64,000 bases of DNA from Hymenobacter tibetensis. GTDB taxonomy: Bacteria > Bacteroidota > Bacteroidia > Cytophagales > Hymenobacteraceae. Numbering within the stretch: position 1 is the stretch's first letter; every line of letters begins with the position of its first letter. A model generated the notes under the pieces. That model saw nothing but the letters and a program-made list of their open reading frames with translations, did no database searches and was not told the DNA's origin. Made by a program: the position numbers and the translations under genes. Below are positions 1 through 64,000 of the stretch, in pieces. Location: positions 3,066,001 through 3,130,000 of the forward strand of contig NZ_CP094669.1 in assembly GCF_022827545.1 (NCBI RefSeq). The letters are read 5' to 3'.

Positions 1-1422
1 TTCTGGCTTGCCCTCCACAATCATAGCCATATCTGCCCCTAGTTTAAATTCGTTTGCTTTCACCTTGTCAGCAGTAACAAGTTGGAGCGCATACACCCCG
101 CGGTAATCAGCAGGCAGCGTGCTGAGTTGGTACCGCTCGCCCTGCACCCAGTTGTCGAGCAGCACGTTGTCGTCCGCGAAAAGGCGCGTTGAACACACCA
201 GAAAATTGGCTATCAGGCCGGGCTTGAGGCTACCTACTTGGTTTTGCGCCTTTACCAGCTCGGCTGGCGTGGCGGTCAGGGCTCGTAGGGCTTGTTCTTC
301 GGTAAAGCCGTACTGAATGGCTTTGCGCAGATTGGGCAGAAATTTCTTTTTGTCCTTCAAGTCGGCGGCCGACAAGGCAATGGTCACGCCGGCTTTGGTA
401 AGCAAGGCGGCGTTGGCAGGAGCCATTTCCCAGTGCTTCAACTCTTCTAGCGAAATGCGCGAAGCATCGTACACGTCATCGACGTTGTAGGCATCAGGGA
501 AATTGAGGCTGATAATAAACGAAGCACCCGTCGCCTTCATATCCGCCACGCGCTGGTACTCGTCGCCGCGGCCCCTGATGATGTACTGGGTCTTGAACTC
601 GTCGCCTAGCTTGTCGGCTCGCAAGGCGTTCAGCTTGTCGCTCACCTCGAAAATCTGGGGTAGCGGCTGCTGCTCTTGCCACGCCCGGAGCGAAAGGTTT
701 TGCTCTTTGCCGGGGTTGCGCTGGTTCCAATCGGCGTCTAGGTAGGTCTGGCGGAGCAGCGCAATGCTGCCCATCAGGGAGCCGGGGTAGTTTTGGGTGC
801 TGGTGCCTTTATCAAATGAATACCCAGCGGCGGCAATTGGGTTGAGCAACACCTCGTTTTCACGGTGGCCAGCTGTGGCTAGCGTGACCAGGGCCGCCGT
901 CCCGCGGGCAATACCATCGGGCTGTTGGGTGAGCACGGCTCCAAAGCCCATTTTGCGGTAGACATCGGCTTGCTCGTCGTTGACTTTGAACTCGTTGGCA
1001 GCAACGGTCTCCGGGTGAATGGCCTGGTTCCAGTCGTAGGCGCCCCCTTTTTTGCTTTCAAACTGCGGTGGTGGCCGGCGGCCAGTCCGCTCGGGCAGCT
1101 TCACGTCGGGCAAGCCATAATTAGCAGCCAAATCCACGAAGCCAGGGTAGATGTACTTGCCCTTTAGGTCTTGGACCACGGCCCCGGCCGGAATCTTCAC
1201 CTTGTTCCCAACGGCTTCCACCCGGCCGTCTCGAATAACGAGCGTCGCGTCGGTGAGCTTGGTTTTGTAGTCGGTGAAGATGGTGGCGTGGGTGAAAGCG
1301 TACAGGCCTGGCCGCTGGTCGTAAACGCCGTTGCGCGGATACGTACTCGGCTGAGCGTAAGCACTAAGGCCACCAAGCAGCAAGCCGCCCGCTAGCCCCA
1401 ATCTAGGAGTAAAAGTTTGCAT
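1..1422 (-). CDS. Secreted amidohydrolase-family protein, C-terminal part beyond window
   Basis: An open frame runs from an ATG at 1422 to the window edge (474 codons, no stop). It begins with a signal peptide (MQTFTPRLGLAGGLLLGGLSAYAQ). A segment reading KYIYPGFVDLAANYG matches the start of the amidohydrolase barrel, but the metal-binding HxH expected after the PGF(V/I)D motif is absent. A later stretch (LRALTATPAELVKAQNQVGSLKPGLIANFLV, here split by description only) matches the family's C-terminal 'TxxPA..LG..GS+..G..A++++' region. This layout fits the roughly 1000-residue Bacteroidota proteins with two amidohydrolase-like halves, of which the first is degenerate and the second, outside this window, carries the metal site. 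The substrate cannot be inferred. Confidence 0.8.
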   Translation of the reverse strand, partial: MQTFTPRLGLAGGLLLGGLSAYAQPSTYPRNGVYDQRPGLYAFTHATIFTDYKTKLTDATLVIRDGRVEAVGNKVKIPAGAVVQDLKGKYIYPGFVDLAANYGLPDVKLPERTGRRPPPQFESKKGGAYDWNQAIHPETVAANEFKVNDEQADVYRKMGFGAVLTQQPDGIARGTAALVTLATAGHRENEVLLNPIAAAGYSFDKGTSTQNYPGSLMGSIALLRQTYLDADWNQRNPGKEQNLSLRAWQEQQPLPQIFEVSDKLNALRADKLGDEFKTQYIIRGRGDEYQRVADMKATGASFIISLNFPDAYNVDDVYDASRISLEELKHWEMAPANAALLTKAGVTIALSAADLKDKKKFLPNLRKAIQYGFTEEQALRALTATPAELVKAQNQVGSLKPGLIANFLVCSTRLFADDNVLLDNWVQGERYQLSTLPADYRGVYALQLVTADKVKANEFKLGADMAMIVEGKPE

Positions 1423-1474
1423 TCAGTTGTAGTTGGAAGAACAATGCTAGCCTGTGGTGATGCAGGCACTATTT

Positions 1475-1482
1475 CAAATGTA
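1475..1482 (-). promoter_or_regulatory. Candidate -7 element (TACATTTG) of the amidohydrolase gene
   Basis: On the minus strand TACATTTG fits the Bacteroidota -7 consensus TAnnTTTG and lies 52 nt upstream of the ATG at 1422. I see no good TTTG at the -33 position, so the assignment rests on one element. Confidence 0.35.
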
Positions 1483-1723
1483 GAGAATTAGCCTTTCGCT
1501 GATTGGCCTTTTAGCCTCCAACATCTAAATAAAAGCTAAAACGATATAAGAATAGTGGGCAATAGTGACGAGAAGGTCGCTTCTGTTGCAGATATTGCCT
1601 TCTCGCGCTGAGTCAAACTACCTAGCGTCGTTGAGGCGGCATTCATATAGCTTGCTCAAGAAGTATTTCCTGAAAGCAGCAAGTAATCCTTGCGTTATCT
1701 ATCTCCGCAAACCTACAAGGTGC

Positions 1724-3175
1724 ATGAAACATACAGCTACTTACCTCTTACTACTTGGCATACTTTGCTTGTCGTCGGGGCCAGTACAAAAGGAAAAGCC
1801 AGACCGCAGCAATCCGCTTAAAGCACAGGCTACCAAGAACATCCAAAGCGCCTACCCCGAGTACCGCAAGATTGCGCTGCAAATCTGGGAGTATGCCGAG
1901 GTTGGGTACAAGGAAACCCAGAGTTCCGCCCTGCTCCAGCAAACCCTGCGTGACCAGGGCTTCGCCGTTGAAGCGGGCGTAGCTGATATTCCAACTGCTT
2001 TCGTGGCTACCTATGGCAGCGGCAAGCCAGTCATTGGCATTCTGGCGGAGTTCGATGCCCTCCCCGGCTTGTCGCAGCAGGCCACCGCCGAGAAAAAGCC
2101 GGTGGCGGGCAAAGACGCCGGCCACGGCTGCGGGCACAACCTGTTTGGCACGGCCAGTGTAGCCGCCGGAATTGAGTTGAAGAAGCTGATTGAGGCGCGC
2201 AAACTCAAGGGCACCATCAAGGTATATGGCACGCCCGCGGAAGAAGGCGGCAGCGGCAAAGTGTACATGGTGCGGGCCGGCCTGTTCCGTGAGGTAGATG
2301 CGGTAGTGCATTGGCACCCAGGCAGCGAGAACCGCGCGATGATGAACAACTACCTGGCAAACTCCTCGGCCAAATTCCGGTTTCGTGGGGTTTCGGCGCA
2401 CGCAGCTATGGCGCCGGAACGCGGCCGGAGCGCCCTGGATGCCGTGGAAGCCATGAATACCATGGTCAACATGATGCGCGAACATATTCCGCAGGAAACG
2501 CGCATTCACTACGTCATCACCAGCGGCGGCAAAGCGCCCAACGTCGTGCCCGACTACGCGGAAGTGTATTACTATGTGCGGCATCCCAAGAAAGACGACG
2601 TCAAAGAAATCTTCGAGCGAGTAGTGAAAGCCGCCCAGGGCGCCGCGCTAGGCACCGGCACCACCATGGAATACGAGGTGATTGGTGGCACCCATGATCT
2701 GCTGCTCAATGAAACCCTGGCCAGGGCGTTGCAGCGCAACCTCGAACAAGTGGGTGGGGTAAGCTACAGTGCCGAGGAAAGCGAGTTCGGCAAGAAAATC
2801 CAAAGCTCCCTAGGCTTCACGGTGCCCGCCCTCACCGCGGCTGCCACAGTAGGCAAGTTTGAAACCCGGGAAGGCGGCGGCAGCACCGACGTCGGGGACG
2901 TAAGCTATGTAGTGCCCACCGTAGGACTGGAAGCCGCCACCTGGGTACCCGGCACCCCGGCCCACAGCTGGCAAGCCGTTGCCTGCGACGGCACCGAGGT
3001 AGGGACCAAAGGCATGATGGTGGCCGCCAAAACCATGACCATGACGGCCATTGACTTGTTTACTTCGCCCGAACTGCTGCGCCAAGCCCAGCAGGAGTTC
3101 AAGCAGGATGTGGGCACTTACATCTACAAGCCCTTGCTAGGTGACCGTAAGCCGGCCCTCACCTACCGCGACTAG
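1724..3175 (+). CDS. M20-family metallopeptidase / amidohydrolase (AbgB-like), secreted
   Basis: The 483-residue protein starts at an ATG followed by a hydrophobic signal sequence (KHTATYLLLLGILCLSSG). An upstream in-frame extension exists but lacks coding character, so this start is preferred. M20 metal-site motifs are visible: GHGCGHNLFG near residue 133, EEGG near 172 and HWHPG near 196. A G-G-STDVGDVS segment near the C-terminus is also typical of the AbgB/aminobenzoyl-glutamate hydrolase branch. These enzymes cleave amide bonds of N-acylated amino acids or dipeptides with two metal ions. Export suggests periplasmic scavenging. The exact substrate is not readable from sequence. Confidence 0.88.
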   Translation: MKHTATYLLLLGILCLSSGPVQKEKPDRSNPLKAQATKNIQSAYPEYRKIALQIWEYAEVGYKETQSSALLQQTLRDQGFAVEAGVADIPTAFVATYGSGKPVIGILAEFDALPGLSQQATAEKKPVAGKDAGHGCGHNLFGTASVAAGIELKKLIEARKLKGTIKVYGTPAEEGGSGKVYMVRAGLFREVDAVVHWHPGSENRAMMNNYLANSSAKFRFRGVSAHAAMAPERGRSALDAVEAMNTMVNMMREHIPQETRIHYVITSGGKAPNVVPDYAEVYYYVRHPKKDDVKEIFERVVKAAQGAALGTGTTMEYEVIGGTHDLLLNETLARALQRNLEQVGGVSYSAEESEFGKKIQSSLGFTVPALTAAATVGKFETREGGGSTDVGDVSYVVPTVGLEAATWVPGTPAHSWQAVACDGTEVGTKGMMVAAKTMTMTAIDLFTSPELLRQAQQEFKQDVGTYIYKPLLGDRKPALTYRD

Positions 3176-3205
3176 CTGTTGCTACCAAGGCCTAGGAAGT
3201 GGCAG

Positions 3206-4414
3206 TTAAAAGTTTACCTGCGCCTGCAGGCGTAGCAAGCCACCGCGCTGCCGGTTGCTGGGGCGCTGAAAATCCTCGAATCGGCGCGAAGAAAGCGTGT
3301 ACATGGTCACCAACTCGAAGCTGCTAAACGGCTGCCATTCCACCCCTAGTTCGGCTTCGCGTACGGTGTAGCTGCGGGCATCACGCTCATGCTTCTTACC
3401 GCCATCGTAGTACTGCAGGCGCAGAAACGGATAGAACTGTTGCTGTTGGTACTGCAGACGGTAGTTAAGCATTACGTAGCCGCCATGCAGGGGCTGCGTT
3501 TCTATGCTGTCTGTCTGCGGGTTGAACTCGGGGCCCCGGCCGGCATTGTACTCGGCCTGTACTCCAAAGGGCTGCGGATACAGCACGAACGTAGCCGCCA
3601 CGCGCTGATCCAGGTAGTTCATGTCGGGGCGGTGCTTCACGCCTGCTGATAGTTGGTCTTTGGCTACTGCATATTGGCCACTATACGCCTGCAAGGCGGG
3701 CTCTATGATCTGCTGGCCCACCACCAGCGGATACGAAAGGCGAGCCACCACATGGCGCTCGTTGTTAAGTTCGGGGCGGTTGGAAGTTTGTCCGTTGAAT
3801 ACGCCCACTCCCAGTACGCCATAGTCACCAGAGCCTTTCAGCCCATCTTTTACCAGCCGGGAAAAACGCTGGCGCACTGCTGTAGGCGCCCAGTAAAACA
3901 TAACGCCCAAGTCCCGCTCGTTGGAAAGCGCACTGTTCAGCGCGTCGTTGCGGTCGAGCGGCAGCCGGTTCTGGCTGGACTGCATGTTTTCGAAGCCGTA
4001 GGGCACCTTGCTTTGGCCTATCCGCAACCGAAATCGGTTGACCTTATCGAGACCCAAGTCCAGGTAGGCATCGCGCAGCTGACCGAAGTTGACGGTGGTG
4101 CTGCCGCTGGGGGCACTGGCAAAATCATGCTGCAAATAGAAGTAAGCCCGTTCGTGCAACTGCCCGTAGAGAATCAGGCGCACCCGGCGCAGCGAAAACC
4201 CACCGTTGTTGCCCCACGACCTGTCACATTGTTCACACGACAGATCGGGGTTGGTTTCAAGCAACCGGTTGTAGCGTGCCTGCATGTAGCCGCGAATAGC
4301 GAAGCTCTCAAACCATTTTTTGGTGGTTGCGGGAGCCTGCGCTACCGAGTCAGCAGTCTGTCCGTAGGCTTGTCCTACTACGAAAGCAAGAGCAAGGAGT
4401 AACAATTTCTTCAT
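3206..4414 (-). CDS. Phosphate-selective porin OprO/OprP family outer-membrane protein
   Basis: A 402-residue protein with a clear signal peptide (MKKLLLLALAFVVGQAYGQ) and alternating beta-strand character with many aromatic residues, ending in QAQVNF with the terminal aromatic residue typical of outer-membrane barrels. The order of motifs (SLRRVRLILYGQLHERAYFY, then RIGQSKVPYGFENMQSS, then RDLGVMFY) matches the OprO/OprP porin family, which forms anion or phosphate channels. The stop lies 31 nt from the convergent M20 gene. No pho genes are nearby, so phosphate specificity is only a family-level inference. Confidence 0.85.
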   Translation of the reverse strand: MKKLLLLALAFVVGQAYGQTADSVAQAPATTKKWFESFAIRGYMQARYNRLLETNPDLSCEQCDRSWGNNGGFSLRRVRLILYGQLHERAYFYLQHDFASAPSGSTTVNFGQLRDAYLDLGLDKVNRFRLRIGQSKVPYGFENMQSSQNRLPLDRNDALNSALSNERDLGVMFYWAPTAVRQRFSRLVKDGLKGSGDYGVLGVGVFNGQTSNRPELNNERHVVARLSYPLVVGQQIIEPALQAYSGQYAVAKDQLSAGVKHRPDMNYLDQRVAATFVLYPQPFGVQAEYNAGRGPEFNPQTDSIETQPLHGGYVMLNYRLQYQQQQFYPFLRLQYYDGGKKHERDARSYTVREAELGVEWQPFSSFELVTMYTLSSRRFEDFQRPSNRQRGGLLRLQAQVNF

Positions 4415-4580
4415 GAAATGATAATGCTAGCACAAAGTGCGGCATTAACTATTACCTCGATGTTACCCCTGTGTTACGCCAATGTTACCAATCCTAAATG
4501 CAGCTTTTCACCCCGTTCCCGCCTGGTTACGCTCAGGTTTCACTCTTGTTTTTTTCTCTGAATTGAAAATGGTAGGGCAA

Positions 4581-4617
4581 AAGAAAAAGGAGAAGCTACT
4601 CGCTTCTCCTTTTTCTT
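4581..4617. terminator. Intrinsic terminator, perfect 15-bp stem
   Basis: AAGAAAAAGGAGAAG pairs perfectly with CTTCTCCTTTTTCTT around a 7-nt loop. On the minus strand it lies just after the ABC permease stop (4655) and before the porin gene, so it most likely ends the permease transcript. Confidence 0.8.
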
Positions 4618-4654
4618 GCATTGTTAGGAGCCGTTGGCAGCCTCCCGTTCTCCG

Positions 4655-5893
4655 CTATTCGTAGCGCAGACTCTCAATTGGGTCGAGGCCGGCAGCTTTA
4701 CTGGCTGGGTAATAGCCTGAGGCTAACCCAACCGTAACGCAGATAATCAAGCCTAAGGTCATCCAGAACCACGGCACTAGGAAGGTACCTTCACCTACAA
4801 ACAAAGACACCGCGTTGCCCATGGATACGCCCAGAATAATGCCCAGTATCCCACCCATCAGGCAGATAACGATGGCCTCAATCAGGAACTGCTGTCGGAT
4901 TTGAAAAGCCGTTGCCCCGAGCGCCTTACGGATACCTATCTCCCGCGTGCGCTCCGTCACCGACACCATCATAATGTTCATAAGGGCAATACTGGCCCCG
5001 AGTAACGTAATAAAACCAACCCCAAACCCACCCATTTTCAGACCTCCCGACAGGTTATCGAGCGTAGCGGCCATAGAGTCGGAGCGCTCTACGTCAAAGC
5101 TATCTTCTTGCCCCAAAGGGTCGTGCCGCACGGCGCGCATAATGCCGGTAGCTTGGCCCGTCAAGTAATTAAGCTCTTCGGGACGAGGCGTGGCGGTTTT
5201 TACATCGAAGGTGAGGGCGCGCTGGCGAGGCAATTGGTTGCCGGTTTCCAGCGGGATGAGCACCAGGCGGTCGGCGCCGCCTCCTTGGCCCGTACTGCCG
5301 CTTTTTTCGAGCATGCCTACTACCAGAAAGCGGCGGCCCAGCAAGTATACGTACTTGCCCAACGGGCTTTCGGCGGGGTACAGTTTCTCTTTAATTTCGG
5401 CCCCTACAATGGCTACATTGGTTCCGTTCTCCAGTTCCAGAGGCGAAAAGGCGCGCCCCGCCCCCAGGTTGTAGCTTTGAATCTGCAGGTAGTTTTCGTC
5501 ACCGGCTACTACCTGCACGTTAGGGTTGGTTTTCTGCCCGTTGGCCTTCACTTCAGCACTACCCGAAATGAATGCCGAGATACCAACCTGCGCTTCGTCG
5601 CCCAGTGCTTGTTTGTATTTCTTTGCTTGCAGCAAACTGATAGGCGGGTAAATTCGGCCCTGTACGCCCCCTCGCCGAAACCGGTTGGTATAGCCCTTCG
5701 CCTTCATCTCGAAAGAATTGGCGCCCAGACTTGCAAAAGTCTGGTTCAAAGAATACTTCATGGCATCAATAGCCGTTAGAATGCCCACCAAGGCCATAAT
5801 CCCGATACTGACGATAAGGGCTGTTAGGACGGTCCGCAGCAAATTGCTGTGAATGGAACGGAAAGCCTCCTTGATGTTTTCTAGCAAGTGCAT
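4655..5893 (-). CDS. MacB-like ABC transporter permease
   Basis: The 412-residue protein has one N-terminal transmembrane segment (about residues 20-42), a large periplasmic MacB-core domain (about 45-275) and three C-terminal membrane segments with the FtsX signature ([16 protein letters not shown] near 310). This is the MacB/LolCE-type permease architecture, which drives export or lipoprotein transport through periplasmic conformational change rather than as a classical pore. No ATPase gene is next to it, so its partner ATPase must be encoded elsewhere. A terminator follows directly. Confidence 0.9.
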
Positions 5894-6196
5894 AACGACA
5901 GGACAAAAAGGCGCGGGCGGCGCAGAACCCGACTCAGCTTAACGTCTTCCAAAGCCGTTCAAGAAGCAGTAGGGACACGCAATGTAGCGCGTTTTCAGCA
6001 CATACAGGGCCCTCCTTCCTTGCTTTGAAAATGAGGATCAATATTTGATTATTTTAATTTTATAGTTTCTCGAATAGGTCCTAGTTTCCTGCGTAATTCC
6101 TTTAAATTTAACTGATCAGAAAACCTGCAACGGCGCTTTTTTATTTAGTTTTTGTCAACTTACCATGCGTCTGCAGTTCCTTTCACCTTTCGCTAT

Positions 6197-7471
6197 ATGA
6201 CCTTCCCTCGTTTTTTCCTTGTGCTGCTGCTGGTAGTTGGGGTGGCGGCGCCTACCATGGTGCGCGCCAACCATGTGCTTATTCCCATGGACCAAGCACA
6301 GAAAGAGCATCTGAAGGCCTACGGTATTGCTTACTGGCTGCTTACCAAGCAAGTGGAGGTGGACTGGCTACTTAATTACCGCGGCGGGTCCTTTGCCTGT
6401 GAGGTAGCAACCGGGGTGGAAAACGAGTTGGCTGTGCGCAACGTCTCCTACCAGGTTATCAGCGAAGCGCAGTACACCAGCATCCTGTCGGAAATAGCTG
6501 ACCCGAACGCCAATATGGATGTCATGAAGCTAGAGAAAGTACCTAAGATTGCCGTGTACACGCCCAAAGGCAAGCAGCCCTGGGACGACGCCGTAACCAT
6601 GGTACTAGGATACGCCGAAATTCCGTACGACCAGATATACGACGACGACGTGCTGGACGGCAAGCTGCCCAAGTACGACTGGCTACACCTGCACCACGAG
6701 GATTTTACGGGCCAGAACGGTAAGTTTTATGCCATGTACCGCAACCGCCCCTGGTATCAGCAGCAAATTCGGGAGGCCGAAGCCGCCGCCAAACGCCACG
6801 GCTTCACCAAGACTTCGCAAATGAAGGCGGCCGTCGTGACCAAAATGCAGGAGTTTGTTGCGGGAGGTGGCTTTCAGTTTGCCATGTGCTCTGCCACTGA
6901 TACCTATGACATTGCGTTGGCGGGCTTGGGCGTGGACATGGCCGAAAGTATGTACGACGGCGACCCGGCCGACCCCGCCGCACAAAGCAAGCTCAACTTC
7001 AACCGCACCTTGGCTTTCAAAGACTTCCAGATTGTGCGCGACCCGTACCAGTACGAGTTCAGCAACATCGACATGGATATGCGCGAACGGGGCGTGTACG
7101 AAGACAACGACTTCTTTCAGCTCTTCACCTTCTCGGCCAAGTATGACCCTGTGCCCACCATGCTCACCCAGAACCACGAGAAAACCATTAAGGGGTTCAT
7201 GGGCCAGACAACTGCGTTCCGCAAAACCCTCATCAAGTCCGACGTAGTAATAATGGGCGACAACAAAGCCTCGGGCGAGGTACGCTACATGCATGGCACC
7301 CTGGGTAAAGGCACTTGGACTTTCTATGGCGGCCACGACCCTGAAGACTACCAGCATATGGTGGAAGAAGAGCCTACCGACTTGGCCTTGCACCCTAATT
7401 CGCCAGGTTACCGTCTGATTTTGAACAACGTCCTGTTTCCAGCTGCCAAAAAGAAGAAACAAAAGACCTGA
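6197..7471 (+). CDS. Secreted Bacteroidota protein of unclear function (often labelled asparagine synthetase B)
   Basis: From the ATG at 6197 the protein (424 residues) starts with a strong signal peptide (TFPRFFLVLLLVVGVAAPTMVRA); an ATG at 6152 would add 15 residues. The mature part begins NHVLIPMDQAQKEHLKAYGIAYW and contains HLHHEDFTG and FAMCSATDTYD segments. Relatives in Bacteroidota carry the name asparagine synthetase B, but I see neither an N-terminal Cys nucleophile nor the SGGxDS pyrophosphate loop of AsnB, and a signal peptide argues against a cytosolic ATP enzyme. The real activity is unknown. A strong terminator follows. Confidence 0.8.
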   Translation: MTFPRFFLVLLLVVGVAAPTMVRANHVLIPMDQAQKEHLKAYGIAYWLLTKQVEVDWLLNYRGGSFACEVATGVENELAVRNVSYQVISEAQYTSILSEIADPNANMDVMKLEKVPKIAVYTPKGKQPWDDAVTMVLGYAEIPYDQIYDDDVLDGKLPKYDWLHLHHEDFTGQNGKFYAMYRNRPWYQQQIREAEAAAKRHGFTKTSQMKAAVVTKMQEFVAGGGFQFAMCSATDTYDIALAGLGVDMAESMYDGDPADPAAQSKLNFNRTLAFKDFQIVRDPYQYEFSNIDMDMRERGVYEDNDFFQLFTFSAKYDPVPTMLTQNHEKTIKGFMGQTTAFRKTLIKSDVVIMGDNKASGEVRYMHGTLGKGTWTFYGGHDPEDYQHMVEEEPTDLALHPNSPGYRLILNNVLFPAAKKKKQKT

Positions 7472-7504
7472 TATCCCATTGCCTTCATGGGCCGTTCCAT
7501 TGAT

Positions 7505-7554
7505 AAAAAAGGAACCTGGGTTTGCATTTATCGGCCAACCCAGGTTCCTTTTTT
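7505..7554 (+). terminator. Rho-independent terminator, 18-bp stem
   Basis: AAAAAAGGAACCTGGGTT pairs with AACCCAGGTTCCTTTTTT across a 14-nt loop, 33 nt after the stop of the preceding secreted-protein gene. The A and T runs make it usable in both directions. Confidence 0.85.
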
Positions 7555-7987
7555 GCTCTCTTCCTGTCTCCTATTTCCAACCATAACAGCCTGCGGCAGC
7601 AAAGCTGAACGAATACACTACATCCTCGCTGGCATTTGCTTGCCAGCGGCAACTACGCCGGGTGATAGTTCGGAATAGCAGTACCAAAGCTGGTTAGTGG
7701 TAGTATCAACATGCGTGAAACCCCTCTGTAATTCACTGGCCAACTGCTCGTTCCTTGTAATGATTCAGCATATAAGAACAGCTGTGCAGATAACATTTCG
7801 GGAACATTGCTGTCTTCTTGAACAGCTAGCGCAGCATGCGTGAGGATAAGGTATTGGTACGGAATACTAGAAAAGGACAGCACAAACGTCATTTCTAACG
7901 TACTTTCCCAAAGCCCGGCAGTGCTGCCTGCTAGCCGTGTGCGGCGTAATGCCGTGGCATGGTGTATCTCGTTCTAAACCAACCTCT
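7555..7987. other. Intergenic region without recognised gene
   Basis: This stretch holds short open frames on both strands, but none has a signal peptide, conserved motif or coding-like composition. It presumably carries the promoter of the GH2 gene; I could not identify a convincing one. Confidence 0.5.
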
Positions 7988-9853
7988 ATGAATTCCGAGC
8001 AAACCAACTACGGTCTATCTATTAGCCAAGAAGAGCTGAACGTTCCGGAACCATTCGTTAACCCACTACCCCGCGCTGTATTGCGCCTTAACACCCACGT
8101 CCTACTCGATGGCGACTGGCGCTTCGCCCTCGACCTTGAAGATACCGGCTTACGCGACGGCTGGCATTTGGGGCATTACTACGAGCACCGAGCCCAGTGG
8201 CCAGGCTCTGTGGAAGAGCATATAGCGCAGGCGCACGGTCAGCAGGAGCCCGCCACCTGGCACGACAGTGTGGTGGCGTGGTACGAACGGGAGTTTACGC
8301 TCCCTGAAGTAGCAGAATCTCTCAACCGCTCCATGCTTCAGCTCACCTTTGGAGCCTGCGGCTACGAAACCCGGGTGTGGCTCAATGGCCGCTTGCTACG
8401 CACCATAGAAGGCGAGGAAATTCACTACGGCGAGTACACATCTTTCTCGTACGAGCTGCAAGCCGAGCATCTGCGCCCGGTCAACCGCCTCACGGTGCGC
8501 GTAGCCGACACGCTGGATGCCGAGACGCCGCGGGGCAAGCAAGAGTCGCACGTGTACAAGCGGGGCGGCATTTGGTACCAGACTTCCACTGGCGCAGTGC
8601 GCAGCATCTGGCTGGAAATGGTGGAACGCAACCGTCTTCGCTCCCGGGTAGGGGTAGTAAGCGTGGTAGAAGACCAGTTGGTGCGGTTCACCGTTACGCC
8701 CCGCATACATGACCCTGGGCATTACACTTTGCGCCTGCAAGTGTTCGAGCGCAACGCCCAACCAAACACGCCCCCGTTAGCTACATCCGACTTCAAGCTG
8801 AACCTGGAGGCGGGCCAACGACAACAGCGTGTGGTGATGGAAGTACCCGACGCTCGGTTATGGTCGCCGGAAGCGCCCAACCTGTACCGGTTGGTTGCTC
8901 AGCTCATCGACGAGGAAGGCTACGCCGCCCAAATCGAAACGTATTTCGGACTGCGAAAAATAGAAGCTCGTGGCCGGTATGTGTACCTCAACAACGAGCC
9001 TGTTTACTTAGATGGCATTCTGTATCAGCCTGGTACGGCCACCTATGCAGAAGTACGGCGCCATATGTATGCCATGAAGGAGCTTGGCTGCAACTTGGTG
9101 CGCGTACATATTGCCGGCGTCGATCCACGCATCTACAACCTAGCCGACGAGCTAGGGCTGTTGCTGTGGGTGGAGGTGCCGAGCCCGCACAGTTCCACCG
9201 CTCGTAGCCGCGAAAACCATCGTGCCGAATTAATGCGCATGCTCACGCTTATTGGCACGCATCCGTCGGTGGTTATTTGGAGCTTGTACAACGAAGACTG
9301 GGGCGCCCAGGACATTGCCACCAATCCCGAAACGCGCCGCTACATCGTGGACATGTACCATTACCTGCAACTCGCGCACCCGCAGTTCTTGGTAGTCGAC
9401 AATGATGGCTGGCACCATATCTCTCACGAAGGACGCTTGAAGTCTGACTTGCTTACGGCACATTTGTATACGCCTGATTTGCGCCGCTGGCAGGAATTGC
9501 TCGACCGGTTGGTACAGGGCGAACTAGAAGGTACTGCAGCTTTCCCCCTCGTCGTCGGCGACCCATTTTTCTACCGCAAGCAGGTGCCGCTGCTGGTCAG
9601 CGAATGGGGCGGCTTCGGCTTCCCCGACTACGGTGGCCCGAAAGACGCCGAGAGCCGCGCCGAAGACATCCGCCTCTTCAAACAAGAACTCCGCGCCCGT
9701 CCCATTGCCGGCGACGTGTACACGCAGGCCACCAACATTGAAGATGAGCGCAACGGCATCATCGACGTACACACCGGCACCCTAACCGTGCCACCAGGCT
9801 TGCTGAATTCCCGGACTCCGAAAACAACCGAAGAGCCGGAAGTGGGCCACTAA
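7988..9853 (+). CDS. Glycoside hydrolase family 2 (beta-galactosidase/glucuronidase-like)
   Basis: Starting at the ATG at 7988 (MNSEQTNYG) the protein has 621 residues and the GH2 order: jelly-roll sugar-binding domain (about 40-195), immunoglobulin-like domain (about 200-330) and TIM barrel (about 335-600). The acid/base glutamate is in SLYNEDWG near residue 435 and the nucleophile in SEWGGFGFP near 538; VRVHI and HPSVVIW are typical barrel motifs. It hydrolyses a beta-glycoside, but galactoside, mannoside or glucuronide cannot be told apart. No signal peptide is visible, so it is probably cytoplasmic. It stands alone, without SusCD genes, and is followed by a terminator. Confidence 0.88.
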   Translation: MNSEQTNYGLSISQEELNVPEPFVNPLPRAVLRLNTHVLLDGDWRFALDLEDTGLRDGWHLGHYYEHRAQWPGSVEEHIAQAHGQQEPATWHDSVVAWYEREFTLPEVAESLNRSMLQLTFGACGYETRVWLNGRLLRTIEGEEIHYGEYTSFSYELQAEHLRPVNRLTVRVADTLDAETPRGKQESHVYKRGGIWYQTSTGAVRSIWLEMVERNRLRSRVGVVSVVEDQLVRFTVTPRIHDPGHYTLRLQVFERNAQPNTPPLATSDFKLNLEAGQRQQRVVMEVPDARLWSPEAPNLYRLVAQLIDEEGYAAQIETYFGLRKIEARGRYVYLNNEPVYLDGILYQPGTATYAEVRRHMYAMKELGCNLVRVHIAGVDPRIYNLADELGLLLWVEVPSPHSSTARSRENHRAELMRMLTLIGTHPSVVIWSLYNEDWGAQDIATNPETRRYIVDMYHYLQLAHPQFLVVDNDGWHHISHEGRLKSDLLTAHLYTPDLRRWQELLDRLVQGELEGTAAFPLVVGDPFFYRKQVPLLVSEWGGFGFPDYGGPKDAESRAEDIRLFKQELRARPIAGDVYTQATNIEDERNGIIDVHTGTLTVPPGLLNSRTPKTTEEPEVGH

Positions 9854-9859
9854 GTATCA

Positions 9860-9909
9860 CACACAAAAGCGCCGCCTTGCAGCTAGTTGCAAGGCGGCGC
9901 TTTTGTGTG
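9860..9909 (+). terminator. Rho-independent terminator, 22-bp stem
   Basis: A perfect 22-bp inverted repeat (9860-9881 and 9888-9909) with a 6-nt loop and a TTTT run starts 6 nt after the GH2 stop. Confidence 0.9.
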
Positions 9910-9940
9910 CTTGTTATAAACAAGTTACGCGCACATGTCT

Positions 9941-10017
9941 TGTCATTCCGACGCAGGAGGAATTTAGGTCACGCCGCTCAACAAGTGGACTTAGATTGTT
10001 CCTGCGTCGGAATGACA
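9941..10017. repeat. Short palindromic intergenic element with 17-bp terminal inverted repeats
   Basis: TGTCATTCCGACGCAGG at 9941-9957 is repeated exactly inverted at 10001-10017, enclosing 43 nt. The compact, intergenic, MITE-like form suggests a genome-wide repeat, but only one copy is in this window. Confidence 0.7.
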
Positions 10018-10069
10018 ATGATTAGTTTGAGGAATGATAGCCATTGTGAGAAAAAGGGTAATCCAAGGA

Positions 10070-10678
10070 TTAGTGCATCCGGTCGTCGCGGACAGGCAGA
10101 TTGGTTACAATTTCGCCTTCTATCTTTAGCAGTTCCTGCAGACGAGCTTCCACATCTTTCGGATCGCAGTACTCCTTAGCAAGGTCCACGTAGCTCACAA
10201 AGTGACCGGCCTCCGACACCATCAGCTCATAGTAGAATTTGCTTAGCTCGGGGTCCGGAATGTGCTTCCAAAGCAGCTTGAACCGCTCACAGCTGCGGGC
10301 TTCAATGAGAGCCGACACAAGTAGTTGATCTAGAAGCTGCCGCTCACGCGGCCCGCCTTTGCGCACATGGGCCAGCAGTTGTACCACGTACTCGTCGCGG
10401 CGGGGGCGCCCGAGCTGGTAGCCTCGCTTACGCAGTTCCAGCAGTACCCGCTCGAAATGGCTCCACTCTTCGGCCACCAAATCGGTTAGCTCGTCTACGA
10501 GCCGAGTTTTCTCGGGATAGTGGATAATCATGCTGATGCCGGTGCTAGCCGCTTTCTGTTCGCACCACGCATGGTCAACGAGAATGTCCTCGATGTTCTT
10601 GCTTGCAATGTCTACCCACCGCGGATCGGTATTGAGCTTGAGTTTGAGGATGGTTTTTTCTTGATTCTGAGATTCCAT
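10070..10678 (-). CDS. miaE: tRNA-(ms2io6A)-hydroxylase MiaE
   Basis: The 202-residue protein matches MiaE in length and motifs. It is a four-helix diiron enzyme that hydroxylates the isopentenyl side chain of ms2i6A at position 37 of tRNAs reading U-initial codons. Likely iron ligands sit in HAWCEQKAAS (near 40), EEWSHFERVL (near 70), EARSCERF (near 125) and SEAGHFVSY (near 158). MiaB, which makes its ms2i6A substrate, is encoded 9 kb away on the other strand. Upstream, toward higher coordinates, lies the porin gene in the same orientation, 87 nt away. Confidence 0.92.
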   Translation of the reverse strand: MESQNQEKTILKLKLNTDPRWVDIASKNIEDILVDHAWCEQKAASTGISMIIHYPEKTRLVDELTDLVAEEWSHFERVLLELRKRGYQLGRPRRDEYVVQLLAHVRKGGPRERQLLDQLLVSALIEARSCERFKLLWKHIPDPELSKFYYELMVSEAGHFVSYVDLAKEYCDPKDVEARLQELLKIEGEIVTNLPVRDDRMH

Positions 10679-10765
10679 AGAGGAGAGGCGTAAGAACAGC
10701 TTGGCAAAAAGGCGCTTTCGAGATTAGTAGCAAGATGCCCTTACCAAACAACCAATACAGCATAA

Positions 10766-12799
10766 TCAGTCGAAAAACTGCCAGCGAATTCCAATCTGAA
10801 ACCGCCGGGGCAGCGTGGTGTAATAAGGTGTCACAAAGAACCCGTCGCGCTGCAAACCTTGGTTCAGATAAGCCACTTTCAGGAACACAGCCACCGTACG
10901 AATATCGGCAGTTAGAAACGCATCTGCCACGGCAAAATTAGCTGCCGTGAATCCGTTCTGCACATAAAACTGCTGGGTGCTAGGGCTGTAGTCGTAGGGT
11001 TTCCAGCTAGATTGGTAGTACACCTCCGCTCCTATTTGCCCAAACAACGCATTCTTGAACACGGAGCCTTGGTAGTATATTTTGCTATTGGTAATTAGGC
11101 CAGGAATGCGAATTCCCTCCACGTCGTCTTCCCCACCAGTAGTTGCGTGCGCTTGGTTATCGAAGAACAGTTTTCCGACATTAAAACGGTGGCGCACTGA
11201 AGCAGTGAGCACACGCTGCCCTAAAGGGTCCGAGGTTTGCTCCGGCTCTCCCAATTCATTGTAATACACCAAGTTGGTGATGTTGACGATAGCACCCGAT
11301 GCTTCCAACCGATGCTGCCCTAACGTTTGGTCCAAGCGTACCGTTAGTTGCTGCACGTTTGTATTTTTAAGACCTAGCCCATCATCGTAAGTGTACTTTG
11401 CTTCGTTGAACTTTTGGCCCCAGCGGTAGTGATTACCGCTGAATTGCTGCTGAGTAAGGGTTGGGGAGTAACTGCTAATCAAAACCTCTCCCGTTAAAGG
11501 ACCTAGGCGCGCAAGTCCACGCGCCCAGTACTCTCCAAATTTGCTACCTTGATCGGGCTTAGGCAAAGCGTACTCGCCAACTGTTTCAATAGCAAATATT
11601 TTGTAGCGGAAGTTGGCTGTACCTCCCAGAAATATGTTGCTATACGGTTCTGAGTCGTTAGGAAGAGGGTTAATTGGATCCTCGATGCGACGATGCGTAG
11701 AAAGTGAAACTCCCCGATGACGAGCGTAGATGCGGTAATTCACTAGTTCATTGCGCCCCAATACGCCAACTGTGTTTTCCACCTGTCGAAGCTCGGCTTT
11801 GTCGTTGGTGCCTGCCCGGCTCAGCAGTGCCACCGGATAAAACAGCAGGTCCCTGTTGCTCGCTTGCCCCTGTGGCACTCGCCCAAAATCATCTAGAAAG
11901 CGGTTCCGCTGCCGGCGAAAGTCCACGATGTGATAGGCAGTGAGCCCGCGTCCAATCAGGCGATACGACTGCACAAACCGAATGCCGTCGCGGTGTTCGG
12001 TATTAGCGGCCTCCGTCAGACGGGAGATTTCCTCGTCGTAGCCAAAAAGCTGCTCTGGTACCGTGTCGGCTGGTTGCTGCGTAGTAGCGGCTTGGTAGTA
12101 GGCACCACCCGATTCGGCCGCTTGGTGCCGTACGTTGCTGTAGTTGAACAAGGCACGGTAGCGTTCATCCGTGCTTTGAAACCGTGCAAAAAGCAAGAAG
12201 TTGGTATGCTCTACCAGCCCGCTTCTGGATATAGCATTGTATAGCTTGTTGGAAGCAAAACGCTCATAGGCGAGCCCTACACTTGCATTCTTATTAATGC
12301 TGCGGGTGTACGAAAGCTCGAACACCTGCTCGCCGAAGCTTCCTTGAATAAAGCGAAAGAAGGTGTAGGGCGATTTGGTGTCGTAGTAAGGAATGGTGGC
12401 TGGGTCGCGGGCATACCGATCAAAGACATTGCGGCCGAGCCGGTAGCCGAGCTGCGTGTTGGTACGCCACAATAGCGGCCGGGCAGCGGTGCCCACAAGG
12501 CCTAAATCCTGATAGAAAGTGCTGTCGTGGTACCAATTACGAGACGAGGGGAAATTGGTAAGCGTCGTGTCAATGATGCGGCCTTCGGTCCGGTCGCGCA
12601 GTATGTCGTCTTCGTAGATAACGCGAGTGGTACGGGCACCGTACAGCACCTTCGTGGAATCGTCGAGGATTTGGGCCTGCACCGGCACGGCACGGCCTAG
12701 CAGCACGAATAGCAAGATGGAGAGCAATGCCCACTGGCAACGTCCAAGCCGGGCAACCAGAACCGTTGGGTGGCCGAACGGCCAGCGTTTAAAAATCAC
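10766..12799 (-). CDS. Large outer-membrane protein, putative porin
   Basis: The likely start is a GTG at 12799, 13 nt after the lpxK stop; the longest frame would overlap lpxK by about 150 nt, and a TTG at 12808 is an alternative. From the GTG the 677-residue product has a basic stretch, a hydrophobic segment (QWALLSILLFVLLGRAVPVQAQ) and a long region of alternating strands rich in aromatic residues, ending in RFQIGIRWQFFD. This resembles the Bacteroidota 'putative porin' family of 600-700 residues. It probably shares a transcript with lpxK, consistent with an envelope role. Substrate unknown. Confidence 0.8.
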   Translation of the reverse strand: MIFKRWPFGHPTVLVARLGRCQWALLSILLFVLLGRAVPVQAQILDDSTKVLYGARTTRVIYEDDILRDRTEGRIIDTTLTNFPSSRNWYHDSTFYQDLGLVGTAARPLLWRTNTQLGYRLGRNVFDRYARDPATIPYYDTKSPYTFFRFIQGSFGEQVFELSYTRSINKNASVGLAYERFASNKLYNAISRSGLVEHTNFLLFARFQSTDERYRALFNYSNVRHQAAESGGAYYQAATTQQPADTVPEQLFGYDEEISRLTEAANTEHRDGIRFVQSYRLIGRGLTAYHIVDFRRQRNRFLDDFGRVPQGQASNRDLLFYPVALLSRAGTNDKAELRQVENTVGVLGRNELVNYRIYARHRGVSLSTHRRIEDPINPLPNDSEPYSNIFLGGTANFRYKIFAIETVGEYALPKPDQGSKFGEYWARGLARLGPLTGEVLISSYSPTLTQQQFSGNHYRWGQKFNEAKYTYDDGLGLKNTNVQQLTVRLDQTLGQHRLEASGAIVNITNLVYYNELGEPEQTSDPLGQRVLTASVRHRFNVGKLFFDNQAHATTGGEDDVEGIRIPGLITNSKIYYQGSVFKNALFGQIGAEVYYQSSWKPYDYSPSTQQFYVQNGFTAANFAVADAFLTADIRTVAVFLKVAYLNQGLQRDGFFVTPYYTTLPRRFQIGIRWQFFD

Positions 12800-12812
12800 G
12801 GAGAGCAAAAAG

Positions 12813-13889
12813 TCAGACAACAGCTTGGGGCTGAATAGCGGCTGGAAGCAGCTGGCGCAGACGGTTCGCCCCATCGGCCAGAAACTCCACGGCAATTGGA
12901 ATGTAGAAAACGGGCAAACCAACCATTTCCGTATGCAAGGTGGGGTCGAGCAAGCGGGTGGCATCTTTCTGGGTGGTAAAAATACGGCAACCTGGGCCGC
13001 AATACGCCTTCACCGCTGCAATTTCCTGTGCAGTGAAAACATGGTGGTCGGCAAATACCGCATGGTGCACAATGCGGTAGCCCGCACCCACCAGATAGTC
13101 GCGCAATGGACCAGGCTGCGCAATGCCCGTAAGCAGCACGATTTCCGAAGAATACGCAGTGGCATTCGATGCTTCGGCTACCACTTCCGACAGTGGCACG
13201 GGCGCTCCATACGTGTAGACACTGAACAACACGGGTATTTCTGGCCGACTGTAGCGCCAAATCTGACGTTCTATTTCCTGCCGTTGAGTTGTCGTTAGCG
13301 CAGGGTCGCACTTCGTGACTATCACCACATCGGCGCGGGCCGCCCCCGCCCGGCTTTCCCGCAAACGTCCCGCAGGCAGCATATAGTCCGTATAGAACGG
13401 GCGCTGCTGCTCGGTTAGCAACACGCTGAAGTCGGGGCGTACCCGGCGGTGCTGGTAGGCATCATCAAGGACCACACTAGTGCTTGTAGAACACTGCCGA
13501 AGCAAGGTACGCAAGCCTGTTAGTCGGTCTTCACACACGGCTACGGGCACTACTCCTTGAAAGTGTTGGAATTGCTGCAATGGCTCGTCGCCAAGGGTAG
13601 CGGCCGTATCGGTGGGGCTGGCCAGGCGAAAGCCGCGGGTACGGCGGCCGTACCCGCGGCTCAAAATGGCAGGTTGCTGCCCTAGTCGGCGCAGTTCCTC
13701 CACCACCCACGCTACGTGCGGGGTTTTGCCGGTGCCTCCTACCCGTAAGTTGCCGACACTGATAACGGGCACCTCTCCAAACCGTACCGACTCTTTCCAC
13801 CCTTTGTTGTACAGCCAATTGCGTACGGCCATGATGCCGGCATATAGCCAAGCCAAAGGCAAGAGCAACAGAAGTAGCAGGCGGTGCAT
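12813..13889 (-). CDS. lpxK: Tetraacyldisaccharide 4'-kinase LpxK
   Basis: LpxK phosphorylates the 4' position of the lipid A disaccharide precursor at the inner membrane. The 358-residue protein has an N-terminal membrane anchor (HRLLLLLLLPLAWLYAGIM), the P-loop GNLRVGGTGKTP at residues 46-57, followed by ILSRGYGRRTRGF and VVLDDAYQHRRVRPD, all hallmarks of LpxK. The length is normal for the family. A large porin gene follows on the same strand with 13 nt spacing if it starts at the GTG. Confidence 0.95.
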   Translation of the reverse strand: MHRLLLLLLLPLAWLYAGIMAVRNWLYNKGWKESVRFGEVPVISVGNLRVGGTGKTPHVAWVVEELRRLGQQPAILSRGYGRRTRGFRLASPTDTAATLGDEPLQQFQHFQGVVPVAVCEDRLTGLRTLLRQCSTSTSVVLDDAYQHRRVRPDFSVLLTEQQRPFYTDYMLPAGRLRESRAGAARADVVIVTKCDPALTTTQRQEIERQIWRYSRPEIPVLFSVYTYGAPVPLSEVVAEASNATAYSSEIVLLTGIAQPGPLRDYLVGAGYRIVHHAVFADHHVFTAQEIAAVKAYCGPGCRIFTTQKDATRLLDPTLHTEMVGLPVFYIPIAVEFLADGANRLRQLLPAAIQPQAVV

Positions 13890-13894
13890 ACAGA

Positions 13895-13902
13895 CAAAGT
13901 TA
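13895..13902 (-). promoter_or_regulatory. Candidate -7 element (TAACTTTG) of lpxK
   Basis: TAACTTTG on the minus strand matches TAnnTTTG and ends only 5 nt before the lpxK ATG, so transcription would begin at or very near the start codon. The -33 region (GGTT) is a weak match. Confidence 0.5.
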
Positions 13903-13957
13903 GCGGACCGAACCTAACAGGAACCCGTACCTACGGATAATCAACTGAATTCACGCT

Positions 13958-14650
13958 ATGCTTTCCTTCGCCGACCGGCTGCTGCACTTCCTTGCTACTT
14001 TCCCGGCCCCGCCGCTTCTGCCCGACGAAGTAGTGGCCTTCAACCCATATCAGGATGCCACCGTGGCAAACTTGATGGCGCAGTTCGGGCAGAAGTTTTA
14101 CACCGGCCACCGCCCCCGCGTAGCGCTGTTAGGCATCAACCCTGGACGGTTTGGGGCCGGCCGGACGGGAGTTGCTTTCACCGACCCTGCCACGCTGGCT
14201 GCTGTGTGTGGCATTCCGAACGAGTTGCCGCAGCACCCCGAGCTAAGCAGCCAATTTGTATACCGTGTGGTGGCGGAGCTAGGCGGGCCAGCCGCATTCT
14301 ACCAGGATTTCTACCTAGGCTCCCTGTATCCGCTGGTGCTGTTACGCCACGGCAAAAACTACAATTACTACGATTCGAAAACGCTGACCACCGCTCTGGA
14401 GCCAGATATTCGCCGTTCCTTGCAACGGCAGGTAGAAGAATTGGGCCTAGCACGCACGGCAGCCGTATGTTTGGGCCGGCGCAACGGCCTGCTGTTCGAA
14501 AAGCTGAACCAAGAGCTAAAGCTTTTCGACACTATTCGCGTACTCGACCATCCACGCTATCTGATGCAATACAAGCGCCGCGAGCTGCCGACGCACGTCG
14601 CGCACTACGTCGACGTGTTGGCAGCTTGCCGAAATCAAGCACAAGAGTAG
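13958..14650 (+). CDS. SMUG2-type uracil-DNA glycosylase family protein
   Basis: The 230-residue protein has the uracil-DNA glycosylase fold motifs: motif 1 GINPGRFGAGRTGVAF at residues 59-74 and a second motif HPRYLMQYKR near 200. This combination is that of the SMUG2 (DUF4918) group known from Bacteroidota, which removes uracil or oxidised pyrimidines from DNA in base excision repair. It is transcribed divergently from lpxK (gap 68 nt) and followed by the Nif3-family gene 70 nt later in the same direction. Confidence 0.85.
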   Translation: MLSFADRLLHFLATFPAPPLLPDEVVAFNPYQDATVANLMAQFGQKFYTGHRPRVALLGINPGRFGAGRTGVAFTDPATLAAVCGIPNELPQHPELSSQFVYRVVAELGGPAAFYQDFYLGSLYPLVLLRHGKNYNYYDSKTLTTALEPDIRRSLQRQVEELGLARTAAVCLGRRNGLLFEKLNQELKLFDTIRVLDHPRYLMQYKRRELPTHVAHYVDVLAACRNQAQE

Positions 14651-14720
14651 AACTTGTATCACCCAAGTACCACGCAGCAGCAAATCCGTATTCCTTTCTG
14701 CCCTTCTCGTTCGTCAACCT

Positions 14721-15821
14721 ATGCCCACCGTCGCTGATCTTGCCCGAGTATTAGAAGCTGCGGCTCCCCTCGCCTACCAGGAGTCTTATGACAACGCAGG
14801 CCTGCAATGCGGCGACCCGCACATGGAAGTGCGAGGTGTCCTTATCACGCTCGACTGCACGCCAGCTGTCGTAGAAGAAGCCTTGAACCGGGGCTGCAAC
14901 GTAATAGTAGCGCACCATCCCCTGATTTTTCGTCCCTTAAAGCGTATTACGGGGGCCAATGAAGTGGAGCAGACACTGCTCAAGGCTATTAAAAACGATA
15001 TAGCCCTGTACGCCGCTCACACCAACCTCGACAACGTGTATCACGGCGTGAACCGTAAGCTGGCCGACAAGCTTGGCCTCATCAACCTCCGCATCCTCGA
15101 CCCTAAGCCCGGCTTATTAGCCAAGCTCGTTACGTATGTGCCACCTACACACACCGAAGCCGTACTGGCCGCCTTGTACGCTGCCGGAGCAGGCCAGATT
15201 GGCGACTACTCCGCGTGCAGCTTTCAGATGGAAGGCACCGGTACTTTTACGCCGGGTATCGGTACTCATCCGTTTCAAGGAGCAGTTGGCCAACCCGAAA
15301 CGACAGCGGAGGTACGCATAGAAGTCTTACTGCCCCTGCATATCCAAAATGCCGCATTGCGGGCCCTACGTCAGGCACATCCGTATGAAGAAGTGGCCTA
15401 TGAAATCATCAAGCTGGAAAACATCCACCAGGAAGTAGGCTCGGGCATGGTGGGTGAATTGCCGGAAGCCGTAAGCCCAGCGGCGTTTCGGGCGCAGTTG
15501 AAGGAGGCGCTCTTAGTGCCCGTCGTTAAGCACACTGCGTTCGAGAAACCCATCAAGAAAGTGGCCGTGTGCGGTGGTGCGGGTAGCTTTCTGATTAACC
15601 GGGCCCGCGCTGCCGGGGCCGACGCCTACGTAACCGGCGACTTGAAGTACCACGAGTACTTTCAGGCGGAAGGGCAGCTGATGCTCTGTGATGTAGGGCA
15701 TTTTGAAAGCGAACAATTTACCGGCGAACTATTCCAGAATTTGCTTGCGTCAACCTTTGGTGGTACTTTTGCGCTCTTGATTGCAAAGACCCATACCAAC
15801 CCCGTCTACTATGACTTCTAA
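14721..15821 (+). CDS. Nif3-like dinuclear metal centre protein
   Basis: The 366-residue protein shows the Nif3/YbgI/DUF34 motifs for a dinuclear metal site: AHHPLIFRPL near residue 73, AHTNLDN near 98 and GDLKYHEY plus DVGHFESEQ near the C-terminus. The central insert of about 100 residues gives the long, hexamer-forming version found in Bacteroidota and Firmicutes. The biochemical role of the family remains unsettled (GTP cyclohydrolase-I-like claims exist). The stop overlaps the start of the zinc-ribbon gene by 11 nt, so the two are co-translated, as in many Bacteroidota. Confidence 0.92.
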   Translation: MPTVADLARVLEAAAPLAYQESYDNAGLQCGDPHMEVRGVLITLDCTPAVVEEALNRGCNVIVAHHPLIFRPLKRITGANEVEQTLLKAIKNDIALYAAHTNLDNVYHGVNRKLADKLGLINLRILDPKPGLLAKLVTYVPPTHTEAVLAALYAAGAGQIGDYSACSFQMEGTGTFTPGIGTHPFQGAVGQPETTAEVRIEVLLPLHIQNAALRALRQAHPYEEVAYEIIKLENIHQEVGSGMVGELPEAVSPAAFRAQLKEALLVPVVKHTAFEKPIKKVAVCGGAGSFLINRARAAGADAYVTGDLKYHEYFQAEGQLMLCDVGHFESEQFTGELFQNLLASTFGGTFALLIAKTHTNPVYYDF

Positions 15822-16572
15822 AACCGTCGCTACTGCCCCGGCCGATGTTCCCGTTGCCAGCAAGCTGGAAGCTCTGCTCAACCTGCAACGCATTGACTCG
15901 CAGCTCGACGAAATCCGGCGCGTGCGGGGCGATTTGCCCGAAGAAGTGCGTGATCTGGAAGACGAAATTGCCGGCTATGAGGTGCGCGTAAGCAAATTCG
16001 ATGAGGAAATTTCCGGCCTCAACGACCAGATAAAGCAGCGCAAGCAAAACGCCAAAGACGCCGAAGGCCTCATCAAGCGCTACGAAGACCAGCAGCAAAA
16101 CGTCCGCAACAACCGCGAGTACGAGGCTATTGCCAAAGAAATCGAGCTGCAAAAGCTGGAAATTCAGATTTCCGAAAAGAAAATCAAAGAAGCTCAATAC
16201 CAAATTGAGTTGAAAAACTCCGACATCGCTGGCACCAAGCAGCGGCTGGAAGAGCGGAAGAAAGACCTTGCCAACAAACGGAGCGAGTTGGAAGTGATTG
16301 TGGGAGAAAGTGAGGCCGACGAGAAGAAACTCATGGACGAGCGGGGCCAAGCCACGCAACCCGTGGAAGACCGTCTGCTGACTGCTTATACTCGTATCCG
16401 CGGCAACGTGCGCAACGGCCTAGCCGTGGTAACGGTAAAGCGTGATGCCTGCGGTGGCTGCTTCAACACAGTGCCCCCACAGCGCCAGGCCGACATTATT
16501 TCGCACAAAAAAATCATCGTGTGCGAACACTGCGGCCGGGTACTGGCTGATGTAGAAGCCCGCATTTCCTAA
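15811..16572 (+). CDS. Coiled-coil zinc-ribbon protein (CT398/CdsZ-like)
   Basis: The ATG at 15811 lies inside the end of the Nif3 gene. The 253-residue product has a long antiparallel coiled coil (about residues 15-185, rich in Glu, Lys, Gln) and a C-terminal four-cysteine zinc ribbon (CGGCFN near 213 and CEHCGR near 240). This is the widespread CT398/C4-zinc-ribbon family, found next to nif3 in many genomes. The chlamydial member has been linked to type III secretion and RpoN, but a general function is not established. A terminator follows. Confidence 0.9.
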   Translation: MTSKTVATAPADVPVASKLEALLNLQRIDSQLDEIRRVRGDLPEEVRDLEDEIAGYEVRVSKFDEEISGLNDQIKQRKQNAKDAEGLIKRYEDQQQNVRNNREYEAIAKEIELQKLEIQISEKKIKEAQYQIELKNSDIAGTKQRLEERKKDLANKRSELEVIVGESEADEKKLMDERGQATQPVEDRLLTAYTRIRGNVRNGLAVVTVKRDACGGCFNTVPPQRQADIISHKKIIVCEHCGRVLADVEARIS

Positions 16573-16598
16573 TCCTTCGGTTGGAATTATTGATCTTG

Positions 16599-16626
16599 AA
16601 AAGAACGGCCCTCGTGCCGTTCTTTT
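16599..16626 (+). terminator. Rho-independent terminator after the nif3 operon
   Basis: AAAAGAACGGC pairs with GCCGTTCTTTT around a 6-nt loop, continuing into a T run, 27 nt after the zinc-ribbon stop. It ends just before the next start codon at 16634. Confidence 0.85.
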
Positions 16627-16633
16627 TTTGCTT

Positions 16634-18172
16634 ATGAAATGTCCTCCAGCGGGTAGCCAAATGCTTTGTGCCAAGACGCTGTGCCTGAGTATCCTGTTGG
16701 CCTTCAGCTCCGCGTTTTTTTGCGAAGTAGTGGGCGCTCCTGCATGGCATAGGCATCAGTCTGAAGCTAGTGGCGTGGCTACTCTCACCGCGCGGCAGGC
16801 GCGCGCATACGCGGAGGTGCTGAAGATGCGCCCAGAGGCGGCCCGTACCCTACTGAAAGGCACTCCAACAGAATCTGCGGGCACCCTGCTAGTTCATGAT
16901 TGTCTGGATATTACCGAGTTGATGATTAGCCAAGATGCCCGGCGCTACCAGGCTATCATCAACGCCCAAGATAAACGGTTGGAGACACTAGAAAAGGCGG
17001 AAGGCAATGGGTCCCTATACCAGTATACGCGTGCCGAAATCCGCCTGCACCAAGCGGCGGCGCAAGTAGCTTTTGGGCACGAGATACAGGGGGCGTGGAA
17101 CATGCGGCAAGCCTATCAGGAGATGCAAGGCACGGTAAAGCGCTATCCAGCCTACTTGCCAGCCCGCAAAACGTTGGGCATGATGCAATTCTTTATCGGC
17201 TCGCTACCGGAAGGCTACCGCTGGTTTTTGAAGCTGCTGGGGCTTTCTGGCAGCATACCAGCGGGACTAGCCAACTTGCGGGCGGCGGCCCATAATCCCA
17301 ACGATTTCCAAACAGAAGCACAAATCATGTTGGCGCTGGTAGAGGAAACCTACTACAAGAAGCCCACCGAAGCCTTGCAACTCGTTGGCCGCCTAGCCCA
17401 ACAACAACCCGACAATCTACTGTTTGCTTACCTGTTGATTAGTCTTAACAAGAAACAGCATCGTACCGAAGCGGCGTTGACTGCCTATCGTGCCCGCCCG
17501 ATTGGTGCTGGCTATGTGCCGCTGCCCTACCTCCGACACATGGCGGCCGACTTGCTGCTCTACCAAGGACAGTACAGTGCCTCACGCCGCGAAAACGAGC
17601 TTTTTCTGAAAGAATTTCGAGGGGCTCACTACCGTAAAGACGCGTACTTCAAGCTTTACCTCGCGGCATGGTTCTCCCACGATGCCGTTGCGGCCGAGCA
17701 ATTTCGCCGGCAGATCGACACGGGAGGACGCACCGTGGTAGAGGAAGACACCTATGCGCAGCGTTTCTTCGACGACCAACAACCGCTCAACCGCCACCTT
17801 ACCCGCGCCCGGCTGCAGATTGATGGCGGCTACTACCGCGAGGCCCTAACCACGCTCGACGACTTTCAAGCCACCAACGCCACCTCTCTGCGCGACCGGT
17901 TAGAAGAACCGTACCGTCGGGCCCGCGCCTGGCAGGGCCTAGGCCAACTGGACTCGGCCCGCTTGCTTTTTGCTCGTACCATTGCGCTAGCGGGCACGGC
18001 ACCTTACTACTTCGCTCCACAGTCGGCTTTGCAATTAGGGTATCTGTATCAGGCAGAAGGGCAGCGCACCACGGCTAAACTGTATTTCGAGAAGGCCTTG
18101 AGTTATCCTAAGCACGAGTACAAGAACAGCACCGACACCAAAGCCAAATTAGCCTTGGCAGAACTGAAGTAG
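16634..18172 (+). CDS. Secreted TPR-rich protein, function unknown
   Basis: From ATG 16634 the protein has 512 residues, with an N-terminal hydrophobic signal (LCLSILLAFSSAFFCEVVGA). Repeated helical pairs with the TPR pattern are visible, most clearly at the C-terminus (RARAWQGLGQLDSARLLFA; LQLGYLYQAEGQRTTAKLYF). A central segment MQFFIGSLPEGYRWFLKLLG resembles TPR39/Iml2-type proteins, a weak similarity from memory. Such proteins usually act as scaffolds; no partner is evident. The start sits 8 nt beyond a terminator, so its promoter must overlap that terminator or transcription reads through. Confidence 0.8.
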   Translation: MKCPPAGSQMLCAKTLCLSILLAFSSAFFCEVVGAPAWHRHQSEASGVATLTARQARAYAEVLKMRPEAARTLLKGTPTESAGTLLVHDCLDITELMISQDARRYQAIINAQDKRLETLEKAEGNGSLYQYTRAEIRLHQAAAQVAFGHEIQGAWNMRQAYQEMQGTVKRYPAYLPARKTLGMMQFFIGSLPEGYRWFLKLLGLSGSIPAGLANLRAAAHNPNDFQTEAQIMLALVEETYYKKPTEALQLVGRLAQQQPDNLLFAYLLISLNKKQHRTEAALTAYRARPIGAGYVPLPYLRHMAADLLLYQGQYSASRRENELFLKEFRGAHYRKDAYFKLYLAAWFSHDAVAAEQFRRQIDTGGRTVVEEDTYAQRFFDDQQPLNRHLTRARLQIDGGYYREALTTLDDFQATNATSLRDRLEEPYRRARAWQGLGQLDSARLLFARTIALAGTAPYYFAPQSALQLGYLYQAEGQRTTAKLYFEKALSYPKHEYKNSTDTKAKLALAELK

Positions 18173-18274
18173 ATACCCTGCCAGCCTCTCAGCCATAGTG
18201 CGTTCCAAACCTGTTGCCTGACAACTACCGTCTACTCCCTAGCCACACCCCTTACAGTCGCCGTTGGCGCCTCG

Positions 18275-18282
18275 TATCTTCG
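18275..18282 (+). promoter_or_regulatory. Candidate -7 element (TATCTTCG) of pabB
   Basis: TATCTTCG differs by one base from TAnnTTTG and ends 4 nt before the GTG start of pabB, the same spacing as at rsmE. No convincing -33 element. Confidence 0.35.
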
Positions 18283-18286
18283 CTTC

Positions 18287-19558
18287 GTGCTAACTGTTCC
18301 GCTCACCACCTTGCCTCCCGACTTTCGTCTTCGTGCCTTGCATTGGGGCAGCCGCTTTGCGCACTGTGCCTACTTCGAGCCCAATGAGTTACCGTATCCT
18401 GGCGGTGCCTTTGCCCGAATGTTGGCTATTGCAACAGAGGCTACCGACACCCCTAGCACCCTGGCGGAACTGCGAGAATGGCTACGCGGCAACCAAGCTG
18501 CTACGCCGGTGTGTGGCTTTATCACGTACGATGTAAAAAACGAAATTGAAGCTCTAACCAGCAACAACTACGCGGAACTAAGCTGGCCCAACCTGCACTT
18601 CTTCCGGCCGCAAACCTGGTTGCACTGGCACGAAGATCAATTGGAGATTTATGGCCGTACAGAGAATGTGTTAGAGGAGATTTTGTCGGCTCCACTCCCA
18701 ACACCAAGCTTGCCTGAGGTGCCGGTGTTGCGCCCACGCATGCCGAAACCAGAGTACCTGCAAGCGGTAGCTGCTATCCGGGAAGATATTTTGAACGGGG
18801 AAGTGTACGAGTTGAATCTGTGCCAGGAGTTCTACGCCGAGCAGGTGCAGTTACATCCGGTTGAGGTTTTTATGCAGCTCAACGAGGCCTCGCCTACTCC
18901 TTTTGCTGGTTTTTATCGTTGGCACGACCATTATTTATTGTGCGCTTCGCCCGAACGGTTTCTGGCCTGCCGCCCACCTACGCTTCTGTCCCAACCCATC
19001 AAAGGCACCATCCGGCGCGGCGCCACCCCCGAGGCCGATGAACTACAACGCCTTACGCTCCTGCACGACGAAAAGGAGCGCGCCGAGAACCTTATGATTG
19101 TGGACCTGGTCCGCAACGACCTTGCCCGCGTAGCGCAGACGGGCTCCGTTCAGGTACCAGAACTGTTTGGGCTATACCCTTTTCGCCACGTGTGGCAGAT
19201 GATTTCAACGGTGCAAGCAGAACTTCGGCCGGCCGTTGACTTGGTAGATATCCTGCACGCCACCTTCCCAATGGGCTCCATGACTGGGGCTCCAAAAATT
19301 CGGGCCATGCAACTCATCGAGCACTATGAGCGCAGCCGCCGCGGCTTGTACAGCGGTAGCATCGGCTACGTGTCACCCACCGGCGAGTTCGAATTCAACG
19401 TGGTTATTCGCAGCTTGCAATACCGCGCCGACACCGGCTACCTCAGCTTCCAGGTGGGTTCTGCCATCACTTACGACTCCGTGCCGGAACGCGAGTACGA
19501 AGAATGTTTGCTGAAAGCACAGGCAATACTGGAAGTAGTAGGAACCGTGATTCAATGA
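18287..19558 (+). CDS. pabB: Aminodeoxychorismate synthase component I (PabB)
   Basis: The 423-residue protein belongs to the chorismate-binding family (ADC synthase, anthranilate synthase I, isochorismate synthase). Motifs include PIKGTIRRG near 240, DEKERAENLMIVDLVRNDL near 263 and FPMGSMTGAPKIRAM near 325, with GSAITYDS near the end. The PIKGT lysine and short N-terminal domain fit PabB, which makes 4-amino-4-deoxychorismate for folate. Anthranilate synthase is less likely because no trp genes are near. The start is a GTG; no closer ATG would keep the N-terminal domain. No pabA or pabC is adjacent. Confidence 0.85.
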   Translation: MLTVPLTTLPPDFRLRALHWGSRFAHCAYFEPNELPYPGGAFARMLAIATEATDTPSTLAELREWLRGNQAATPVCGFITYDVKNEIEALTSNNYAELSWPNLHFFRPQTWLHWHEDQLEIYGRTENVLEEILSAPLPTPSLPEVPVLRPRMPKPEYLQAVAAIREDILNGEVYELNLCQEFYAEQVQLHPVEVFMQLNEASPTPFAGFYRWHDHYLLCASPERFLACRPPTLLSQPIKGTIRRGATPEADELQRLTLLHDEKERAENLMIVDLVRNDLARVAQTGSVQVPELFGLYPFRHVWQMISTVQAELRPAVDLVDILHATFPMGSMTGAPKIRAMQLIEHYERSRRGLYSGSIGYVSPTGEFEFNVVIRSLQYRADTGYLSFQVGSAITYDSVPEREYEECLLKAQAILEVVGTVIQ

Positions 19559-19657
19559 AACAAGCGGGCTTGTTGTTTCAACTACTTGAACGACACCACC
19601 TCGCTAATTCACCGAAAGGCAAGCTCTGCCATTCTGTCATTTTCACCCCAAAACAGC

Positions 19658-19665
19658 TACCTTTG
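19658..19665 (+). promoter_or_regulatory. Candidate -7 element (TACCTTTG) of miaB
   Basis: TACCTTTG matches the Bacteroidota -7 consensus and lies 40 nt before the chosen miaB ATG at 19706. It supports that start over the longer frame beginning at 19586, since the longer frame would start upstream of the promoter. Confidence 0.5.
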
Positions 19666-19705
19666 CGGTTCTCCCGAACGTGAAGCTGACGCCGCGACGA
19701 ACACC

Positions 19706-21160
19706 ATGTCTCAACCGCTGATTACCCTAGATTTCCTCGATACCCTGCCTACTCCCACCCCTGACGCTATTACGCACGCGGATAGCCCGTCGGGCGCGGT
19801 GCGGGTGAGCCCGGCCACCGAAACTGGCCGCAAACGCAAGCTCTACATTGAGAGCTACGGATGCCAAATGAATTTTTCCGACTCCGAAATTGTGTCCAGC
19901 ATCCTTTTCAACGAGGGCTTCGACACCACCGAGCAGCTGGAAGGTGCTGATTTGGTGCTCCTCAACACGTGCTCTATCCGCGAGAAAGCCGAGCAGACCG
20001 TACGGATGCGCCTCTCGCAGATAAACGGCCACAAAAAGCGCAATCCTGGTCTACTTGTGGGCGTATTAGGGTGCATGGCGGAGCGCCTGAAAAGCAAATT
20101 CCTAGAAGAAGAGAAGTTAGTGGACTTGGTGGTTGGCCCCGATGCCTACCGCGATCTGCCGCAGCTTATTCAGCAGGTGGATGGTGGGCAGAAAGCCGTA
20201 AACGTGCTGCTAAGCCGCGAAGAAACCTATGCCGATATCACGCCGGTACGCCTGAACTCCAACGGCATCACGGCCTTCATCAGCATCATGCGCGGCTGCG
20301 ACAACATGTGCTCCTTCTGCGTGGTCCCCTTCACACGGGGCCGGGAGCGCAGCCGCGATGCCCATAGCATCATCCGGGAAGCGCAGGACTTGGTAGCAGC
20401 TGGCTATAAAGAGGTTACGCTACTTGGCCAGAACGTAGACTCCTATAAGTGGGCTTCAGAAGATGGTAACGAGCACGTCAACTTTGCGCAACTGTTGGAG
20501 CGCGTAGCGTTGGTTAGCCCAGCCCTGCGAGTCCGCTTCTCCACCTCGCACCCCAAAGACATAACCGACGAGGTGTTGCATACCATGGCGCGCCACGACA
20601 ACATCTGCAAGTACATCCACCTTCCAGCCCAAAGTGGCAACTCACGGGTGTTGGCCCTCATGAACCGCACCTACGACCGGGCATGGTACGAAGAGCGGGT
20701 GCATGCCATCCGCCGAATTTTGGGCGAAGAGTGCGCTATTTCCACTGACATGATTTCGGGCTTCTGCTCGGAAACCGAGGAAGAGCATCGGGATACGCTG
20801 AGCCTTATGGAGTTCGTGAAGTACGATATGGCCTACATGTTCTTCTATTCGGAGCGCCCCGGCACGCTGGCCGCCCGGAAGCTGGAAGATGACGTGCCAC
20901 TGCTGGTAAAGAAGCGGCGCCTACAGGAAGTTATCGACTTGCAGCAGCAACACAGCCGCCTACGCAACCAGTTGGCTATTGGCAAGGTGCACCGTGTATT
21001 GGTTGAGAACTTCTCGAAGCGCAGCCAGGAACACCTCAGCGGCCGCAACAGCCAGAACCAAGTGGTTATTTTCCCAAAAAAGCACTACCAGAAAGGCGAT
21101 TATGTGGATGTACTGGTGCACAGCGGTTCGGCTAGTACATTGCTAGGCGAGGCTGTATAG
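19706..21160 (+). CDS. miaB: tRNA-2-methylthio-N6-dimethylallyladenosine synthase MiaB
   Basis: MiaB is a radical-SAM methylthiotransferase that converts i6A37 to ms2i6A37 in tRNA. From ATG 19706 it has 484 residues. The UPF0004 domain carries its three cluster cysteines in [15 protein letters not shown] and LGCMAER. The radical-SAM motif is [20 protein letters not shown] (CxxxCxxC), and a C-terminal TRAM domain follows. An ATG at 19586 would add 40 residues lying upstream of the promoter element, so it is rejected. It heads a conserved block that continues to groEL. MiaE, the next enzyme in the same modification, is encoded at 10070-10678. Confidence 0.95.
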
Positions 21161-21534
21161 CGGTACCTGCGTTATTGAGCTAAAGAACATTGCGTCCCAA
21201 CAACCGAACGGGTGCTGGCATTGCCAGGCGTAACGGAAGGCTATTGCACCAAAGAGACACTCGAGAAACAGACCGCATAGTCCGTTTGTCGCTAGTTTTT
21301 ACGATCCAAACCCTTCAGAAACGTTGAAGCTTGAAGGAACTGCCGGTTACGATGAGCATTCTATATAAGAACTTTGCTCTTCTGGCAAGGCACATGCAGC
21401 TATTATGTTTGGCTATTACTTGAGTGGCCCGACACGTTTGCCTATTCTAACCGGGCATGCCATGCCGTTTAGCCAGTGCGGATAAAATAAATCACCGCAA
21501 TTTTCGTCTTCCCCACGAAAACCCACTTCCGACC
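21161..21534. other. Intergenic region carrying the sigma-54 activator promoter
   Basis: No coding frame is convincing. The only recognisable content is the promoter-like motifs at 21383-21411 described separately. Confidence 0.5.
21383..21411 (+). promoter_or_regulatory. Candidate promoter(s): sigma-54-like and Bacteroidota -7 element
   Basis: TGGCAAG at 21383-21389, then 4 nt, then ATGCA at 21394-21398 differs from the sigma-54 consensus TGGCACG-N4-TTGCA at two positions. Immediately after, TATGTTTG at 21404-21411 fits the primary-sigma -7 consensus TAnnTTTG, but its -33 partner is poorly spaced. Either may drive the activator gene beginning at 21535. Confidence 0.35.
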
Positions 21535-22854
21535 TTGACACCTTCAGAAATACAAAGCATAAAACAACGGTTCGGCATCATTGGCAACGCGCCAACACTG
21601 AACTACGCCATTCAGGTGGCAACCCAAGTGGCGCCTACCGATATGACGGTGCTGATTACTGGTGAGAGTGGCTCCGGTAAGGAGTCATTTTCTAAAATCA
21701 TTCATGCGCTTTCCCCCCGCAAGCACGGTCAGTTCATTGCCATTAACTGCGGTGCCATCCCTGAAGGAACCATTGACTCGGAACTGTTCGGACACGAGAA
21801 AGGCTCGTTTACGGGTGCCCAGGAAGCACGCAAAGGCTACTTCGAGGTAACCAACGGTGGCACCATCTTCCTTGACGAAATTGGGGAGATGCCGCTAGGC
21901 ACACAGGCACGTTTGCTACGGGTGCTGGAAAACGGTGAGTTTATTCGAGTTGGGTCCAGCAAAGTGCAGAAAACTGACGTGCGTGTAGTAGCAGCTACCA
22001 ACGTAAATTTGCTGGATGCCGTGCGCGAAGGCCGCTTTCGTGAAGACCTGTACTACCGCCTGAATACAGTGCCTATCATAGTTCCACCACTACGTGAGCG
22101 GGGCGACGACATCTATCTATTATTCAGAAAGTTTGCTACTGATTTTGCTGACCGTTATCGGGTAAAACCAGTGTCGTTGACGCCGGATGCTGTGCAGGAT
22201 TTACAGCGCTTCCGCTTCCCCGGCAATATTCGGCAACTTAAGAACGTGGCCGAGCAAATGTCGGTGCTGGAAACCGACCGGGAGGTGGACGCGCGTCGTC
22301 TGCGCCAGTACCTACCCGCCGACCAAAGCAGCCGCTTACCCATGCTTTTGCACGCGGCCGGCGCAGCCACCGATGGGGCCGGCAACACGTACTCTGAGCG
22401 TGACTTGCTGTACAAGGTGCTCTTCGATATGCGCCGCGACATGACGGACCTCAAGAAGCTGGTGCTGGATATGGCTACTGGTCAGCGCCCCCAGGAAACG
22501 CAGGAAATGCTGCGCCAAAACAGCCACCTGTTTACCAACTTAACTCCAGCCCCCTACGATGGCGGTCCACGGCCCTTACGGCAGCCTTCTGCTGATGGAG
22601 GAGCGACAGAATATATCCTCACGCCCAATTCAGTGGATGATACCACTGACTACGAGGAAGATGTGCAGCGGGTAGAAGATATTCCGCACGAAACCGAAGA
22701 GGAAACTCTCTCGCTAGAGGCGAAAGAGAAAGAGATGATTATGAAGGCGCTGAAAAAACACCACAACAAGCGCAAATACGCCGCCCACGACCTGGGTATT
22801 TCCGAACGCACCCTGTATCGCAAACTCAAGCAGTATGACCTGGAACAAGCGTAG
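21535..22854 (+). CDS. Sigma-54-dependent transcriptional activator, AAA+ plus Fis-type HTH
   Basis: The chosen start is a TTG at 21535 (MTPSEIQSIKQRFGIIG), because conserved relatives begin with this segment; the longer frame from 21457 has no homology-like content. In 439 residues there is no receiver domain. The AAA+ domain (about 15-240) has Walker A GESGSGKE at 43-50, the sigma-54 contact loop GSFTGA at 90-95 and Walker B GGTIFLDEIGEMP. A linker rich in acidic residues leads to a Fis-type HTH (NKRKYAAHDLGISERTLYRKL) at the end. It should activate RpoN promoters; targets are unknown. lptE begins inside its last codons. Confidence 0.9.
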   Translation: MTPSEIQSIKQRFGIIGNAPTLNYAIQVATQVAPTDMTVLITGESGSGKESFSKIIHALSPRKHGQFIAINCGAIPEGTIDSELFGHEKGSFTGAQEARKGYFEVTNGGTIFLDEIGEMPLGTQARLLRVLENGEFIRVGSSKVQKTDVRVVAATNVNLLDAVREGRFREDLYYRLNTVPIIVPPLRERGDDIYLLFRKFATDFADRYRVKPVSLTPDAVQDLQRFRFPGNIRQLKNVAEQMSVLETDREVDARRLRQYLPADQSSRLPMLLHAAGAATDGAGNTYSERDLLYKVLFDMRRDMTDLKKLVLDMATGQRPQETQEMLRQNSHLFTNLTPAPYDGGPRPLRQPSADGGATEYILTPNSVDDTTDYEEDVQRVEDIPHETEEETLSLEAKEKEMIMKALKKHHNKRKYAAHDLGISERTLYRKLKQYDLEQA

Positions 22855-23386
22855 TGGCCCAAAGAGCCTAAGCAGTTGGATGTTGAGCTTTTCGTTGGTA
22901 TTCCTGCTGGCACTGACTGGCTGCTCCGTCTATTCTTTTAGCGGCACCAACATCGACCCTTCTGTGAAGAGCATTTCTATCTCCACCTTCCAGAATACAT
23001 CCAACAATGGTCCTTCTTCTTTGTCGCAACGCTTCACCGAAGACTTCAAAGACTACTTCCAGCGCAATACGTCCATCAAGCAGGTGCCTCGGGACGGAGA
23101 CTTACAGTTTGAAGGTGAGATAATTGCATTCGATTATGCACCCGCGGCTATCCAGCAGCAGGACGGCCGCGACCAGGCCGGTGTAAACCGCCTGACCATT
23201 CAAGTACGCGTGAAATTCACTAACACCAAGGACCCTACCCAGGATTTCGAGCAGACCTTCCAGCAGCCCGAAGACTTTCCGGCCACGCAGGATATTGCCA
23301 GCATCAACAACGACCCCGCTGCTGTGCGCCGGGTCACGCAACGAATCATCACAGACGTATTCAACAAGTCGGTAGCCAACTGGTGA
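22835..23386 (+). CDS. lptE: LptE-family LPS assembly lipoprotein
   Basis: The 183-residue protein has a basic N-terminus, a hydrophobic signal and a lipobox LTGC near residue 30, so it is a lipoprotein. The mature part (YSFSGTNIDPSVKSISISTF near the start) matches the LptE family, which plugs the LptD barrel and inserts lipopolysaccharide into the outer leaflet. Its ATG overlaps the preceding activator gene by 20 nt; an ATG at 22880 is a shorter alternative that would leave almost no basic n-region. Placement between the activator and secG is common in Bacteroidota. Confidence 0.9.
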   Translation: MTWNKRSGPKSLSSWMLSFSLVFLLALTGCSVYSFSGTNIDPSVKSISISTFQNTSNNGPSSLSQRFTEDFKDYFQRNTSIKQVPRDGDLQFEGEIIAFDYAPAAIQQQDGRDQAGVNRLTIQVRVKFTNTKDPTQDFEQTFQQPEDFPATQDIASINNDPAAVRRVTQRIITDVFNKSVANW

Positions 23387-23522
23387 GTTGTCGGCTGAAT
23401 GGTTTAATTACCGTATCCTTGCCGATTGAAACGTAGCAGCCAGCGGCCGCTACGTTTCTCACTTGTTGATTGCACGCTAGCCGTCAACAACTTACTTGTC
23501 AACCCACTCAGGCTTCTATTCT

Positions 23523-24974
23523 ATGACCCGCGCGTCGCTGTTGCATATTCTCAACCACGTGGGCAGTATTTCAGAAACTGAAATTCGGGAGCTAGAGCAG
23601 TTGGCAGCGGCTTTTCCTTACTGCCAGACGGCCCACATACTGCTCGCGAAAGCAGCCCACGACCAGGGCAGCATGCTAGCCAGCCAGCGTCTGCGACGAG
23701 CAGCCACCTACGCTGCCGACCGCCAACTGCTACGGCAACTGTTAGAGCAACCAGCCCCTGCCACCGTCGAGTTATCGGCTCCCAAGGAATTGCCCGCAGA
23801 AGCTAGTTTGCCGGCTTCCGCCTCCGGTGCAGGTAGTTCCACCGCTTTTTTTCAGTCGCTGGTAACAGAAGACGTCCAGCCGTTGGAGCCTCAGGAAGAA
23901 GTGGAAACAATGGCGGAAGAAGAGGTTGTACCAGTGGCTACCCCTCTTGATTCGCTGCCCGAATCCACTATTCCTGCATCTGAGCCGACAAATGCGGAGT
24001 TACCCATCGAGGAAAACCAAGAGTTGGCGTTAGAGTCCCTTCCAGTCACTCCCACTGCAGCTGAAAGCTTGGTAGAGCCAGTAGAGCAGTTGGAGCCTCA
24101 GGAGTTTACCACGCCACTCTATCCCTCTGAAGCAACAGAGGCCCCAGCGGTTCTGGCTGCAGATGAGCAAGTAGAAGAGGTAGAACTAGCTGCGCCAAAC
24201 GAGTCGGATAGCGAAGATTTCGCTACGGAACCCACTGCCAATGAAGAAGCACTTGCTATTGCAGTAAAGCAGCCTGTTCATTCCGAATTGGAAGTTGAGG
24301 CTGCTCCGGCTATCGACTCGGAAGAAGCCTTGCCAGCAGTTGCCCCCCCTATCCGCCCACCAGCTGAAGTGGGCTCTTCACGTTTCGAGTTCGGGCTAAC
24401 AGAACCCAGCAAACTCCCCGTTCCCATTTTGTATCAGTTGCCGGGACTCGAGGAAGAAGATACTAGCACCACTCCAAACCAAGAAGCTCCGCTGGCAGCC
24501 ACGGCGTTGGCCCCACCTTTCCGGGCAGACATTGATCTGGGGTACGCTTTGTTGGAAGGGGGCAGCCGCTTTGGGTATGCCCTTCAGCTGCAAGACGATG
24601 AACTGACGCTTCCTCTGCCCGCAACCAGTTTCTTTCCGCCCGATGCGCTCTTGCATGAACACGCGGTTAGTGTCAGCAAGCTTCAGCCTGCGCCGGCAGC
24701 GCCATCGACCTTCGATCTTATTAACCGATTCCTGAAGGTACAGCCCCGCCTCAAGTCGCCAGGAGTATTGCCGCTCGTAAATGAGCAGACCGATTTGGCG
24801 GCTCGAAGCACGCACGCGCAACCAGCTTTAGCCTCTGAAAGCCTCGCCAAAATATTGGTAAAACAAGGCAAAAAGGACCGGGCTATCGAAATATATGAAC
24901 AGCTAATGGTGCGTCAGCCGGAAAAAAGCGCGTACTTTGCCGACCAAATTCAACAACTGAAAACTCTCGAATAG
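23523..24974 (+). CDS. Acidic-linker protein with C-terminal TPR, function unknown
   Basis: From ATG 23523 (MTRASLLHIL) the protein has 483 residues. The N-terminal about 80 residues are helical and conserved-looking (ELEQLAAAFPYCQTAHILLA). Residues about 90-300 form a low-complexity linker rich in Glu, Pro, Ala and Thr. The C-terminus (LAKILVKQGKKDRAIEIYEQ, then LMVRQPEKSAYFADQI) is a TPR-like hairpin. No signal peptide is visible. Genes like this sit just upstream of secG in Cytophagales; its stop is directly followed by the secG ATG, so translation is coupled. The role is unknown. Confidence 0.8.
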   Translation: MTRASLLHILNHVGSISETEIRELEQLAAAFPYCQTAHILLAKAAHDQGSMLASQRLRRAATYAADRQLLRQLLEQPAPATVELSAPKELPAEASLPASASGAGSSTAFFQSLVTEDVQPLEPQEEVETMAEEEVVPVATPLDSLPESTIPASEPTNAELPIEENQELALESLPVTPTAAESLVEPVEQLEPQEFTTPLYPSEATEAPAVLAADEQVEEVELAAPNESDSEDFATEPTANEEALAIAVKQPVHSELEVEAAPAIDSEEALPAVAPPIRPPAEVGSSRFEFGLTEPSKLPVPILYQLPGLEEEDTSTTPNQEAPLAATALAPPFRADIDLGYALLEGGSRFGYALQLQDDELTLPLPATSFFPPDALLHEHAVSVSKLQPAPAAPSTFDLINRFLKVQPRLKSPGVLPLVNEQTDLAARSTHAQPALASESLAKILVKQGKKDRAIEIYEQLMVRQPEKSAYFADQIQQLKTLE

Positions 24975-25373
24975 ATGTACATTACGCTCATTGTTATCAT
25001 TCTTATCGTGTGTTTCTTGCTGGCCGTTGTAGTACTGGCTCAGAACCCCAAGGGCGGTGGATTGTCGAGCCAGTTTGGTTCGGGTGGTGCTGCAAACCTG
25101 ATGGGCGTGAAACGCACGGGCGACTTGCTAGAGCGCCTCACGTGGGGCTTCGCTATCGGCTTGATGGTTCTGACGCTCGGCACGCATGTACTCAATGGCA
25201 CCTCAGCCGGCACCGGCCCGGTACGAAGCGTAAACCAGCGCAAAGCTCTCGAAACTCGTTTGCCAGCTGCGCCTGCACCCGCTATTCCTGGAGCAGCAGC
25301 ACCCGGTGGCGCGGCAGCCCCGGCCGGTCAGCAGCCTGCATCGGCTCCGGCTAGTCCTCCACCAGCACAGTAG
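24975..25373 (+). CDS. secG: Preprotein translocase subunit SecG
   Basis: SecG is a small two-helix membrane subunit of the SecYEG channel. The 132-residue protein has a first transmembrane helix (YITLIVIILIVCFLLAVVVLAQ), the diagnostic cytoplasmic loop NPKGGGLSSQFG, a second helix (about 50-72) and a C-terminal tail rich in Ala and Pro that is typical for Bacteroidota. The ATG abuts the preceding stop codon. A terminator follows. Confidence 0.95.
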   Translation: MYITLIVIILIVCFLLAVVVLAQNPKGGGLSSQFGSGGAANLMGVKRTGDLLERLTWGFAIGLMVLTLGTHVLNGTSAGTGPVRSVNQRKALETRLPAAPAPAIPGAAAPGGAAAPAGQQPASAPASPPPAQ

Positions 25374-25398
25374 TACTCCCATCTGTATTTCTTAGGAG

Positions 25399-25428
25399 AG
25401 AGCTTTCCAGAAGGGAAGCTCTTTTTTT
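25399..25428 (+). terminator. Rho-independent terminator after secG
   Basis: AGAGCTTTCC pairs with GGGAAGCTCT (one G-U pair) around a 4-nt loop and is followed by seven T. It separates secG from the groESL operon. Confidence 0.8.
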
Positions 25429-25496
25429 ATGCCCTTTTGGTGCTGGCTGTGCTAGTATGCAAGCGAGCTTGTTACTATAACGAGGCGCAGCCGCCC

Positions 25497-25580
25497 TGTC
25501 AGGTCTGGCAGGCTTTGTACATAATCCTGACGCAATGCGCCTTTTTAGTGTTCATTCTGTCAGGTTTCGCCGGGCTGGCA
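25497..25580 (+). promoter_or_regulatory. Candidate groESL control region with repeated TGTCAGGT/CTGGCA motifs
   Basis: TGTCAGGT is followed directly by CTGGCA at 25497-25510, and the same two boxes recur at 25558-25580 with 9 nt between them. No CIRCE element (TTAGCACTC-N9-GAGTGCTAA) is present. The repeated boxes may be an operator or alternative-sigma promoter for heat-shock control; this is inferred only from repetition and position. Confidence 0.35.
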
Positions 25581-25644
25581 TAGGAAGTGAGGGGAGGCGG
25601 ACACCACCTTGTTTCAAGTAAACCTTTCAACCAAAACGTACAAT

Positions 25645-25935
25645 ATGTCGCTTAGCATGAAACCGCTGGCTGACCGCGTAATTATCGCGCCTGCCGCCGC
25701 CGAGGAGAAAACCAAGTCGGGTATTATTATCCCCGATACGGCCAAGGAGAAGCCACAGCGCGGCGAAGTAGTAGCCGTAGGCGAAGGCAAAGTGGCCGAT
25801 AGCGGCACCACCATCCAGCCTCAAGTAAAAGTTGGCGACCAAGTGCTCTACGGCAAGTATGCCGGCACCGAAATCACCATCGACGGCCAAGACTACCTCA
25901 TTATGCGGGAGTCGGATATTTTCGCCGTAATCTAA
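25645..25935 (+). CDS. groS: Co-chaperonin GroES
   Basis: GroES caps the GroEL folding chamber. From ATG 25645 ([13 protein letters not shown]) the protein has 96 residues, the normal length. It shows the family's [21 protein letters not shown] segment (mobile loop region) and ends [26 protein letters not shown] as usual. An in-frame extension to 25609 has no counterpart in the family. groEL follows 43 nt later. Confidence 0.97.
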
Positions 25936-25957
25936 GCCCCATTCCTTTCTCCCCTGA

Positions 25958-27619
<1,662 letters not shown>

Positions 27620-27650
27620 GACATCACCGTCTGACTTAGCTCAGATACTA

Positions 27651-27685
27651 AAAAGCCCCACTGGAAAGATTCCAGTGGGGCTTTT
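27651..27685 (+). terminator. Rho-independent terminator of groESL
   Basis: AAAAGCCCCACTGGA pairs perfectly with TCCAGTGGGGCTTTT around a 5-nt loop, followed by further T residues. Confidence 0.9.
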
Positions 27686-27787
27686 TTATGCTTAGTGGCA
27701 ACGTACTCAGCTTAAGTATTCAGAAAGAAACAGCTTACGATGTACTGTTTCGTCTGCACACGATGAGCAGGAATAACAGACAAGGAC

Positions 27788-29212
27788 TTACCCCCGCCCG
27801 TGCATCATGTGGAAGAGCTTCTTAGCAATGGCAATAAGAATCAACCCGGCTAGAATAACGAAGCCGGCAATCAAGCCAAACACTTTCAAGGCGCCTAGCT
27901 CTTCAACGTAGGCAGCAATGTAGCCCCCGGCAATCTGCGCCACAAAGGGAGCAAGAAACCACACACCCATTAGCATGGAGGTAAGAGCCGCAGGTGACAG
28001 GCGCGACACCATGGAAAGGCCCACTGGAGACAAGCACAACTCCCCTACTGTGTGGAAGAAATACGTTGCGAGTAGCCACCAGATACTGGCTTTGATGGTC
28101 TGGTCGGCAATATCACCGCCCCGTTGCATCACTGCACCTACCATAAATAGGAAGCCTACTCCTAGCAGCACCATTCCCAGGCCCATTTTCACAGGAATGC
28201 TCAAGTCTCGGCCACGACGGCCCAGATATACCCAAAGCGCCGCGACTGGCGCGCCTAGCAATACAATGAATCCTGCGTTGACCGACTGAAACCACGAAGT
28301 TGGAATCAAGAAGCCCCCTACCTCACGGTCGATAAATTTGTCTGTGTACAAGGTCAGAGAAGAACCCGCTTGCTCGAAACCGGCCCAGAAGAACACCACA
28401 AACAGCGTAATAATGAAGATTACAGCCATACGGTCCGTCTCCTCCTTTGTGAGTGGGGCCTTGGTTATAGTTTTGTCTTCGTTGCGACCTTCTGGATACA
28501 TACCCGTGTCTCCCAAAAAGCGCGTTCCCAACAAGTTAAATGCTAACTGGCCGAGCAACATGCCGATACCAGCAGCAAGAAAGCCGTAGCGGAAGCCATA
28601 GCTTGCCACCTGCTCTATGCCATTTACCACGGTTTTGGTGGCAAACAAGTCCTCCGCAAAGTAGCCGCATACCAGAGGCGCTAGAAAGGCCCCCGTGTTG
28701 ATGCCCATGTAGAAGATTGTGAAGGCTGCGTCGCGGCGAGGGTCGCCTTGTTCGTACAGCTTGCCTACAATCGTTGAGATATTAGGCTTAAAAAAGCCAT
28801 TCCCCAGAATTAGCAGCAACAAGCCTAGCAATGTTGGCCAAGGCAACCCAAAAAAGACGCCTTGAGTTGACAGGCTCGGCTGCATAAACAAAAAGAACTG
28901 CCCAACGGCCATCGTCAGACCACCTATAAGGATAGCTCTGCGTTGGCCGATGTACTTGTCGGCAAGCCAACCACCAATAATGGGCGTCAGGTATACGAAG
29001 CCAGTAAAGTAGCCATAAATCAGAGAAGCACTAGCGGCATTAATGCCCAGGCCACCTTCTAAAGCAGTTTTTGACAGGTAAAGCATGAGAAGGCCCCGCA
29101 TACCGTAGTAGCTGAACCGCTCCCACATTTCCGTGAAGAAAAGCAGATAAAGTCCAGGGGGGTGGCCCTGCTGCGTGTTAGGTTGCTCCCGCACAGCGGA
29201 GGTAGTTTGCAT
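27788..29212 (-). CDS. POT-family proton-coupled oligopeptide transporter
   Basis: The 474-residue inner-membrane protein has 12 or more hydrophobic segments and the POT/PTR2 signatures: the N-terminal EMWERFSYYGMRGLLMLYLS with the ExxER proton-coupling motif, and FYMGINTGAFLAPLVCGY near residue 165. Members import di- and tripeptides with protons. It is convergent to groEL, and its promoter lies in the 226-nt gap shared with the divergent pckA gene. Confidence 0.93.
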   Translation of the reverse strand: MQTTSAVREQPNTQQGHPPGLYLLFFTEMWERFSYYGMRGLLMLYLSKTALEGGLGINAASASLIYGYFTGFVYLTPIIGGWLADKYIGQRRAILIGGLTMAVGQFFLFMQPSLSTQGVFFGLPWPTLLGLLLLILGNGFFKPNISTIVGKLYEQGDPRRDAAFTIFYMGINTGAFLAPLVCGYFAEDLFATKTVVNGIEQVASYGFRYGFLAAGIGMLLGQLAFNLLGTRFLGDTGMYPEGRNEDKTITKAPLTKEETDRMAVIFIITLFVVFFWAGFEQAGSSLTLYTDKFIDREVGGFLIPTSWFQSVNAGFIVLLGAPVAALWVYLGRRGRDLSIPVKMGLGMVLLGVGFLFMVGAVMQRGGDIADQTIKASIWWLLATYFFHTVGELCLSPVGLSMVSRLSPAALTSMLMGVWFLAPFVAQIAGGYIAAYVEELGALKVFGLIAGFVILAGLILIAIAKKLFHMMHGRG

Positions 29213-29438
29213 GAAGAAGAATGAGGTGAGTGAGGGAAAAGGCTGCTGGCTGCAACCAGACGGTAGTTGGTAAAGCTACAAAACTTTGTTTACGAACACG
29301 CGTTAGTTTAGCAAGGTAAAACCAGCGAAAATTCGCTAGTAATTTCTCCGGAAACGTTTGCGGCTCGTGTTTTTCCTATATTTTTGTTGTCAGATTCCCC
29401 ATCTACCTCTAAAACCCCCCACCCTGTTCCCGCCCAGT

Positions 29439-31061
29439 ATGACGAATTCCGCCGCCACTGTCCTCACTCGCCTACGACCCTTGGGTTTCACGGAAGTCAC
29501 TCAAATACACCTCAACCTTACGCCCGATGAACTGGTGCAACAAGCACTACATCGGCAGGAAGGTGTCCTGACTGATACTGGAGCTTTAATGGCCGACACC
29601 GGCACGTTTACGGGCCGTTCGCCCAAAGACCGGTTTATTGTTCGAGATGCCAACACGGCCGACAGTGTGTGGTGGGGCGACATCAACATCCCCTTCGACG
29701 CTGAGAAATTCGATCAGCTGCACCAAAAGATGGTGGCGTACCTGGCCGACAAGGAGCTTTACGTTCGTGAAGCCTATGCTGGCGCCAACCCCGATTACCA
29801 GCTCAAGTTGCGCGTGGTGAACGAGCTAGCTTGGCACAACTTATTCTGCTACAACATGTTCTTGCGCCCTGAGCCCGGCGCAGACACCAGTTGGACGCCG
29901 GATTTCTCTATTATCTGTGCTCCTGGTTTTGAGGCCGATCCGGCGGTAGATGGCACGCGGCAGAAAAACTTTGCCATCATCAACTTCTCGAAGAAGATGA
30001 TTTTGCTGGGTGGCACGGGCTACGCCGGTGAAATGAAGAAGGGCATTTTCGGAGTACTCAATTATCTCCTTCCGCACCAGATGCACACGCTACCCATGCA
30101 CTGCTCGGCCAATGTGGGTAGAGACGGCGACACCGCTATTTTCTTCGGCCTCTCCGGCACCGGAAAAACCACGCTTTCCGCCGACCCTAACCGGGGCCTT
30201 GTAGGCGACGATGAGCACGGCTGGACACCAGATGCCGGCATATTCAACTTTGAGGGTGGCTGCTACGCCAAGGTTATCGACCTGAGCGCGGAGAAAGAGC
30301 CGGAAATATGGAATGCCATTCGCGCTGGTGCTATTGTAGAAAACACTCGCTTCATTCCTGGCACCACTACCGTCGACTACGCCAACAAATCGGTGACGGA
30401 AAACACTCGTACGGCTTACCCTATTCATTTCATCCCGAATGCCATTGAGCCCTCGGTAGCCGATGCCCCCAAGAATATTTTCTTCTTGACAGCCGATGCC
30501 TTCGGGGTGCTCCCTCCTATCAGCCGCCTAGACAAGAGCCACGCCATGTATCATTTCATGTCGGGCTACACGGCCAAAGTAGCGGGCACCGAAATGGGCA
30601 TTACGGAGCCGCAAACCACATTCTCGGCGTGTTTTGGGGCCGTGTTCCTGCCTCTGCACCCAACCAAATACGCCGAAATGCTCGGCAAGAAAATGGATGA
30701 GAACCCGGATGTGAATGTGTGGCTGATAAACACCGGCTGGACAGGTGGTTCCTACGGCGTGGGTTCTCGCATGAAACTAAGCTACACGCGGGCCATGATT
30801 ACGGCAGCGCTCGACGGGGAATTAACTAACGTGGAATTCAGCACCCACCCTATTTTCGGTGTGTCGGTACCTGCTTATGTGCCCAACGTTCCCGACCATA
30901 TTCTCGATCCACGTGACACGTGGGCTGACAAAGAGGGCTATGATAGAACCGCCGCTGACTTAGCTACCAAGTTTGTTGAGAATTTCAAGAAGTACGCAGA
31001 TTTCGCAAACGCTGAAATATTGGCGGGTGCTCCCAAGGCAGAACTGGTTGCTAGCGTATAA
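29439..31061 (+). CDS. pckA: ATP-dependent phosphoenolpyruvate carboxykinase
   Basis: PckA converts oxaloacetate and ATP to PEP, CO2 and ADP, the first step of gluconeogenesis. The chosen ATG at 29439 gives 540 residues, the normal size; upstream in-frame codons to 29358 are a non-conserved extension. Key motifs are TGRSPKDRFIV near residue 60, HCSANVG near 225, the kinase-1a P-loop GLSGTGKTTLS near 240, the metal-binding GDDEHGW near 262 and NTGWTGGSYGVGSRM near 430. It stands alone, followed by a terminator. Confidence 0.97.
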   Translation: MTNSAATVLTRLRPLGFTEVTQIHLNLTPDELVQQALHRQEGVLTDTGALMADTGTFTGRSPKDRFIVRDANTADSVWWGDINIPFDAEKFDQLHQKMVAYLADKELYVREAYAGANPDYQLKLRVVNELAWHNLFCYNMFLRPEPGADTSWTPDFSIICAPGFEADPAVDGTRQKNFAIINFSKKMILLGGTGYAGEMKKGIFGVLNYLLPHQMHTLPMHCSANVGRDGDTAIFFGLSGTGKTTLSADPNRGLVGDDEHGWTPDAGIFNFEGGCYAKVIDLSAEKEPEIWNAIRAGAIVENTRFIPGTTTVDYANKSVTENTRTAYPIHFIPNAIEPSVADAPKNIFFLTADAFGVLPPISRLDKSHAMYHFMSGYTAKVAGTEMGITEPQTTFSACFGAVFLPLHPTKYAEMLGKKMDENPDVNVWLINTGWTGGSYGVGSRMKLSYTRAMITAALDGELTNVEFSTHPIFGVSVPAYVPNVPDHILDPRDTWADKEGYDRTAADLATKFVENFKKYADFANAEILAGAPKAELVASV

Positions 31062-31082
31062 AGTAGATAGCCGCTCATAGTG

Positions 31083-31115
31083 AAAGCCCCGTTGGTATTA
31101 AGCCCGCGGGGCTTT
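31083..31115 (+). terminator. Rho-independent terminator of pckA
   Basis: AAAGCCCCG pairs with CGGGGCTTT around a 15-nt loop and runs into TTTTT, 21 nt after the pckA stop. Confidence 0.8.
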
Positions 31116-31391
31116 TTCGTTGTAGTAGCTGTTGTCTAGTTTATGGCCCACTGCAATAAACCATTGACGCAAGGCAGGATATACTGTGGCATCAGTTTGA
31201 ATTTCTTTTCCGCTGTCATTTGGCATTTGCTCGCATCCAAAGCAAATGTGAACTGTAGTCTGCACTAGTCATAGGAACATACCTATTGCTTGCCGTTGAG
31301 GGTAGATGAGCAAGAGTAAGACAACCCGCCCAAAGTTGGGTTTTATGGGCTAATTTTGCGGCTTCAATGTACCCTTTACTCTTCTGTATTC
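31116..31391. other. Intergenic region before the S1/P1 nuclease gene
   Basis: No gene is supported. TAATTTTG at 31351-31358 fits the -7 consensus TAnnTTTG and would give a leader of about 30 nt to the ATG at 31392; the -33 element is unclear. Confidence 0.4.
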
Positions 31392-32177
31392 ATGCGCAAG
31401 CGCTTCCTGCCAGTTGTACTGCTGTTGCTCACTCCTCTCCACTTATGGGCCTGGGGAGTAGACGGGCACCGCGCCATTGGCAAAATTGCCGAGAATCACC
31501 TGTCCCGTCGTACTAAAAAGGAAATTCAGAAGCTGTTGGGCACTGAAACCCTGCCACTGGTTAGCACGTGGCCCGACGAAATTCGCTACTACCCGGAATT
31601 CAAAGAAACGGCTCCTTGGCACTACGTGAACACGGCATCTGGCCTGAACCACGACCAATACGTGCAGCAACTCAAAGCCCAAACAGAGCCTAACGCTTAC
31701 AGTGCGCTGATAACGCAGCTGGGAATTTTGAAGGACTCCAAGAAGACGCAGCCGGAACGTTTGGCAGCTCTCAAGTTTGTGGTTCATATCGTGGGCGATG
31801 TGCATCAGCCCCTGCACGCGGGCCATGCCGAGGACAAAGGCGGCAATGATATCAAGCTGAAGTACCGCGGCAAGGACACCAACCTGCACAGCCTCTGGGA
31901 TAGTGGCCTACTTGACTATCAAGGGCTTACCTACACCGAAATAGCGGGCCAGTACGAGCACCACCTGCGCGGCCAGCAAGTGAAGGCTTGGCAGAAAGAC
32001 GCGCCAGAGCAGTGGCTGTGGGAGTCATATCAGGCCAGCGAGAAGATATATGGAGATGCCCCCGCCAACGGTGACGTCGACTACAAGTACTATCCTGCTC
32101 ACGCCGAGCTGATGAAACTGCGCATCGAGCAGGCCGGCGTACGCTTAGCAGCTATTCTAAACGAAACCCTCAAGTAA
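31392..32177 (+). CDS. Secreted S1/P1-type zinc nuclease
   Basis: The 261-residue precursor has a signal peptide (RKRFLPVVLLLLTPLHLWA) whose predicted cleavage exposes the N-terminal Trp of WGVDGHRAIG; in this family that Trp and the nearby His bind the trinuclear zinc cluster. Further ligands are in HYVN near residue 80, HIVGDVHQPLHAGH near 135 and GGNDI plus NLHSLWDSG near 160. The enzyme hydrolyses single-stranded DNA and RNA, here probably in the periplasm or outside for phosphate or nucleoside scavenging. Length matches the family. Confidence 0.93.
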   Translation: MRKRFLPVVLLLLTPLHLWAWGVDGHRAIGKIAENHLSRRTKKEIQKLLGTETLPLVSTWPDEIRYYPEFKETAPWHYVNTASGLNHDQYVQQLKAQTEPNAYSALITQLGILKDSKKTQPERLAALKFVVHIVGDVHQPLHAGHAEDKGGNDIKLKYRGKDTNLHSLWDSGLLDYQGLTYTEIAGQYEHHLRGQQVKAWQKDAPEQWLWESYQASEKIYGDAPANGDVDYKYYPAHAELMKLRIEQAGVRLAAILNETLK

Positions 32178-32258
32178 GTGGTAGCGCCGTAAGCAAGCCA
32201 GCAGCCTAGCTGCTCTTTCTGGCTACGCAAGCCCTGCTGGCTCTGGCTGGCAGGGTTT

Positions 32259-32289
32259 TCTGTTTCAACTGCGCATCCCTCTATCTTTG
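32259..32289 (+). promoter_or_regulatory. Promoter of rsmE, apparently giving a leaderless mRNA
   Basis: TATCTTTG at 32282-32289 fits the -7 consensus TAnnTTTG, with TCTG 19 nt upstream as a near-match to the -33 element. It ends 4 nt before the rsmE ATG, so the predicted start of transcription falls at the start codon. Confidence 0.55.
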
Positions 32290-32293
32290 CCTT

Positions 32294-32995
32294 ATGCCGC
32301 ACACTTTCTATGCTCCCGACCTAGCGGGCACCACCTACACGCTACCTGAAGACGAAAGCAAACACGCAGTGCGGGTGCTGCGCCTAACCACAGGCGAGAC
32401 TGTAGAGTTGGTAAATGGCCGCGGCGGCGTCTTTCGGGCCGAAGTGGAGGCCGCCGATGCGAAGCGCTGCCGGTTGCGCGTGGTTGAGGGACAACAGGTG
32501 CCGCGCCGTTCCTACTTTGTGCACGTAGCCGTGGCCCCCACCAAAAACCTCGACCGGATGGAGTGGCTGGTGGAAAAGGCTACTGAGATAGGGGTCGACA
32601 GGTTATCGTTTCTGCGCTGTGCCCGTTCCGAGCGGCGTGAGCTCAAGCTGGACCGCCTGCACAAAATTGCGGTTAGCGCCCTCAAGCAATCAGGTCAGGC
32701 GTGGCTGCCAGAAATGGATGAGCTGGCGGACTTCGCGGCGTTTTTACCCACTGTGGCCGGCGACACTACGTTTATTGCGCATTTAGAAGAGGGAGAGCGG
32801 ACGCCACTGGCTCGCGTAGCTGCCGCTGCCAGTGGCTGCTGCGTTCTTATTGGCCCGGAGGGCGACTTTACCCCACAAGAAATTGAAGCCGCCTTTGCCC
32901 GTGGTATTCGCCCGGTTACGCTCGGAGCCTCACGGTTGCGCACTGAAACCGCCGCGCTGGCCGCCGTCCACACCGTGCATGTCGTGCGAGAATAA
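32294..32995 (+). CDS. rsmE: 16S rRNA m3U1498 methyltransferase RsmE
   Basis: RsmE methylates N3 of U1498 in 16S rRNA using S-adenosylmethionine. The 233-residue protein has the N-terminal PUA-like domain (HAVRVLRLTTGETVELVNGRGG) and the SPOUT-class C-terminal domain with LVEKATEIGVDRL, GPEGDFTPQEIEAAF and LGASRLRTETAAL, the knot that binds the cofactor. Length and motif order are standard. The promoter element lies directly before the ATG. It converges on the rtcB gene, 22 nt away. Confidence 0.95.
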   Translation: MPHTFYAPDLAGTTYTLPEDESKHAVRVLRLTTGETVELVNGRGGVFRAEVEAADAKRCRLRVVEGQQVPRRSYFVHVAVAPTKNLDRMEWLVEKATEIGVDRLSFLRCARSERRELKLDRLHKIAVSALKQSGQAWLPEMDELADFAAFLPTVAGDTTFIAHLEEGERTPLARVAAAASGCCVLIGPEGDFTPQEIEAAFARGIRPVTLGASRLRTETAALAAVHTVHVVRE

Positions 32996-33017
32996 GTAAC
33001 TGCACTTGCCGATGCCG

Positions 33018-34451
33018 TTATTCCGCCTGCAGCGCCGAGCCATCGGCCTGGGAATCGGCGGCCGCTAAACGAGCAGCTTCCTTGGCTAGCTTCTTTTTAC
33101 GCCAGGGCGCATCTTGCTCCCAATCGCCGGCCATGATGCAGCCGTAGGGCTGAATCTCGTCGATGGTGGTAGCCAAGTTGAAATCCGTAATCTGCTGCTT
33201 GACGTCGCTAGCATCCTTGTAGGCGCTAGGCAACTCGGAAATATCAATTTGATTGAAGTAAAACCGAGCGTCAATACCCTGGGTTTCCTCGGCAAAGAGG
33301 TCTTCTTTGGTTTGGCCAAGCTTGCTGTATTTGTGGCGGGTGCGGCTCAGGTTTCGGCCGGCCCCGTGGGGCGCGAAGCCTAGGTTGGTGCCGGTGGTGG
33401 TGCCTTCCACAATCAGAATAGGTTGGGCCATATTCAGCGGAATGATGCGTGGCCCCGTGATGTCGGGCATAAACTTCGGGTCGAGCGGCGTGGCTCCCTT
33501 GGCGTGGTAGTACAAGTCACCGTCGCGAAACACGAAATTATGCTCGTTCCAGTAGCGCTGCTGCACTGCAGCCCCAAGTTCTCTACTAATGGCCTCGTGC
33601 AGACATAGGTGATTTTGTTTGGTCCATTTCCGAACAGTTTGCAGCGCCGCCCAGTACTGCGCGCCTTCTTCTGACTCGCTGGGAATCCAAGCGTTGTGCG
33701 GGTTGGTTTCCGGCGAAAGCACCTGGCGGAATCGTTCGGCTACTTTCATGCCTTGCGTGTAGAGCGCGGCGCCTACGCCTCGGGAGCCGTGATGAGTCAC
33801 CAATACTGTGTCGCCGGTAGCACGCGAAATCCCAACGTAAAGAAAGTGGTTGCCATCACCTTGCGTGCCTAGATGCTCGCGGGCGAAGTTGAGGCTGCGC
33901 AACGAGTTGAGGAATGGATTGGTGTGAAACTCTGCCTCTATTTCTGCGGGCAACCCAAACTGCCGCTCGGGCGAGCGGCCACCAGGACCGAAATGCGTGA
34001 TTTGCTGCGCAGTGTCGAGCACGCTTTTAGGGTTCACCTTGCCCAGATTGGTTAGCATCACGGAGCAGCATATATCGGCGCTGTGCATGCCGGGGTGAAT
34101 GGCATTACGGGTAACCACAATGCCGCCGACCGGAATAGTGCCCAAAGGTCCAGCTGGGCAGGCGTCAGGCATGATGGCGCCGGCCACCACCGTTGGCGTA
34201 CGCATCAGTTGCTGCATCGACTGCCTCACGTAGTCGATGTTGGCTTGCTCCACCGCCGTGTCGGCCCGAATATTCTCATGAAAAGGCACTGGCTCGTTCA
34301 GCAAGGGCAGTTCTGGCGCAGGCCTCATGGTATCGAGGTAGGCCAACAGGGCGTCGCCTTCCAGATGGTGGGCATTGATATGCTCAAGAACTTCCTTGAA
34401 CCGCTTACCGGGCTTCAACCCCAGCGCTATTAGATCTTTGCCGGTTACCAT
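33018..34451 (-). CDS. rtcB: RtcB-family RNA ligase (divergent subtype)
   Basis: RtcB joins RNA 2',3'-cyclic phosphate or 3'-phosphate ends to 5'-OH ends using GTP and Mn. The 477-residue protein keeps GDGNHFLYVG near 198, HHGSRGVG at 220-227, HNFVFRDGD near 304 and HGAGRNLSR at 362-370, which contains the histidine that is guanylylated in studied RtcBs. The motif normally reading DIGCGM is DICCSV (126-131), so the metal-binding cysteine remains but flanking glycines are replaced; this marks a paralogous subtype. No archease, RtcA or RtcR is adjacent. It may repair cleaved tRNA or rRNA. Confidence 0.9.
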   Translation of the reverse strand: MVTGKDLIALGLKPGKRFKEVLEHINAHHLEGDALLAYLDTMRPAPELPLLNEPVPFHENIRADTAVEQANIDYVRQSMQQLMRTPTVVAGAIMPDACPAGPLGTIPVGGIVVTRNAIHPGMHSADICCSVMLTNLGKVNPKSVLDTAQQITHFGPGGRSPERQFGLPAEIEAEFHTNPFLNSLRSLNFAREHLGTQGDGNHFLYVGISRATGDTVLVTHHGSRGVGAALYTQGMKVAERFRQVLSPETNPHNAWIPSESEEGAQYWAALQTVRKWTKQNHLCLHEAISRELGAAVQQRYWNEHNFVFRDGDLYYHAKGATPLDPKFMPDITGPRIIPLNMAQPILIVEGTTTGTNLGFAPHGAGRNLSRTRHKYSKLGQTKEDLFAEETQGIDARFYFNQIDISELPSAYKDASDVKQQITDFNLATTIDEIQPYGCIMAGDWEQDAPWRKKKLAKEAARLAAADSQADGSALQAE

Positions 34452-34666
34452 AAAGGATGGATAGGGTATCGTGACGGAGTAAGTGGTTTATCGATCAGCA
34501 AGAAATGAGGGGAACCGCAGCAACCCACCAGATGCCTACGCGCCTTGGAGCACACATCAGGCTCGACAATAATAGACAAACAACTTGAACCGATACTACA
34601 AGCCTGAACTTTCTCGGTTATCTATTACTTTGTTTGCTAATACGCCTGTTCTGGGTTGAATATCTT

Positions 34667-35329
34667 ATGCTGAAAAACCTGCTGACTTTTCTGCTTCTGT
34701 TTTGTCTTACGGCTGCCGCGCCGCTAGCTCCTAGCTTCCGCATAGCCAAGCTGCACTACGGCGGCGGCGGCGACTGGTACGCCAACAAAACCTCGTTGCC
34801 CAACCTGATTCGCTACTGCAACCAGACGTTGCACACCAACATCGCGCCCGACGAGGCTACCGTGGAGCTGGATTCACCGGAGTTGCTGACATACCCGTTC
34901 GTGCACATGACGGGCCACGGCAACGTGGCTTTCACCGAAGGCGAGGCAAAAAACCTGCGGCGCTACCTTATTGGCGGGGGCTTTCTGCACATCGACGACA
35001 ATTACGGCCTCGATAAATTCATCCGGCCTGAAATGAAGAAGGTGTTTCCCGAGCTAGACTTTGTGGAGCTTCCTTTCTCCCACCCGATCTATCATCAGAA
35101 GTTCCAGTTCCCGAAGGGATTACCTAAAGTGCATGAGCACGACGCCAAGCGCCCGCAAGGTTTCGGGTTGCTCTACAAAGGACGATTGGTGTGCTTCTAC
35201 AGCTATGAGTGCGACTTAGGCAACGGCTGGGAAGACCTCGGCACCTATCCCGAAGACACACCCGCTACCCACGATGCCGCTTTGCGTATGGGGGCCAACC
35301 TCGTTACGTATGCCTTAACGCAAGACTAA
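34667..35329 (+). CDS. DUF4159 protein, secreted
   Basis: The ATG at 34667 precedes a signal peptide (LKNLLTFLLLFCLTAAAPLAPS). The 220-residue protein has the DUF4159 features: RIAKLHYGGGGDWYANKTSL at the start, HMTGHGNVAFTEGEAKNLRR near 85 and GGGFLHIDDNYGLDKFIRPE near 108, a glutamine-amidotransferase-like (ThuA/BatA-type) fold. In Bacteroidota and Planctomycetota it often accompanies MoxR-type AAA ATPase and DUF58 genes, but none are here. Function unknown. It ends before a very long hairpin. Confidence 0.85.
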   Translation: MLKNLLTFLLLFCLTAAAPLAPSFRIAKLHYGGGGDWYANKTSLPNLIRYCNQTLHTNIAPDEATVELDSPELLTYPFVHMTGHGNVAFTEGEAKNLRRYLIGGGFLHIDDNYGLDKFIRPEMKKVFPELDFVELPFSHPIYHQKFQFPKGLPKVHEHDAKRPQGFGLLYKGRLVCFYSYECDLGNGWEDLGTYPEDTPATHDAALRMGANLVTYALTQD

Positions 35330-35362
35330 CACACCAATCGGTGCTGTTGCTTAGGCCTTCAA

Positions 35363-35413
35363 CAAACTGCGCCCAACGTTAGGTCAAGTTGACCTGACGT
35401 TGGGCGCAGTTTG
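35363..35413. terminator. Long hairpin between convergent genes (25-bp stem)
   Basis: 35363-35387 pairs with 35389-35413 with one G-U pair out of 25, leaving almost no loop. It lies between the convergent DUF4159 gene and the gene at 35437-35988, so it probably terminates both transcripts although it lacks a long T run. Confidence 0.65.
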
Positions 35414-35436
35414 CGTCTGAACAGTTCTGACAACGC

Positions 35437-35988
35437 TTAAAACCTGCGCTGCAAAATCTCACCCAGCACAAAAGCGGCTCGTAAATCGGCCGGATTCCGT
35501 AGCCGGTCGGCTAAACTGCTGGATGGCTGCTCTTTGCGGCGAGTTTGTGTGCGACTCCAATAATCCTCCTGGCCGTGCTGCGTATTGGCGCGGGGCAAAG
35601 CGGCGGCTCGCCTGGCTTCATGCAGCGGAACTTCCAACGAGCGGGCTTCTCTGGACTTCTCCAAGGACTTTGGTATCACTGTGGTTTGCTCTAGGCTCCG
35701 AGGAACCGGCACTTTTTCCTGGGGGAGCGGTCGGCCGGCTGGGGTGGTTTGCTTATTGGCAGGAACGGCCGGCGCGGACGCCGTGGCTGGATTACCAGCG
35801 GTGTTTTGGGCCTGCATCTGCTTGAGCATTTCCTGAAAAGAAGCGGTAGGCAGCGGGGGCACTTTGCCCGTAGACTTCGGCCGTTCGCGTTGCTCACGGG
35901 CCATAGCCTCACGGGCTTTTTGGATCATGCGCCACACAAATACGCCAACGCCCAGCAGAATCCAGAGTAGTGTTTGCAGCTTTTCCAT
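35437..35988 (-). CDS. Single-pass membrane protein with disordered tail, unknown
   Basis: The 183-residue product begins with a membrane segment (KLQTLLWILLGVGVFVWRMIQKA) followed by a basic and Gln/Pro/Ala-rich disordered region (about 25-140) and a short helical C-terminus (SLADRLRNPADLRAAFVLGEILQRRF) that looks like the conserved functional part. I do not recognise the family; the topology suggests an inner-membrane-anchored cytoplasmic protein. It is the downstream neighbour of the acyltransferase gene on the same strand, 74 nt apart. Confidence 0.65.
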   Translation of the reverse strand: MEKLQTLLWILLGVGVFVWRMIQKAREAMAREQRERPKSTGKVPPLPTASFQEMLKQMQAQNTAGNPATASAPAVPANKQTTPAGRPLPQEKVPVPRSLEQTTVIPKSLEKSREARSLEVPLHEARRAAALPRANTQHGQEDYWSRTQTRRKEQPSSSLADRLRNPADLRAAFVLGEILQRRF

Positions 35989-36062
35989 ACCAAAACGCTA
36001 AGGTTAACGAGTGCACGCTTGAGTACCTAAACAGGTTGCCTTCCAGTTGGGCCTGCTTCCAC

Positions 36063-36635
36063 TTAACGAACGCCTTTCTCTGGAAAGCGGCCCGACTTAG
36101 TACGATAAAAAGCTTTGATTTTTTCTAGATCAGCTTCGTAGTCGCCGGTGGGGTAAATAGCCGGACCAACCCCCGCTTCCTTTTTCTTGTAATCGAGAAA
36201 GCCCAACAGAATAGGCACCCCGGCGCCCAACGCAGCAAAATAGAACCCTTTGCGCCAACGAGGCTGGTAGGCCCGGGTTCCTTCCGGAGTGATAAGGATT
36301 ACCAGTTCGTCGCGCTCATCGAACAGCTGAACCATGCCGTCTACTAGGCTGTTGTTTTTGCTCCGGTCCACGGCCAGCCCGCCTAAGGAGCGCACCAGGC
36401 CACCGAGAAGCGGAATTGTAGTCCACTCTTTTTTGATGGTCAGCCGCACGTCCACGTCCATGAGGAAAAAGGCCGCACGGGCCATAATAAAGTCCCAGTT
36501 GCTGGTGTGAGGAGCGGCAATCATCATGCTCTTCTTGATGGTGGGCGGCACTACGCCGTTGAGCTTCCAGCCAGCTACCCAGAAAATTGCTTTAGCGATG
36601 TAGTACCAGAACGTAGAGGTTTTGCGCGCAGCCAT
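36063..36635 (-). CDS. 1-acyl-sn-glycerol-3-phosphate acyltransferase family protein
   Basis: The 190-residue protein has the PlsC-family motifs: APHTSNWDF (the HxxxxD catalytic motif) near residue 48, KNNSLVDGM near 95 and TPEGTRAYQPRWRKGFYFAA near 118. Such enzymes transfer fatty acyl chains to lysophospholipids at the inner membrane. The short form with TSNWDF is a subgroup found in Bacteroidota and Proteobacteria, distinct from the housekeeping PlsC. The patatin-like phospholipase gene lies 65 nt upstream on the same strand, a possible deacylation/reacylation pair. Confidence 0.88.
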   Translation of the reverse strand: MAARKTSTFWYYIAKAIFWVAGWKLNGVVPPTIKKSMMIAAPHTSNWDFIMARAAFFLMDVDVRLTIKKEWTTIPLLGGLVRSLGGLAVDRSKNNSLVDGMVQLFDERDELVILITPEGTRAYQPRWRKGFYFAALGAGVPILLGFLDYKKKEAGVGPAIYPTGDYEADLEKIKAFYRTKSGRFPEKGVR

Positions 36636-36699
36636 GCAGAAAATAAGGGCCTGTGTGGGTTCAGGCCGGAAGTAAAGCTAGAAGTAAATGCTTGAATTG

Positions 36700-37533
36700 C
36701 TAAAGCGAGTCACCCGGCTCGCTGGTAGAGCTTCCCTGAAGCAGCGCCGTTAGGGCTGTGGCCTGCGCCATGGTATGCTGATAGCCGATATCGAACAACT
36801 CCTGCCCCAACCGGTAGTCGAGTGTACGATACAGGCGCAGTTCTGGTGGTTCCAGCAGCAAATCGCACTGCTGCTTGTTGAGCGTGGTGTTGGCGTTAAT
36901 GGCCAGGTTGAGAGTGCGCTCCACCAGCGTCCGGAACGTGGTAACGCGCGCCGCCCGGTTGGTGGGGTTGCAATTGACGCCTATCACGCGCAGGCCTTTG
37001 CCTAGCAGAGGCTCCACGGGCAAGTTGTTGAGCAATCCGCCGTCTACCAGTTGCCGACCTTCAAACTCAACTGGCCGGTACAGAATAGGCACGGCAGAAG
37101 AAGCCAGCAGCGGCGGAATCAGCAGGCCCGCTGAGAAATAAACGGAAACACCCTCGGTCAGGTCAGTGGCTACCAGCGTCAGAGGGCGGTGCAGATCGGC
37201 AAAGGTGCACTCCGCGCCCAAGTGCTGCGCCAATAACACCTGCACGGCGTCGAGGCGAAGTAAGCCGTAGCGGCTGAGCGAGAGGCGGGTGAGGCGGGTG
37301 AAATTGACGCTGGTGAACAGCCGCAGAATCTCGCGAGGCGCAAAGCCAGCCGCATAAAACGCAGCCGCAATAGCTCCCGACGATACCCCCGATAACTGGG
37401 CCAAGGGTAGTTCCAACTTGTCTAGCGCAGCCAGCACACCCAAATGCGCTATCCCCCGCGCCCCTCCGCCCGACAAAGCCAGCCCCAAGGAGTGGGTAGT
37501 TGCTGATTGCTCCTGTTTAGTTGGGTCGAACAC
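36700..37533 (-). CDS. Patatin-like phospholipase
   Basis: The 277-residue protein has the patatin motifs: the oxyanion GGGARGIAHLG near residue 22, the nucleophile elbow GVSSGAIAAAF (GxSxG) near 49 and the catalytic aspartate in DGGLLNNLPVEP near 165. It hydrolyses acyl esters of phospholipids or neutral lipids. No signal peptide is evident, so it likely acts at the cytoplasmic membrane face. Its downstream neighbour is an acyltransferase on the same strand. Confidence 0.92.
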   Translation of the reverse strand: MFDPTKQEQSATTHSLGLALSGGGARGIAHLGVLAALDKLELPLAQLSGVSSGAIAAAFYAAGFAPREILRLFTSVNFTRLTRLSLSRYGLLRLDAVQVLLAQHLGAECTFADLHRPLTLVATDLTEGVSVYFSAGLLIPPLLASSAVPILYRPVEFEGRQLVDGGLLNNLPVEPLLGKGLRVIGVNCNPTNRAARVTTFRTLVERTLNLAINANTTLNKQQCDLLLEPPELRLYRTLDYRLGQELFDIGYQHTMAQATALTALLQGSSTSEPGDSL

Positions 37534-37595
37534 TAGAACTAAAGCACTTCAGAACCGTGAAAAAATCGTTACAGAAACCGAAAACGCGCTACAGC

Positions 37596-38444
37596 TTACA
37601 GGTCCGATAAGCGCAGCGTCTCGGCCACCCGAATTCCTTTGTCGGTGTGTTGCACAGTGCAGCATTCCACGCTCGGGTCGTGTTCGAGCACCAGCACCCA
37701 GTTTTCGTCGGCGGCCCGGCGCAGCACTTGCTCTTTCTCTGTCATCGTCACCAAGGGGCGCATATCGTAGGCCATTACGTAGGGTAAGGGCACGTGGCCA
37801 GTACTCGGCAGCAAATCAGCCATGAATACTACTGTGCGCTCTTTATAGCGGATCATGGGCAGCATCATCTTCTCAGTGTGGCCATCGGCGAAGATGATTT
37901 CCTGGAAGGCAGGCAATTCGTCCGGCACGCCTGCTGTCGGATTCACAAACTTCAGATGGCCACTCTCCTGAATGGGCAAGATATTCTCCTTCAGAAAGCT
38001 CGCTTTTTCACGCGGATTAGGCGTTACGGCGCAATCCCAGTGCGCCTGGTTGCTCCAATACGTGGCATTCGGGAAGGCAAGTTGCAACTTGTCGTCGGGG
38101 GTCCGTACCACAGAACCACCACAATGGTCGAAGTGCAGGTGGGTCAGAAATACGTCGGTGATGTCAGAGGCCGTAAAGCCGCGCTGACGCAAGGATTTCT
38201 CCAACGTATCGTCGCCGTGCAAGTAAAAGTGCCCCCGAAACTTCTGGTCCTGCTTGTCGCCAATACCATTATCGACGAGGACCAGCCGATTGCCGTCTTC
38301 TACGAGCAGGCAGCGCATGGCCCACGTGCACATGTTGTTGTCGTCGGCGGGATTGAGCTTCTGCCACATGCTCTTAGGAACCACGCCAAACATAGCGCCG
38401 CCGTCTAGCTTAAACAGTCCTGTATCGAGCGTGTGAAGATGCAT
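37596..38444 (-). CDS. MBL-fold metallo-hydrolase
   Basis: The 282-residue protein has the metallo-beta-lactamase-fold zinc motif FLTHLHFDHCGG (HxHxDH) near residue 103, a later metal-binding Asp/His region (IIFADGHTEKMMLP) and HDPSVECCTV near 255. This resembles lactonase or quorum-quenching-like and generic hydrolase branches. No signal peptide is visible. It lies between the patatin and accA genes in the same orientation; whether it shares their transcript is unclear, and the substrate is unknown. Confidence 0.9.
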   Translation of the reverse strand: MHLHTLDTGLFKLDGGAMFGVVPKSMWQKLNPADDNNMCTWAMRCLLVEDGNRLVLVDNGIGDKQDQKFRGHFYLHGDDTLEKSLRQRGFTASDITDVFLTHLHFDHCGGSVVRTPDDKLQLAFPNATYWSNQAHWDCAVTPNPREKASFLKENILPIQESGHLKFVNPTAGVPDELPAFQEIIFADGHTEKMMLPMIRYKERTVVFMADLLPSTGHVPLPYVMAYDMRPLVTMTEKEQVLRRAADENWVLVLEHDPSVECCTVQHTDKGIRVAETLRLSDL

Positions 38445-38517
38445 CGGTTGCTGATTGAGTGATTAAGTACGCCATGAACTGAGGCTGGAGGACAGGTAAG
38501 GATGCCAGGCAACCATT

Positions 38518-39465
38518 CTACTCCAGTACCACGCCCATGGCCGAGAACTTGTCGATCCGCTGGCTGATACGTTCCTCGTGGGGCAGCGCTTCCAGTTCGT
38601 CGAGGGTTTTAAGAATGGTTTTCTTGAGGGCCTGAATCATTTTGGCGGGGTCGGTGTGCGCACCACCTAGCGGCTCCTTCACAATGCCATCCACCAGTTT
38701 GGCGCCCAGCATGTCGGTAGCGGTAAGTTTGAGGGCCTCAGCTGCCTGCTCTTTGTAATCCCAGGAGCGCCACAGAATGCTGGAACACGACTCCGGCGAA
38801 ATCACGGAATACCAAGTGTTTTCCAACATCAGCACCCGGTCACCGATGGCAATGCCCAGGGCTCCTCCGGAAGCTCCTTCGCCGATGATGACGCAGATGA
38901 CCGGCACTTTTAGCAGAAACATCTCCTTGAGATTACGCGCAATGGCTTCGCCTTGCCCTCTCTCCTCGGCCTCCAGCCCCGGAAATGCCCCCGGTGTATC
39001 TATGAGCGTGACGATGGGCTTACCGAACTTTTCAGCCAGCTTCATCAGGCGCAGCGCCTTGCGGTAGCCCTCCGGGTTGGGCATACCGAAGTTGCGAAAC
39101 TGCCGCTGCTTGGTGTTACGGCCTTTCTGCTGACCGATAAACATCACGGAGCGGCCATTTATTTCACCGAAACCACCTACCATGGCCTTGTCATCGGCCA
39201 CAGTCCGGTCGCCGTGCAATTCCACGAACTTGTCGCTCATTCCCTCGATGTAATCGAGGGTGTAGGGCCGCTCCGGGTGGCGCGAAAGTTGCACCCGCTG
39301 CCACCGGGTAAGGTTGGCGTATGTTTCCTTCTTAAGTGCTCTAATTTTGGCCTCAAGGGCCGTTACGGCGTCCGAAACGTCTACTTGGCTATCGAGAGCC
39401 AGTTGTTGCATTTCGCGGAGCTTGCCTTCGAGGGCAGCGATGGGTTGTTCGAAATCAAGGAGCAT
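38518..39465 (-). CDS. accA: Acetyl-CoA carboxylase carboxyltransferase subunit alpha
   Basis: AccA, with AccD, transfers CO2 from biotin to acetyl-CoA, making malonyl-CoA for fatty acid synthesis. The 315-residue protein has a standard N-terminal helical region ([19 protein letters not shown]), [14 protein letters not shown] near 112, the crotonase-fold [29 protein letters not shown] near 160 and [19 protein letters not shown] near 198. Length is normal. accD is not in the window. Confidence 0.97.
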
Positions 39466-39512
39466 TGGCCGGGAAGGAATGCGTCGGGTTGGTGGTGAGA
39501 ACAGGAAGGAGG

Positions 39513-39520
39513 CAAAGGTA
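39513..39520 (-). promoter_or_regulatory. Candidate -7 element (TACCTTTG) of accA
   Basis: TACCTTTG on the minus strand matches TAnnTTTG, 47 nt before the accA ATG at 39465. The -33 region is not convincing. Confidence 0.45.
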
Positions 39521-39640
39521 AGCGAAGCACCTCACTCGTCACACGCTTGATTGAGGGAGCTACCGAAGAAAGTTTTCTTCCTGATAAACAGGCATAAGAG
39601 TGCACAGCAGCCTCTAACTACCGATTTTATTGCCGTTGGG

Positions 39641-39671
39641 TTGGGAATTGTCGCCGCGCGCTCTACCTTTG
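39641..39671 (+). promoter_or_regulatory. Promoter of tRNA-Asp
   Basis: TTGG at 39641-39644, a 19-nt spacer and TACCTTTG at 39664-39671 match the Bacteroidota primary-sigma promoter (TTTG-N19-TAnnTTTG) well. Transcription would start near 39678, about 40 nt before the tRNA. Confidence 0.65.
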
Positions 39672-39715
39672 CAGCACCTTACCGAAAAGCAACTGGCTTT
39701 TTAGGCAAGCGAACT

Positions 39716-39789
39716 GGTTCGGTAGTTCAGTCGGTTAGAATGCCGCCCTGTCACGGCGGAGGTCGCGGGTTCGAGTCCCGTCCGGACCG
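39716..39789 (+). tRNA. tRNA-Asp (anticodon GTC)
   Basis: A complete 74-nt cloverleaf. The acceptor arms are GGTTCGG at 39716-39722 and CCGGACC at 39782-39788 (one G-U pair). The anticodon stem is CCGCC/GGCGG with GTC at 39750-39752. The T-arm has the standard GGTTCGAGTCC loop sequence, and G39789 is the discriminator base. The CCA end is not encoded and must be added after transcription. A promoter precedes it and a terminator follows. Confidence 0.97.
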
Positions 39790-39804
39790 CAGCAATGCGA
39801 AATA

Positions 39805-39841
39805 AAAAGCCCCGATGAGTAATGTACTCGTCGGGGCTTTT
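39805..39841 (+). terminator. Rho-independent terminator of tRNA-Asp
   Basis: AAAAGCCCCGATGAGTA pairs with TACTCGTCGGGGCTTTT (one G-U pair) around a 3-nt loop, 15 nt after the tRNA. Confidence 0.9.
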
Positions 39842-39917
39842 GCTTTTAATAACCTTCTGGCAGCTTTTGTTTCTTTAGAAGCCTCAGACAACATGCAGCC
39901 GGCCCTACCCTTTGCTC

Positions 39918-40880
39918 TTAACGGCTTGGTTGATTAGCTACGCGAGCGGCAAGGTCTTCGATTTCGGAGCGGCGGACCAGCACGGCTAGCCACTCGGCTG
40001 GAATAGCCGCCTCTCCGTAGCAAATTCCAGCCAAACCGCCGGCTACGGCACCAGTCGTGTCGGTATCGTCGCCGAGGTTGACGGCGGCCAGCACGGTTTC
40101 GGCGAAGGTATCATGGCGGAGCAGACACCAGAATGCCGCCTCTAGGGTATGCATGACGTATCCGCCGCTACGAATCACTTGCACTGGAAAATCAGCCAGC
40201 CGGCCGGTAAGCAGATACTCGAACTGCTTGATTTCAGCAGGTGGTAGGCTTAATTCTTGAAGTTGCGCCGGAACCGTTTGGCAGAGTTGGCTGTAAGCGG
40301 CAGTTGGTGTCAGGCCCGCGAGCAGGTAACGTGCCATTTCCATGTACAGAAAACAAGCAATGGCCGAGCGCACATGTCCATGCGTGATGGCCGATACGTC
40401 AGAAATCAGGGCGAAACGCTCAGTTAACGGGGCATCTGTTTGGTAGAAAGCCAGCGGCAAAATACGCATCAGAGCCCCATTGCCGTTGCTGTATTCGTCG
40501 GTACCCCCAGCTAGTAGTAGGTCATTGTCAGCCTTTAGGCGATTAATGGCCTCACGGGTGGTGATACCGATATCGAAAACACTGCCATGGGGTGTCCAAA
40601 AGTTGTGGTAGTACCACCTGCAGCAGTTCTCGGCCACCTTACCGACTGTGAAACCATCGGCTATTGCCTCAGCCAGGCAGAACGTAAGGGAAGCATCATC
40701 GGACCAAGTGCCGACGGGTTGGTTATGGGTACCGTAAGCGCGCATATGCACCACCGGGTCGAGGCGGCGGGCCGCGCGGCTTTGAAATTCCACTGGCACG
40801 CCCAACGCGTCGCCGACGGCAAGCCCAAGCAATCCAGCACGAAGTTGTAATTCTGAAGCAGCAGACATTTTACTTGCCAT
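39918..40880 (-). CDS. ADP-ribosylglycohydrolase family protein
   Basis: The 320-residue protein (an ATG three codons in is an alternative start) shows the DraG/ARH signatures: GLLGLAVGDALGVPVEF near residue 14, the metal-binding WSDDASLTFCLAEA near 58 and NLGDDTDTTGAVAGGLAG near 268. These enzymes remove ADP-ribose from arginine or other acceptors, using two Mg ions. A dinitrogenase-reductase role is unlikely since no nif structural genes are here. RNA-repair systems can contain members of this family, relevant because RtcB, RlaP and Pnkp genes lie nearby, but linkage is only positional. Confidence 0.92.
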   Translation of the reverse strand: MASKMSAASELQLRAGLLGLAVGDALGVPVEFQSRAARRLDPVVHMRAYGTHNQPVGTWSDDASLTFCLAEAIADGFTVGKVAENCCRWYYHNFWTPHGSVFDIGITTREAINRLKADNDLLLAGGTDEYSNGNGALMRILPLAFYQTDAPLTERFALISDVSAITHGHVRSAIACFLYMEMARYLLAGLTPTAAYSQLCQTVPAQLQELSLPPAEIKQFEYLLTGRLADFPVQVIRSGGYVMHTLEAAFWCLLRHDTFAETVLAAVNLGDDTDTTGAVAGGLAGICYGEAAIPAEWLAVLVRRSEIEDLAARVANQPSR

Positions 40881-40963
40881 AGGTTATATACACACCAGGC
40901 TGAATTACAACCTATTTTCTGTTAAGAAGCACCTGATTACGAAGCCAGTGGTAACAACCCTTA

Positions 40964-41626
40964 CTAGAGCAGAGGCAACAGTTCCGGCAAGGCACTGATA
41001 CGATATGTAGGACCTAGCGGCAAATTGTCGGCTTCCTGGCCGAAGCCATAGCTAGCCCAACAGGAGGCAATGCCACAGTTGCGGGCGAAACGCAGGTCAG
41101 GTGCTGTATCACCAATCATGAGCGTGTGGGCAAGACTAACGTTGGGGAACCGAGGCTGAATTACTTGCGTGAACATGGCTGGGTCAGGCTTGAGCGGCAA
41201 CACCCGGCCGGGCGCATCACCGAGAATCAGGCTGAAATACTGGCGCAGTCCTAGCCGGCTCAGCGAGGTTTCTAGCAGCGGTAAGCCTTTGTTGCTGATA
41301 ACGATAGACTCTTTACCACTAGCAGCAGCAGTAGTCAAGACTTGCTCCGCTCCCGGAAACACGTTCACCAGTGCCTCCGATTCGGAGTTGTAGATAGCGC
41401 GGTACGTATCCACCCAGATGGCTGGCAGCGGCGGTGTACCAGGCGGGTGCAGCCAAAGTAGCATCTCGGTCAGCAACAATCCCCGCCCTACCGCTTCTTC
41501 CATCAGGCTCTCATCAGGTGCGGGGTACTCTAATATTTCAAAGGTACGGCGCATCGCGTGCTTGATGGCCTGGCGCGAATCGCATAGGGTACCGTCGTAA
41601 TCAAATAGCAGCAGAGAGTAAGGCAT
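40964..41626 (-). CDS. HAD-family hydrolase, phosphoglycolate-phosphatase-like
   Basis: The ATG at 41626 is chosen (MPYSLLLFDYDGTLCDSR) because it places the catalytic DYDGTLCDS at residue 9 and lies 6 nt after a promoter element; the longer frame would start upstream of it. In 220 residues the HAD motifs are seen: motif I DYDGTL, motif II VISNKG near 112, motif III lysine in LKPDPAMF near 150 and motif IV GDTAPDLRFARN near 174. The helical cap and length fit Gph-like phosphatases. Substrate is uncertain. Confidence 0.88.
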   Translation of the reverse strand: MPYSLLLFDYDGTLCDSRQAIKHAMRRTFEILEYPAPDESLMEEAVGRGLLLTEMLLWLHPPGTPPLPAIWVDTYRAIYNSESEALVNVFPGAEQVLTTAAASGKESIVISNKGLPLLETSLSRLGLRQYFSLILGDAPGRVLPLKPDPAMFTQVIQPRFPNVSLAHTLMIGDTAPDLRFARNCGIASCWASYGFGQEADNLPLGPTYRISALPELLPLL

Positions 41627-41632
41627 AGGGCA

Positions 41633-41664
41633 CAAAAGTACAAGGTCGCCCAAGGTAAGACCAA
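41633..41664 (-). promoter_or_regulatory. Promoter of the HAD hydrolase gene, apparently leaderless
   Basis: On the minus strand TTGG (41661-41664), a 20-nt spacer and TACTTTTG (41633-41640) match the Bacteroidota promoter. The -7 element ends 6 nt before the ATG, so the mRNA should begin at or next to the start codon. Confidence 0.6.
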
Positions 41665-42034
41665 GCGTCAGATACACGCGCCCAAATAACGCAAGCCTGT
41701 GCCTCTATGCCACTTCCTACGCTCAAGACAACACCAAGCACACCCTATAACAGCAGCGAACAGCCTCATATTGAAAACAGGCGGCACTCGGCGGCGTACC
41801 ACTTGCTTAAGCTGCGCACGGGCGTTATGTAGGTAAGCCCGCTACATTCTCGATATGGCTACGCCAGTATTGACCTAATAAGAAATTTTTGTTTGGAACG
41901 ACGGCTATCAGGCGCAAGAGCTGGCTTCATAGAATAAGACGAAACAGAATTATTTAAAGTTTTCTGGCTGATACACAATTTCTGGCCTCACTCTTGAGTT
42001 TATAACAGCATCACACACCTGACCTCTACTTCCT
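41665..42034. other. Intergenic region without recognised gene
   Basis: No credible coding frame, RNA fold or repeat was seen. Its last 130 nt are A+T-rich and presumably hold the promoter of the small secreted protein gene. Confidence 0.5.
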
Positions 42035-42280
42035 ATGATCCGGACTCTGCTGCTGTTTTTTGCCCTGCTACTTGTAAGTGGTGTAGAATCAACCCCGGCC
42101 GAAGCGGGCCGTCCTACTGCCTATGCTCGCGCCAAAATGAAAGCCAAGCGGTACACTCACCGCCCCAGCTATAAAATTTACAAAGGCCACCGCAGACGCG
42201 GCCATCGTAGCCTGTTCAACTTCAACAAGAGAAGCCAAGCCAAGACCAAGCGCACCCCTACTCGCTCTAGCCGCATTTGA
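42035..42280 (+). CDS. Small secreted strongly basic protein, unknown
   Basis: The 81-residue product has a clear signal peptide (IRTLLLFFALLLVSGVESTPAEA) and, after cleavage, about 55 residues with around 20 Lys/Arg and several His and Tyr (KAKRYTHRPSYKIYKGHRRR), no Cys and almost no acidic residues. I do not recognise a family. It has its own 3' terminator, which supports it being a real gene. Possible roles range from a polyanion- or cell-wall-binding protein to an antimicrobial peptide; none is demonstrated. Confidence 0.65.
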   Translation: MIRTLLLFFALLLVSGVESTPAEAGRPTAYARAKMKAKRYTHRPSYKIYKGHRRRGHRSLFNFNKRSQAKTKRTPTRSSRI

Positions 42281-42315
42281 GCAGGCTCTAGCACCCAGGT
42301 AGCTTCCAGCTACAA

Positions 42316-42350
42316 AAAGGTCCTTCTCCCACACTCGGAGAAGGACCTTT
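42316..42350. terminator. Bidirectional terminator between convergent genes
   Basis: AAAGGTCCTTCTCC pairs perfectly with GGAGAAGGACCTTT around a 7-nt loop. It lies 35 nt after the small basic protein stop and touches the stop of the nucleotidyltransferase gene on the other strand. Confidence 0.85.
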
Positions 42351-42351
42351 G

Positions 42352-43428
42352 CTATTTGGCAGCTCCGTACCACGCCCGCCGTGTCTGGATCAGCAGTAGC
42401 TCCGTGGCGGCTTTGTCGGGGGCTTCGGGCAGGCTGGACGCGGCAAAGGCAGCTTCCACCCGCTCTACTAGGGTTTCTGCTTGCTGCACTAATTCCTCGT
42501 ACTCGAACTCGCCCCGGCGGATGGCTAGCAAAAACTCCCGGTCGGGGCGACGGACCTGGAGCTGGCTGGTGAGGGCAATTTCCTCGGCCATGCGCAAGAG
42601 CCGGAACACGTGCAGCATGTTTTTGGCGTCGTAGTTTTTGCCGTGCTGTACAGTGTTCTGGTACCGCTCGGCATTGCGCTTGGCTACCCACTCGTGGTAC
42701 TCCCGAAACACCCGGCAGTAGGTGCTGTAGCCGTTGCGGTTGAAACTCAAATACGCCACCGGCTCCTCTCCTTTCGGCACCGCCGACAGCAGCACGTCCT
42801 GCGAAGTTTCCGGGTCGCGCACGAGGCCCCGGTAGCCGTGGCGGCCGTTAGGGTCCTCGTCGATGAATAAGGCGTAGAGGTCGGTGAGGTGGGGCACATT
42901 GGCTAGGCCGCACTGCGCGGCGCTGAGGCCCTGCCGGGTTAGCCACGGCTGCACTGGCTGCGCGCCGGCGCCTACGGTCACGTAACAGAAATCTAGCACC
43001 GATTTCCGGCTTGGGGGCTCGGGATGGTTGATTTTCTTGTTCAAACCTTTGGCTTTACGAATCTGCGCTACGGCATACTCGGCGAAGCTCTGCCGACAAA
43101 GCTTGGACAGAAAATTTTCGGCTCGAAATGCCTCGAACAACGGGTGGCGGTATACCACGCAGTCGGCCGGGGTGCCGAGCAGTTCCAGCACGGTGGGGTT
43201 GTTTTTGAGTAGCAACTCTACGAAGCGGCGCAGCTCGTAAAACACTTCGTCGTTGGTGGCATTGGCTACCTGCGGCACGTAATCGAGCCCATAAAACTCT
43301 TCTTCTGGCAGAATAAACACGCCTTTCAAATCGGTATCGGAGTGAGGCAGATGGGTGCCGTAGGCGCGGCTGCCGCTAATGGCTTCGAAGAGAATAAGGC
43401 CGCGCTGGCGCAGGTCGGAAATGGTCAT
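42352..43428 (-). CDS. RlaP-type nucleotidyltransferase (pol-beta superfamily), copy 1
   Basis: From ATG 43428 the protein has 358 residues. The nucleotidyltransferase core is at the N-terminus: EAISGSRAYGTHLPHSDTDL at about 12-31, with the GS motif and paired metal-binding aspartates of SDTD. The helical rest contains FVELLLKNNPTVLELLGTP and the AKGLNKKINHPEPP segment seen in the PF10127 family. That family was named RlaP (RNA-ligase-associated pol-beta) and is thought to add or edit nucleotides at broken RNA ends; this is established by genome context more than by biochemistry. A second family member is immediately upstream on the same strand (gap 70 nt). Confidence 0.85.
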   Translation of the reverse strand: MTISDLRQRGLILFEAISGSRAYGTHLPHSDTDLKGVFILPEEEFYGLDYVPQVANATNDEVFYELRRFVELLLKNNPTVLELLGTPADCVVYRHPLFEAFRAENFLSKLCRQSFAEYAVAQIRKAKGLNKKINHPEPPSRKSVLDFCYVTVGAGAQPVQPWLTRQGLSAAQCGLANVPHLTDLYALFIDEDPNGRHGYRGLVRDPETSQDVLLSAVPKGEEPVAYLSFNRNGYSTYCRVFREYHEWVAKRNAERYQNTVQHGKNYDAKNMLHVFRLLRMAEEIALTSQLQVRRPDREFLLAIRRGEFEYEELVQQAETLVERVEAAFAASSLPEAPDKAATELLLIQTRRAWYGAAK

Positions 43429-43498
43429 GGGTTGTGCTTTCGGCGCAGGTGCTGAGTTGTGCAACGGAGGCAAAGTTTCGCAGAGGCCGGCGGAAGGT

Positions 43499-44266
43499 TT
43501 AGGAAGAAGCTGGAAGCAAGGTTCGGAACAAGGCGTCTAGCGCGGGCGTAGGGTCGGCCACTCTAGCAATAGGCAGCGTGGCGTGGGCGGCCAGCGCGGC
43601 CTCGTATTCCGCTTGCAAGAAATCGACCAGCAGCGCCGGACGAGGCACAGTGGTTTTCTCGTCGGCCGTGGCCTTTCGGGCCAGCAACTCGTCTACCACC
43701 TCGTTCAACTCGGGCGGCAGGACCTGCCGCAGCTGCCGGAATTCCATGGGCGGCACCTCGGTGGGTTGCAGCTGAATCCAGCGGGCCGCCAGTGAGGAGC
43801 GCAGGGCATAAAAGAGCCGCTTCAAGCGAACATCTGCGGCAACTAAATCGTCTTCTACCCCGCGCCGCATCAACCCGGTGTAGTGGTTCAGCCCGGCCCG
43901 CGCGTTCCAGCAACTGGTCAGGTGCGGCGCAAGCTGGGCTTGAAATCCGGCTGCTTCTGCGTACACCACCGGCGACTGTAACCACTCGAAAAGCGCGGCA
44001 TTAGAACCGCGCAGCAGCTTCAGTGCTTTGCGCAGCTCCCAACCAGCCAAGTCTAGCTCGTCGTCGACCGGAAAGTTGAGCGTGTCGGCGCCGTCGTCGA
44101 GCGTTAGGTACCAGTCGGTGGGATGAGCGTAGATGAACCGCACGTCGTAGTCGGAGTTCGGGGAGGGGAAGCCCCAGGCCCGACTGCCCGACTCGCAGGC
44201 GTAGAGAATCCGGATGCCGTGGGCGGCTTCGAGCTGGGTAAGGGCGGTTTGGATGCGGGTCAGCAT
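43499..44266 (-). CDS. RlaP-type nucleotidyltransferase (pol-beta superfamily), copy 2
   Basis: From the ATG at 44266 (MLTRIQTALTQLEAAHG) the protein has 255 residues; the longer frame starting at 44347 adds a non-conserved leader. The core motif YACESGSRAWGFPSPNSDYD is at about 21-40, followed by WYLTLDD, LDLAGWELRKALKLLRGSNA and ALFEWLQSPVVY, all typical of PF10127 (YcgL/RlaP) proteins. It differs strongly from copy 1 and lacks its extended C-terminus, so this is an old paralogous pair rather than a recent duplication. Its stop is 70 nt before copy 1, suggesting an operon. Confidence 0.85.
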   Translation of the reverse strand: MLTRIQTALTQLEAAHGIRILYACESGSRAWGFPSPNSDYDVRFIYAHPTDWYLTLDDGADTLNFPVDDELDLAGWELRKALKLLRGSNAALFEWLQSPVVYAEAAGFQAQLAPHLTSCWNARAGLNHYTGLMRRGVEDDLVAADVRLKRLFYALRSSLAARWIQLQPTEVPPMEFRQLRQVLPPELNEVVDELLARKATADEKTTVPRPALLVDFLQAEYEAALAAHATLPIARVADPTPALDALFRTLLPASS

Positions 44267-44371
44267 GTAGTAGCCAGCAGTGCGCAGGTAGCAGTAAGGG
44301 CGAAAATCCAGTGAAAGTAGCTTGAACCACCGAAAAGGGCTTGCCATACTTGTGCTTAGCCCTACTTTCGT

Positions 44372-44902
44372 TTGCTTGAACTCTGCTGCTATTGGCTATG
44401 CCAGAAAGGCCACCAAACTGCCAATGGTCCTGGCGTTGATACCTTGGAGCTACTCCTGGTGCGACGTAACCGCTGCGGTCCGATAACGAACATGCCAAAT
44501 TTGGTGACGCACGAAATGACGCACAACGTGCAGCAGCCCAACGACGGCACTTTGCTCGGGGCCGCTATTCGGGAAGGCATGGCCGATTTTGTGACTGAGC
44601 TGGTTACTGGCTTCCTTGGTAATAACGCCCGCTTGCACGAGTACGGCAACGCCCACGAGCAGGAGTTGTGGACTGCTTTCCGCCAGGAAATGAACGGCAC
44701 CTATACCAAGAACTGGCTGGCCAACTCCGAGCAGGAGACGCCCGAAAAACCCTGTGACCTTGGCTACTACGTTGGCTATAAAATCTGCCAGGCGTATTAC
44801 ACCAAAGCGCCCAACAAAAAGCAGGCTGTAGCTGCCATGCTGACTACCAAAGATTTCCGCGTGTTTCTTGCCCAGAGTGGCTATGCATTGAAGTTTCCCT
44901 GA
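44372..44902 (+). pseudogene. Remnant of a DUF2268 putative Zn-dependent protease
   Basis: The frame encodes the C-terminal half of a DUF2268-type protease: NMPNLVTHEMTHNVQQ holds a HExxH zinc motif (His47, His51), followed by REGMADFVTELVTG and LGYYVGYKICQAYY. The usual N-terminal 120-150 residues and signal peptide are missing; upstream sequence in any frame shows only a short continuation (LELLLVRRNRCGPIT) before reaching the divergent RlaP gene. This suggests an N-terminal deletion. It could still be expressed as a short cytoplasmic protein. Confidence 0.6.
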
Positions 44903-45012
44903 TAACCCTGTCGGGCGCTCAAGCAGCAGACAAGCCGCCGGAATAAGAGGAAACTTGCGCTGTCTTCCTACCTTACGCCCCTCCATGCGCACTTCTTTAA
45001 AGTAAACTTCTT

Positions 45013-45747
45013 ATGAAGTGGATCCTAGTTCCGATGTTGGCCTTGAGCTTTCTGACCACCCCGCTCCTAGCTCAACAAACACCACCAGCCAAGCAGGAAG
45101 ACCCTTTGCGTACCGACTGGGCTAAACTCGCCCGCTATGCCGCCGCCAATCAGCAGCTACCCGCCCCCGCCGCCAACCGGCCCCGCGTGGTGCTGCTCGG
45201 CAACTCCATCACCGATTCCTGGCCCAAAGCCGACCCCACTTTTTTCGCCGACAAAACCTATGACTATGTGGGGCGGGGCATCAGCGGGCAAACTTCACCC
45301 CAGATGCTGGTACGCTTTCGGCAGGATGTATTGAACCTGCGCCCTGCCGTAGTGGCCATTCTGGCCGGCACCAATGACGTAGCCGAAAACACCGGCCCCT
45401 ACGACCCGCAAGCCACCCTCAATAACATCATGTCGATGGCGGAGCTGGCCCGGGCCAATGGGGTGCGGGTAATTCTGTGCTCGGTGCTGCCTGCCACCGA
45501 GTTTCCCTGGCGCAAAGGCTTGAGTCCGGGACCTAAGATTGTGGCCCTCAACGAGCAAATAAAAGCCTATGCCCGCCAGCAGCAGTTCACTTACCTCGAT
45601 TACCACGCCGCCATGGCCGACGCCCAGCAAGGCCTCAACTCTACTCTCGCCACCGACGGCGTGCACCCTACCCTAGCCGGCTATCAGGTGATGGGGCCTC
45701 TCTTGCAAAAAGCCGTAGCGGAAACCCTCAAGAAAAAGCAAAAGTAA
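45013..45747 (+). CDS. Secreted SGNH/GDSL-family esterase
   Basis: The 244-residue precursor has a signal peptide (KWILVPMLALSFLTTPLLAQ) and the four SGNH blocks: GNSITDSWP (Ser) near residue 61, GRGISGQT (Gly) near 86, GTNDVAEN (Asn) near 119 and DGVHPTLAGY (Asp, His) near 217. It resembles the acetylhydrolase or rhamnogalacturonan-acetylesterase-like secreted lipases of Bacteroidota, which deacetylate sugars or lipids. It leads a run of three secreted hydrolases on this strand (SGNH, M28, S41) that have separate signal peptides and are 46-141 nt apart. Confidence 0.92.
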   Translation: MKWILVPMLALSFLTTPLLAQQTPPAKQEDPLRTDWAKLARYAAANQQLPAPAANRPRVVLLGNSITDSWPKADPTFFADKTYDYVGRGISGQTSPQMLVRFRQDVLNLRPAVVAILAGTNDVAENTGPYDPQATLNNIMSMAELARANGVRVILCSVLPATEFPWRKGLSPGPKIVALNEQIKAYARQQQFTYLDYHAAMADAQQGLNSTLATDGVHPTLAGYQVMGPLLQKAVAETLKKKQK

Positions 45748-45888
45748 CTTCCTGTTCAACTGACAAGCCTTCGTAGATAGGACCTTAGCAAGTAGATGCT
45801 AGTTTCCCTCCCTTCAGAATCCAAGGAAAAATCAGCTTTTAGCTTGTAATCCTAGAAAGCGTTGCGCTTGTCTTTCTCACCCTACGCT

Positions 45889-47595
45889 ATGAACCGCCAA
45901 CCGACACTACCTGCCTTACTACTGCTCTGCACCACCACATTTTCTGCTCTTGGCCAGACAGTTGCGAAGCATGAAGGCAACCCCGGCGCTGGTAAGCCGC
46001 CGCGTTATACCGCTGCTCCCCCGGCCGCTACCATCACCGCCGCCACTATCAGTAAGTACCTGCAAGCCGTTTCCTCGGATGAGATGCAGGGCCGCAAGCC
46101 GTTCACCGTGGGCGAAGAACGCAGCACCCAGTACCTGGCCGACCAGTTCAAGCAGCTCGGCCTCAAACCTGGCCCCGATGGCAGCTACTTCCAAGCCGTG
46201 CCCATGGTGGAAATTACGGGTACTCCTGCAGCTACCATGCAAATCAAGGGCAAAAGCCAGAACCTGAGCTTCAATTACAAGACTGACTTTGTGGCTTTTA
46301 CGCAGCGTGAGCAGGAGCAAGTGCCCGTCACGAACTCGCCGCTGGTGTTTGCCGGCTACGGGGTAGTAGCGCCCGAGTACAAGTGGGACGACTACGCCGG
46401 CCTCGACGTGAAAGGCAAAACGGTGGTGATCCTCGTCAACGACCCTGGCAACGCCGGCAACGACACCACGTTCTTCAAGGGTAAGGCCATGACCTACTAC
46501 GGCCGCTGGACCTACAAATACGAGGAAGCTGCTCGCCACGGCGCGGCCGGTGTGCTGATTGTGCACGACACCAAGCCGGCCGCCTACCCCTGGTCGGTGG
46601 TGCTGAGTGGGGCCACCAGCCCGAAACTGCGCGCCCAGACGCCCAACAAAGCCGCCGATAAGTGCGCCTTAGAAGGGTGGCTGACCCTAGACGCTGCCAA
46701 GAAACTATTCCAGGCCGCCGGCCAGAACTACGACCAGCTCTACGCGGCGGCCAATAAGCCCGGCTTCCGCCCCCGCCCCCTCGGCGACCTTACCCTCACG
46801 ACCAGCATAGCCAACAAACTCCGCCGCCAGACCAGCCGCAACGTGCTGGCCGTGCTGCCTGGCACTACCCGCGCTACCGAATACATCGTCTACTCGGCTC
46901 ACTGGGACCATTTCGGCGTGGGCAAAGCCATTGCCGGCGACTCCATCTACAACGGCGCCGTGGACGATGGCACCGGCCTGGCCGCCTTGCTAAGCATCGC
47001 CGAAGCCTTCCAGAAAGCCCCGCAGAAGCCTGCTCGCAGCATTGTGTTCTTGGCCGTGACCGGCGAAGAGCAGGGGTTGCTCGGCTCGGCCTACTATGCC
47101 CAGCATCCGCCCTACCCCCTCAACAAAACCGTGGCCGACCTGAACATGGACATGCTTTGGCCCTACGGCGAGATGAAAGACCTGACCGTCATCGGCTACG
47201 GCCAATCAGAGCTAGAGGACTACGCCCACGCGGCCGCCAAAGAGCAGGACCGCTACGTGCTGCCCGACCAAACGCCTGAAACCGGCATGTTCTACCGCTC
47301 CGACCACTTCAACTTCGCCCACGTAGGCGTGCCGTCCCTCTACGCCAGCGGCGGCTTCGAGAGCCGCACCCGCGGCAAGGAATACATTGCCCAGCAGCGC
47401 CAGAACTACACCACCAACATGTACCACAAGCCCGCCGACCAGTTCGACCCGAGTTGGGACCTGTCCGGCATTGCTCAGGATGCCCAACTCTACTTCCGCG
47501 TCGGCCAGCGCCTCGCCGCCGAAATCACGTTCCCGAAGTGGCGCGCCGGCTCGGAGTTTAAAGGGGCGCGGGACAAGAGTATGGGCGGGAAGTAG
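45889..47595 (+). CDS. Secreted M28-family zinc aminopeptidase with PA domain
   Basis: From ATG 45889 the precursor has 568 residues with a signal peptide (PTLPALLLLCTTTFSALGQ). A PA-like insert is present (about 150-290; VPVTNSPLVFAGYGVVAPEY, GVLIVHD). The catalytic domain has the di-zinc ligands in YSAHWDHFG near 338, GAVDDGTGLAALL near 357, VTGEEQGLLGS near 391 and SDHFNFAHVG near 473. Such enzymes trim N-terminal residues from peptides outside the cytoplasm. The longer reading frame from 45862 adds residues before the signal and is disfavoured. Confidence 0.93.
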   Translation: MNRQPTLPALLLLCTTTFSALGQTVAKHEGNPGAGKPPRYTAAPPAATITAATISKYLQAVSSDEMQGRKPFTVGEERSTQYLADQFKQLGLKPGPDGSYFQAVPMVEITGTPAATMQIKGKSQNLSFNYKTDFVAFTQREQEQVPVTNSPLVFAGYGVVAPEYKWDDYAGLDVKGKTVVILVNDPGNAGNDTTFFKGKAMTYYGRWTYKYEEAARHGAAGVLIVHDTKPAAYPWSVVLSGATSPKLRAQTPNKAADKCALEGWLTLDAAKKLFQAAGQNYDQLYAAANKPGFRPRPLGDLTLTTSIANKLRRQTSRNVLAVLPGTTRATEYIVYSAHWDHFGVGKAIAGDSIYNGAVDDGTGLAALLSIAEAFQKAPQKPARSIVFLAVTGEEQGLLGSAYYAQHPPYPLNKTVADLNMDMLWPYGEMKDLTVIGYGQSELEDYAHAAAKEQDRYVLPDQTPETGMFYRSDHFNFAHVGVPSLYASGGFESRTRGKEYIAQQRQNYTTNMYHKPADQFDPSWDLSGIAQDAQLYFRVGQRLAAEITFPKWRAGSEFKGARDKSMGGK

Positions 47596-47641
47596 TGGAA
47601 CTCAGAACCAACCCTTCGCCCGTAATCCGCATCTTCGCTGC

Positions 47642-48685
47642 ATGAAGAACCTCGGATTACTTGTGTTCCTATTCATTGTCACGCAGGCGGCCCGCGCCCA
47701 AACTGCGCCAGCCGCACTTCCCGATTCCGTTAAGGCCTTTCTGGATAAGAGTCTGACGCTGCTGGAAACGTACTCGCTGGAGCGTGGCACTGTAGACTGG
47801 CCCCAGCTGCGCCAGACGGTCTACCAGAAAGCCCAAGGCGCCCAGTCGGTGCGGGAGTTGCTGCCGATTTATCCGTTTGTGTTCGAGCAACTCAAGGACG
47901 ACCACGGCTGGCTGACCTACAAAGGCAAAACCTACAAGTGGCGTAACCCTGCCTGTACCCCTTACGCCAACACCGTTGTAAAGGCGGCGCTGGCCAAGAA
48001 GCCGGGTGTGTTGGTGAAGATGCTGCCTGGCAACATCGGCTACGTGCAGTTGCCGGGCATCAACGCCGGGGGCAGCCTGCAAGCCATGCGCGACGCGGCC
48101 CTGGTGGTGCAAGATTCCCTGTGCCGCCTCAACCCCGATAAAGCCAAGGCCTGGATAATTGACTTGCGCCTGAACGACGGTGGAGCTATGGCTCCCATGG
48201 TGGCCGGCATCGCGCCCCTCATCGGCGACGGGTACCTGGGCGGCTTCGTTGATAAGGACGGCAAGCCCGATCAGCAGTGGTACCTCAAGCAGGGTAATTT
48301 CTACATGGATACCATGCGCGTAACCACCCTGCAAAACCGTTGTCCCGTTCGCAAAACCAATAAGCCCGTGGCCGTGCTACTCAGCGGCATGACGGCCAGC
48401 TCCGGCGAAATTGTAGCCATCAGCTTGAAAGGCCGCCCTACTACCCGCTTTTTCGGGGAGCCTACGTACGGCGCTACCACTGCCAATGAGAGCTACCGTA
48501 TTAGTGGCAACTCCTACCTGACCATTGCCGGCATGCAGGAAACCGACCGTAACAAAGTCGTGTACCGCTCCAGCATCGTGCCCGACGAGCTTGTCACCGG
48601 CGGCGACAACTTCACCGACCTAAGCAAAGACACCAAAGTAGCAGCAGCCCTGAAGTGGCTGAAAACCGCAAGAAAGACTAAATAA
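47642..48685 (+). CDS. Secreted S41-family serine peptidase
   Basis: The chosen ATG at 47642 starts a typical signal peptide (KNLGLLVFLFIVTQAARAQ); the same frame is open far upstream inside the M28 gene, but that part is only an overlapping frame. The 347-residue precursor has the C-terminal-processing-protease (tail-specific) fold: GYVQLPGIN near 137, AWIIDLRLNDGGAMAPM near 177 and the catalytic serine in SGMTASSGEIVAIS near 250. A PDZ domain is not obvious, so this is a short form. It follows the M28 gene by 46 nt. Confidence 0.87.
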   Translation: MKNLGLLVFLFIVTQAARAQTAPAALPDSVKAFLDKSLTLLETYSLERGTVDWPQLRQTVYQKAQGAQSVRELLPIYPFVFEQLKDDHGWLTYKGKTYKWRNPACTPYANTVVKAALAKKPGVLVKMLPGNIGYVQLPGINAGGSLQAMRDAALVVQDSLCRLNPDKAKAWIIDLRLNDGGAMAPMVAGIAPLIGDGYLGGFVDKDGKPDQQWYLKQGNFYMDTMRVTTLQNRCPVRKTNKPVAVLLSGMTASSGEIVAISLKGRPTTRFFGEPTYGATTANESYRISGNSYLTIAGMQETDRNKVVYRSSIVPDELVTGGDNFTDLSKDTKVAAALKWLKTARKTK

Positions 48686-48697
48686 GGTGCTTTTTCG

Positions 48698-49753
48698 TTA
48701 CGGGATGATTTTCTCGGCTTTCAGCTGCTCGAACTGATTGCGGAAGGACGTGAAGCTGTCGAGGTGCATGTCGTGGAAACCAGCGCGGCGCAGCTTATTA
48801 ACATCGAAGAAGGCATCGGCTTCCACGTTGAAGATAAAGTCGCCGAAGGGCCATTGTACTAGCTCGTCCAGGGTGTGAGATTCAAGGTTGTACTTCTGCA
48901 CCATCTGCTGCCACAACTCCGCTTTGTCGGCCATATACTCTTGCAGCGGAAATGTGATGGGCTCGGCGTATTCCACCCCGAAATACTCGGCAAACTTCGG
49001 CCACAACTGGCTCCAGCGGAAAACGTCGCCGTTGGTAACGTTGTAGATTTCTTCGCGGCATTCGTCGTGGGTCGCCACCCATTCCATGCCTTTGGCCAGC
49101 AACGTGGCATCGGTCACGTTCACGAGCACCTGATAGGCCTGTAAGCTACCCGGGAACCGGAACGGCACCTTCAATTCCTTGCACAAGCTAGCGTACACGG
49201 CAATAAGGTTAGCTAGGTTCATGGGGTTACCTACGGCAAATCCCACCACAATATCAGGTCGCACGGCCGTCCAGCTCCACTCCTTACCAGCGGACTGCTC
49301 GCGCAAAAAGTCTTCCTGGCTGTAGTAGAAGTTCGGCGGGAAATGGCGCGGATCGTTTTCCAAGGCCGGTGTCTTGTAGCGGCCAAGGTGGGCTCCGTAG
49401 GCTTTACCGCCCTGAATGAAGGTGATATGCCGGAAGTTGGGTGCTACCTGTTCCAGGCCAGTTACGAGGTTGCGCAGCAAGGCCAGGTTCACGTCCGTCT
49501 GGGCGGCCAGGGTTTTGCCTTCGATGTAGGCCGCGTAGAACACGTGCGTAACCTCGCGCAGTTGCTCGGTCTGCTTGGCTACGGCCTCTGCGTCCAGCAA
49601 ATCCAGCTGCACGTAGCGCGCTTCCGTTTCGTAGTCCAGCGCCGAAGCCGACGTAACCAGGGTGTTCCAATTGCCGGTAGAAAGCAGGTAGCTGACAGCA
49701 TTGCGGCCAATGATGCCGTTGCCGCCGACTACAAGAATGGTGTTAATAGGCAT
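48698..49753 (-). CDS. PRISE-like short-chain reductase
   Basis: The 351-residue protein is an extended short-chain dehydrogenase/reductase with the NAD(P) motif VVGGNGIIGRNAV at about 8-20. Its catalytic Lys-Tyr appear in GGKAYGAHLGRYKTP near 120, rather than the usual YxxxK, and FYYSQEDFL and RPDIVVGFAVGNPMNL follow. These features are those of the PRISE group (progesterone 5-beta-reductase/iridoid-synthase-like), enone reductases acting on 1,4-unsaturated carbonyls. The physiological substrate in bacteria is unknown. It converges on the S41 gene (12 nt between stops). Confidence 0.85.
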   Translation of the reverse strand: MPINTILVVGGNGIIGRNAVSYLLSTGNWNTLVTSASALDYETEARYVQLDLLDAEAVAKQTEQLREVTHVFYAAYIEGKTLAAQTDVNLALLRNLVTGLEQVAPNFRHITFIQGGKAYGAHLGRYKTPALENDPRHFPPNFYYSQEDFLREQSAGKEWSWTAVRPDIVVGFAVGNPMNLANLIAVYASLCKELKVPFRFPGSLQAYQVLVNVTDATLLAKGMEWVATHDECREEIYNVTNGDVFRWSQLWPKFAEYFGVEYAEPITFPLQEYMADKAELWQQMVQKYNLESHTLDELVQWPFGDFIFNVEADAFFDVNKLRRAGFHDMHLDSFTSFRNQFEQLKAEKIIP

Positions 49754-49793
49754 ACAGAAGTGGTTTTACTATCAAGAACTTAAAGCCATAGTC

Positions 49794-49885
49794 CGTCATG
49801 CAGAGGCGGAGCCGAAGCACCTCGCGTGCTTTGTCAGGTTCGTTCAGCGAAGCGGTAGAGATGCTTCGGCAAGCTCAGCATGACG
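49794..49885. repeat. Imperfect palindromic intergenic element (REP/MITE-like)
   Basis: The ends mirror each other: CGTCATGC...CCGAAGCA on the left and, read on the other strand, CGTCATGC...CCGAAGCA on the right, with differing middle bases. The 92-nt element fills the gap between two genes. It is unrelated in sequence to the element at 9941-10017. Copies elsewhere are expected but cannot be seen here. Confidence 0.6.
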
Positions 49886-49907
49886 TCCTTTCCGGTTGAA
49901 GCGTCCC

Positions 49908-50990
49908 TTAGGAGTGTGGTAGTACGGCATTCGGTGCGGCGGTAGCTACCGTATCCGCAGCTAGTTCGATTACGGAATTCAGTTGAGCTGAACCATGCAA
50001 GGCCGTTCGCAAAGAAGCAACCATCAGGTCCCAAGCACGTTGCGCGGACTCTTGGGGGCCAAAGTGGGTGAAAGCATGGTCCACGCCTTCAAATTCTTGG
50101 TGCGTGACGGTTACGCCCTGCTCACGCAATTTCTGCGCGTATTCATTGCCATCGTCGCGCAATAGGTCGTACTCGGCCGTGACGATGAGGGCTGGCGTTA
50201 GGCCGGTTAGGTCTTCGGCCAGCAACGGTGAAGCCAGCGGGTTGAGACGGTCGGCGGGACAGGGCACGTACATGTGCTTGAAAAACGAGGCCAGCTCAAC
50301 GGAAAGCACCTGCTTCTTGCGCGGTACGACGTGCTTGTGGTCGGTACGTTCGGCCAGGTTGAGCGACGGATAATCCAGAATCTGTAGCGCCAGCGCAAAC
50401 TCCTGACGCTCTTTTACCAGCAACGCCACTCCTGCCGCTATACTGCCGCCGGCGCTGTGGCCGCCAATGGCCAAGCGGCTGGCATCGTAGCCGAGTATAG
50501 CCGCTTGCTCGTGCACCCACTTCACCACCTCGTAGCATTGGTAAATGGCCGCCGGGAAGGGGTGCTCGGGGGCCAACGTGTAATCAACGTTCACCACCAG
50601 ACACTGCGCCTGATGCGCCAAATACTGGCACAGCAAATCGTCTAGCTTCGGGAAGCCAAGCACAAAGCCACCGCCGTGGAAGTTGACGTACACCGGCAGC
50701 GGCCCATTGGCAGCCTCAGGCCAGTAAAACGTGGCAGGAGCCGCGCCGTGGGTCGTAGCCACCTCCCGCTGCTCAATAGCGCGCATAGCTACTTTCGGGA
50801 AGTGCACGTTGCGGCGAGAAGCAGTGCCCTTGATGAGCTGCCGCAACAAAGCCAACCGGATACGGCCGGCTGTCGTGATACGCGCGCAATTATCTGCCTG
50901 AATAGTGTAGGGTTTGCTTCGCCAAACCCACGTGAGAAACCCGGCCGTCAGGACTGGGGTCAGTAAAAGAGCTGCTGTTTTCTTTTGCAT
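49908..50990 (-). CDS. Alpha/beta-hydrolase esterase, HSL family
   Basis: From ATG 50990 the protein has 360 residues, with an N-terminal hydrophobic segment (TAALLLTPVLTAGFLTWVW) acting as signal or membrane anchor. The hormone-sensitive-lipase family motifs are clear: the oxyanion HGGGFVLG near 113, the nucleophile in GGHSAGGSIAAG near 183, the aspartate in TAEYDLLRDDG near 275 and the histidine in GVDHAFTHFG near 305. It hydrolyses short-chain acyl esters, probably in the periplasm. The start at 51038 would add residues before the signal. Confidence 0.92.
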   Translation of the reverse strand: MQKKTAALLLTPVLTAGFLTWVWRSKPYTIQADNCARITTAGRIRLALLRQLIKGTASRRNVHFPKVAMRAIEQREVATTHGAAPATFYWPEAANGPLPVYVNFHGGGFVLGFPKLDDLLCQYLAHQAQCLVVNVDYTLAPEHPFPAAIYQCYEVVKWVHEQAAILGYDASRLAIGGHSAGGSIAAGVALLVKERQEFALALQILDYPSLNLAERTDHKHVVPRKKQVLSVELASFFKHMYVPCPADRLNPLASPLLAEDLTGLTPALIVTAEYDLLRDDGNEYAQKLREQGVTVTHQEFEGVDHAFTHFGPQESAQRAWDLMVASLRTALHGSAQLNSVIELAADTVATAAPNAVLPHS

Positions 50991-51198
50991 GAATCGGTTG
51001 CTGTTGGAAACGTCTTGGGCAGGTCTTCTAAAGGACACAAAGGCTTCGTAGTTGCGTGCTCCATCCTATCTGCCGCCCAAGCTGCGTTCATACGGAACGC
51101 AACCGAAAAGGGAAGTCGACTGTAAACACGTTTTCATCGGGCACTGGCACGATGCACCAACAATCCCATCCTCTTACCTCACAGTTGTTCAGACATTT

Positions 51199-51804
51199 AT
51201 GCTACCTGCTATAGACATCACAACTTTCTGGGATGATTCCGACTACTATACCAACCCCGCCCCCCTTACTCCAGCTATGGTCAGCCAGGCGGAAAAGCAA
51301 TTAGGCTACATGTTGCCCGACTCCTACATTCAGTTGCTGACCAGCAAGAACGGAGGTACGCCGCGCAACACGCGCTTCCCTACCGCTACCCCCACGTCCT
51401 GGGCCGACGACCACATTGCCATCAGCGGCATCTGCGGCCTTGGGGGCCAATGGGGCATTGATTCCATGGAGTTGGGCAGCAAGTTTATGCTGGAAGAGTG
51501 GGGTTACCCTCCTATCGGCATTGTGGTGGCGCAGTGCCCTTCAGCTGGTCACGATGCCGTTATGCTGGATTACCGCCGGTGCGGCGCCCAAGGTGAGCCA
51601 CAGGTCGTACACGTGAGCGTGGAGGAAGACGAGGAACCGAACATCACCTTTCTGGCAGACAATTTTCAGGAGTTTCTGGCCGGCCTGGTAAACGAGGAGC
51701 AGTTTGCGGTGGCCAGCTCCAACGATGACTTTTCTGACTTTCAGACGTTACCAGCTGCTCCAGCTAATGAAACAGCAACTGGTAGCGCCCCGGACCCAAG
51801 TTAA
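51199..51804 (+). CDS. SMI1/KNR4 (SUKH) family protein
   Basis: From ATG 51199 the 201-residue protein matches the SUKH-1 fold: PLTPAMVSQAEKQLGYMLPD, SYIQLLTSKNGG, GICGLGGQWGI, LEEWGYPPIGIVVAQCPSAG, DAVMLDYRRCG and ITFLADNFQEFLAGLV appear in the family's order. SUKH proteins are common immunity proteins to secreted nuclease toxins, though many are chromosomal orphans with other roles. No toxin, VgrG, Rhs or PAAR gene is next to it, so immunity is unproven. The acidic 45-residue C-terminal tail is variable. It converges on pnkp across a hairpin. Confidence 0.88.
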   Translation: MLPAIDITTFWDDSDYYTNPAPLTPAMVSQAEKQLGYMLPDSYIQLLTSKNGGTPRNTRFPTATPTSWADDHIAISGICGLGGQWGIDSMELGSKFMLEEWGYPPIGIVVAQCPSAGHDAVMLDYRRCGAQGEPQVVHVSVEEDEEPNITFLADNFQEFLAGLVNEEQFAVASSNDDFSDFQTLPAAPANETATGSAPDPS

Positions 51805-51868
51805 CTATCTGAACCAGGTGAATCTGCTCTAGTTTTCCAACCAGTTGCAGAAGCCTACCACTAAACAC

Positions 51869-51901
51869 GTACGATTCTGCACCAATGGCGCAGAATCGTA
51901 C
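51869..51901. terminator. Hairpin terminator between convergent genes
   Basis: GTACGATTCTGC pairs perfectly with GCAGAATCGTAC around a 9-nt loop, between the stops of the SUKH gene and pnkp. There is no T run on the plus strand. Confidence 0.6.
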
Positions 51902-51925
51902 ATAATGTAACGAACAGTAAGTATG

Positions 51926-54550
51926 TTACAGCCGCGGGTCTACGGCCTCACTTTCCAGCGCCAGCACCCCGAACACACATTGGTGTACCTCACGAAGCGG
52001 AGCACCAGCTACGAATCGTTCTAGGCTTTCCACGCCGAGGGCAAACTCACGCAGGGCCAGGTTGCGCTTGGCCTTCACGGCGCGCTCCTTCAGGCGCTCC
52101 AGGTTGCCCGGCAGCAGGTAGTCGGGGCCGTAGATGATACGCAGGTATTCGCGGCCCCGGCACTTGAGGGCGGGCTGCACCAAGGTTTTAGAATTTTTCG
52201 GGATGAAGTCGTAGGGCTTAACCACCATGCCTTCGCCACCAGCGGCCGTAAGGTCGGTCCACCACTGGATGGTGGCTTCCACTTCCGCTGGGTCTTGGGT
52301 AGCGACTACGCGGTACGGCGTGGCGCGGAGCAAACCGGGGTCCTGCAGGCTGAGGGCGCGCAGGGTTTCCATATGCCAGGCGTGGTCCTTGTCGAAGTAG
52401 GTGCGGCCCTCGGTGGCGAGCAGGTGGAAAGGCGCCAACCGCAAATCGGCGAGGCTCTCCACCGGCCAGCAGTAGCGGCGGTAGGCTTCGGCGTAGTGGT
52501 CGGCGGCGGTGCGGCGGGCCGTGGTACGGGCTAGCAGGGCTTCGAGGCCGTCGATGTTGCGGGCGGTGGCTTGCTCTAGCGCGGCTTCGGCCAGGGGCAG
52601 CGCGGCGCTGGCCGCGGCCGCCACGGCGGCGTACTGGTTTTTGATTAGGTCCTGCGCTTTGGCCGACCATGGCAGCAGCTCGGCATCGAGGCAGAGCCAG
52701 TCGGTTTGGTGTTTCTCCCAAAAGCCAGCATCGGTTAGCGTTTGTTGCAACCGGGTTAGGAAGGCGCTTTCCAGGCCGGGGTCGTTGAAGAAGTTGCGAC
52801 CGGTGCGGGTGTAGCATTTGCCGGGCCCCTCGCCTACCACACCGAACCGGCGGCGCGCCACATCCTCGTCGCGGGCCAGCACCACTACTACGCGGCTGCC
52901 CATGTGCTTTTCCTCGCACACCACGCGCTCCACCCCCATCTTGCGATAGTAGTCGAAAGCCTCGGTGGGGTGCTCCAGCAAGTCGGGCAGCGGGCTGGTT
53001 TCCGTCGGCGACATGGTGGGCGGCAAGTAAAGCAGCCACTTGGGATTGAGGGCGAAGCGGCTCATCACCTCCAAAGCGGCAATGGCGTTTTCCTCCCGAA
53101 TCGTGACTGAAGGCAACAGGCGCGGCCGAATGATTTGCTTGCCTATCACGTCGCGAATGTCGAGCAGGGCGTCGTGCTGTTGCTGCGCGGTGAGGTCGGG
53201 GGTGGTTTGCGCGTTGGCGGCTGCTTGCTCCTGCTGAAGGCGCAGGTAGTTGAGCGGGCGCGTCGGCTCGCAGTAAACGCGGGCGGCGGGCACGGCTACC
53301 AGTTCCCGCTCGGGGTAACGCAAGGCCGTGAGTTGGCCGCCAAACACGCAACCGGTATCAATATCAATGGTGTTGTTGAGCCATTCCGATTCGGGAACGG
53401 GTGTGTGGCCGTACACCACCATGGCCCGGCCGCGGTACTCCAAGGCCCAATTGTAGCGGACTGGCAAGCCAAACTCGTCTATCTCGCCGGTGGTTTCGCC
53501 GAACAGCGCGAAAGACCGCACGGCGCCTGAGCCTCGCCCCTGCATGTCTTCGCGCAAGCCAGCGTGGGCCACCACCAGCTTCCCCCCGTCCAGGACATAG
53601 TGACTCACAAGCCCATCTAGAAATTGCCGCACCTGGCTCTTAAACGTGTCCGACTCAGTGGCTAGCTGCGCTAGCGTCTCGGCAAAACCGTGCTGTTCGT
53701 TTACCTTCTTGCCATTGAGGTGACGCAGCAGTTTGATGTCGTGGTTGCCGGGCACGCAGAGCGCCACCCCGTCCTGCACCATGCGCATCACCAGCCGCAG
53801 CACTGCCGGTGAAGCGGGCCCCCGGTCCACCAAGTCGCCAAGGAAAATAGCCCGGCGCCCGGCCGGTGCCGTCACACGCACGCCCAAGTCACGGACGTCC
53901 TGCACCGGCTCGGCCTCGATGGTATAGCCAAGGTCGGTGAGCAGCTGCACCAGCTCGTCGTAGCAGCCGTGCACGTCGCCGATGATGTCGAAGGGGCCGG
54001 TTTCCTGCTTGCGGTTGTTGTAGAGCGGGTCGCGCACTACGGTCGTCACGGCGTCGATTTCCTCGGGGCCGTTCAGGTGGTAGACGTGGCGGAAGCCTTC
54101 GTGCTTGAGGCTTTTGAGGCTGCGGCGCAACTGCACCCGCTGCTGCGGCACCACATGGCGGCCGAGGTGCCGACGCGCGGCCCGAGCGCGGTTGCGGCTT
54201 TCGGCCACGTGGTCAGGCACGTCAAGGATGATGGCGGTAGGCAGCACGTGGTAGTCGCGAGCCAGTTGCACCAAGGTTTTGCGGGCTTCGGGCTGCACGT
54301 TGGTAGCGTCTACCACCGTGAGCAGGCCGCGCTTGAGGCGCACGCCCACCAGATAATGCAGCAACGCAAACGCGTCAGGCGTGGCGGCTTGGTCGTTCTC
54401 ATCGTCCGCTACCAGCGCCCGGCACTGGTCCGACGACACAATTTCGGTAGGCTTAAACAGGCGCCGGGCAAACGTGCTCTTACCCGCCCCCGACGTGCCA
54501 ATGAGTAAGACTAGGGAGAGTTCGGGAAGCTTGAGGGTAGTTAGGGGCAT
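51926..54550 (-). CDS. pnkp: Polynucleotide kinase-phosphatase-ligase Pnkp (RNA repair)
   Basis: The 874-residue protein has the three-domain layout of the bacterial Pnkp of the Pnkp-Hen1 system, studied in Clostridium thermocellum. The kinase domain has the P-loop GTSGAGKST (18-26) for 5'-OH phosphorylation. The calcineurin-type phosphatase has GDVHGCYDE (191-199), FLGDLVDRG (237-245) and PGNHD (267-271) to remove 2',3'-cyclic or 3' phosphates. The adenylyltransferase-ligase domain has motif I KHMGSR with Lys548 as predicted AMP acceptor. Together they heal and seal broken RNA. The Hen1 methyltransferase gene, usually adjacent, is missing from this window. Length fits the family. Confidence 0.95.
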   Translation of the reverse strand: MPLTTLKLPELSLVLLIGTSGAGKSTFARRLFKPTEIVSSDQCRALVADDENDQAATPDAFALLHYLVGVRLKRGLLTVVDATNVQPEARKTLVQLARDYHVLPTAIILDVPDHVAESRNRARAARRHLGRHVVPQQRVQLRRSLKSLKHEGFRHVYHLNGPEEIDAVTTVVRDPLYNNRKQETGPFDIIGDVHGCYDELVQLLTDLGYTIEAEPVQDVRDLGVRVTAPAGRRAIFLGDLVDRGPASPAVLRLVMRMVQDGVALCVPGNHDIKLLRHLNGKKVNEQHGFAETLAQLATESDTFKSQVRQFLDGLVSHYVLDGGKLVVAHAGLREDMQGRGSGAVRSFALFGETTGEIDEFGLPVRYNWALEYRGRAMVVYGHTPVPESEWLNNTIDIDTGCVFGGQLTALRYPERELVAVPAARVYCEPTRPLNYLRLQQEQAAANAQTTPDLTAQQQHDALLDIRDVIGKQIIRPRLLPSVTIREENAIAALEVMSRFALNPKWLLYLPPTMSPTETSPLPDLLEHPTEAFDYYRKMGVERVVCEEKHMGSRVVVVLARDEDVARRRFGVVGEGPGKCYTRTGRNFFNDPGLESAFLTRLQQTLTDAGFWEKHQTDWLCLDAELLPWSAKAQDLIKNQYAAVAAAASAALPLAEAALEQATARNIDGLEALLARTTARRTAADHYAEAYRRYCWPVESLADLRLAPFHLLATEGRTYFDKDHAWHMETLRALSLQDPGLLRATPYRVVATQDPAEVEATIQWWTDLTAAGGEGMVVKPYDFIPKNSKTLVQPALKCRGREYLRIIYGPDYLLPGNLERLKERAVKAKRNLALREFALGVESLERFVAGAPLREVHQCVFGVLALESEAVDPRL

Positions 54551-54605
54551 GAGTATAAAGTCAGAGCAAACAAGCTATATCTTCAAACAATTAATTAATG
54601 GAATT

Positions 54606-55211
54606 ATGACGCATTCAAATACTAGATACGACGGCCTGCCAACAGTCAGACAAGCATATATGACTGAGTTTTTGGTTGAGTGTCCCAAATGTCTGCGTGC
54701 AGCAACTGTAACAACTAGTAGTCCCTACTTCTTCTGCGACGGGCAATTGAACTGTGACAACTGCCAGCACTCTGAAAAGGCAGCTGATCTAATTCGATAT
54801 CGGGTTTCTGTGAAAAGATATTGCGACAATTGCGGAACACAGTTCGAGAAAGTTATTCCTACTACTATACGTAAGGTTAATGAACTGACTATCTCCTGTC
54901 CTCAATGCGGCATCACCAGAACATTCAAGGCCAGAAACGATGAGGTTAGAATTAGTTACGGAAACACCGGCCTTGGCAATGACCCTATTTTTCATTTGCC
55001 CTTGTGGTTACAACATACTGTAAAAGCCCAGTTACTATGGGCTTACAACCGACATCATTTGCAAGACATCAAGCAATATATCAGTGCCAAGTTGCGCGAG
55101 AGGCAAGCAAGAACTCACACAACTATGGTAGAAAGGTTACCTAATTTTATTAAGGCTTCTAAAAACCGTAACGCCTTACTCAAGGCAATTGAGAAAATGG
55201 AGCAAAAGTAG
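54606..55211 (+). CDS. Multi-zinc-ribbon protein, A+T-rich, function unknown
   Basis: The likely start is ATG 54606 (MTHSNTRYDGLPTVRQAY); 54549 overlaps the pnkp start codon and 54660 is a shorter option. The 201-residue product has CPKC and CDNC in the N-terminal half (with FFCDGQLNC between), then CDNCG and CPQCG, making two zinc ribbons. A conserved-looking block follows (DPIFHLPLWLQ, LLWAYNRHHLQDIKQYISAK). Sampled lines have about 37-50% G+C against roughly 60% in the genes on either side, a sign of horizontal transfer. It is divergent from pnkp with at most 56 nt between the two. I do not know its function; nucleic-acid binding is a guess from the zinc ribbons. Confidence 0.75.
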   Translation: MTHSNTRYDGLPTVRQAYMTEFLVECPKCLRAATVTTSSPYFFCDGQLNCDNCQHSEKAADLIRYRVSVKRYCDNCGTQFEKVIPTTIRKVNELTISCPQCGITRTFKARNDEVRISYGNTGLGNDPIFHLPLWLQHTVKAQLLWAYNRHHLQDIKQYISAKLRERQARTHTTMVERLPNFIKASKNRNALLKAIEKMEQK

Positions 55212-55239
55212 AAGTACAGCCGATAATTATCCTTGTCTC

Positions 55240-57225
55240 CTACCGCCCGCCCGTCACGCGGAACTCTACGCGGCGGTTGAGCTGGCGGGTGGACTCGCGG
55301 GCGTTGCTGGCGCGGGGCAGAGAACCACCAAAGCCCACACTGGTGATGCGCTGCTCGGAAATGCCTAGCCCAACAAGGTAGATTCTTACAGCGGCGGCGC
55401 GCTGCTCACTAAGGATTTGGTTTTTCTCCGGGGGCCCTACGTTGTCGGTGTGGCCGCGTATTTCAATCAGCAGGCTCGGGTCTTCCTTCATGACAGCTAT
55501 CAGCTGGTCAAGGGTGGCGTAAGAAGCGGCGAGCATCCGGGTGGTACCCTGGTCGAACTGCACGTTTTTCAGGCGAAGCGTGGTGCCAACGGTGAGGGGC
55601 TGGAGCAAAATATCCTGCACGTAGGGACCCGCCAGGGTGGTATAGATGCTGTCGGTGGGCAGGTAGCTAACGAGTTGGGCGTGTGCCCTGTACGCTCGGT
55701 CGGGGGTGACAGGCACAGCAAACGTACCCTCGGCGGTGAGTTGCACCTTGGTTTCCGCTTTGCCATTGTTTAGGCGGAGCAGAGCTTGGGGCAAGGGCTG
55801 TAATGTAACGGCATCAAGCACCCGCCCCCGCCACGTGGTAGCCGTAGGGGCCGCGGGCGGTGCTCCGGCGGCCGTCTTGGGCGGTGGTGGAGGCACAGCA
55901 CGAAACAAGTTGCAGCCTGCCAGATCGGTATAAACGCCCCGGCGGACCCGGTAAGCCTCCCCGGTTTCCATATTCACCCGGTACAAGGATTTAGGTCCCG
56001 CCATATAGAGCCGCCGGCGCCCGGCTTTGTCTAGTTGCAGCAGCAAGTCGCTGTAGCCGCCCCGCTCGGGTAGGCCGCTGAGCGCAATCATTTCGGGGGC
56101 TGCCTGGCGGGTGCTTATGTTCACTTTTAGCAGGGAGCCATCGGTGCTGTACACCTCGTAGAGGGTGTTGGCGTCATCAATGCAGAAATTGCCGTGGGAG
56201 CCCGCCCCCGCAAAACCAATGGTTGAGAAATACGGCGTTTGCCGGGCGGGGTCCTTGGTCCAAAGCACCGTCACCGAGTTGTCGGCCGGACTGACTTTCA
56301 CGAGCTTGTTGGCATCAGCCGTCATAAAATACAAGTTGCCGTGCTCATCGGTGGCAGCTGAAATCCAGACGGTTTCCGAGCCTTGGGCCGGAAGTCGCCA
56401 CGTGGTGTACTCGCCCTTCTTGGTGGTAGGATTGTAGCGGTACACCAGTTCGGGCCGGTTGGTAGGCGCTTTGGTTACCGAATACAAGCAGTTGTCGAAG
56501 CCTTTAGCTAAGGCGTAAGATTGAAAAGGCAGTACCTCCCGATGAATTTTCGGAGACTCGGAGGGGTCAGTAACAGAAAACTCGTGAATGGTGCGGCAGT
56601 CGTCTTCCCACGTGTCGTTGACAATGCGCAGGGCCGCAATGCCGTACATCTTATCGTCGCATTGCTGGACGGGAACGGGCGGAGTAGGTACGCTGCCCGT
56701 CAAGAGGAACGACTCCACTACTTGCGCGCCCTCGGTTAGGTAACGGCCGTCTTGGGTGGTGGCGGCCCGGTATTCTAGGTTGAACTCCACGCCGCTGCGC
56801 CATAGTTGGCGCCCTACCACGCGGGTACGAGGGGCGGGGGCAGGCTGCGCGGCGTAGGTGTACTCGTAGCGCAGCTCTTCGTAGGTGCTGGCCGTCCGCT
56901 GCTCGAGTTGTAGCACTTGGACCCGAGGCAGGCGTAGGATGCTGCGCCACAAGGTATCCTGCTGGCCCCTGGCCAGCAGGCTCGCCAGCACTTTCTGCTC
57001 GGGCGGGAGCGGGCGGGAAGTAAGGGCAATATCGGCCAGCCGCTCGGTGCTACCGGCGTGGAGAGTTACGCCGGTCTTGTCCTCGCTTTGCTGCCGTTGC
57101 CAGGAATCAGGATACGTGAGCCGGTAGTGTGCTTTGGTATCGTTGTACACGCTAGAGCCCGCAGGCTCTTGTGCGTACAGCTTCAACCAGCATACCGCCA
57201 GCACCAGCGTCAGCAAGAACTTCAT
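55240..57225 (-). CDS. OmpA-family protein with large periplasmic region
   Basis: The 661-residue precursor has a signal peptide (KFLLTLVLAVCWLKLYAQ), an N-terminal domain resembling PsbP/DcrB-like folds (about 25-175; AHYRLTYPDSWQRQQ), a central beta-propeller-like region (about 185-440; many repeated Y..N..T strands), a small Ig/CNA-B-like domain (about 455-540; GRVLDAVTLQPLPQA) and a C-terminal OmpA domain (IEIRGHTDNVGPPEKNQILS near 585; NRRVEFRVTG at the end) that binds peptidoglycan. No membrane barrel is apparent, so it is probably a periplasmic or surface-attached peptidoglycan-linked protein. Its specific job is unknown. Confidence 0.87.
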   Translation of the reverse strand: MKFLLTLVLAVCWLKLYAQEPAGSSVYNDTKAHYRLTYPDSWQRQQSEDKTGVTLHAGSTERLADIALTSRPLPPEQKVLASLLARGQQDTLWRSILRLPRVQVLQLEQRTASTYEELRYEYTYAAQPAPAPRTRVVGRQLWRSGVEFNLEYRAATTQDGRYLTEGAQVVESFLLTGSVPTPPVPVQQCDDKMYGIAALRIVNDTWEDDCRTIHEFSVTDPSESPKIHREVLPFQSYALAKGFDNCLYSVTKAPTNRPELVYRYNPTTKKGEYTTWRLPAQGSETVWISAATDEHGNLYFMTADANKLVKVSPADNSVTVLWTKDPARQTPYFSTIGFAGAGSHGNFCIDDANTLYEVYSTDGSLLKVNISTRQAAPEMIALSGLPERGGYSDLLLQLDKAGRRRLYMAGPKSLYRVNMETGEAYRVRRGVYTDLAGCNLFRAVPPPPPKTAAGAPPAAPTATTWRGRVLDAVTLQPLPQALLRLNNGKAETKVQLTAEGTFAVPVTPDRAYRAHAQLVSYLPTDSIYTTLAGPYVQDILLQPLTVGTTLRLKNVQFDQGTTRMLAASYATLDQLIAVMKEDPSLLIEIRGHTDNVGPPEKNQILSEQRAAAVRIYLVGLGISEQRITSVGFGGSLPRASNARESTRQLNRRVEFRVTGGR

Positions 57226-57340
57226 AAAAAGAGAAACCAGAAGAATAATCGATGCAAATAAAGCACCTTACGATACTTCAACTACTAGGGGCTATAACCA
57301 ACGCCTAGCTAGGCCGGCAACCTGTAGCACTTGCAGCAAA

Positions 57341-57877
57341 CTACAACAGCGCATCCAAGGTCAAGGTGGGAAAAACAACTAGCCGCCGACCCGTGATTAC
57401 CATGTCCTCGACCTGATACTGATATTCCGACCGAAAGCCATTGACCAGCAAGATGTTCACGCCCGTCTTGAAACGCTCACTGAATCGAAAGTTGGTTCCG
57501 AAACCGCCGCCCACATTCCAATCCCTGACCGTGCCGCTTCGTCCAGCTAGGTCCCAATGATAGAACGAGCCCACCGTACCGAGCCCCACAAGCGGCTCAA
57601 TTACCGTTGAATTTGTGGGCAGGTAGTAGGTAACGAGCCCAATGCCGGCCCAGCCGTATTCCTTGGCTCGGTCGTAGTCGAACTGTCTGGCGCCTGCCAA
57701 TTTCACGCCCCACCTATCAATGAAGCGGTAATCCGTCTGTAAGCCGACAGCCTTGTACGTACCCAGTATGCCAATGGAAAGCTTGTGGCTGGAAAAAGCA
57801 ACTGGACGTACCTCGGACGCCTGCCCGAATGCCGGTAGAGTCGCCAGCCACAACAAAGCGAGTAACGCGTTTTTCAT
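57341..57877 (-). CDS. Small outer-membrane beta-barrel protein
   Basis: From ATG 57877 (MKNALLALLWLATLPAFGQ, signal peptide) the precursor has 178 residues. The rest alternates hydrophobic and polar residues with Gly and aromatics (GTYKAVGLQTDYRFIDRWGV; VGGGFGTNFRFSERFKTGVN), which fits an eight-stranded barrel of the OmpX/OmpW type. No enzymatic motif is present. It lies 115 nt upstream of the OmpA-like gene on the same strand and may be co-transcribed. Confidence 0.7.
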   Translation of the reverse strand: MKNALLALLWLATLPAFGQASEVRPVAFSSHKLSIGILGTYKAVGLQTDYRFIDRWGVKLAGARQFDYDRAKEYGWAGIGLVTYYLPTNSTVIEPLVGLGTVGSFYHWDLAGRSGTVRDWNVGGGFGTNFRFSERFKTGVNILLVNGFRSEYQYQVEDMVITGRRLVVFPTLTLDALL

Positions 57878-58304
57878 TCTTATGGAGTGGTAATTGCCGA
57901 AAACGGCTGCTTCAAAGCTACCCAGTAAGTTCAATATTCAATAGACCACAGCGGCCCAGCCTGCCCTGAAATGAGGGGTAAGTGACGGGCATCAGCCTTC
58001 AAAAGTGCAGCATACGGGATAGGCTAAGTGGCACACGTCCCCGATAGCCTATCGAGAGCCAGTTGAAAACCAAGATGTCCTGGCAACACCGTTTGAACCA
58101 CAACGGCTAGCGGATGACATTACAGAGAAAAGTACAAATAAATACCATTTGCACAATACATAGTGAGTTGCCAGTCAATAATAGAAAACCGGTTGAAACC
58201 GGGTTTTCACCGATTACTACGGTCTGTTGGCCGAGGCGCGTTGCACAGCAGATACTAGTTGCAGTAAATTAGCCCTAAACCCACCTTAGAGCTTTTCTCA
58301 CGTT
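57878..58304. other. Intergenic region without recognised gene
   Basis: The stretch becomes A+T-rich after 58130 and shows no coding frame or stable long inverted repeat. It likely contains the promoters for the barrel gene (minus) and the small ORF at 58305 (plus). Confidence 0.45.
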
Positions 58305-58466
58305 ATGCAATTTGTATTCTCTTTACTCACCTCCGTTTTCACTAGCGTTTCAATTGCCGGCGTTGATGTTACCACTGTATGTTGTACCGTGCTAGCTGCT
58401 ACCGCGTTTGAAGTGTTGGTTTCAGTTATGACAGCAAGAGAAATCAGCGAAAAATACAACCAATAA
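58305..58466 (+). CDS. Possible 53-residue hydrophobic membrane peptide
   Basis: An ATG at 58305 opens a 53-codon frame with TAA at 58464-58466. The product is largely hydrophobic (QFVFSLLTSVFTSVSIAGVD, TTVCCTVLAATAFEVLVSV), with a short charged C-terminus (TAREISEKYNQ), as in small single-pass or hairpin membrane proteins. It ends 53 nt before the OmpA gene start at 58520, so could be its upstream operon partner. No family is recognised; the evidence is topology and position only. Confidence 0.4.
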   Translation: MQFVFSLLTSVFTSVSIAGVDVTTVCCTVLAATAFEVLVSVMTAREISEKYNQ

Positions 58467-58519
58467 GCACCCTCTCCTTCCTCGTTGCGTCTTTGCTCGT
58501 TGGTTCCACCATTCTGTTG

Positions 58520-60202
58520 ATGAAGCACTTCCTTCCCTTACTCCGAGTGCTGGCATTGCCCTTGCTCCTCGTTGCCACACAGCCCCTAGCTGTAGTGGCT
58601 CAGACGGCTGAGCGCCGGACCAGCATCGGGGTGAACGTAAGTACGCTGCAATACCAAGGCGACTTTGGTTCAGAGTATTGGAAGTTCAGCAACAACCACT
58701 ACGCACCCGGCTTCGCCATCAATCAGTATTTGATGCGGGGCTTGGACTTGAACGCGCAGGTTTTCTACGGGGAACTGACAGGCCAACGTAGTGCTACCAC
58801 GCACTTCGCTACCACGCTCATCAATACGAATTTAGGGTTCAAATTCCGGCTCAACAACGGCTGGGCTTTGAAGGAAGATGCTCTTATTCAGCCGTATCTG
58901 CTGGCTGGCTCCGGCTTTACGTATACCAGCCGCACGGGGCTCACCGACGGCAACCGCATAGAGGAAGACAAAGGTTTCGTGGATGTTATGACGGGGGCGG
59001 GTATTAACCTGCGCCTCGGCCGTGGGATGGGGTTGTTCGTGCAAAGCAGCCAGCACCTCCCCTTGCATGCTAACCTCGACGGTGTTGCGGCGCCAAACGA
59101 ACCCCGGTGGGCCGACCGCTTTCTGCAACACACCGTGGGGCTGACTTTCAACTTAGGTCAAGCGCCTGATGCCGACGAAGATGGCGTGCCCGATGGCGCA
59201 GACCAGTGCCCCGGCACGCCCAACGGCATCGAGGTCAACGAACGGGGATGCCCGCTCGACGACGACAAGGACGGCGTTCCGAACCACCAGGACCAATGCC
59301 CCAACGACCCCGGCACCGTTGAAATGCGCGGCTGCCCCGATACCGACCAGGATGGCATTGATGACGTGGACGATACCTGCCCCGATACGCCTGGCAAACC
59401 CGAGCTAGGCGGCTGCCCCGACACCGACAACGACGGCGTTGTTGACTCGGAAGACACTTGCTTGGATACGCCCGCCGGCGCAACGGTTGATGCGAAAGGC
59501 TGTACGGTGCCGGGCGCGGCTCTAGCGGCGGCCCCCACTACCTCTGCCACTGCCACCGACACCGACGGCGACGGCGTAATAAACACCGAGGATCGCTGCC
59601 CCAACCACGCTGGCACGGTTGCCAATCATGGCTGCCCAGAAATTCAGGCGCAGGTGCGCCAACGTCTGCGAGAGGCCACCCAGTTTATTGGTTTTGAGCG
59701 CAACAAGGCTACGCTCCTGCCCTCTTCTTACCCTACCCTGGACACCATTACCCACATTCTCAACCAGTATCCCACCTACTCACTCAGCATTGCCGGCCAC
59801 ACCGATAGCCAGGGTCCCGCGGCCTTCAACCTGCGCTTGTCCCGTGAGCGGGCCGCCGCCGCTCGCCGCTACCTGCTCGACCATGGCAGTGCCAATGCCC
59901 GCATCGAGGTTCGGGGGTATGGCCCTCGTCATCCGCTCGCGCCTAATACCACCGAGGAAGGTCGCACGCGCAACCGCCGCGTGGAGTTCGACTTGTTCCT
60001 GACGGGCGAGGCCAATGCAGCCCAGGTGAAATATGGCTCCGAGCCGATGACTGCCACTGCTGGGCCAGCCAAGAGCAAAGTTTCTTTACCGAAAAAACAG
60101 CCTAGCAAGAAAGCTCGGGCCAGCAAGAAGGGCAAGAAGGCTCCGAGCCGCAAAGCCCCCGCTCGGAAAGCATCTAGTCGGAAAGCTCCATTGAACTGGT
60201 AA
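58520..60202 (+). CDS. OmpA-family protein with N-terminal barrel, TSP3 repeats and basic tail
   Basis: From ATG 58520 the precursor has 560 residues: signal peptide (KHFLPLLRVLALPLLLVA), an eight-stranded barrel-like domain (about 30-215; GVNVSTLQYQGDFGSEYWKF), five thrombospondin type-3 calcium-binding repeats (about 220-375; D.D.DG..D..D.CP.TP units with paired Cys), an OmpA peptidoglycan-binding domain (about 380-495; SLSIAGHTDSQGPAAFNLRL and NRRVEFDLFL) and a Lys/Arg/Ser/Ala-rich tail of about 35 residues (KKARASKKGKKAPSRKAP). The core is a typical Bacteroidota outer-membrane OmpA protein; the histone-like tail is unusual. Confidence 0.9.
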   Translation: MKHFLPLLRVLALPLLLVATQPLAVVAQTAERRTSIGVNVSTLQYQGDFGSEYWKFSNNHYAPGFAINQYLMRGLDLNAQVFYGELTGQRSATTHFATTLINTNLGFKFRLNNGWALKEDALIQPYLLAGSGFTYTSRTGLTDGNRIEEDKGFVDVMTGAGINLRLGRGMGLFVQSSQHLPLHANLDGVAAPNEPRWADRFLQHTVGLTFNLGQAPDADEDGVPDGADQCPGTPNGIEVNERGCPLDDDKDGVPNHQDQCPNDPGTVEMRGCPDTDQDGIDDVDDTCPDTPGKPELGGCPDTDNDGVVDSEDTCLDTPAGATVDAKGCTVPGAALAAAPTTSATATDTDGDGVINTEDRCPNHAGTVANHGCPEIQAQVRQRLREATQFIGFERNKATLLPSSYPTLDTITHILNQYPTYSLSIAGHTDSQGPAAFNLRLSRERAAAARRYLLDHGSANARIEVRGYGPRHPLAPNTTEEGRTRNRRVEFDLFLTGEANAAQVKYGSEPMTATAGPAKSKVSLPKKQPSKKARASKKGKKAPSRKAPARKASSRKAPLNW

Positions 60203-60238
60203 AGCGTTGGTTGGATGGGTTTCGGGGCTAGTGTATGT

Positions 60239-60275
60239 AGCACGGCCTTGCTCTCTCGAGGAGCAAGGCCGTGCT
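60239..60275 (+). terminator. Rho-independent terminator of the OmpA gene
   Basis: AGCACGGCCTTGCTC pairs perfectly with GAGCAAGGCCGTGCT around a 7-nt loop, followed by T residues, 36 nt after the stop. Confidence 0.9.
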
Positions 60276-60407
60276 TTTTTCCATTAAATCGAAACCGGGT
60301 ACCGGCCGATGAACCGCACAGATTTTAAACTCTGTAGCAGCCTTAAAGCACCTTTGCTTGGTACTAGAGTAGACGAGTAGACAGACGCTTCATTTGCATC
60401 TTTTACT

Positions 60408-60818
60408 TTGCAACATTGCTGCACTCTAAAAAATGTCGGTACCTTCGTCCTTTCTTTCAGCACAGTAGAGGTGAGCAGACAACGGAATTTTTTGGCTTGG
60501 TGGCTATTGCTGCTGCTGCTGCGGGTGTTAGCCCCAGAGGCCACGTTGTTGCGTCTGCACTTTCACCAGCACACTGAAAAAGAACCCGCTCTACTCCACG
60601 CCGACGAATCGGCCAGGAAAGCCGTGCTGTCTTCGCAACACCAGCACTGCCACGTTGAAGAGTTCTACAATGCTCCATTTCAGGCCGTAGAACCTACGAG
60701 TGTAGAAGCAATAGTACGCCAACGTGTGTACGCTCAGTACCGGCCGCAGGCTCTTGCTTGCCGTGCCTCGCACCTGTTGGATGGCGCTTCTTTGCGCGGC
60801 CCCCCCAGCAGGGCCTAA
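60408..60818 (+). CDS. Small His-rich membrane protein next to siderophore receptor
   Basis: The open frame gives up to 136 residues; the true start may be a GTG near 60468 giving VSRQRNFLAWW. A strong membrane segment (LAWWLLLLLLRVLAPEA) is followed by a periplasmic part with many histidines and a Cys (LRLHFHQHTEKE; SSQHQHCHVEEFYNAPF). Bacteroidota carry similar small genes with a His-rich HCHVE.FYN motif just before TonB-receptor genes, from memory. It may sense or bind metal or mark an uptake locus; no activity is known. The C-terminal 40 residues look variable. Confidence 0.6.
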   Translation: MQHCCTLKNVGTFVLSFSTVEVSRQRNFLAWWLLLLLLRVLAPEATLLRLHFHQHTEKEPALLHADESARKAVLSSQHQHCHVEEFYNAPFQAVEPTSVEAIVRQRVYAQYRPQALACRASHLLDGASLRGPPSRA

Positions 60819-61111
60819 GCACGCCAATTTCTGTCTGACTACCTGCGGCGGCCCCTACTCCATGATGGGTTGGTAGCGGCTTTGCAGATCTACGCCGTGC
60901 ATTTATAGGCTGGTCCGGCATAGCTAGCGACCAGCTGCCAGCCCCTTGCTGAGTGGGCAACCGGGTCATTACAGGCCCCACAAGTACTTGAGCGTCTGCA
61001 ATTACCTGGCTTACACGATAAGCTAGCGGGTAGCGTCACGCTTATTCCTTTTTCTACTTTTTACCCGATGACCAGATGCTGTTTGGCTTGCTGGTTGGGT
61101 ATGATTTTCCT
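60819..61111. other. Intergenic region before the TonB receptor
   Basis: No gene, riboswitch or Fur-like palindrome was recognised with confidence. Confidence 0.4.
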
Positions 61112-63574
61112 ATGCCACGACTTCTTCTTTTTCTGTTGTTGCTAGTGCCGGAGCTTGCCGCGGCGCAGACCTTGGGCCGGGTTACTGGCCGCATCACCAA
61201 TCCGGCGGGCCAGGGCCTGGATGGTATATCGGTGGTGGAAGTGACGGGTCGCTTTTCCGCGCTTTCCGGCGCCGATGGTGGTTTCTCCCTCGACAAAGTG
61301 CCCCTGGGCGAATACACTTTCCTGACCCGCAGCCTGAGCCACCAAGAACAACGCCGGACGGTGGTGCTGAGCGCCGACGCCCCCAACCCTACGGTGAACT
61401 TTACGCTGCAAGCTAGCACCAACGCCCTGCAGGAAGTGGAGGTGATGGGCCGCAAGGAAACCACCTACAAGAGCGACTATAGCTTTGTGGGCACCCGCAC
61501 GGCCACCAATCTTATCGACGTGCCGCAGTCGATTTCCACCGTTACCAAGGAGTTGATGGAAGACCGCCAGGCCCTGCGCCTTACGGAGGTAGTGAAAAAC
61601 GTATCCGGTGTGACGCAATACTCGCACTACGACGACTTCACGATTCGCGGGTTTCGCAACGGCTACGAGAGTGGCTTTCGTCTCTTGAACGGGCTGCGCT
61701 CAGGCTTCAGCTACGGCAACTCCTTTACGCAGGCGCCCCTCACTGTGAACCTGGAACGGGTGGAAGTGCTGAAGGGACCTGGTGCAGCGTTGTTCGGCGA
61801 CATCAACCCTGGCGGCACCATTAATATGGTGACCAAAAAGCCGCTTGACGTAAACCGCAAGGCGGTGACTTTCTCGACGGGCAGCTTCAACACCACCCGC
61901 GCCACCGCCGACTTCACCGGCCCACTCAACGAGCAGAAAAACGTACTCTACCGCTTCAACGCCGGCTATGAGAAGTCCAACACTTTCCGCAACGTGAACG
62001 ACACCAAATCGGTGATGCTGGCGCCGACCGTAACGTTCCTAGTGTCTGACAAGACCACGCTGAATGCCGAGCTGGTGTACACCCATATCGATGGGTACCT
62101 TGACCGCGGCATACCTATCAAGAGCAACGACCTGTACGGTGTGCCGCGCTCCTTCACCCTGAGCCAGCCCAGCGACTATTTCCGCACCAACACCTACTAC
62201 CTCAATGCCTCGCTGAGCCATAAATTCACCAACTGGCTGTCGTTCAACGCGTCGTATCTCGACTTCACGTACAACGAAAACCTGAGCGAGCACCGCACCC
62301 TCAACTCCTACGACAACTCCGACCCAACCAAGCCCACCAACTCGGTGATGAACCTGCGCTACTTTGACCGCCGCGCCGAGGAATACACCAAGAACCTGTC
62401 GACCTACTTTGTGCTGAACCGCAACACTGGTTCGGTAACCCACAAGGTAGTAGTAGGAGCCGACTACATCCGCTTCAATACCGACAAGGAAAGCGCCATG
62501 TTTGAGGCACGCAACCGCATTGCCACCACCGTAACGGGCACCACGATAACGCAACGCGTGGTACCGCTGCAATTTGACCTCAACAGCCCGAGCTATGAAA
62601 TCCGCGACCCAAGCACTTATGTGCGGCGAGCGACCCCCGCGTTTTTCATCGACTATCTCAACTCGATTTATCACACCACCGGCATTTATGTGCAGGACCA
62701 AATCGAGGTAACTCCCCGTTTGGGCTTGCTGCTGGGAGCACGCTACGAGCTGTTTGCTGATGAGCGTGACTACGGCGACGGCTCCATTAACATTCCGCAA
62801 AGCAAGTTTCTGCCTCGGGCCGGCCTCACCTACGCCCTGCGCGACAACCTGAACTACTTTGCAAGCTATAGCGCCGGCTTCCGGCCGCTGCGCCCCGAGC
62901 TTATCCGCTTTCCAGAGCGCTACGGACGCACGGAGCCGTTCAGCCCCGAAACCAGCTACCAGTTGGAAACCGGATTGAAAGGCGAGTTCTTCAACAAGGC
63001 GCTGTTTGCCACCTTGGCTGGCTATCAGATCGGGCGCCGCAACCAGCTTGTGAATACTGGCACGCTCACGGCTGAGGGCGCGGCCATCTACCGCCAGAAC
63101 CAGGCCCGCTCGCGCGGCGTGGAGGTTGAGCTGACGGGCAATATTCTGCCCAACTTCAGTTTAAACGCCAACTACGCCTACAACCACACCGAGGTAACAA
63201 AGGCTGACTTGGCCGCCGAGCAAGGCCAGCCCCTAGCCAACGCGCCTAAGAATTCGGGCGGCTTATGGGCCAAATACACCTTCATGACGCCCACGCTACG
63301 CGGACTGGGTGTGGCCGTGGGTGGCAACTACGTGACCCGGCGCCGCTTTGAAAACCAAGTGCAGCCCCTCGACGGTGGGCCCGAAGAATGGGCCTACTGG
63401 CCCGGATATACCGTGGTCGATGTGGCGCTATTCTACACCATCAACCGCTTCAATTTCCACGTCAACATGAACAACGTGTTCGATAAGTACTACTTCGTGG
63501 GCGGCTACGACTACTACCGGGCCAGCCCTGGTGCCCCCCGCAATTTCATGGCGACCCTGGGTTACACTTTTTAA
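61112..63574 (+). CDS. TonB-dependent siderophore receptor
   Basis: From ATG 61112 (signal peptide PRLLLFLLLLVPELAAAQ) the precursor has 820 residues: a carboxypeptidase-regulatory-like N-terminal domain (about 20-105; GRVTGRITNPAGQGLDGISV), a TonB plug (about 115-225; VPQSISTVTKELMEDRQALR, VEVLKGPGAALFGDINPGGT) and a 22-strand barrel ending in RNFMATLGYTF with a terminal Phe. The plug motif with GDINPGG and the 'siderophore receptor' type indicate FhuA/FecA-like uptake of ferric chelates. It is followed by an ABC ATPase gene and preceded by a His-rich small membrane protein. Confidence 0.94.
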   Translation: MPRLLLFLLLLVPELAAAQTLGRVTGRITNPAGQGLDGISVVEVTGRFSALSGADGGFSLDKVPLGEYTFLTRSLSHQEQRRTVVLSADAPNPTVNFTLQASTNALQEVEVMGRKETTYKSDYSFVGTRTATNLIDVPQSISTVTKELMEDRQALRLTEVVKNVSGVTQYSHYDDFTIRGFRNGYESGFRLLNGLRSGFSYGNSFTQAPLTVNLERVEVLKGPGAALFGDINPGGTINMVTKKPLDVNRKAVTFSTGSFNTTRATADFTGPLNEQKNVLYRFNAGYEKSNTFRNVNDTKSVMLAPTVTFLVSDKTTLNAELVYTHIDGYLDRGIPIKSNDLYGVPRSFTLSQPSDYFRTNTYYLNASLSHKFTNWLSFNASYLDFTYNENLSEHRTLNSYDNSDPTKPTNSVMNLRYFDRRAEEYTKNLSTYFVLNRNTGSVTHKVVVGADYIRFNTDKESAMFEARNRIATTVTGTTITQRVVPLQFDLNSPSYEIRDPSTYVRRATPAFFIDYLNSIYHTTGIYVQDQIEVTPRLGLLLGARYELFADERDYGDGSINIPQSKFLPRAGLTYALRDNLNYFASYSAGFRPLRPELIRFPERYGRTEPFSPETSYQLETGLKGEFFNKALFATLAGYQIGRRNQLVNTGTLTAEGAAIYRQNQARSRGVEVELTGNILPNFSLNANYAYNHTEVTKADLAAEQGQPLANAPKNSGGLWAKYTFMTPTLRGLGVAVGGNYVTRRRFENQVQPLDGGPEEWAYWPGYTVVDVALFYTINRFNFHVNMNNVFDKYYFVGGYDYYRASPGAPRNFMATLGYTF

Positions 63575-63612
63575 CGTCAAGCAGCTAGAAGCACCAAAAA
63601 CTAGCGCTTGCG

Positions 63613-63742
63613 CTAGTTCCCCTCCTCAACTAAGGAAGGGTCAAGGGTGATTGACCAGAGCGTTGAATGACATCTATTTCTAGAATCTACTTCTAGCTTT
63701 TCCACCACCCCTAGCCCCTCCTCAGCTGAGGAAAGGAACTAG
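63613..63742. repeat. Inverted pair of 42-nt intergenic repeats
   Basis: 63613-63654 matches the reverse complement of 63701-63742 at 32 of 42 positions, with 46 nt between. Both arms hold the core CTAGTTCC...CCTCA.CT.AGGA. A separate short palindrome, CTAGCGC/GCGCTAG, precedes the first arm at 63601-63616. It sits between the receptor and the ABC ATPase gene. Confidence 0.65.
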
Positions 63743-63781
63743 CTGCTTGGCTCTCACCTCGCACCCCAATTACCGAATTCT

Positions 63782-64000
63782 ATGACGTATATTCTGGAAG
63801 CCAAAGAGTTGCGCAAGCAGTACCAGGGCAAGCTAGCCCTGCGCGGGCTGAATCTGCAGATTGCCCCAGGCGAAGTTTTTTGCCTGCTCGGGCAGAACGG
63901 CGCCGGCAAGTCCACGACCATCAACCTGTTTCTGGGCTTCGTGCAGCCGACTTCGGGCGCGGCCTTCGTGAACGGACTAGAAGTGGCCGCGCAACCCCTT
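63782..64000 (+). CDS. ABC transporter ATP-binding protein, N-terminal part only
   Basis: From ATG 63782 an open frame of 73 codons runs to the window edge. It reads MTYILEAKELRKQYQGKLAL, then a Walker A loop GQNGAGKSTTINLFLGF, typical of ABC ATPases in the ABC-2/CcmA-type export or drug-transport branch. The signature and Walker B motifs lie outside the window, so the exact type is open. It follows the siderophore receptor, and a link to that uptake system or to export is possible. Confidence 0.88.
   Translation, partial: MTYILEAKELRKQYQGKLALRGLNLQIAPGEVFCLLGQNGAGKSTTINLFLGFVQPTSGAAFVNGLEVAAQPL

Follow-up and report, generated by a model that had tools for sequence, protein, structure and literature searches.

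A probable Hen1-Pnkp RNA-repair system with two accessory RlaP nucleotidyltransferases, opened up by interposed genes in Hymenobacter tibetensis

The window analysed here, the whole stretch of 64,000 nucleotides from Hymenobacter tibetensis (contig NZ_CP094669.1, positions 3,066,001 to 3,130,000), probably carries the greater part of a single Hen1-Pnkp RNA-repair system together with two accessory RlaP nucleotidyltransferases, opened up in this genome and retaining the gene order Hen1 > Pnkp > RlaP-A > RlaP-B. Hen1 itself is excluded by the window edge and lies on the same strand, ~7 kb past the window end. The five genes of the original prediction, i.e., RtcB, an ADP-ribosylglycohydrolase (ARH), two RlaP genes, and Pnkp within 21.5 kb of the minus strand, were all confirmed by Pfam at the positions claimed. 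Their description as a same-strand neighbourhood did not hold, as the DUF4159, tRNA-Asp, DUF2268, GDSL, M28, S41, and SUKH genes run on the plus strand. In window coordinates, the relevant features are:

33018..34451, minus strand: RtcB RNA ligase paralogue, divergent (PF01139, 124.8 bits)
34634-35329, plus strand: DUF4159
38518..39465, minus strand: accA, acetyl-CoA carboxylase carboxyltransferase alpha (PF03255, 494 bits)
39716-39789, plus strand: tRNA-Asp
39918..40880, minus strand: ARH (PF03747, 249 bits)
42352..43428, minus strand: RlaP-B, 358 aa, second RlaP subfamily (PF10127, 82.1 bits)
43499..44266, minus strand: RlaP-A, 255 aa, polymerase-beta-type nucleotidyltransferase (PF10127, 240.7 bits)
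44372-44902, plus strand: DUF2268 protease-like gene, interloper (Pfam)
45013-45747, plus strand: GDSL lipase, interloper (Pfam)
45862-47595, plus strand: M28 peptidase, interloper (Pfam)
47387-48685, plus strand: S41 peptidase, interloper (Pfam)
within 44372..51038, minus strand: PRISE-type reductase and alpha/beta hydrolase, interlopers (Pfam)
51052..51804, plus strand: SUKH-1 (SMI1/KNR4) immunity-type gene in the Pnkp/RlaP-A interval (PF09346, 65.7 bits)
51926..54550, minus strand: Pnkp, 874 aa, 5'-kinase (AAA_33), 2',3' phosphatase (metallophosphoesterase), and RNA ligase (PNKP_ligase) domains (Pfam)
70734-72326 (C1:3136734-3138326), minus strand: Hen1, 530-aa ORF

Searches of the whole genome (6.3 Mb) returned one match to PNKP_ligase, two to RlaP, and one to ARH, all inside the window, along with three copies of RtcB (four matching pieces). 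By rough arithmetic, Hen1, Pnkp, and the RlaP pair (three single-copy loci) would share one 30-kb stretch of the 6.33 Mb by chance with a probability of ~7e-5. The three-domain architecture predicted for Pnkp was borne out by Pfam, by NCBIfam TIGR04075 bacter_Pnkp (1390 bits against a cut-off of 750), and by matches to solved structures for each of the kinase, phosphatase, and ligase parts of bacterial Pnkp. Pnkp and Hen1 both score above the NCBIfam equivalog cut-offs (TIGR04075 and TIGR04074, respectively), and Hen1 of this genome, which matches solved Hen1 chains, combines the Pnkp-associating N-domain (Hen1_L) with a methyltransferase domain. The same full-length Pnkp and two-part Hen1 make up the Pnkp-Hen1 system of the Anabaena and Clostridium thermocellum type, to which Hymenobacter adds two RlaP nucleotidyltransferases.

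The PF10127 match (cut-off, 23 bits) covers profile positions 2-248 of 249 in RlaP-A and 20-139 in RlaP-B, which shares the nucleotidyltransferase core of RlaP-A and has an extended C-terminal region. Residues G27, S28, D39, D41, and D72 are invariant among 46 RlaP-A sequences, as are G19, S20, D31, D33, and E65 among 38 RlaP-B sequences. Both subfamilies thereby keep the Pol-beta nucleotidyltransferase motif, GS...DxD plus a later acidic residue. RlaP proteins were reportedly defined by Burroughs and Aravind in 2016 as RNA-ligase-associating Pol-beta nucleotidyltransferases, and links of RlaP to Hen1-Pnkp, RtcB, Rnl, or TROVE genes have reportedly been published. In the available text of PMC7824862, RlaP is predicted to restore lost nucleotides, and PF10127 members likewise stand beside RNA ligases of differing types; Hymenobacter differs in that two subfamilies always neighbour each other, and in the linkage of this pair to Hen1-Pnkp. 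Among the literature matches listed, as far as their available text goes, none reported an RlaP activity that had been measured. A genus whose RlaP pair is mostly present or absent alongside Hen1-Pnkp provides a clean test ground for the nucleotide-restoring idea.

To the gene content, kept catalytic motifs, linkage, order, orientation, and co-presence established in this analysis, the proposed work cycle adds kinase, phosphatase, ligase, and methylation steps taken from published Pnkp-Hen1 work. A ribotoxin would cut tRNA or another RNA, generating 2',3'-cyclic phosphate and 5'-OH ends. The Pnkp kinase would phosphorylate the 5' end, and the Pnkp phosphatase would open and remove the 3' phosphate. 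Nucleotides lost from the 3' end may be re-added by RlaP-A and/or RlaP-B, the pair thereby serving the Pnkp ligase. Hen1 would methylate the terminal 2'-O and, through its N-terminal domain, activate the Pnkp ligase, which would seal the break and leave the same toxin unable to recut there; both ligase activation by the Hen1 N-domain and resistance of methylated repairs to recutting are stated in the available text of PMC4411300.

Linkage, defined as distances within 30 kb unless stated otherwise, was scored in 73 genomes of the genus, with accA-RlaP-B, equally close in the window, as the control pair (accA was searched in 119 genomes). RlaP-A and RlaP-B share contig and strand in 56/56 genomes with both, with <1 kb between the matches in 48. 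Pnkp and RlaP-A are linked in 45 of the 54 genomes with both, always in the same orientation (6 apart, 3 not placeable), or in 45/48 when only same-contig cases are counted. Hen1 is linked to Pnkp in 31/33 genomes with both (31/32 on one contig, counted as all co-oriented) and to RlaP-A in 24/31. The odd same-contig case, G040, has Hen1 and Pnkp on a circular plasmid whose start falls between the two adjoining genes, and G070 carries Hen1 on the strand opposite to Pnkp, 6.2 kb away. Pnkp and RlaP-A are truly apart on one contig in G067, G071, and G072, and on different contigs in G014, G021, and G033, with RlaP-A >100 kb from the contig ends that could be placed; four of these six genomes (G014, G021, G033, and G071) represent one Pnkp clade. 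Presence is also correlated: RlaP-A and Pnkp occur together in 54 genomes, RlaP-A alone in 2, Pnkp alone in 5, and neither in 12 (n = 73; p 2.6e-8). Pnkp without either RlaP was found in 4/73 genomes and the RlaP pair without Pnkp in 2/73, and all four genes co-occur in 31 of 45 genomes, with none of the four in 7.

Pnkp and Hen1 are said to be "always" in one operon in the available text of PMC4411300. In contrast, the two genes are 16.2 kb apart and outside any one-operon arrangement in the window genome, and are mostly parted by opposite-strand ORFs in Hymenobacter (at least one such ORF in the gap at 28/32 loci), which makes the genus a counter-example to that rule as stated there. Estimated Hen1-Pnkp gaps in 31 same-contig pairs (G040 excluded) are 0.2-1.5 kb in 15, 1.5-6 kb in 13, and >6 kb in 3, and the interlopers between RlaP-A and Pnkp vary in content from genome to genome. 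Because opposite-strand genes intervene, Hen1, Pnkp, and the RlaP pair cannot share a single transcript in the window lineage and must therefore have separate promoters. Some relatives nonetheless carry Hen1 and Pnkp nearly contiguous (gap of 59 bp in G055 and about 80 bp in G040), with the Pnkp stop overlapping the RlaP-A start in both; in G040 this compact set is located on the circular plasmid. G261, a member of a different family, has Hen1, Pnkp, an unassigned gene, RlaP-A, and RlaP-B in succession, with overlaps or gaps of <=20 bp. Taken as a natural series, the operon, plasmid-borne, and scattered forms raise the question of why the repair genes cohere without a common transcript. It is conceivable, if rather doubtful, that the four genes behave as fixed posts whose spaces repeatedly fill and empty with mostly antiparallel genes, including conflict genes (SUKH immunity proteins, Gp49/HTH toxin-antitoxin-like genes, and transposases), so that the system toggles between a translationally coupled operon, able to move on a plasmid, and a dispersed, separately expressed set. 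Were this so, order and orientation would have held throughout, and something besides co-transcription would therefore keep the genes together.

Beyond the genus, partners were sought within 10 kb of 67 RlaP-A loci. The expected co-occurrence of RlaP with RNA-repair genes was recovered for RtcB (17/67) and Pnkp (7/67), but not for ARH (0/67; phmmer with the window ARH at E 1e-5, by which distant ARHs could be missed). Hen1 and Pnkp are both present and co-oriented at 7 loci, in four gene orders, and all partners detected in other genera are co-oriented with RlaP-A (RtcB, 20/20; Pnkp, 7/7; Hen1, 8/8; TROVE, 6/6). RtcB, Pnkp, or an Rnl-type ligase was identified at 24/67 loci; the other 43 showed no ligase within 10 kb, 30 of them being devoid of any gene looked for. 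Mapping linkage to Pnkp onto the RlaP-A tree requires 9 changes, at least 6 of them forced by well-supported branches (two "Pnkp" rows are standalone Rnl ligases), and the association therefore recurs.

That RtcB, ARH, the RlaP pair, and Pnkp form one repair system kept together, as their packing within 21.5 kb might suggest, is very unlikely. Other Bacteroidota do lend this reading something: a window-type RtcB (58-61% identical) is co-oriented with RlaP-A in the same stretch in seven genomes of family f25 (G378, one of these, has RlaP-B on a different contig) and at the Reichenbachiella locus; the 17 loci above have an RtcB of one kind or another. At RtcB-RlaP loci of Pedobacter, Flavobacterium, and family f25, where a window-type or other RtcB stands near RlaP-A/B, a divergent WYL regulator is frequently present as well. 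In Hymenobacter, however, RtcB is anchored to accA, and no WYL gene was detected in 13 loci of 17-21 kb. RtcB lies within 10 kb of accA in 36/37 genomes with both; of the 23 genomes that have accA and RlaP separated, it stays with accA in 22 and with RlaP in 0. Its linkage to RlaP is limited to 8 of the 32 genomes that have both genes (in 21 of the 32 they share a contig), and its presence is independent of that of RlaP-B (32/25/6/10; p 0.26). RtcB is thus not part of the repair set but rides along with the accA block. ARH, whose closest solved chain is the Lmo0067 protein (8za7_A), is within 30 kb of RlaP-B in 24/49 and of accA in 20/52 genomes that have the respective pair, with no difference between them (p 0.32). 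Together with its non-detection at the loci outside the genus, this indicates that ARH is loosely attached, at most an occasional neighbour and probably not a core part. The original prediction left the choice between a loose repair island and chance and asked whether all five genes stay within about 30 kb in relatives; this mostly holds for Pnkp and the RlaP pair, with Hen1 joining them, fails for RtcB, and is intermediate for ARH.

The remaining genes could be neighbours through common descent, with no functional tie. Conserved linkage is partly inheritance because same-genus genomes are related, and the single clade of Hymenobacter Pnkps, the interrupted spacing and lack of a shared transcript in the window, and the loss of linkage in 6/54 genomes all fit such inertia. 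Yet the equally close control pair was kept in only 16/56 genomes (Fisher 5e-9 against Pnkp-RlaP-A; 8e-6 for the same-contig counts, 16/33), and in genomes with accA separated from RlaP, Pnkp accompanies RlaP in 32/39 and accA in 0. The tendency toward joint presence or absence, the overlapping operons and the compact plasmid set of other genomes, and the recurrence on the RlaP-A tree also argue against inertia, which we consider unlikely. Similarly, it seems quite improbable that the RlaP pair is a defence or signalling enzyme (a HalB-like oligonucleotide maker or an AMP-transferase) merely stored with repair genes. Its nearest solved folds, among the matches listed, are Hailong HalB, the AMP-transferase DrrA, and aminoglycoside nucleotidyltransferases, with no RNA-repair enzyme; the RlaP-A AlphaFold model has a mean pLDDT of 95.6. 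HalB, from a defence system that makes DNA oligomers (available text of PMC12657230), is among these nearest folds for both RlaP models, at 11-17% identity, and fold similarity does not demonstrate function. Furthermore, PADLOC models gave no match to RlaP at E 0.001, and the repair partners detected all share the orientation of RlaP-A, the partners changing while RlaP stays.

The Pnkp1-Rnl-Hen1 complex, as presented in the available text of PMC4411300, has the same four activities as the Hen1-Pnkp set, although its gene set differs and was not seen in the window. A set of this type, with a T4-Rnl1-like ligase, is located near RlaP-A/B in G139, G320, and G456 (Pfam assignments are for the G139 proteins only).

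All five genes of the predicted RNA-repair island lie where the original prediction had placed them, each on the minus strand. They are arranged with a control gene, accA, and with three plus-strand features as follows:
32294-32995, plus strand: RNA methyltransferase gene, presumably RsmE-type, directly adjoining RtcB
33018-34451, minus strand: RtcB
38518-39465, minus strand: accA
39716-39789, plus strand: tRNA-Asp (GTC), flanked by accA and ARH
39918-40880, minus strand: ARH (ADP-ribosylglycohydrolase)
42352-43428, minus strand: RlaP-B (RlaP-type nucleotidyltransferase)
43499-44266, minus strand: RlaP-A (RlaP-type nucleotidyltransferase)
51052-51804, plus strand: SUKH immunity-type gene, between repair genes
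51926-54550, minus strand: Pnkp
Description of the region as a same-strand neighborhood did not hold, since seven of the intervening features are plus-strand. The most likely starts of RlaP-A (44266; 255 aa) and RlaP-B (43428; 358 aa) are those of close relatives in alignments. The 6.33-Mb genome carries one Pnkp, two RlaPs and one ARH, all inside the window, and three copies of RtcB. Named relatives of the RlaP proteins assign it to Hymenobacter. Pnkp scored 1390 bits against an NCBIfam equivalog cut-off of 750 and matched solved Pnkp domains. The HGAGR histidine and the GNH residues of RtcB, which we take to be catalytic, align to solved RtcB, as do the D..C residues, presumably catalytic too, in a weak-scoring stretch. 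Rfam at gathering cut-offs matched tRNA-Asp alone, and this tRNA gene may be a point of breakage or insertion in the block.

Linkage was assessed in 73 same-genus genomes out of 119 searched; 45 of the 73 were also searched for Hen1. Different-contig pairs are not all callable as apart, so counts are given per genomes with both genes, with same-contig counts where stated; broken genes (RlaP-A in G039; Pnkp in G012 and in G020) were entered as single spans by coordinates only. RlaP-A and RlaP-B shared contig and strand in all 56 genomes with both, their matches being less than 1 kb apart in 48. Pnkp was found within 30 kb of RlaP-A in 45 of 54 genomes and was co-oriented with it in all 45; in the remainder the two genes were far apart on one contig (3 genomes) or on different contigs (6 genomes), the latter comprising three that are truly apart by contig position (G014, G021 and G033) and three that are not assignable either way (G017, G024 and G028). 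Such neighborhoods could have been kept by descent alone, with no functional tie. The compared genomes are related, so all p-values are indicative only, and the pairs were picked for their closeness in the window, a selection bias common to all of them including the control. The control pair, accA and RlaP-B, is 3.6 kb apart in the window and remained within 30 kb in 16 of 56 genomes, a proportion that differs from that of Pnkp and RlaP-A (Fisher, p 5e-9; same-contig counts, 45/48 versus 16/33, p 8e-6). When accA and RlaP were separated by more than 30 kb or lay on different contigs, Pnkp was with RlaP in 32 of 39 genomes and with accA in none. We thus regard descent alone as an improbable explanation.

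Neighbor maps of relatives revealed that many loci encode a ∼480-aa protein upstream of Pnkp; this protein is Hen1. The sole Hen1 gene of the genome under study is located past the window end:
C1:3136734-3138326 (genome contig), minus strand: Hen1, 16.2 kb upstream of Pnkp
The protein scored 649 bits against an NCBIfam equivalog cut-off of 340 and matched solved Hen1 N-domain and methyltransferase chains. Among the 33 genomes with both Hen1 and Pnkp, 31 had them within 30 kb and co-oriented, one on different contigs, and the last is G040, which carries them on a plasmid; Hen1 and RlaP-A were within 30 kb in 24 of 31 genomes with both. Presence followed the same lines. RlaP-A and Pnkp occurred together in 54 genomes, alone in 2 and 5, and neither in 12 (p 2.6e-8), and the corresponding table for Hen1 and Pnkp was 33, 1, 2 and 9 (45 genomes searched; p 6e-7). 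All four repair genes were present in 31 of the 45 genomes searched for them, none in 7 and part in 7.

The proposal that the five genes stay within 30 kb of each other in relatives therefore stood for Pnkp with RlaP-A and for the RlaP pair, not for RtcB, which was that close to RlaP-B in only 8 of the 32 genomes with both; ARH was so in 24 of 49. Among the matches listed, RtcB instead had accA within 10 kb in 36 of the 37 genomes with both, and where accA and RlaP were apart it stayed with accA in 22 of 23 genomes and never with RlaP; RtcB therefore belongs to the accA block and is rejected as a member of the repair set. Its presence was independent of RlaP-B (p 0.26). The RtcB matches counted include a 148-aa piece of G005 but neither an 85-aa G017 fragment nor the small second pieces in G039 and G065. 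ARH was counted from matches better than ∼1e-56, weaker paralogues (the only ones in G001, G014, G019 and G052) being scored as absent. With accA and RlaP apart, the 33 genomes having ARH carried it with RlaP (8), accA (2), both (1) or neither (22), and Hen1 presence was independent of ARH (p 0.72). ARH was rejected as a core member on this frequent lack of either anchor and on none being detected within 10 kb of RlaP-A at the 67 non-Hymenobacter loci among the best 80. Linkage and presence counts across Hymenobacter thus support a repair island of Hen1, Pnkp and the RlaP pair, exclude RtcB and leave ARH unproven. The region is probably a Hen1-Pnkp repair system with two accessory RlaP nucleotidyltransferases, opened up in the window lineage. 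Systems of this kind are already known. What makes the present one a variant worth a note, though not a new system, is its opened-up layout together with the fixed addition of two RlaPs. Among the papers searched, none links Hymenobacter with RNA repair.

A passage of PMC4411300 states that the Pnkp and Hen1 genes are always in the same operon. The estimated Hen1-Pnkp gap in Hymenobacter ranged from 0.2 to 16.2 kb (31 same-contig pairs), with at least one opposite-strand ORF inside it in 28 of 32 fetched loci; in G055 the gap is 59 bp with nothing between. Pnkp and RlaP-A were separated by anything from a stop-start overlap (G055 and G040) to 23 kb. Gap content varied, 238 ORFs in 53 loci falling into 119 protein clusters, and included SUKH, Gp49-like, HTH, DACNV, TMEM175 and NIPSNAP genes. 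Opposite-strand bias of these intervening genes was strong by gene (171/238 inside versus 260/503 outside, p 2e-7), weaker by cluster (79/119 versus 180/346, p 0.007) and absent by cluster among genes of at least 200 aa (44/69 versus 111/201, p 0.26). The ORFs come from a greedy picker, so some short ones may be spurious, and a few fragments of Pnkp and one ARH are among those counted as inside. In a Pfam census of the 119 inside and 118 of 119 sampled outside (one very long ORF was left out), SUKH, HTH_3 and IS200-type transposase were each found twice inside (among the 25 of 88 families listed), too few for an enrichment claim, and not outside among the families listed (25 of 122). SUKH immunity-type and Gp49/HTH toxin-antitoxin-like genes also separate or adjoin the repair genes in several relatives (e.g., loci L061:17062-17511, L050:17192-17545 and L025:7553-7882), likewise too few for such a claim.

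Compact and interrupted forms are intermixed in the Hymenobacter Pnkp tree, where the compact state needs at least five changes, with G281 labelled compact despite a 523-bp gap. These changes could reflect closing of the locus on repeated occasions, the transfer of compact copies, or many insertions into an ancestor that was compact. G072 carries Hen1-Pnkp (L077) at the site where G055 has the whole set (L058), and its RlaP pair (L076) at the site used by the window's relatives; therefore, parts of the set can move, and these different sites in close relatives point to movement within the genus. Hen1-Pnkp is also away from the RlaP pair in G033 (L082), G021 (L083), G014 (L084) and G071 (L081), whose Pnkps form one clade, probably reflecting one relocation. 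In G040 (Hymenobacter sp. DG25B) the set (L046 and L275) resides on a 185,052-base contig, the circular plasmid NZ_CP010055.1, typed as mobilizable with a MOBB relaxase. Pnkp spans the record start (residues 1-318 at the beginning, 320-874 at the end), so that in record coordinates Hen1 and Pnkp are 179 kb apart but adjoin across the circle. Hen1 is ∼80 bases upstream of Pnkp, and the two RlaP genes follow Pnkp directly; matches to Hen1 and to the initial part of Pnkp fall in more than one frame, so these genes may be broken. Carriage of a compact set by a mobilizable plasmid would give parts of the set a way to move within the genus. Relatives of Pnkp or RlaP are listed on many plasmids, both together being established for Hymenobacter sp. 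DG25B.

Both RlaPs retain GS...DxD and a later acidic residue. Their predicted models are confident (pLDDT 95.6 for RlaP-A and 91.4 for RlaP-B), and they resemble nucleotidyltransferases, namely, Hailong HalB, aminoglycoside adenylyltransferases and, for RlaP-A only, the AMP-transferase DrrA; a PDB sequence search with the RlaP profiles gave no hits at E 0.001. HalB makes DNA oligomers, as described in a section of PMC12657230, and template-free chain making therefore exists in this fold; the resemblance shows no function for RlaP. PADLOC returned no hits for RlaP, Pnkp, RtcB or ARH and weak or general ones for Hen1 and a WYL protein. The kinase, phosphatase, methyltransferase and ligase steps would proceed as in established Pnkp-Hen1 work, and the RlaPs may refill lost 3′ nucleotides, a role predicted for RlaP in a section of PMC7824862.

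Outside the genus, an RlaP-A profile scan with one genome per species yielded a larger set whose most similar part, the best 80 loci, includes 67 from non-Hymenobacter genomes, to which the following counts refer. Within 10 kb of RlaP-A were RlaP-B (31 loci), RtcB (17), a WYL regulator (15), Hen1 (8), Pnkp (7), TROVE (6) and an Rnl-type set (1); some ligase was present at 24 loci and none at 43, and 30 had none of the sought genes. Every repair partner was co-oriented with RlaP-A, and the WYL genes were mostly divergent (11/15). Four gene orders occur among the loci that carry Hen1 and Pnkp along with RlaP-A, which come from Sporocytophaga, Desertivirga, a MAG labelled Williamsia, two Chitinophaga, Agaribacillus and Paenibacillus methanolicus. 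G261, from another family, has a packed operon of Hen1, Pnkp, an unknown gene X, RlaP-A and RlaP-B:
L108:9998-10882, minus strand: gene X, 294 aa, no Pfam match, 11-bp overlap with RlaP-A
RlaP reportedly goes with diverse ligases, as already published by Burroughs and Aravind. In the Bacteroidota family f25, seven genomes carry window-type RtcB close to RlaP-A; the neighbors of RlaP in G139, G320 and G456 are Rnl, Hen1, a kinase-phosphatase and a T4-Rnl1-like ligase. Of 395 Bacteroidota genomes, 30 have RlaP and 9 have PNKP_ligase matches, which in G139, G289, G320 and G456 are standalone ligases. Neither the RlaP-A tree nor the Pnkp tree supports one origin for the link between RlaP and Pnkp. 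The Pnkp-linked label needs nine changes on the RlaP-A tree, at least six of them forced, with the label of G139 and G456 resting on a standalone Rnl ligase; on the Pnkp tree, all Hymenobacter rows were labelled RlaP-linked though several, such as those ending in b, are not, and L205 and G107 are long branches. The association of RlaP with repair genes is recurrent.

WYL-domain regulators adjoin many RlaP repair loci (e.g., L108:15571-16662 and L115:15277-16296), none being detected in 13 Hymenobacter loci, and TROVE (Ro60-like) genes are near RlaP-A in L125:11696-13279 (G491), L152, L153, L155, L173, L190 and L191. RlaP-A/RlaP-B pairs also occur in 15 of 56 viral loci (L228, L231, L232, L236, L237, L239-L241, L243-L245, L247, L265, L268 and L222); no ligase was detected near 14 of these pairs, and L222 has a 76-aa RtcB fragment. 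The viral loci may be prophages, because many of the contigs are ∼40 kb long, and their RlaP pairs perhaps serve in counter-defence.
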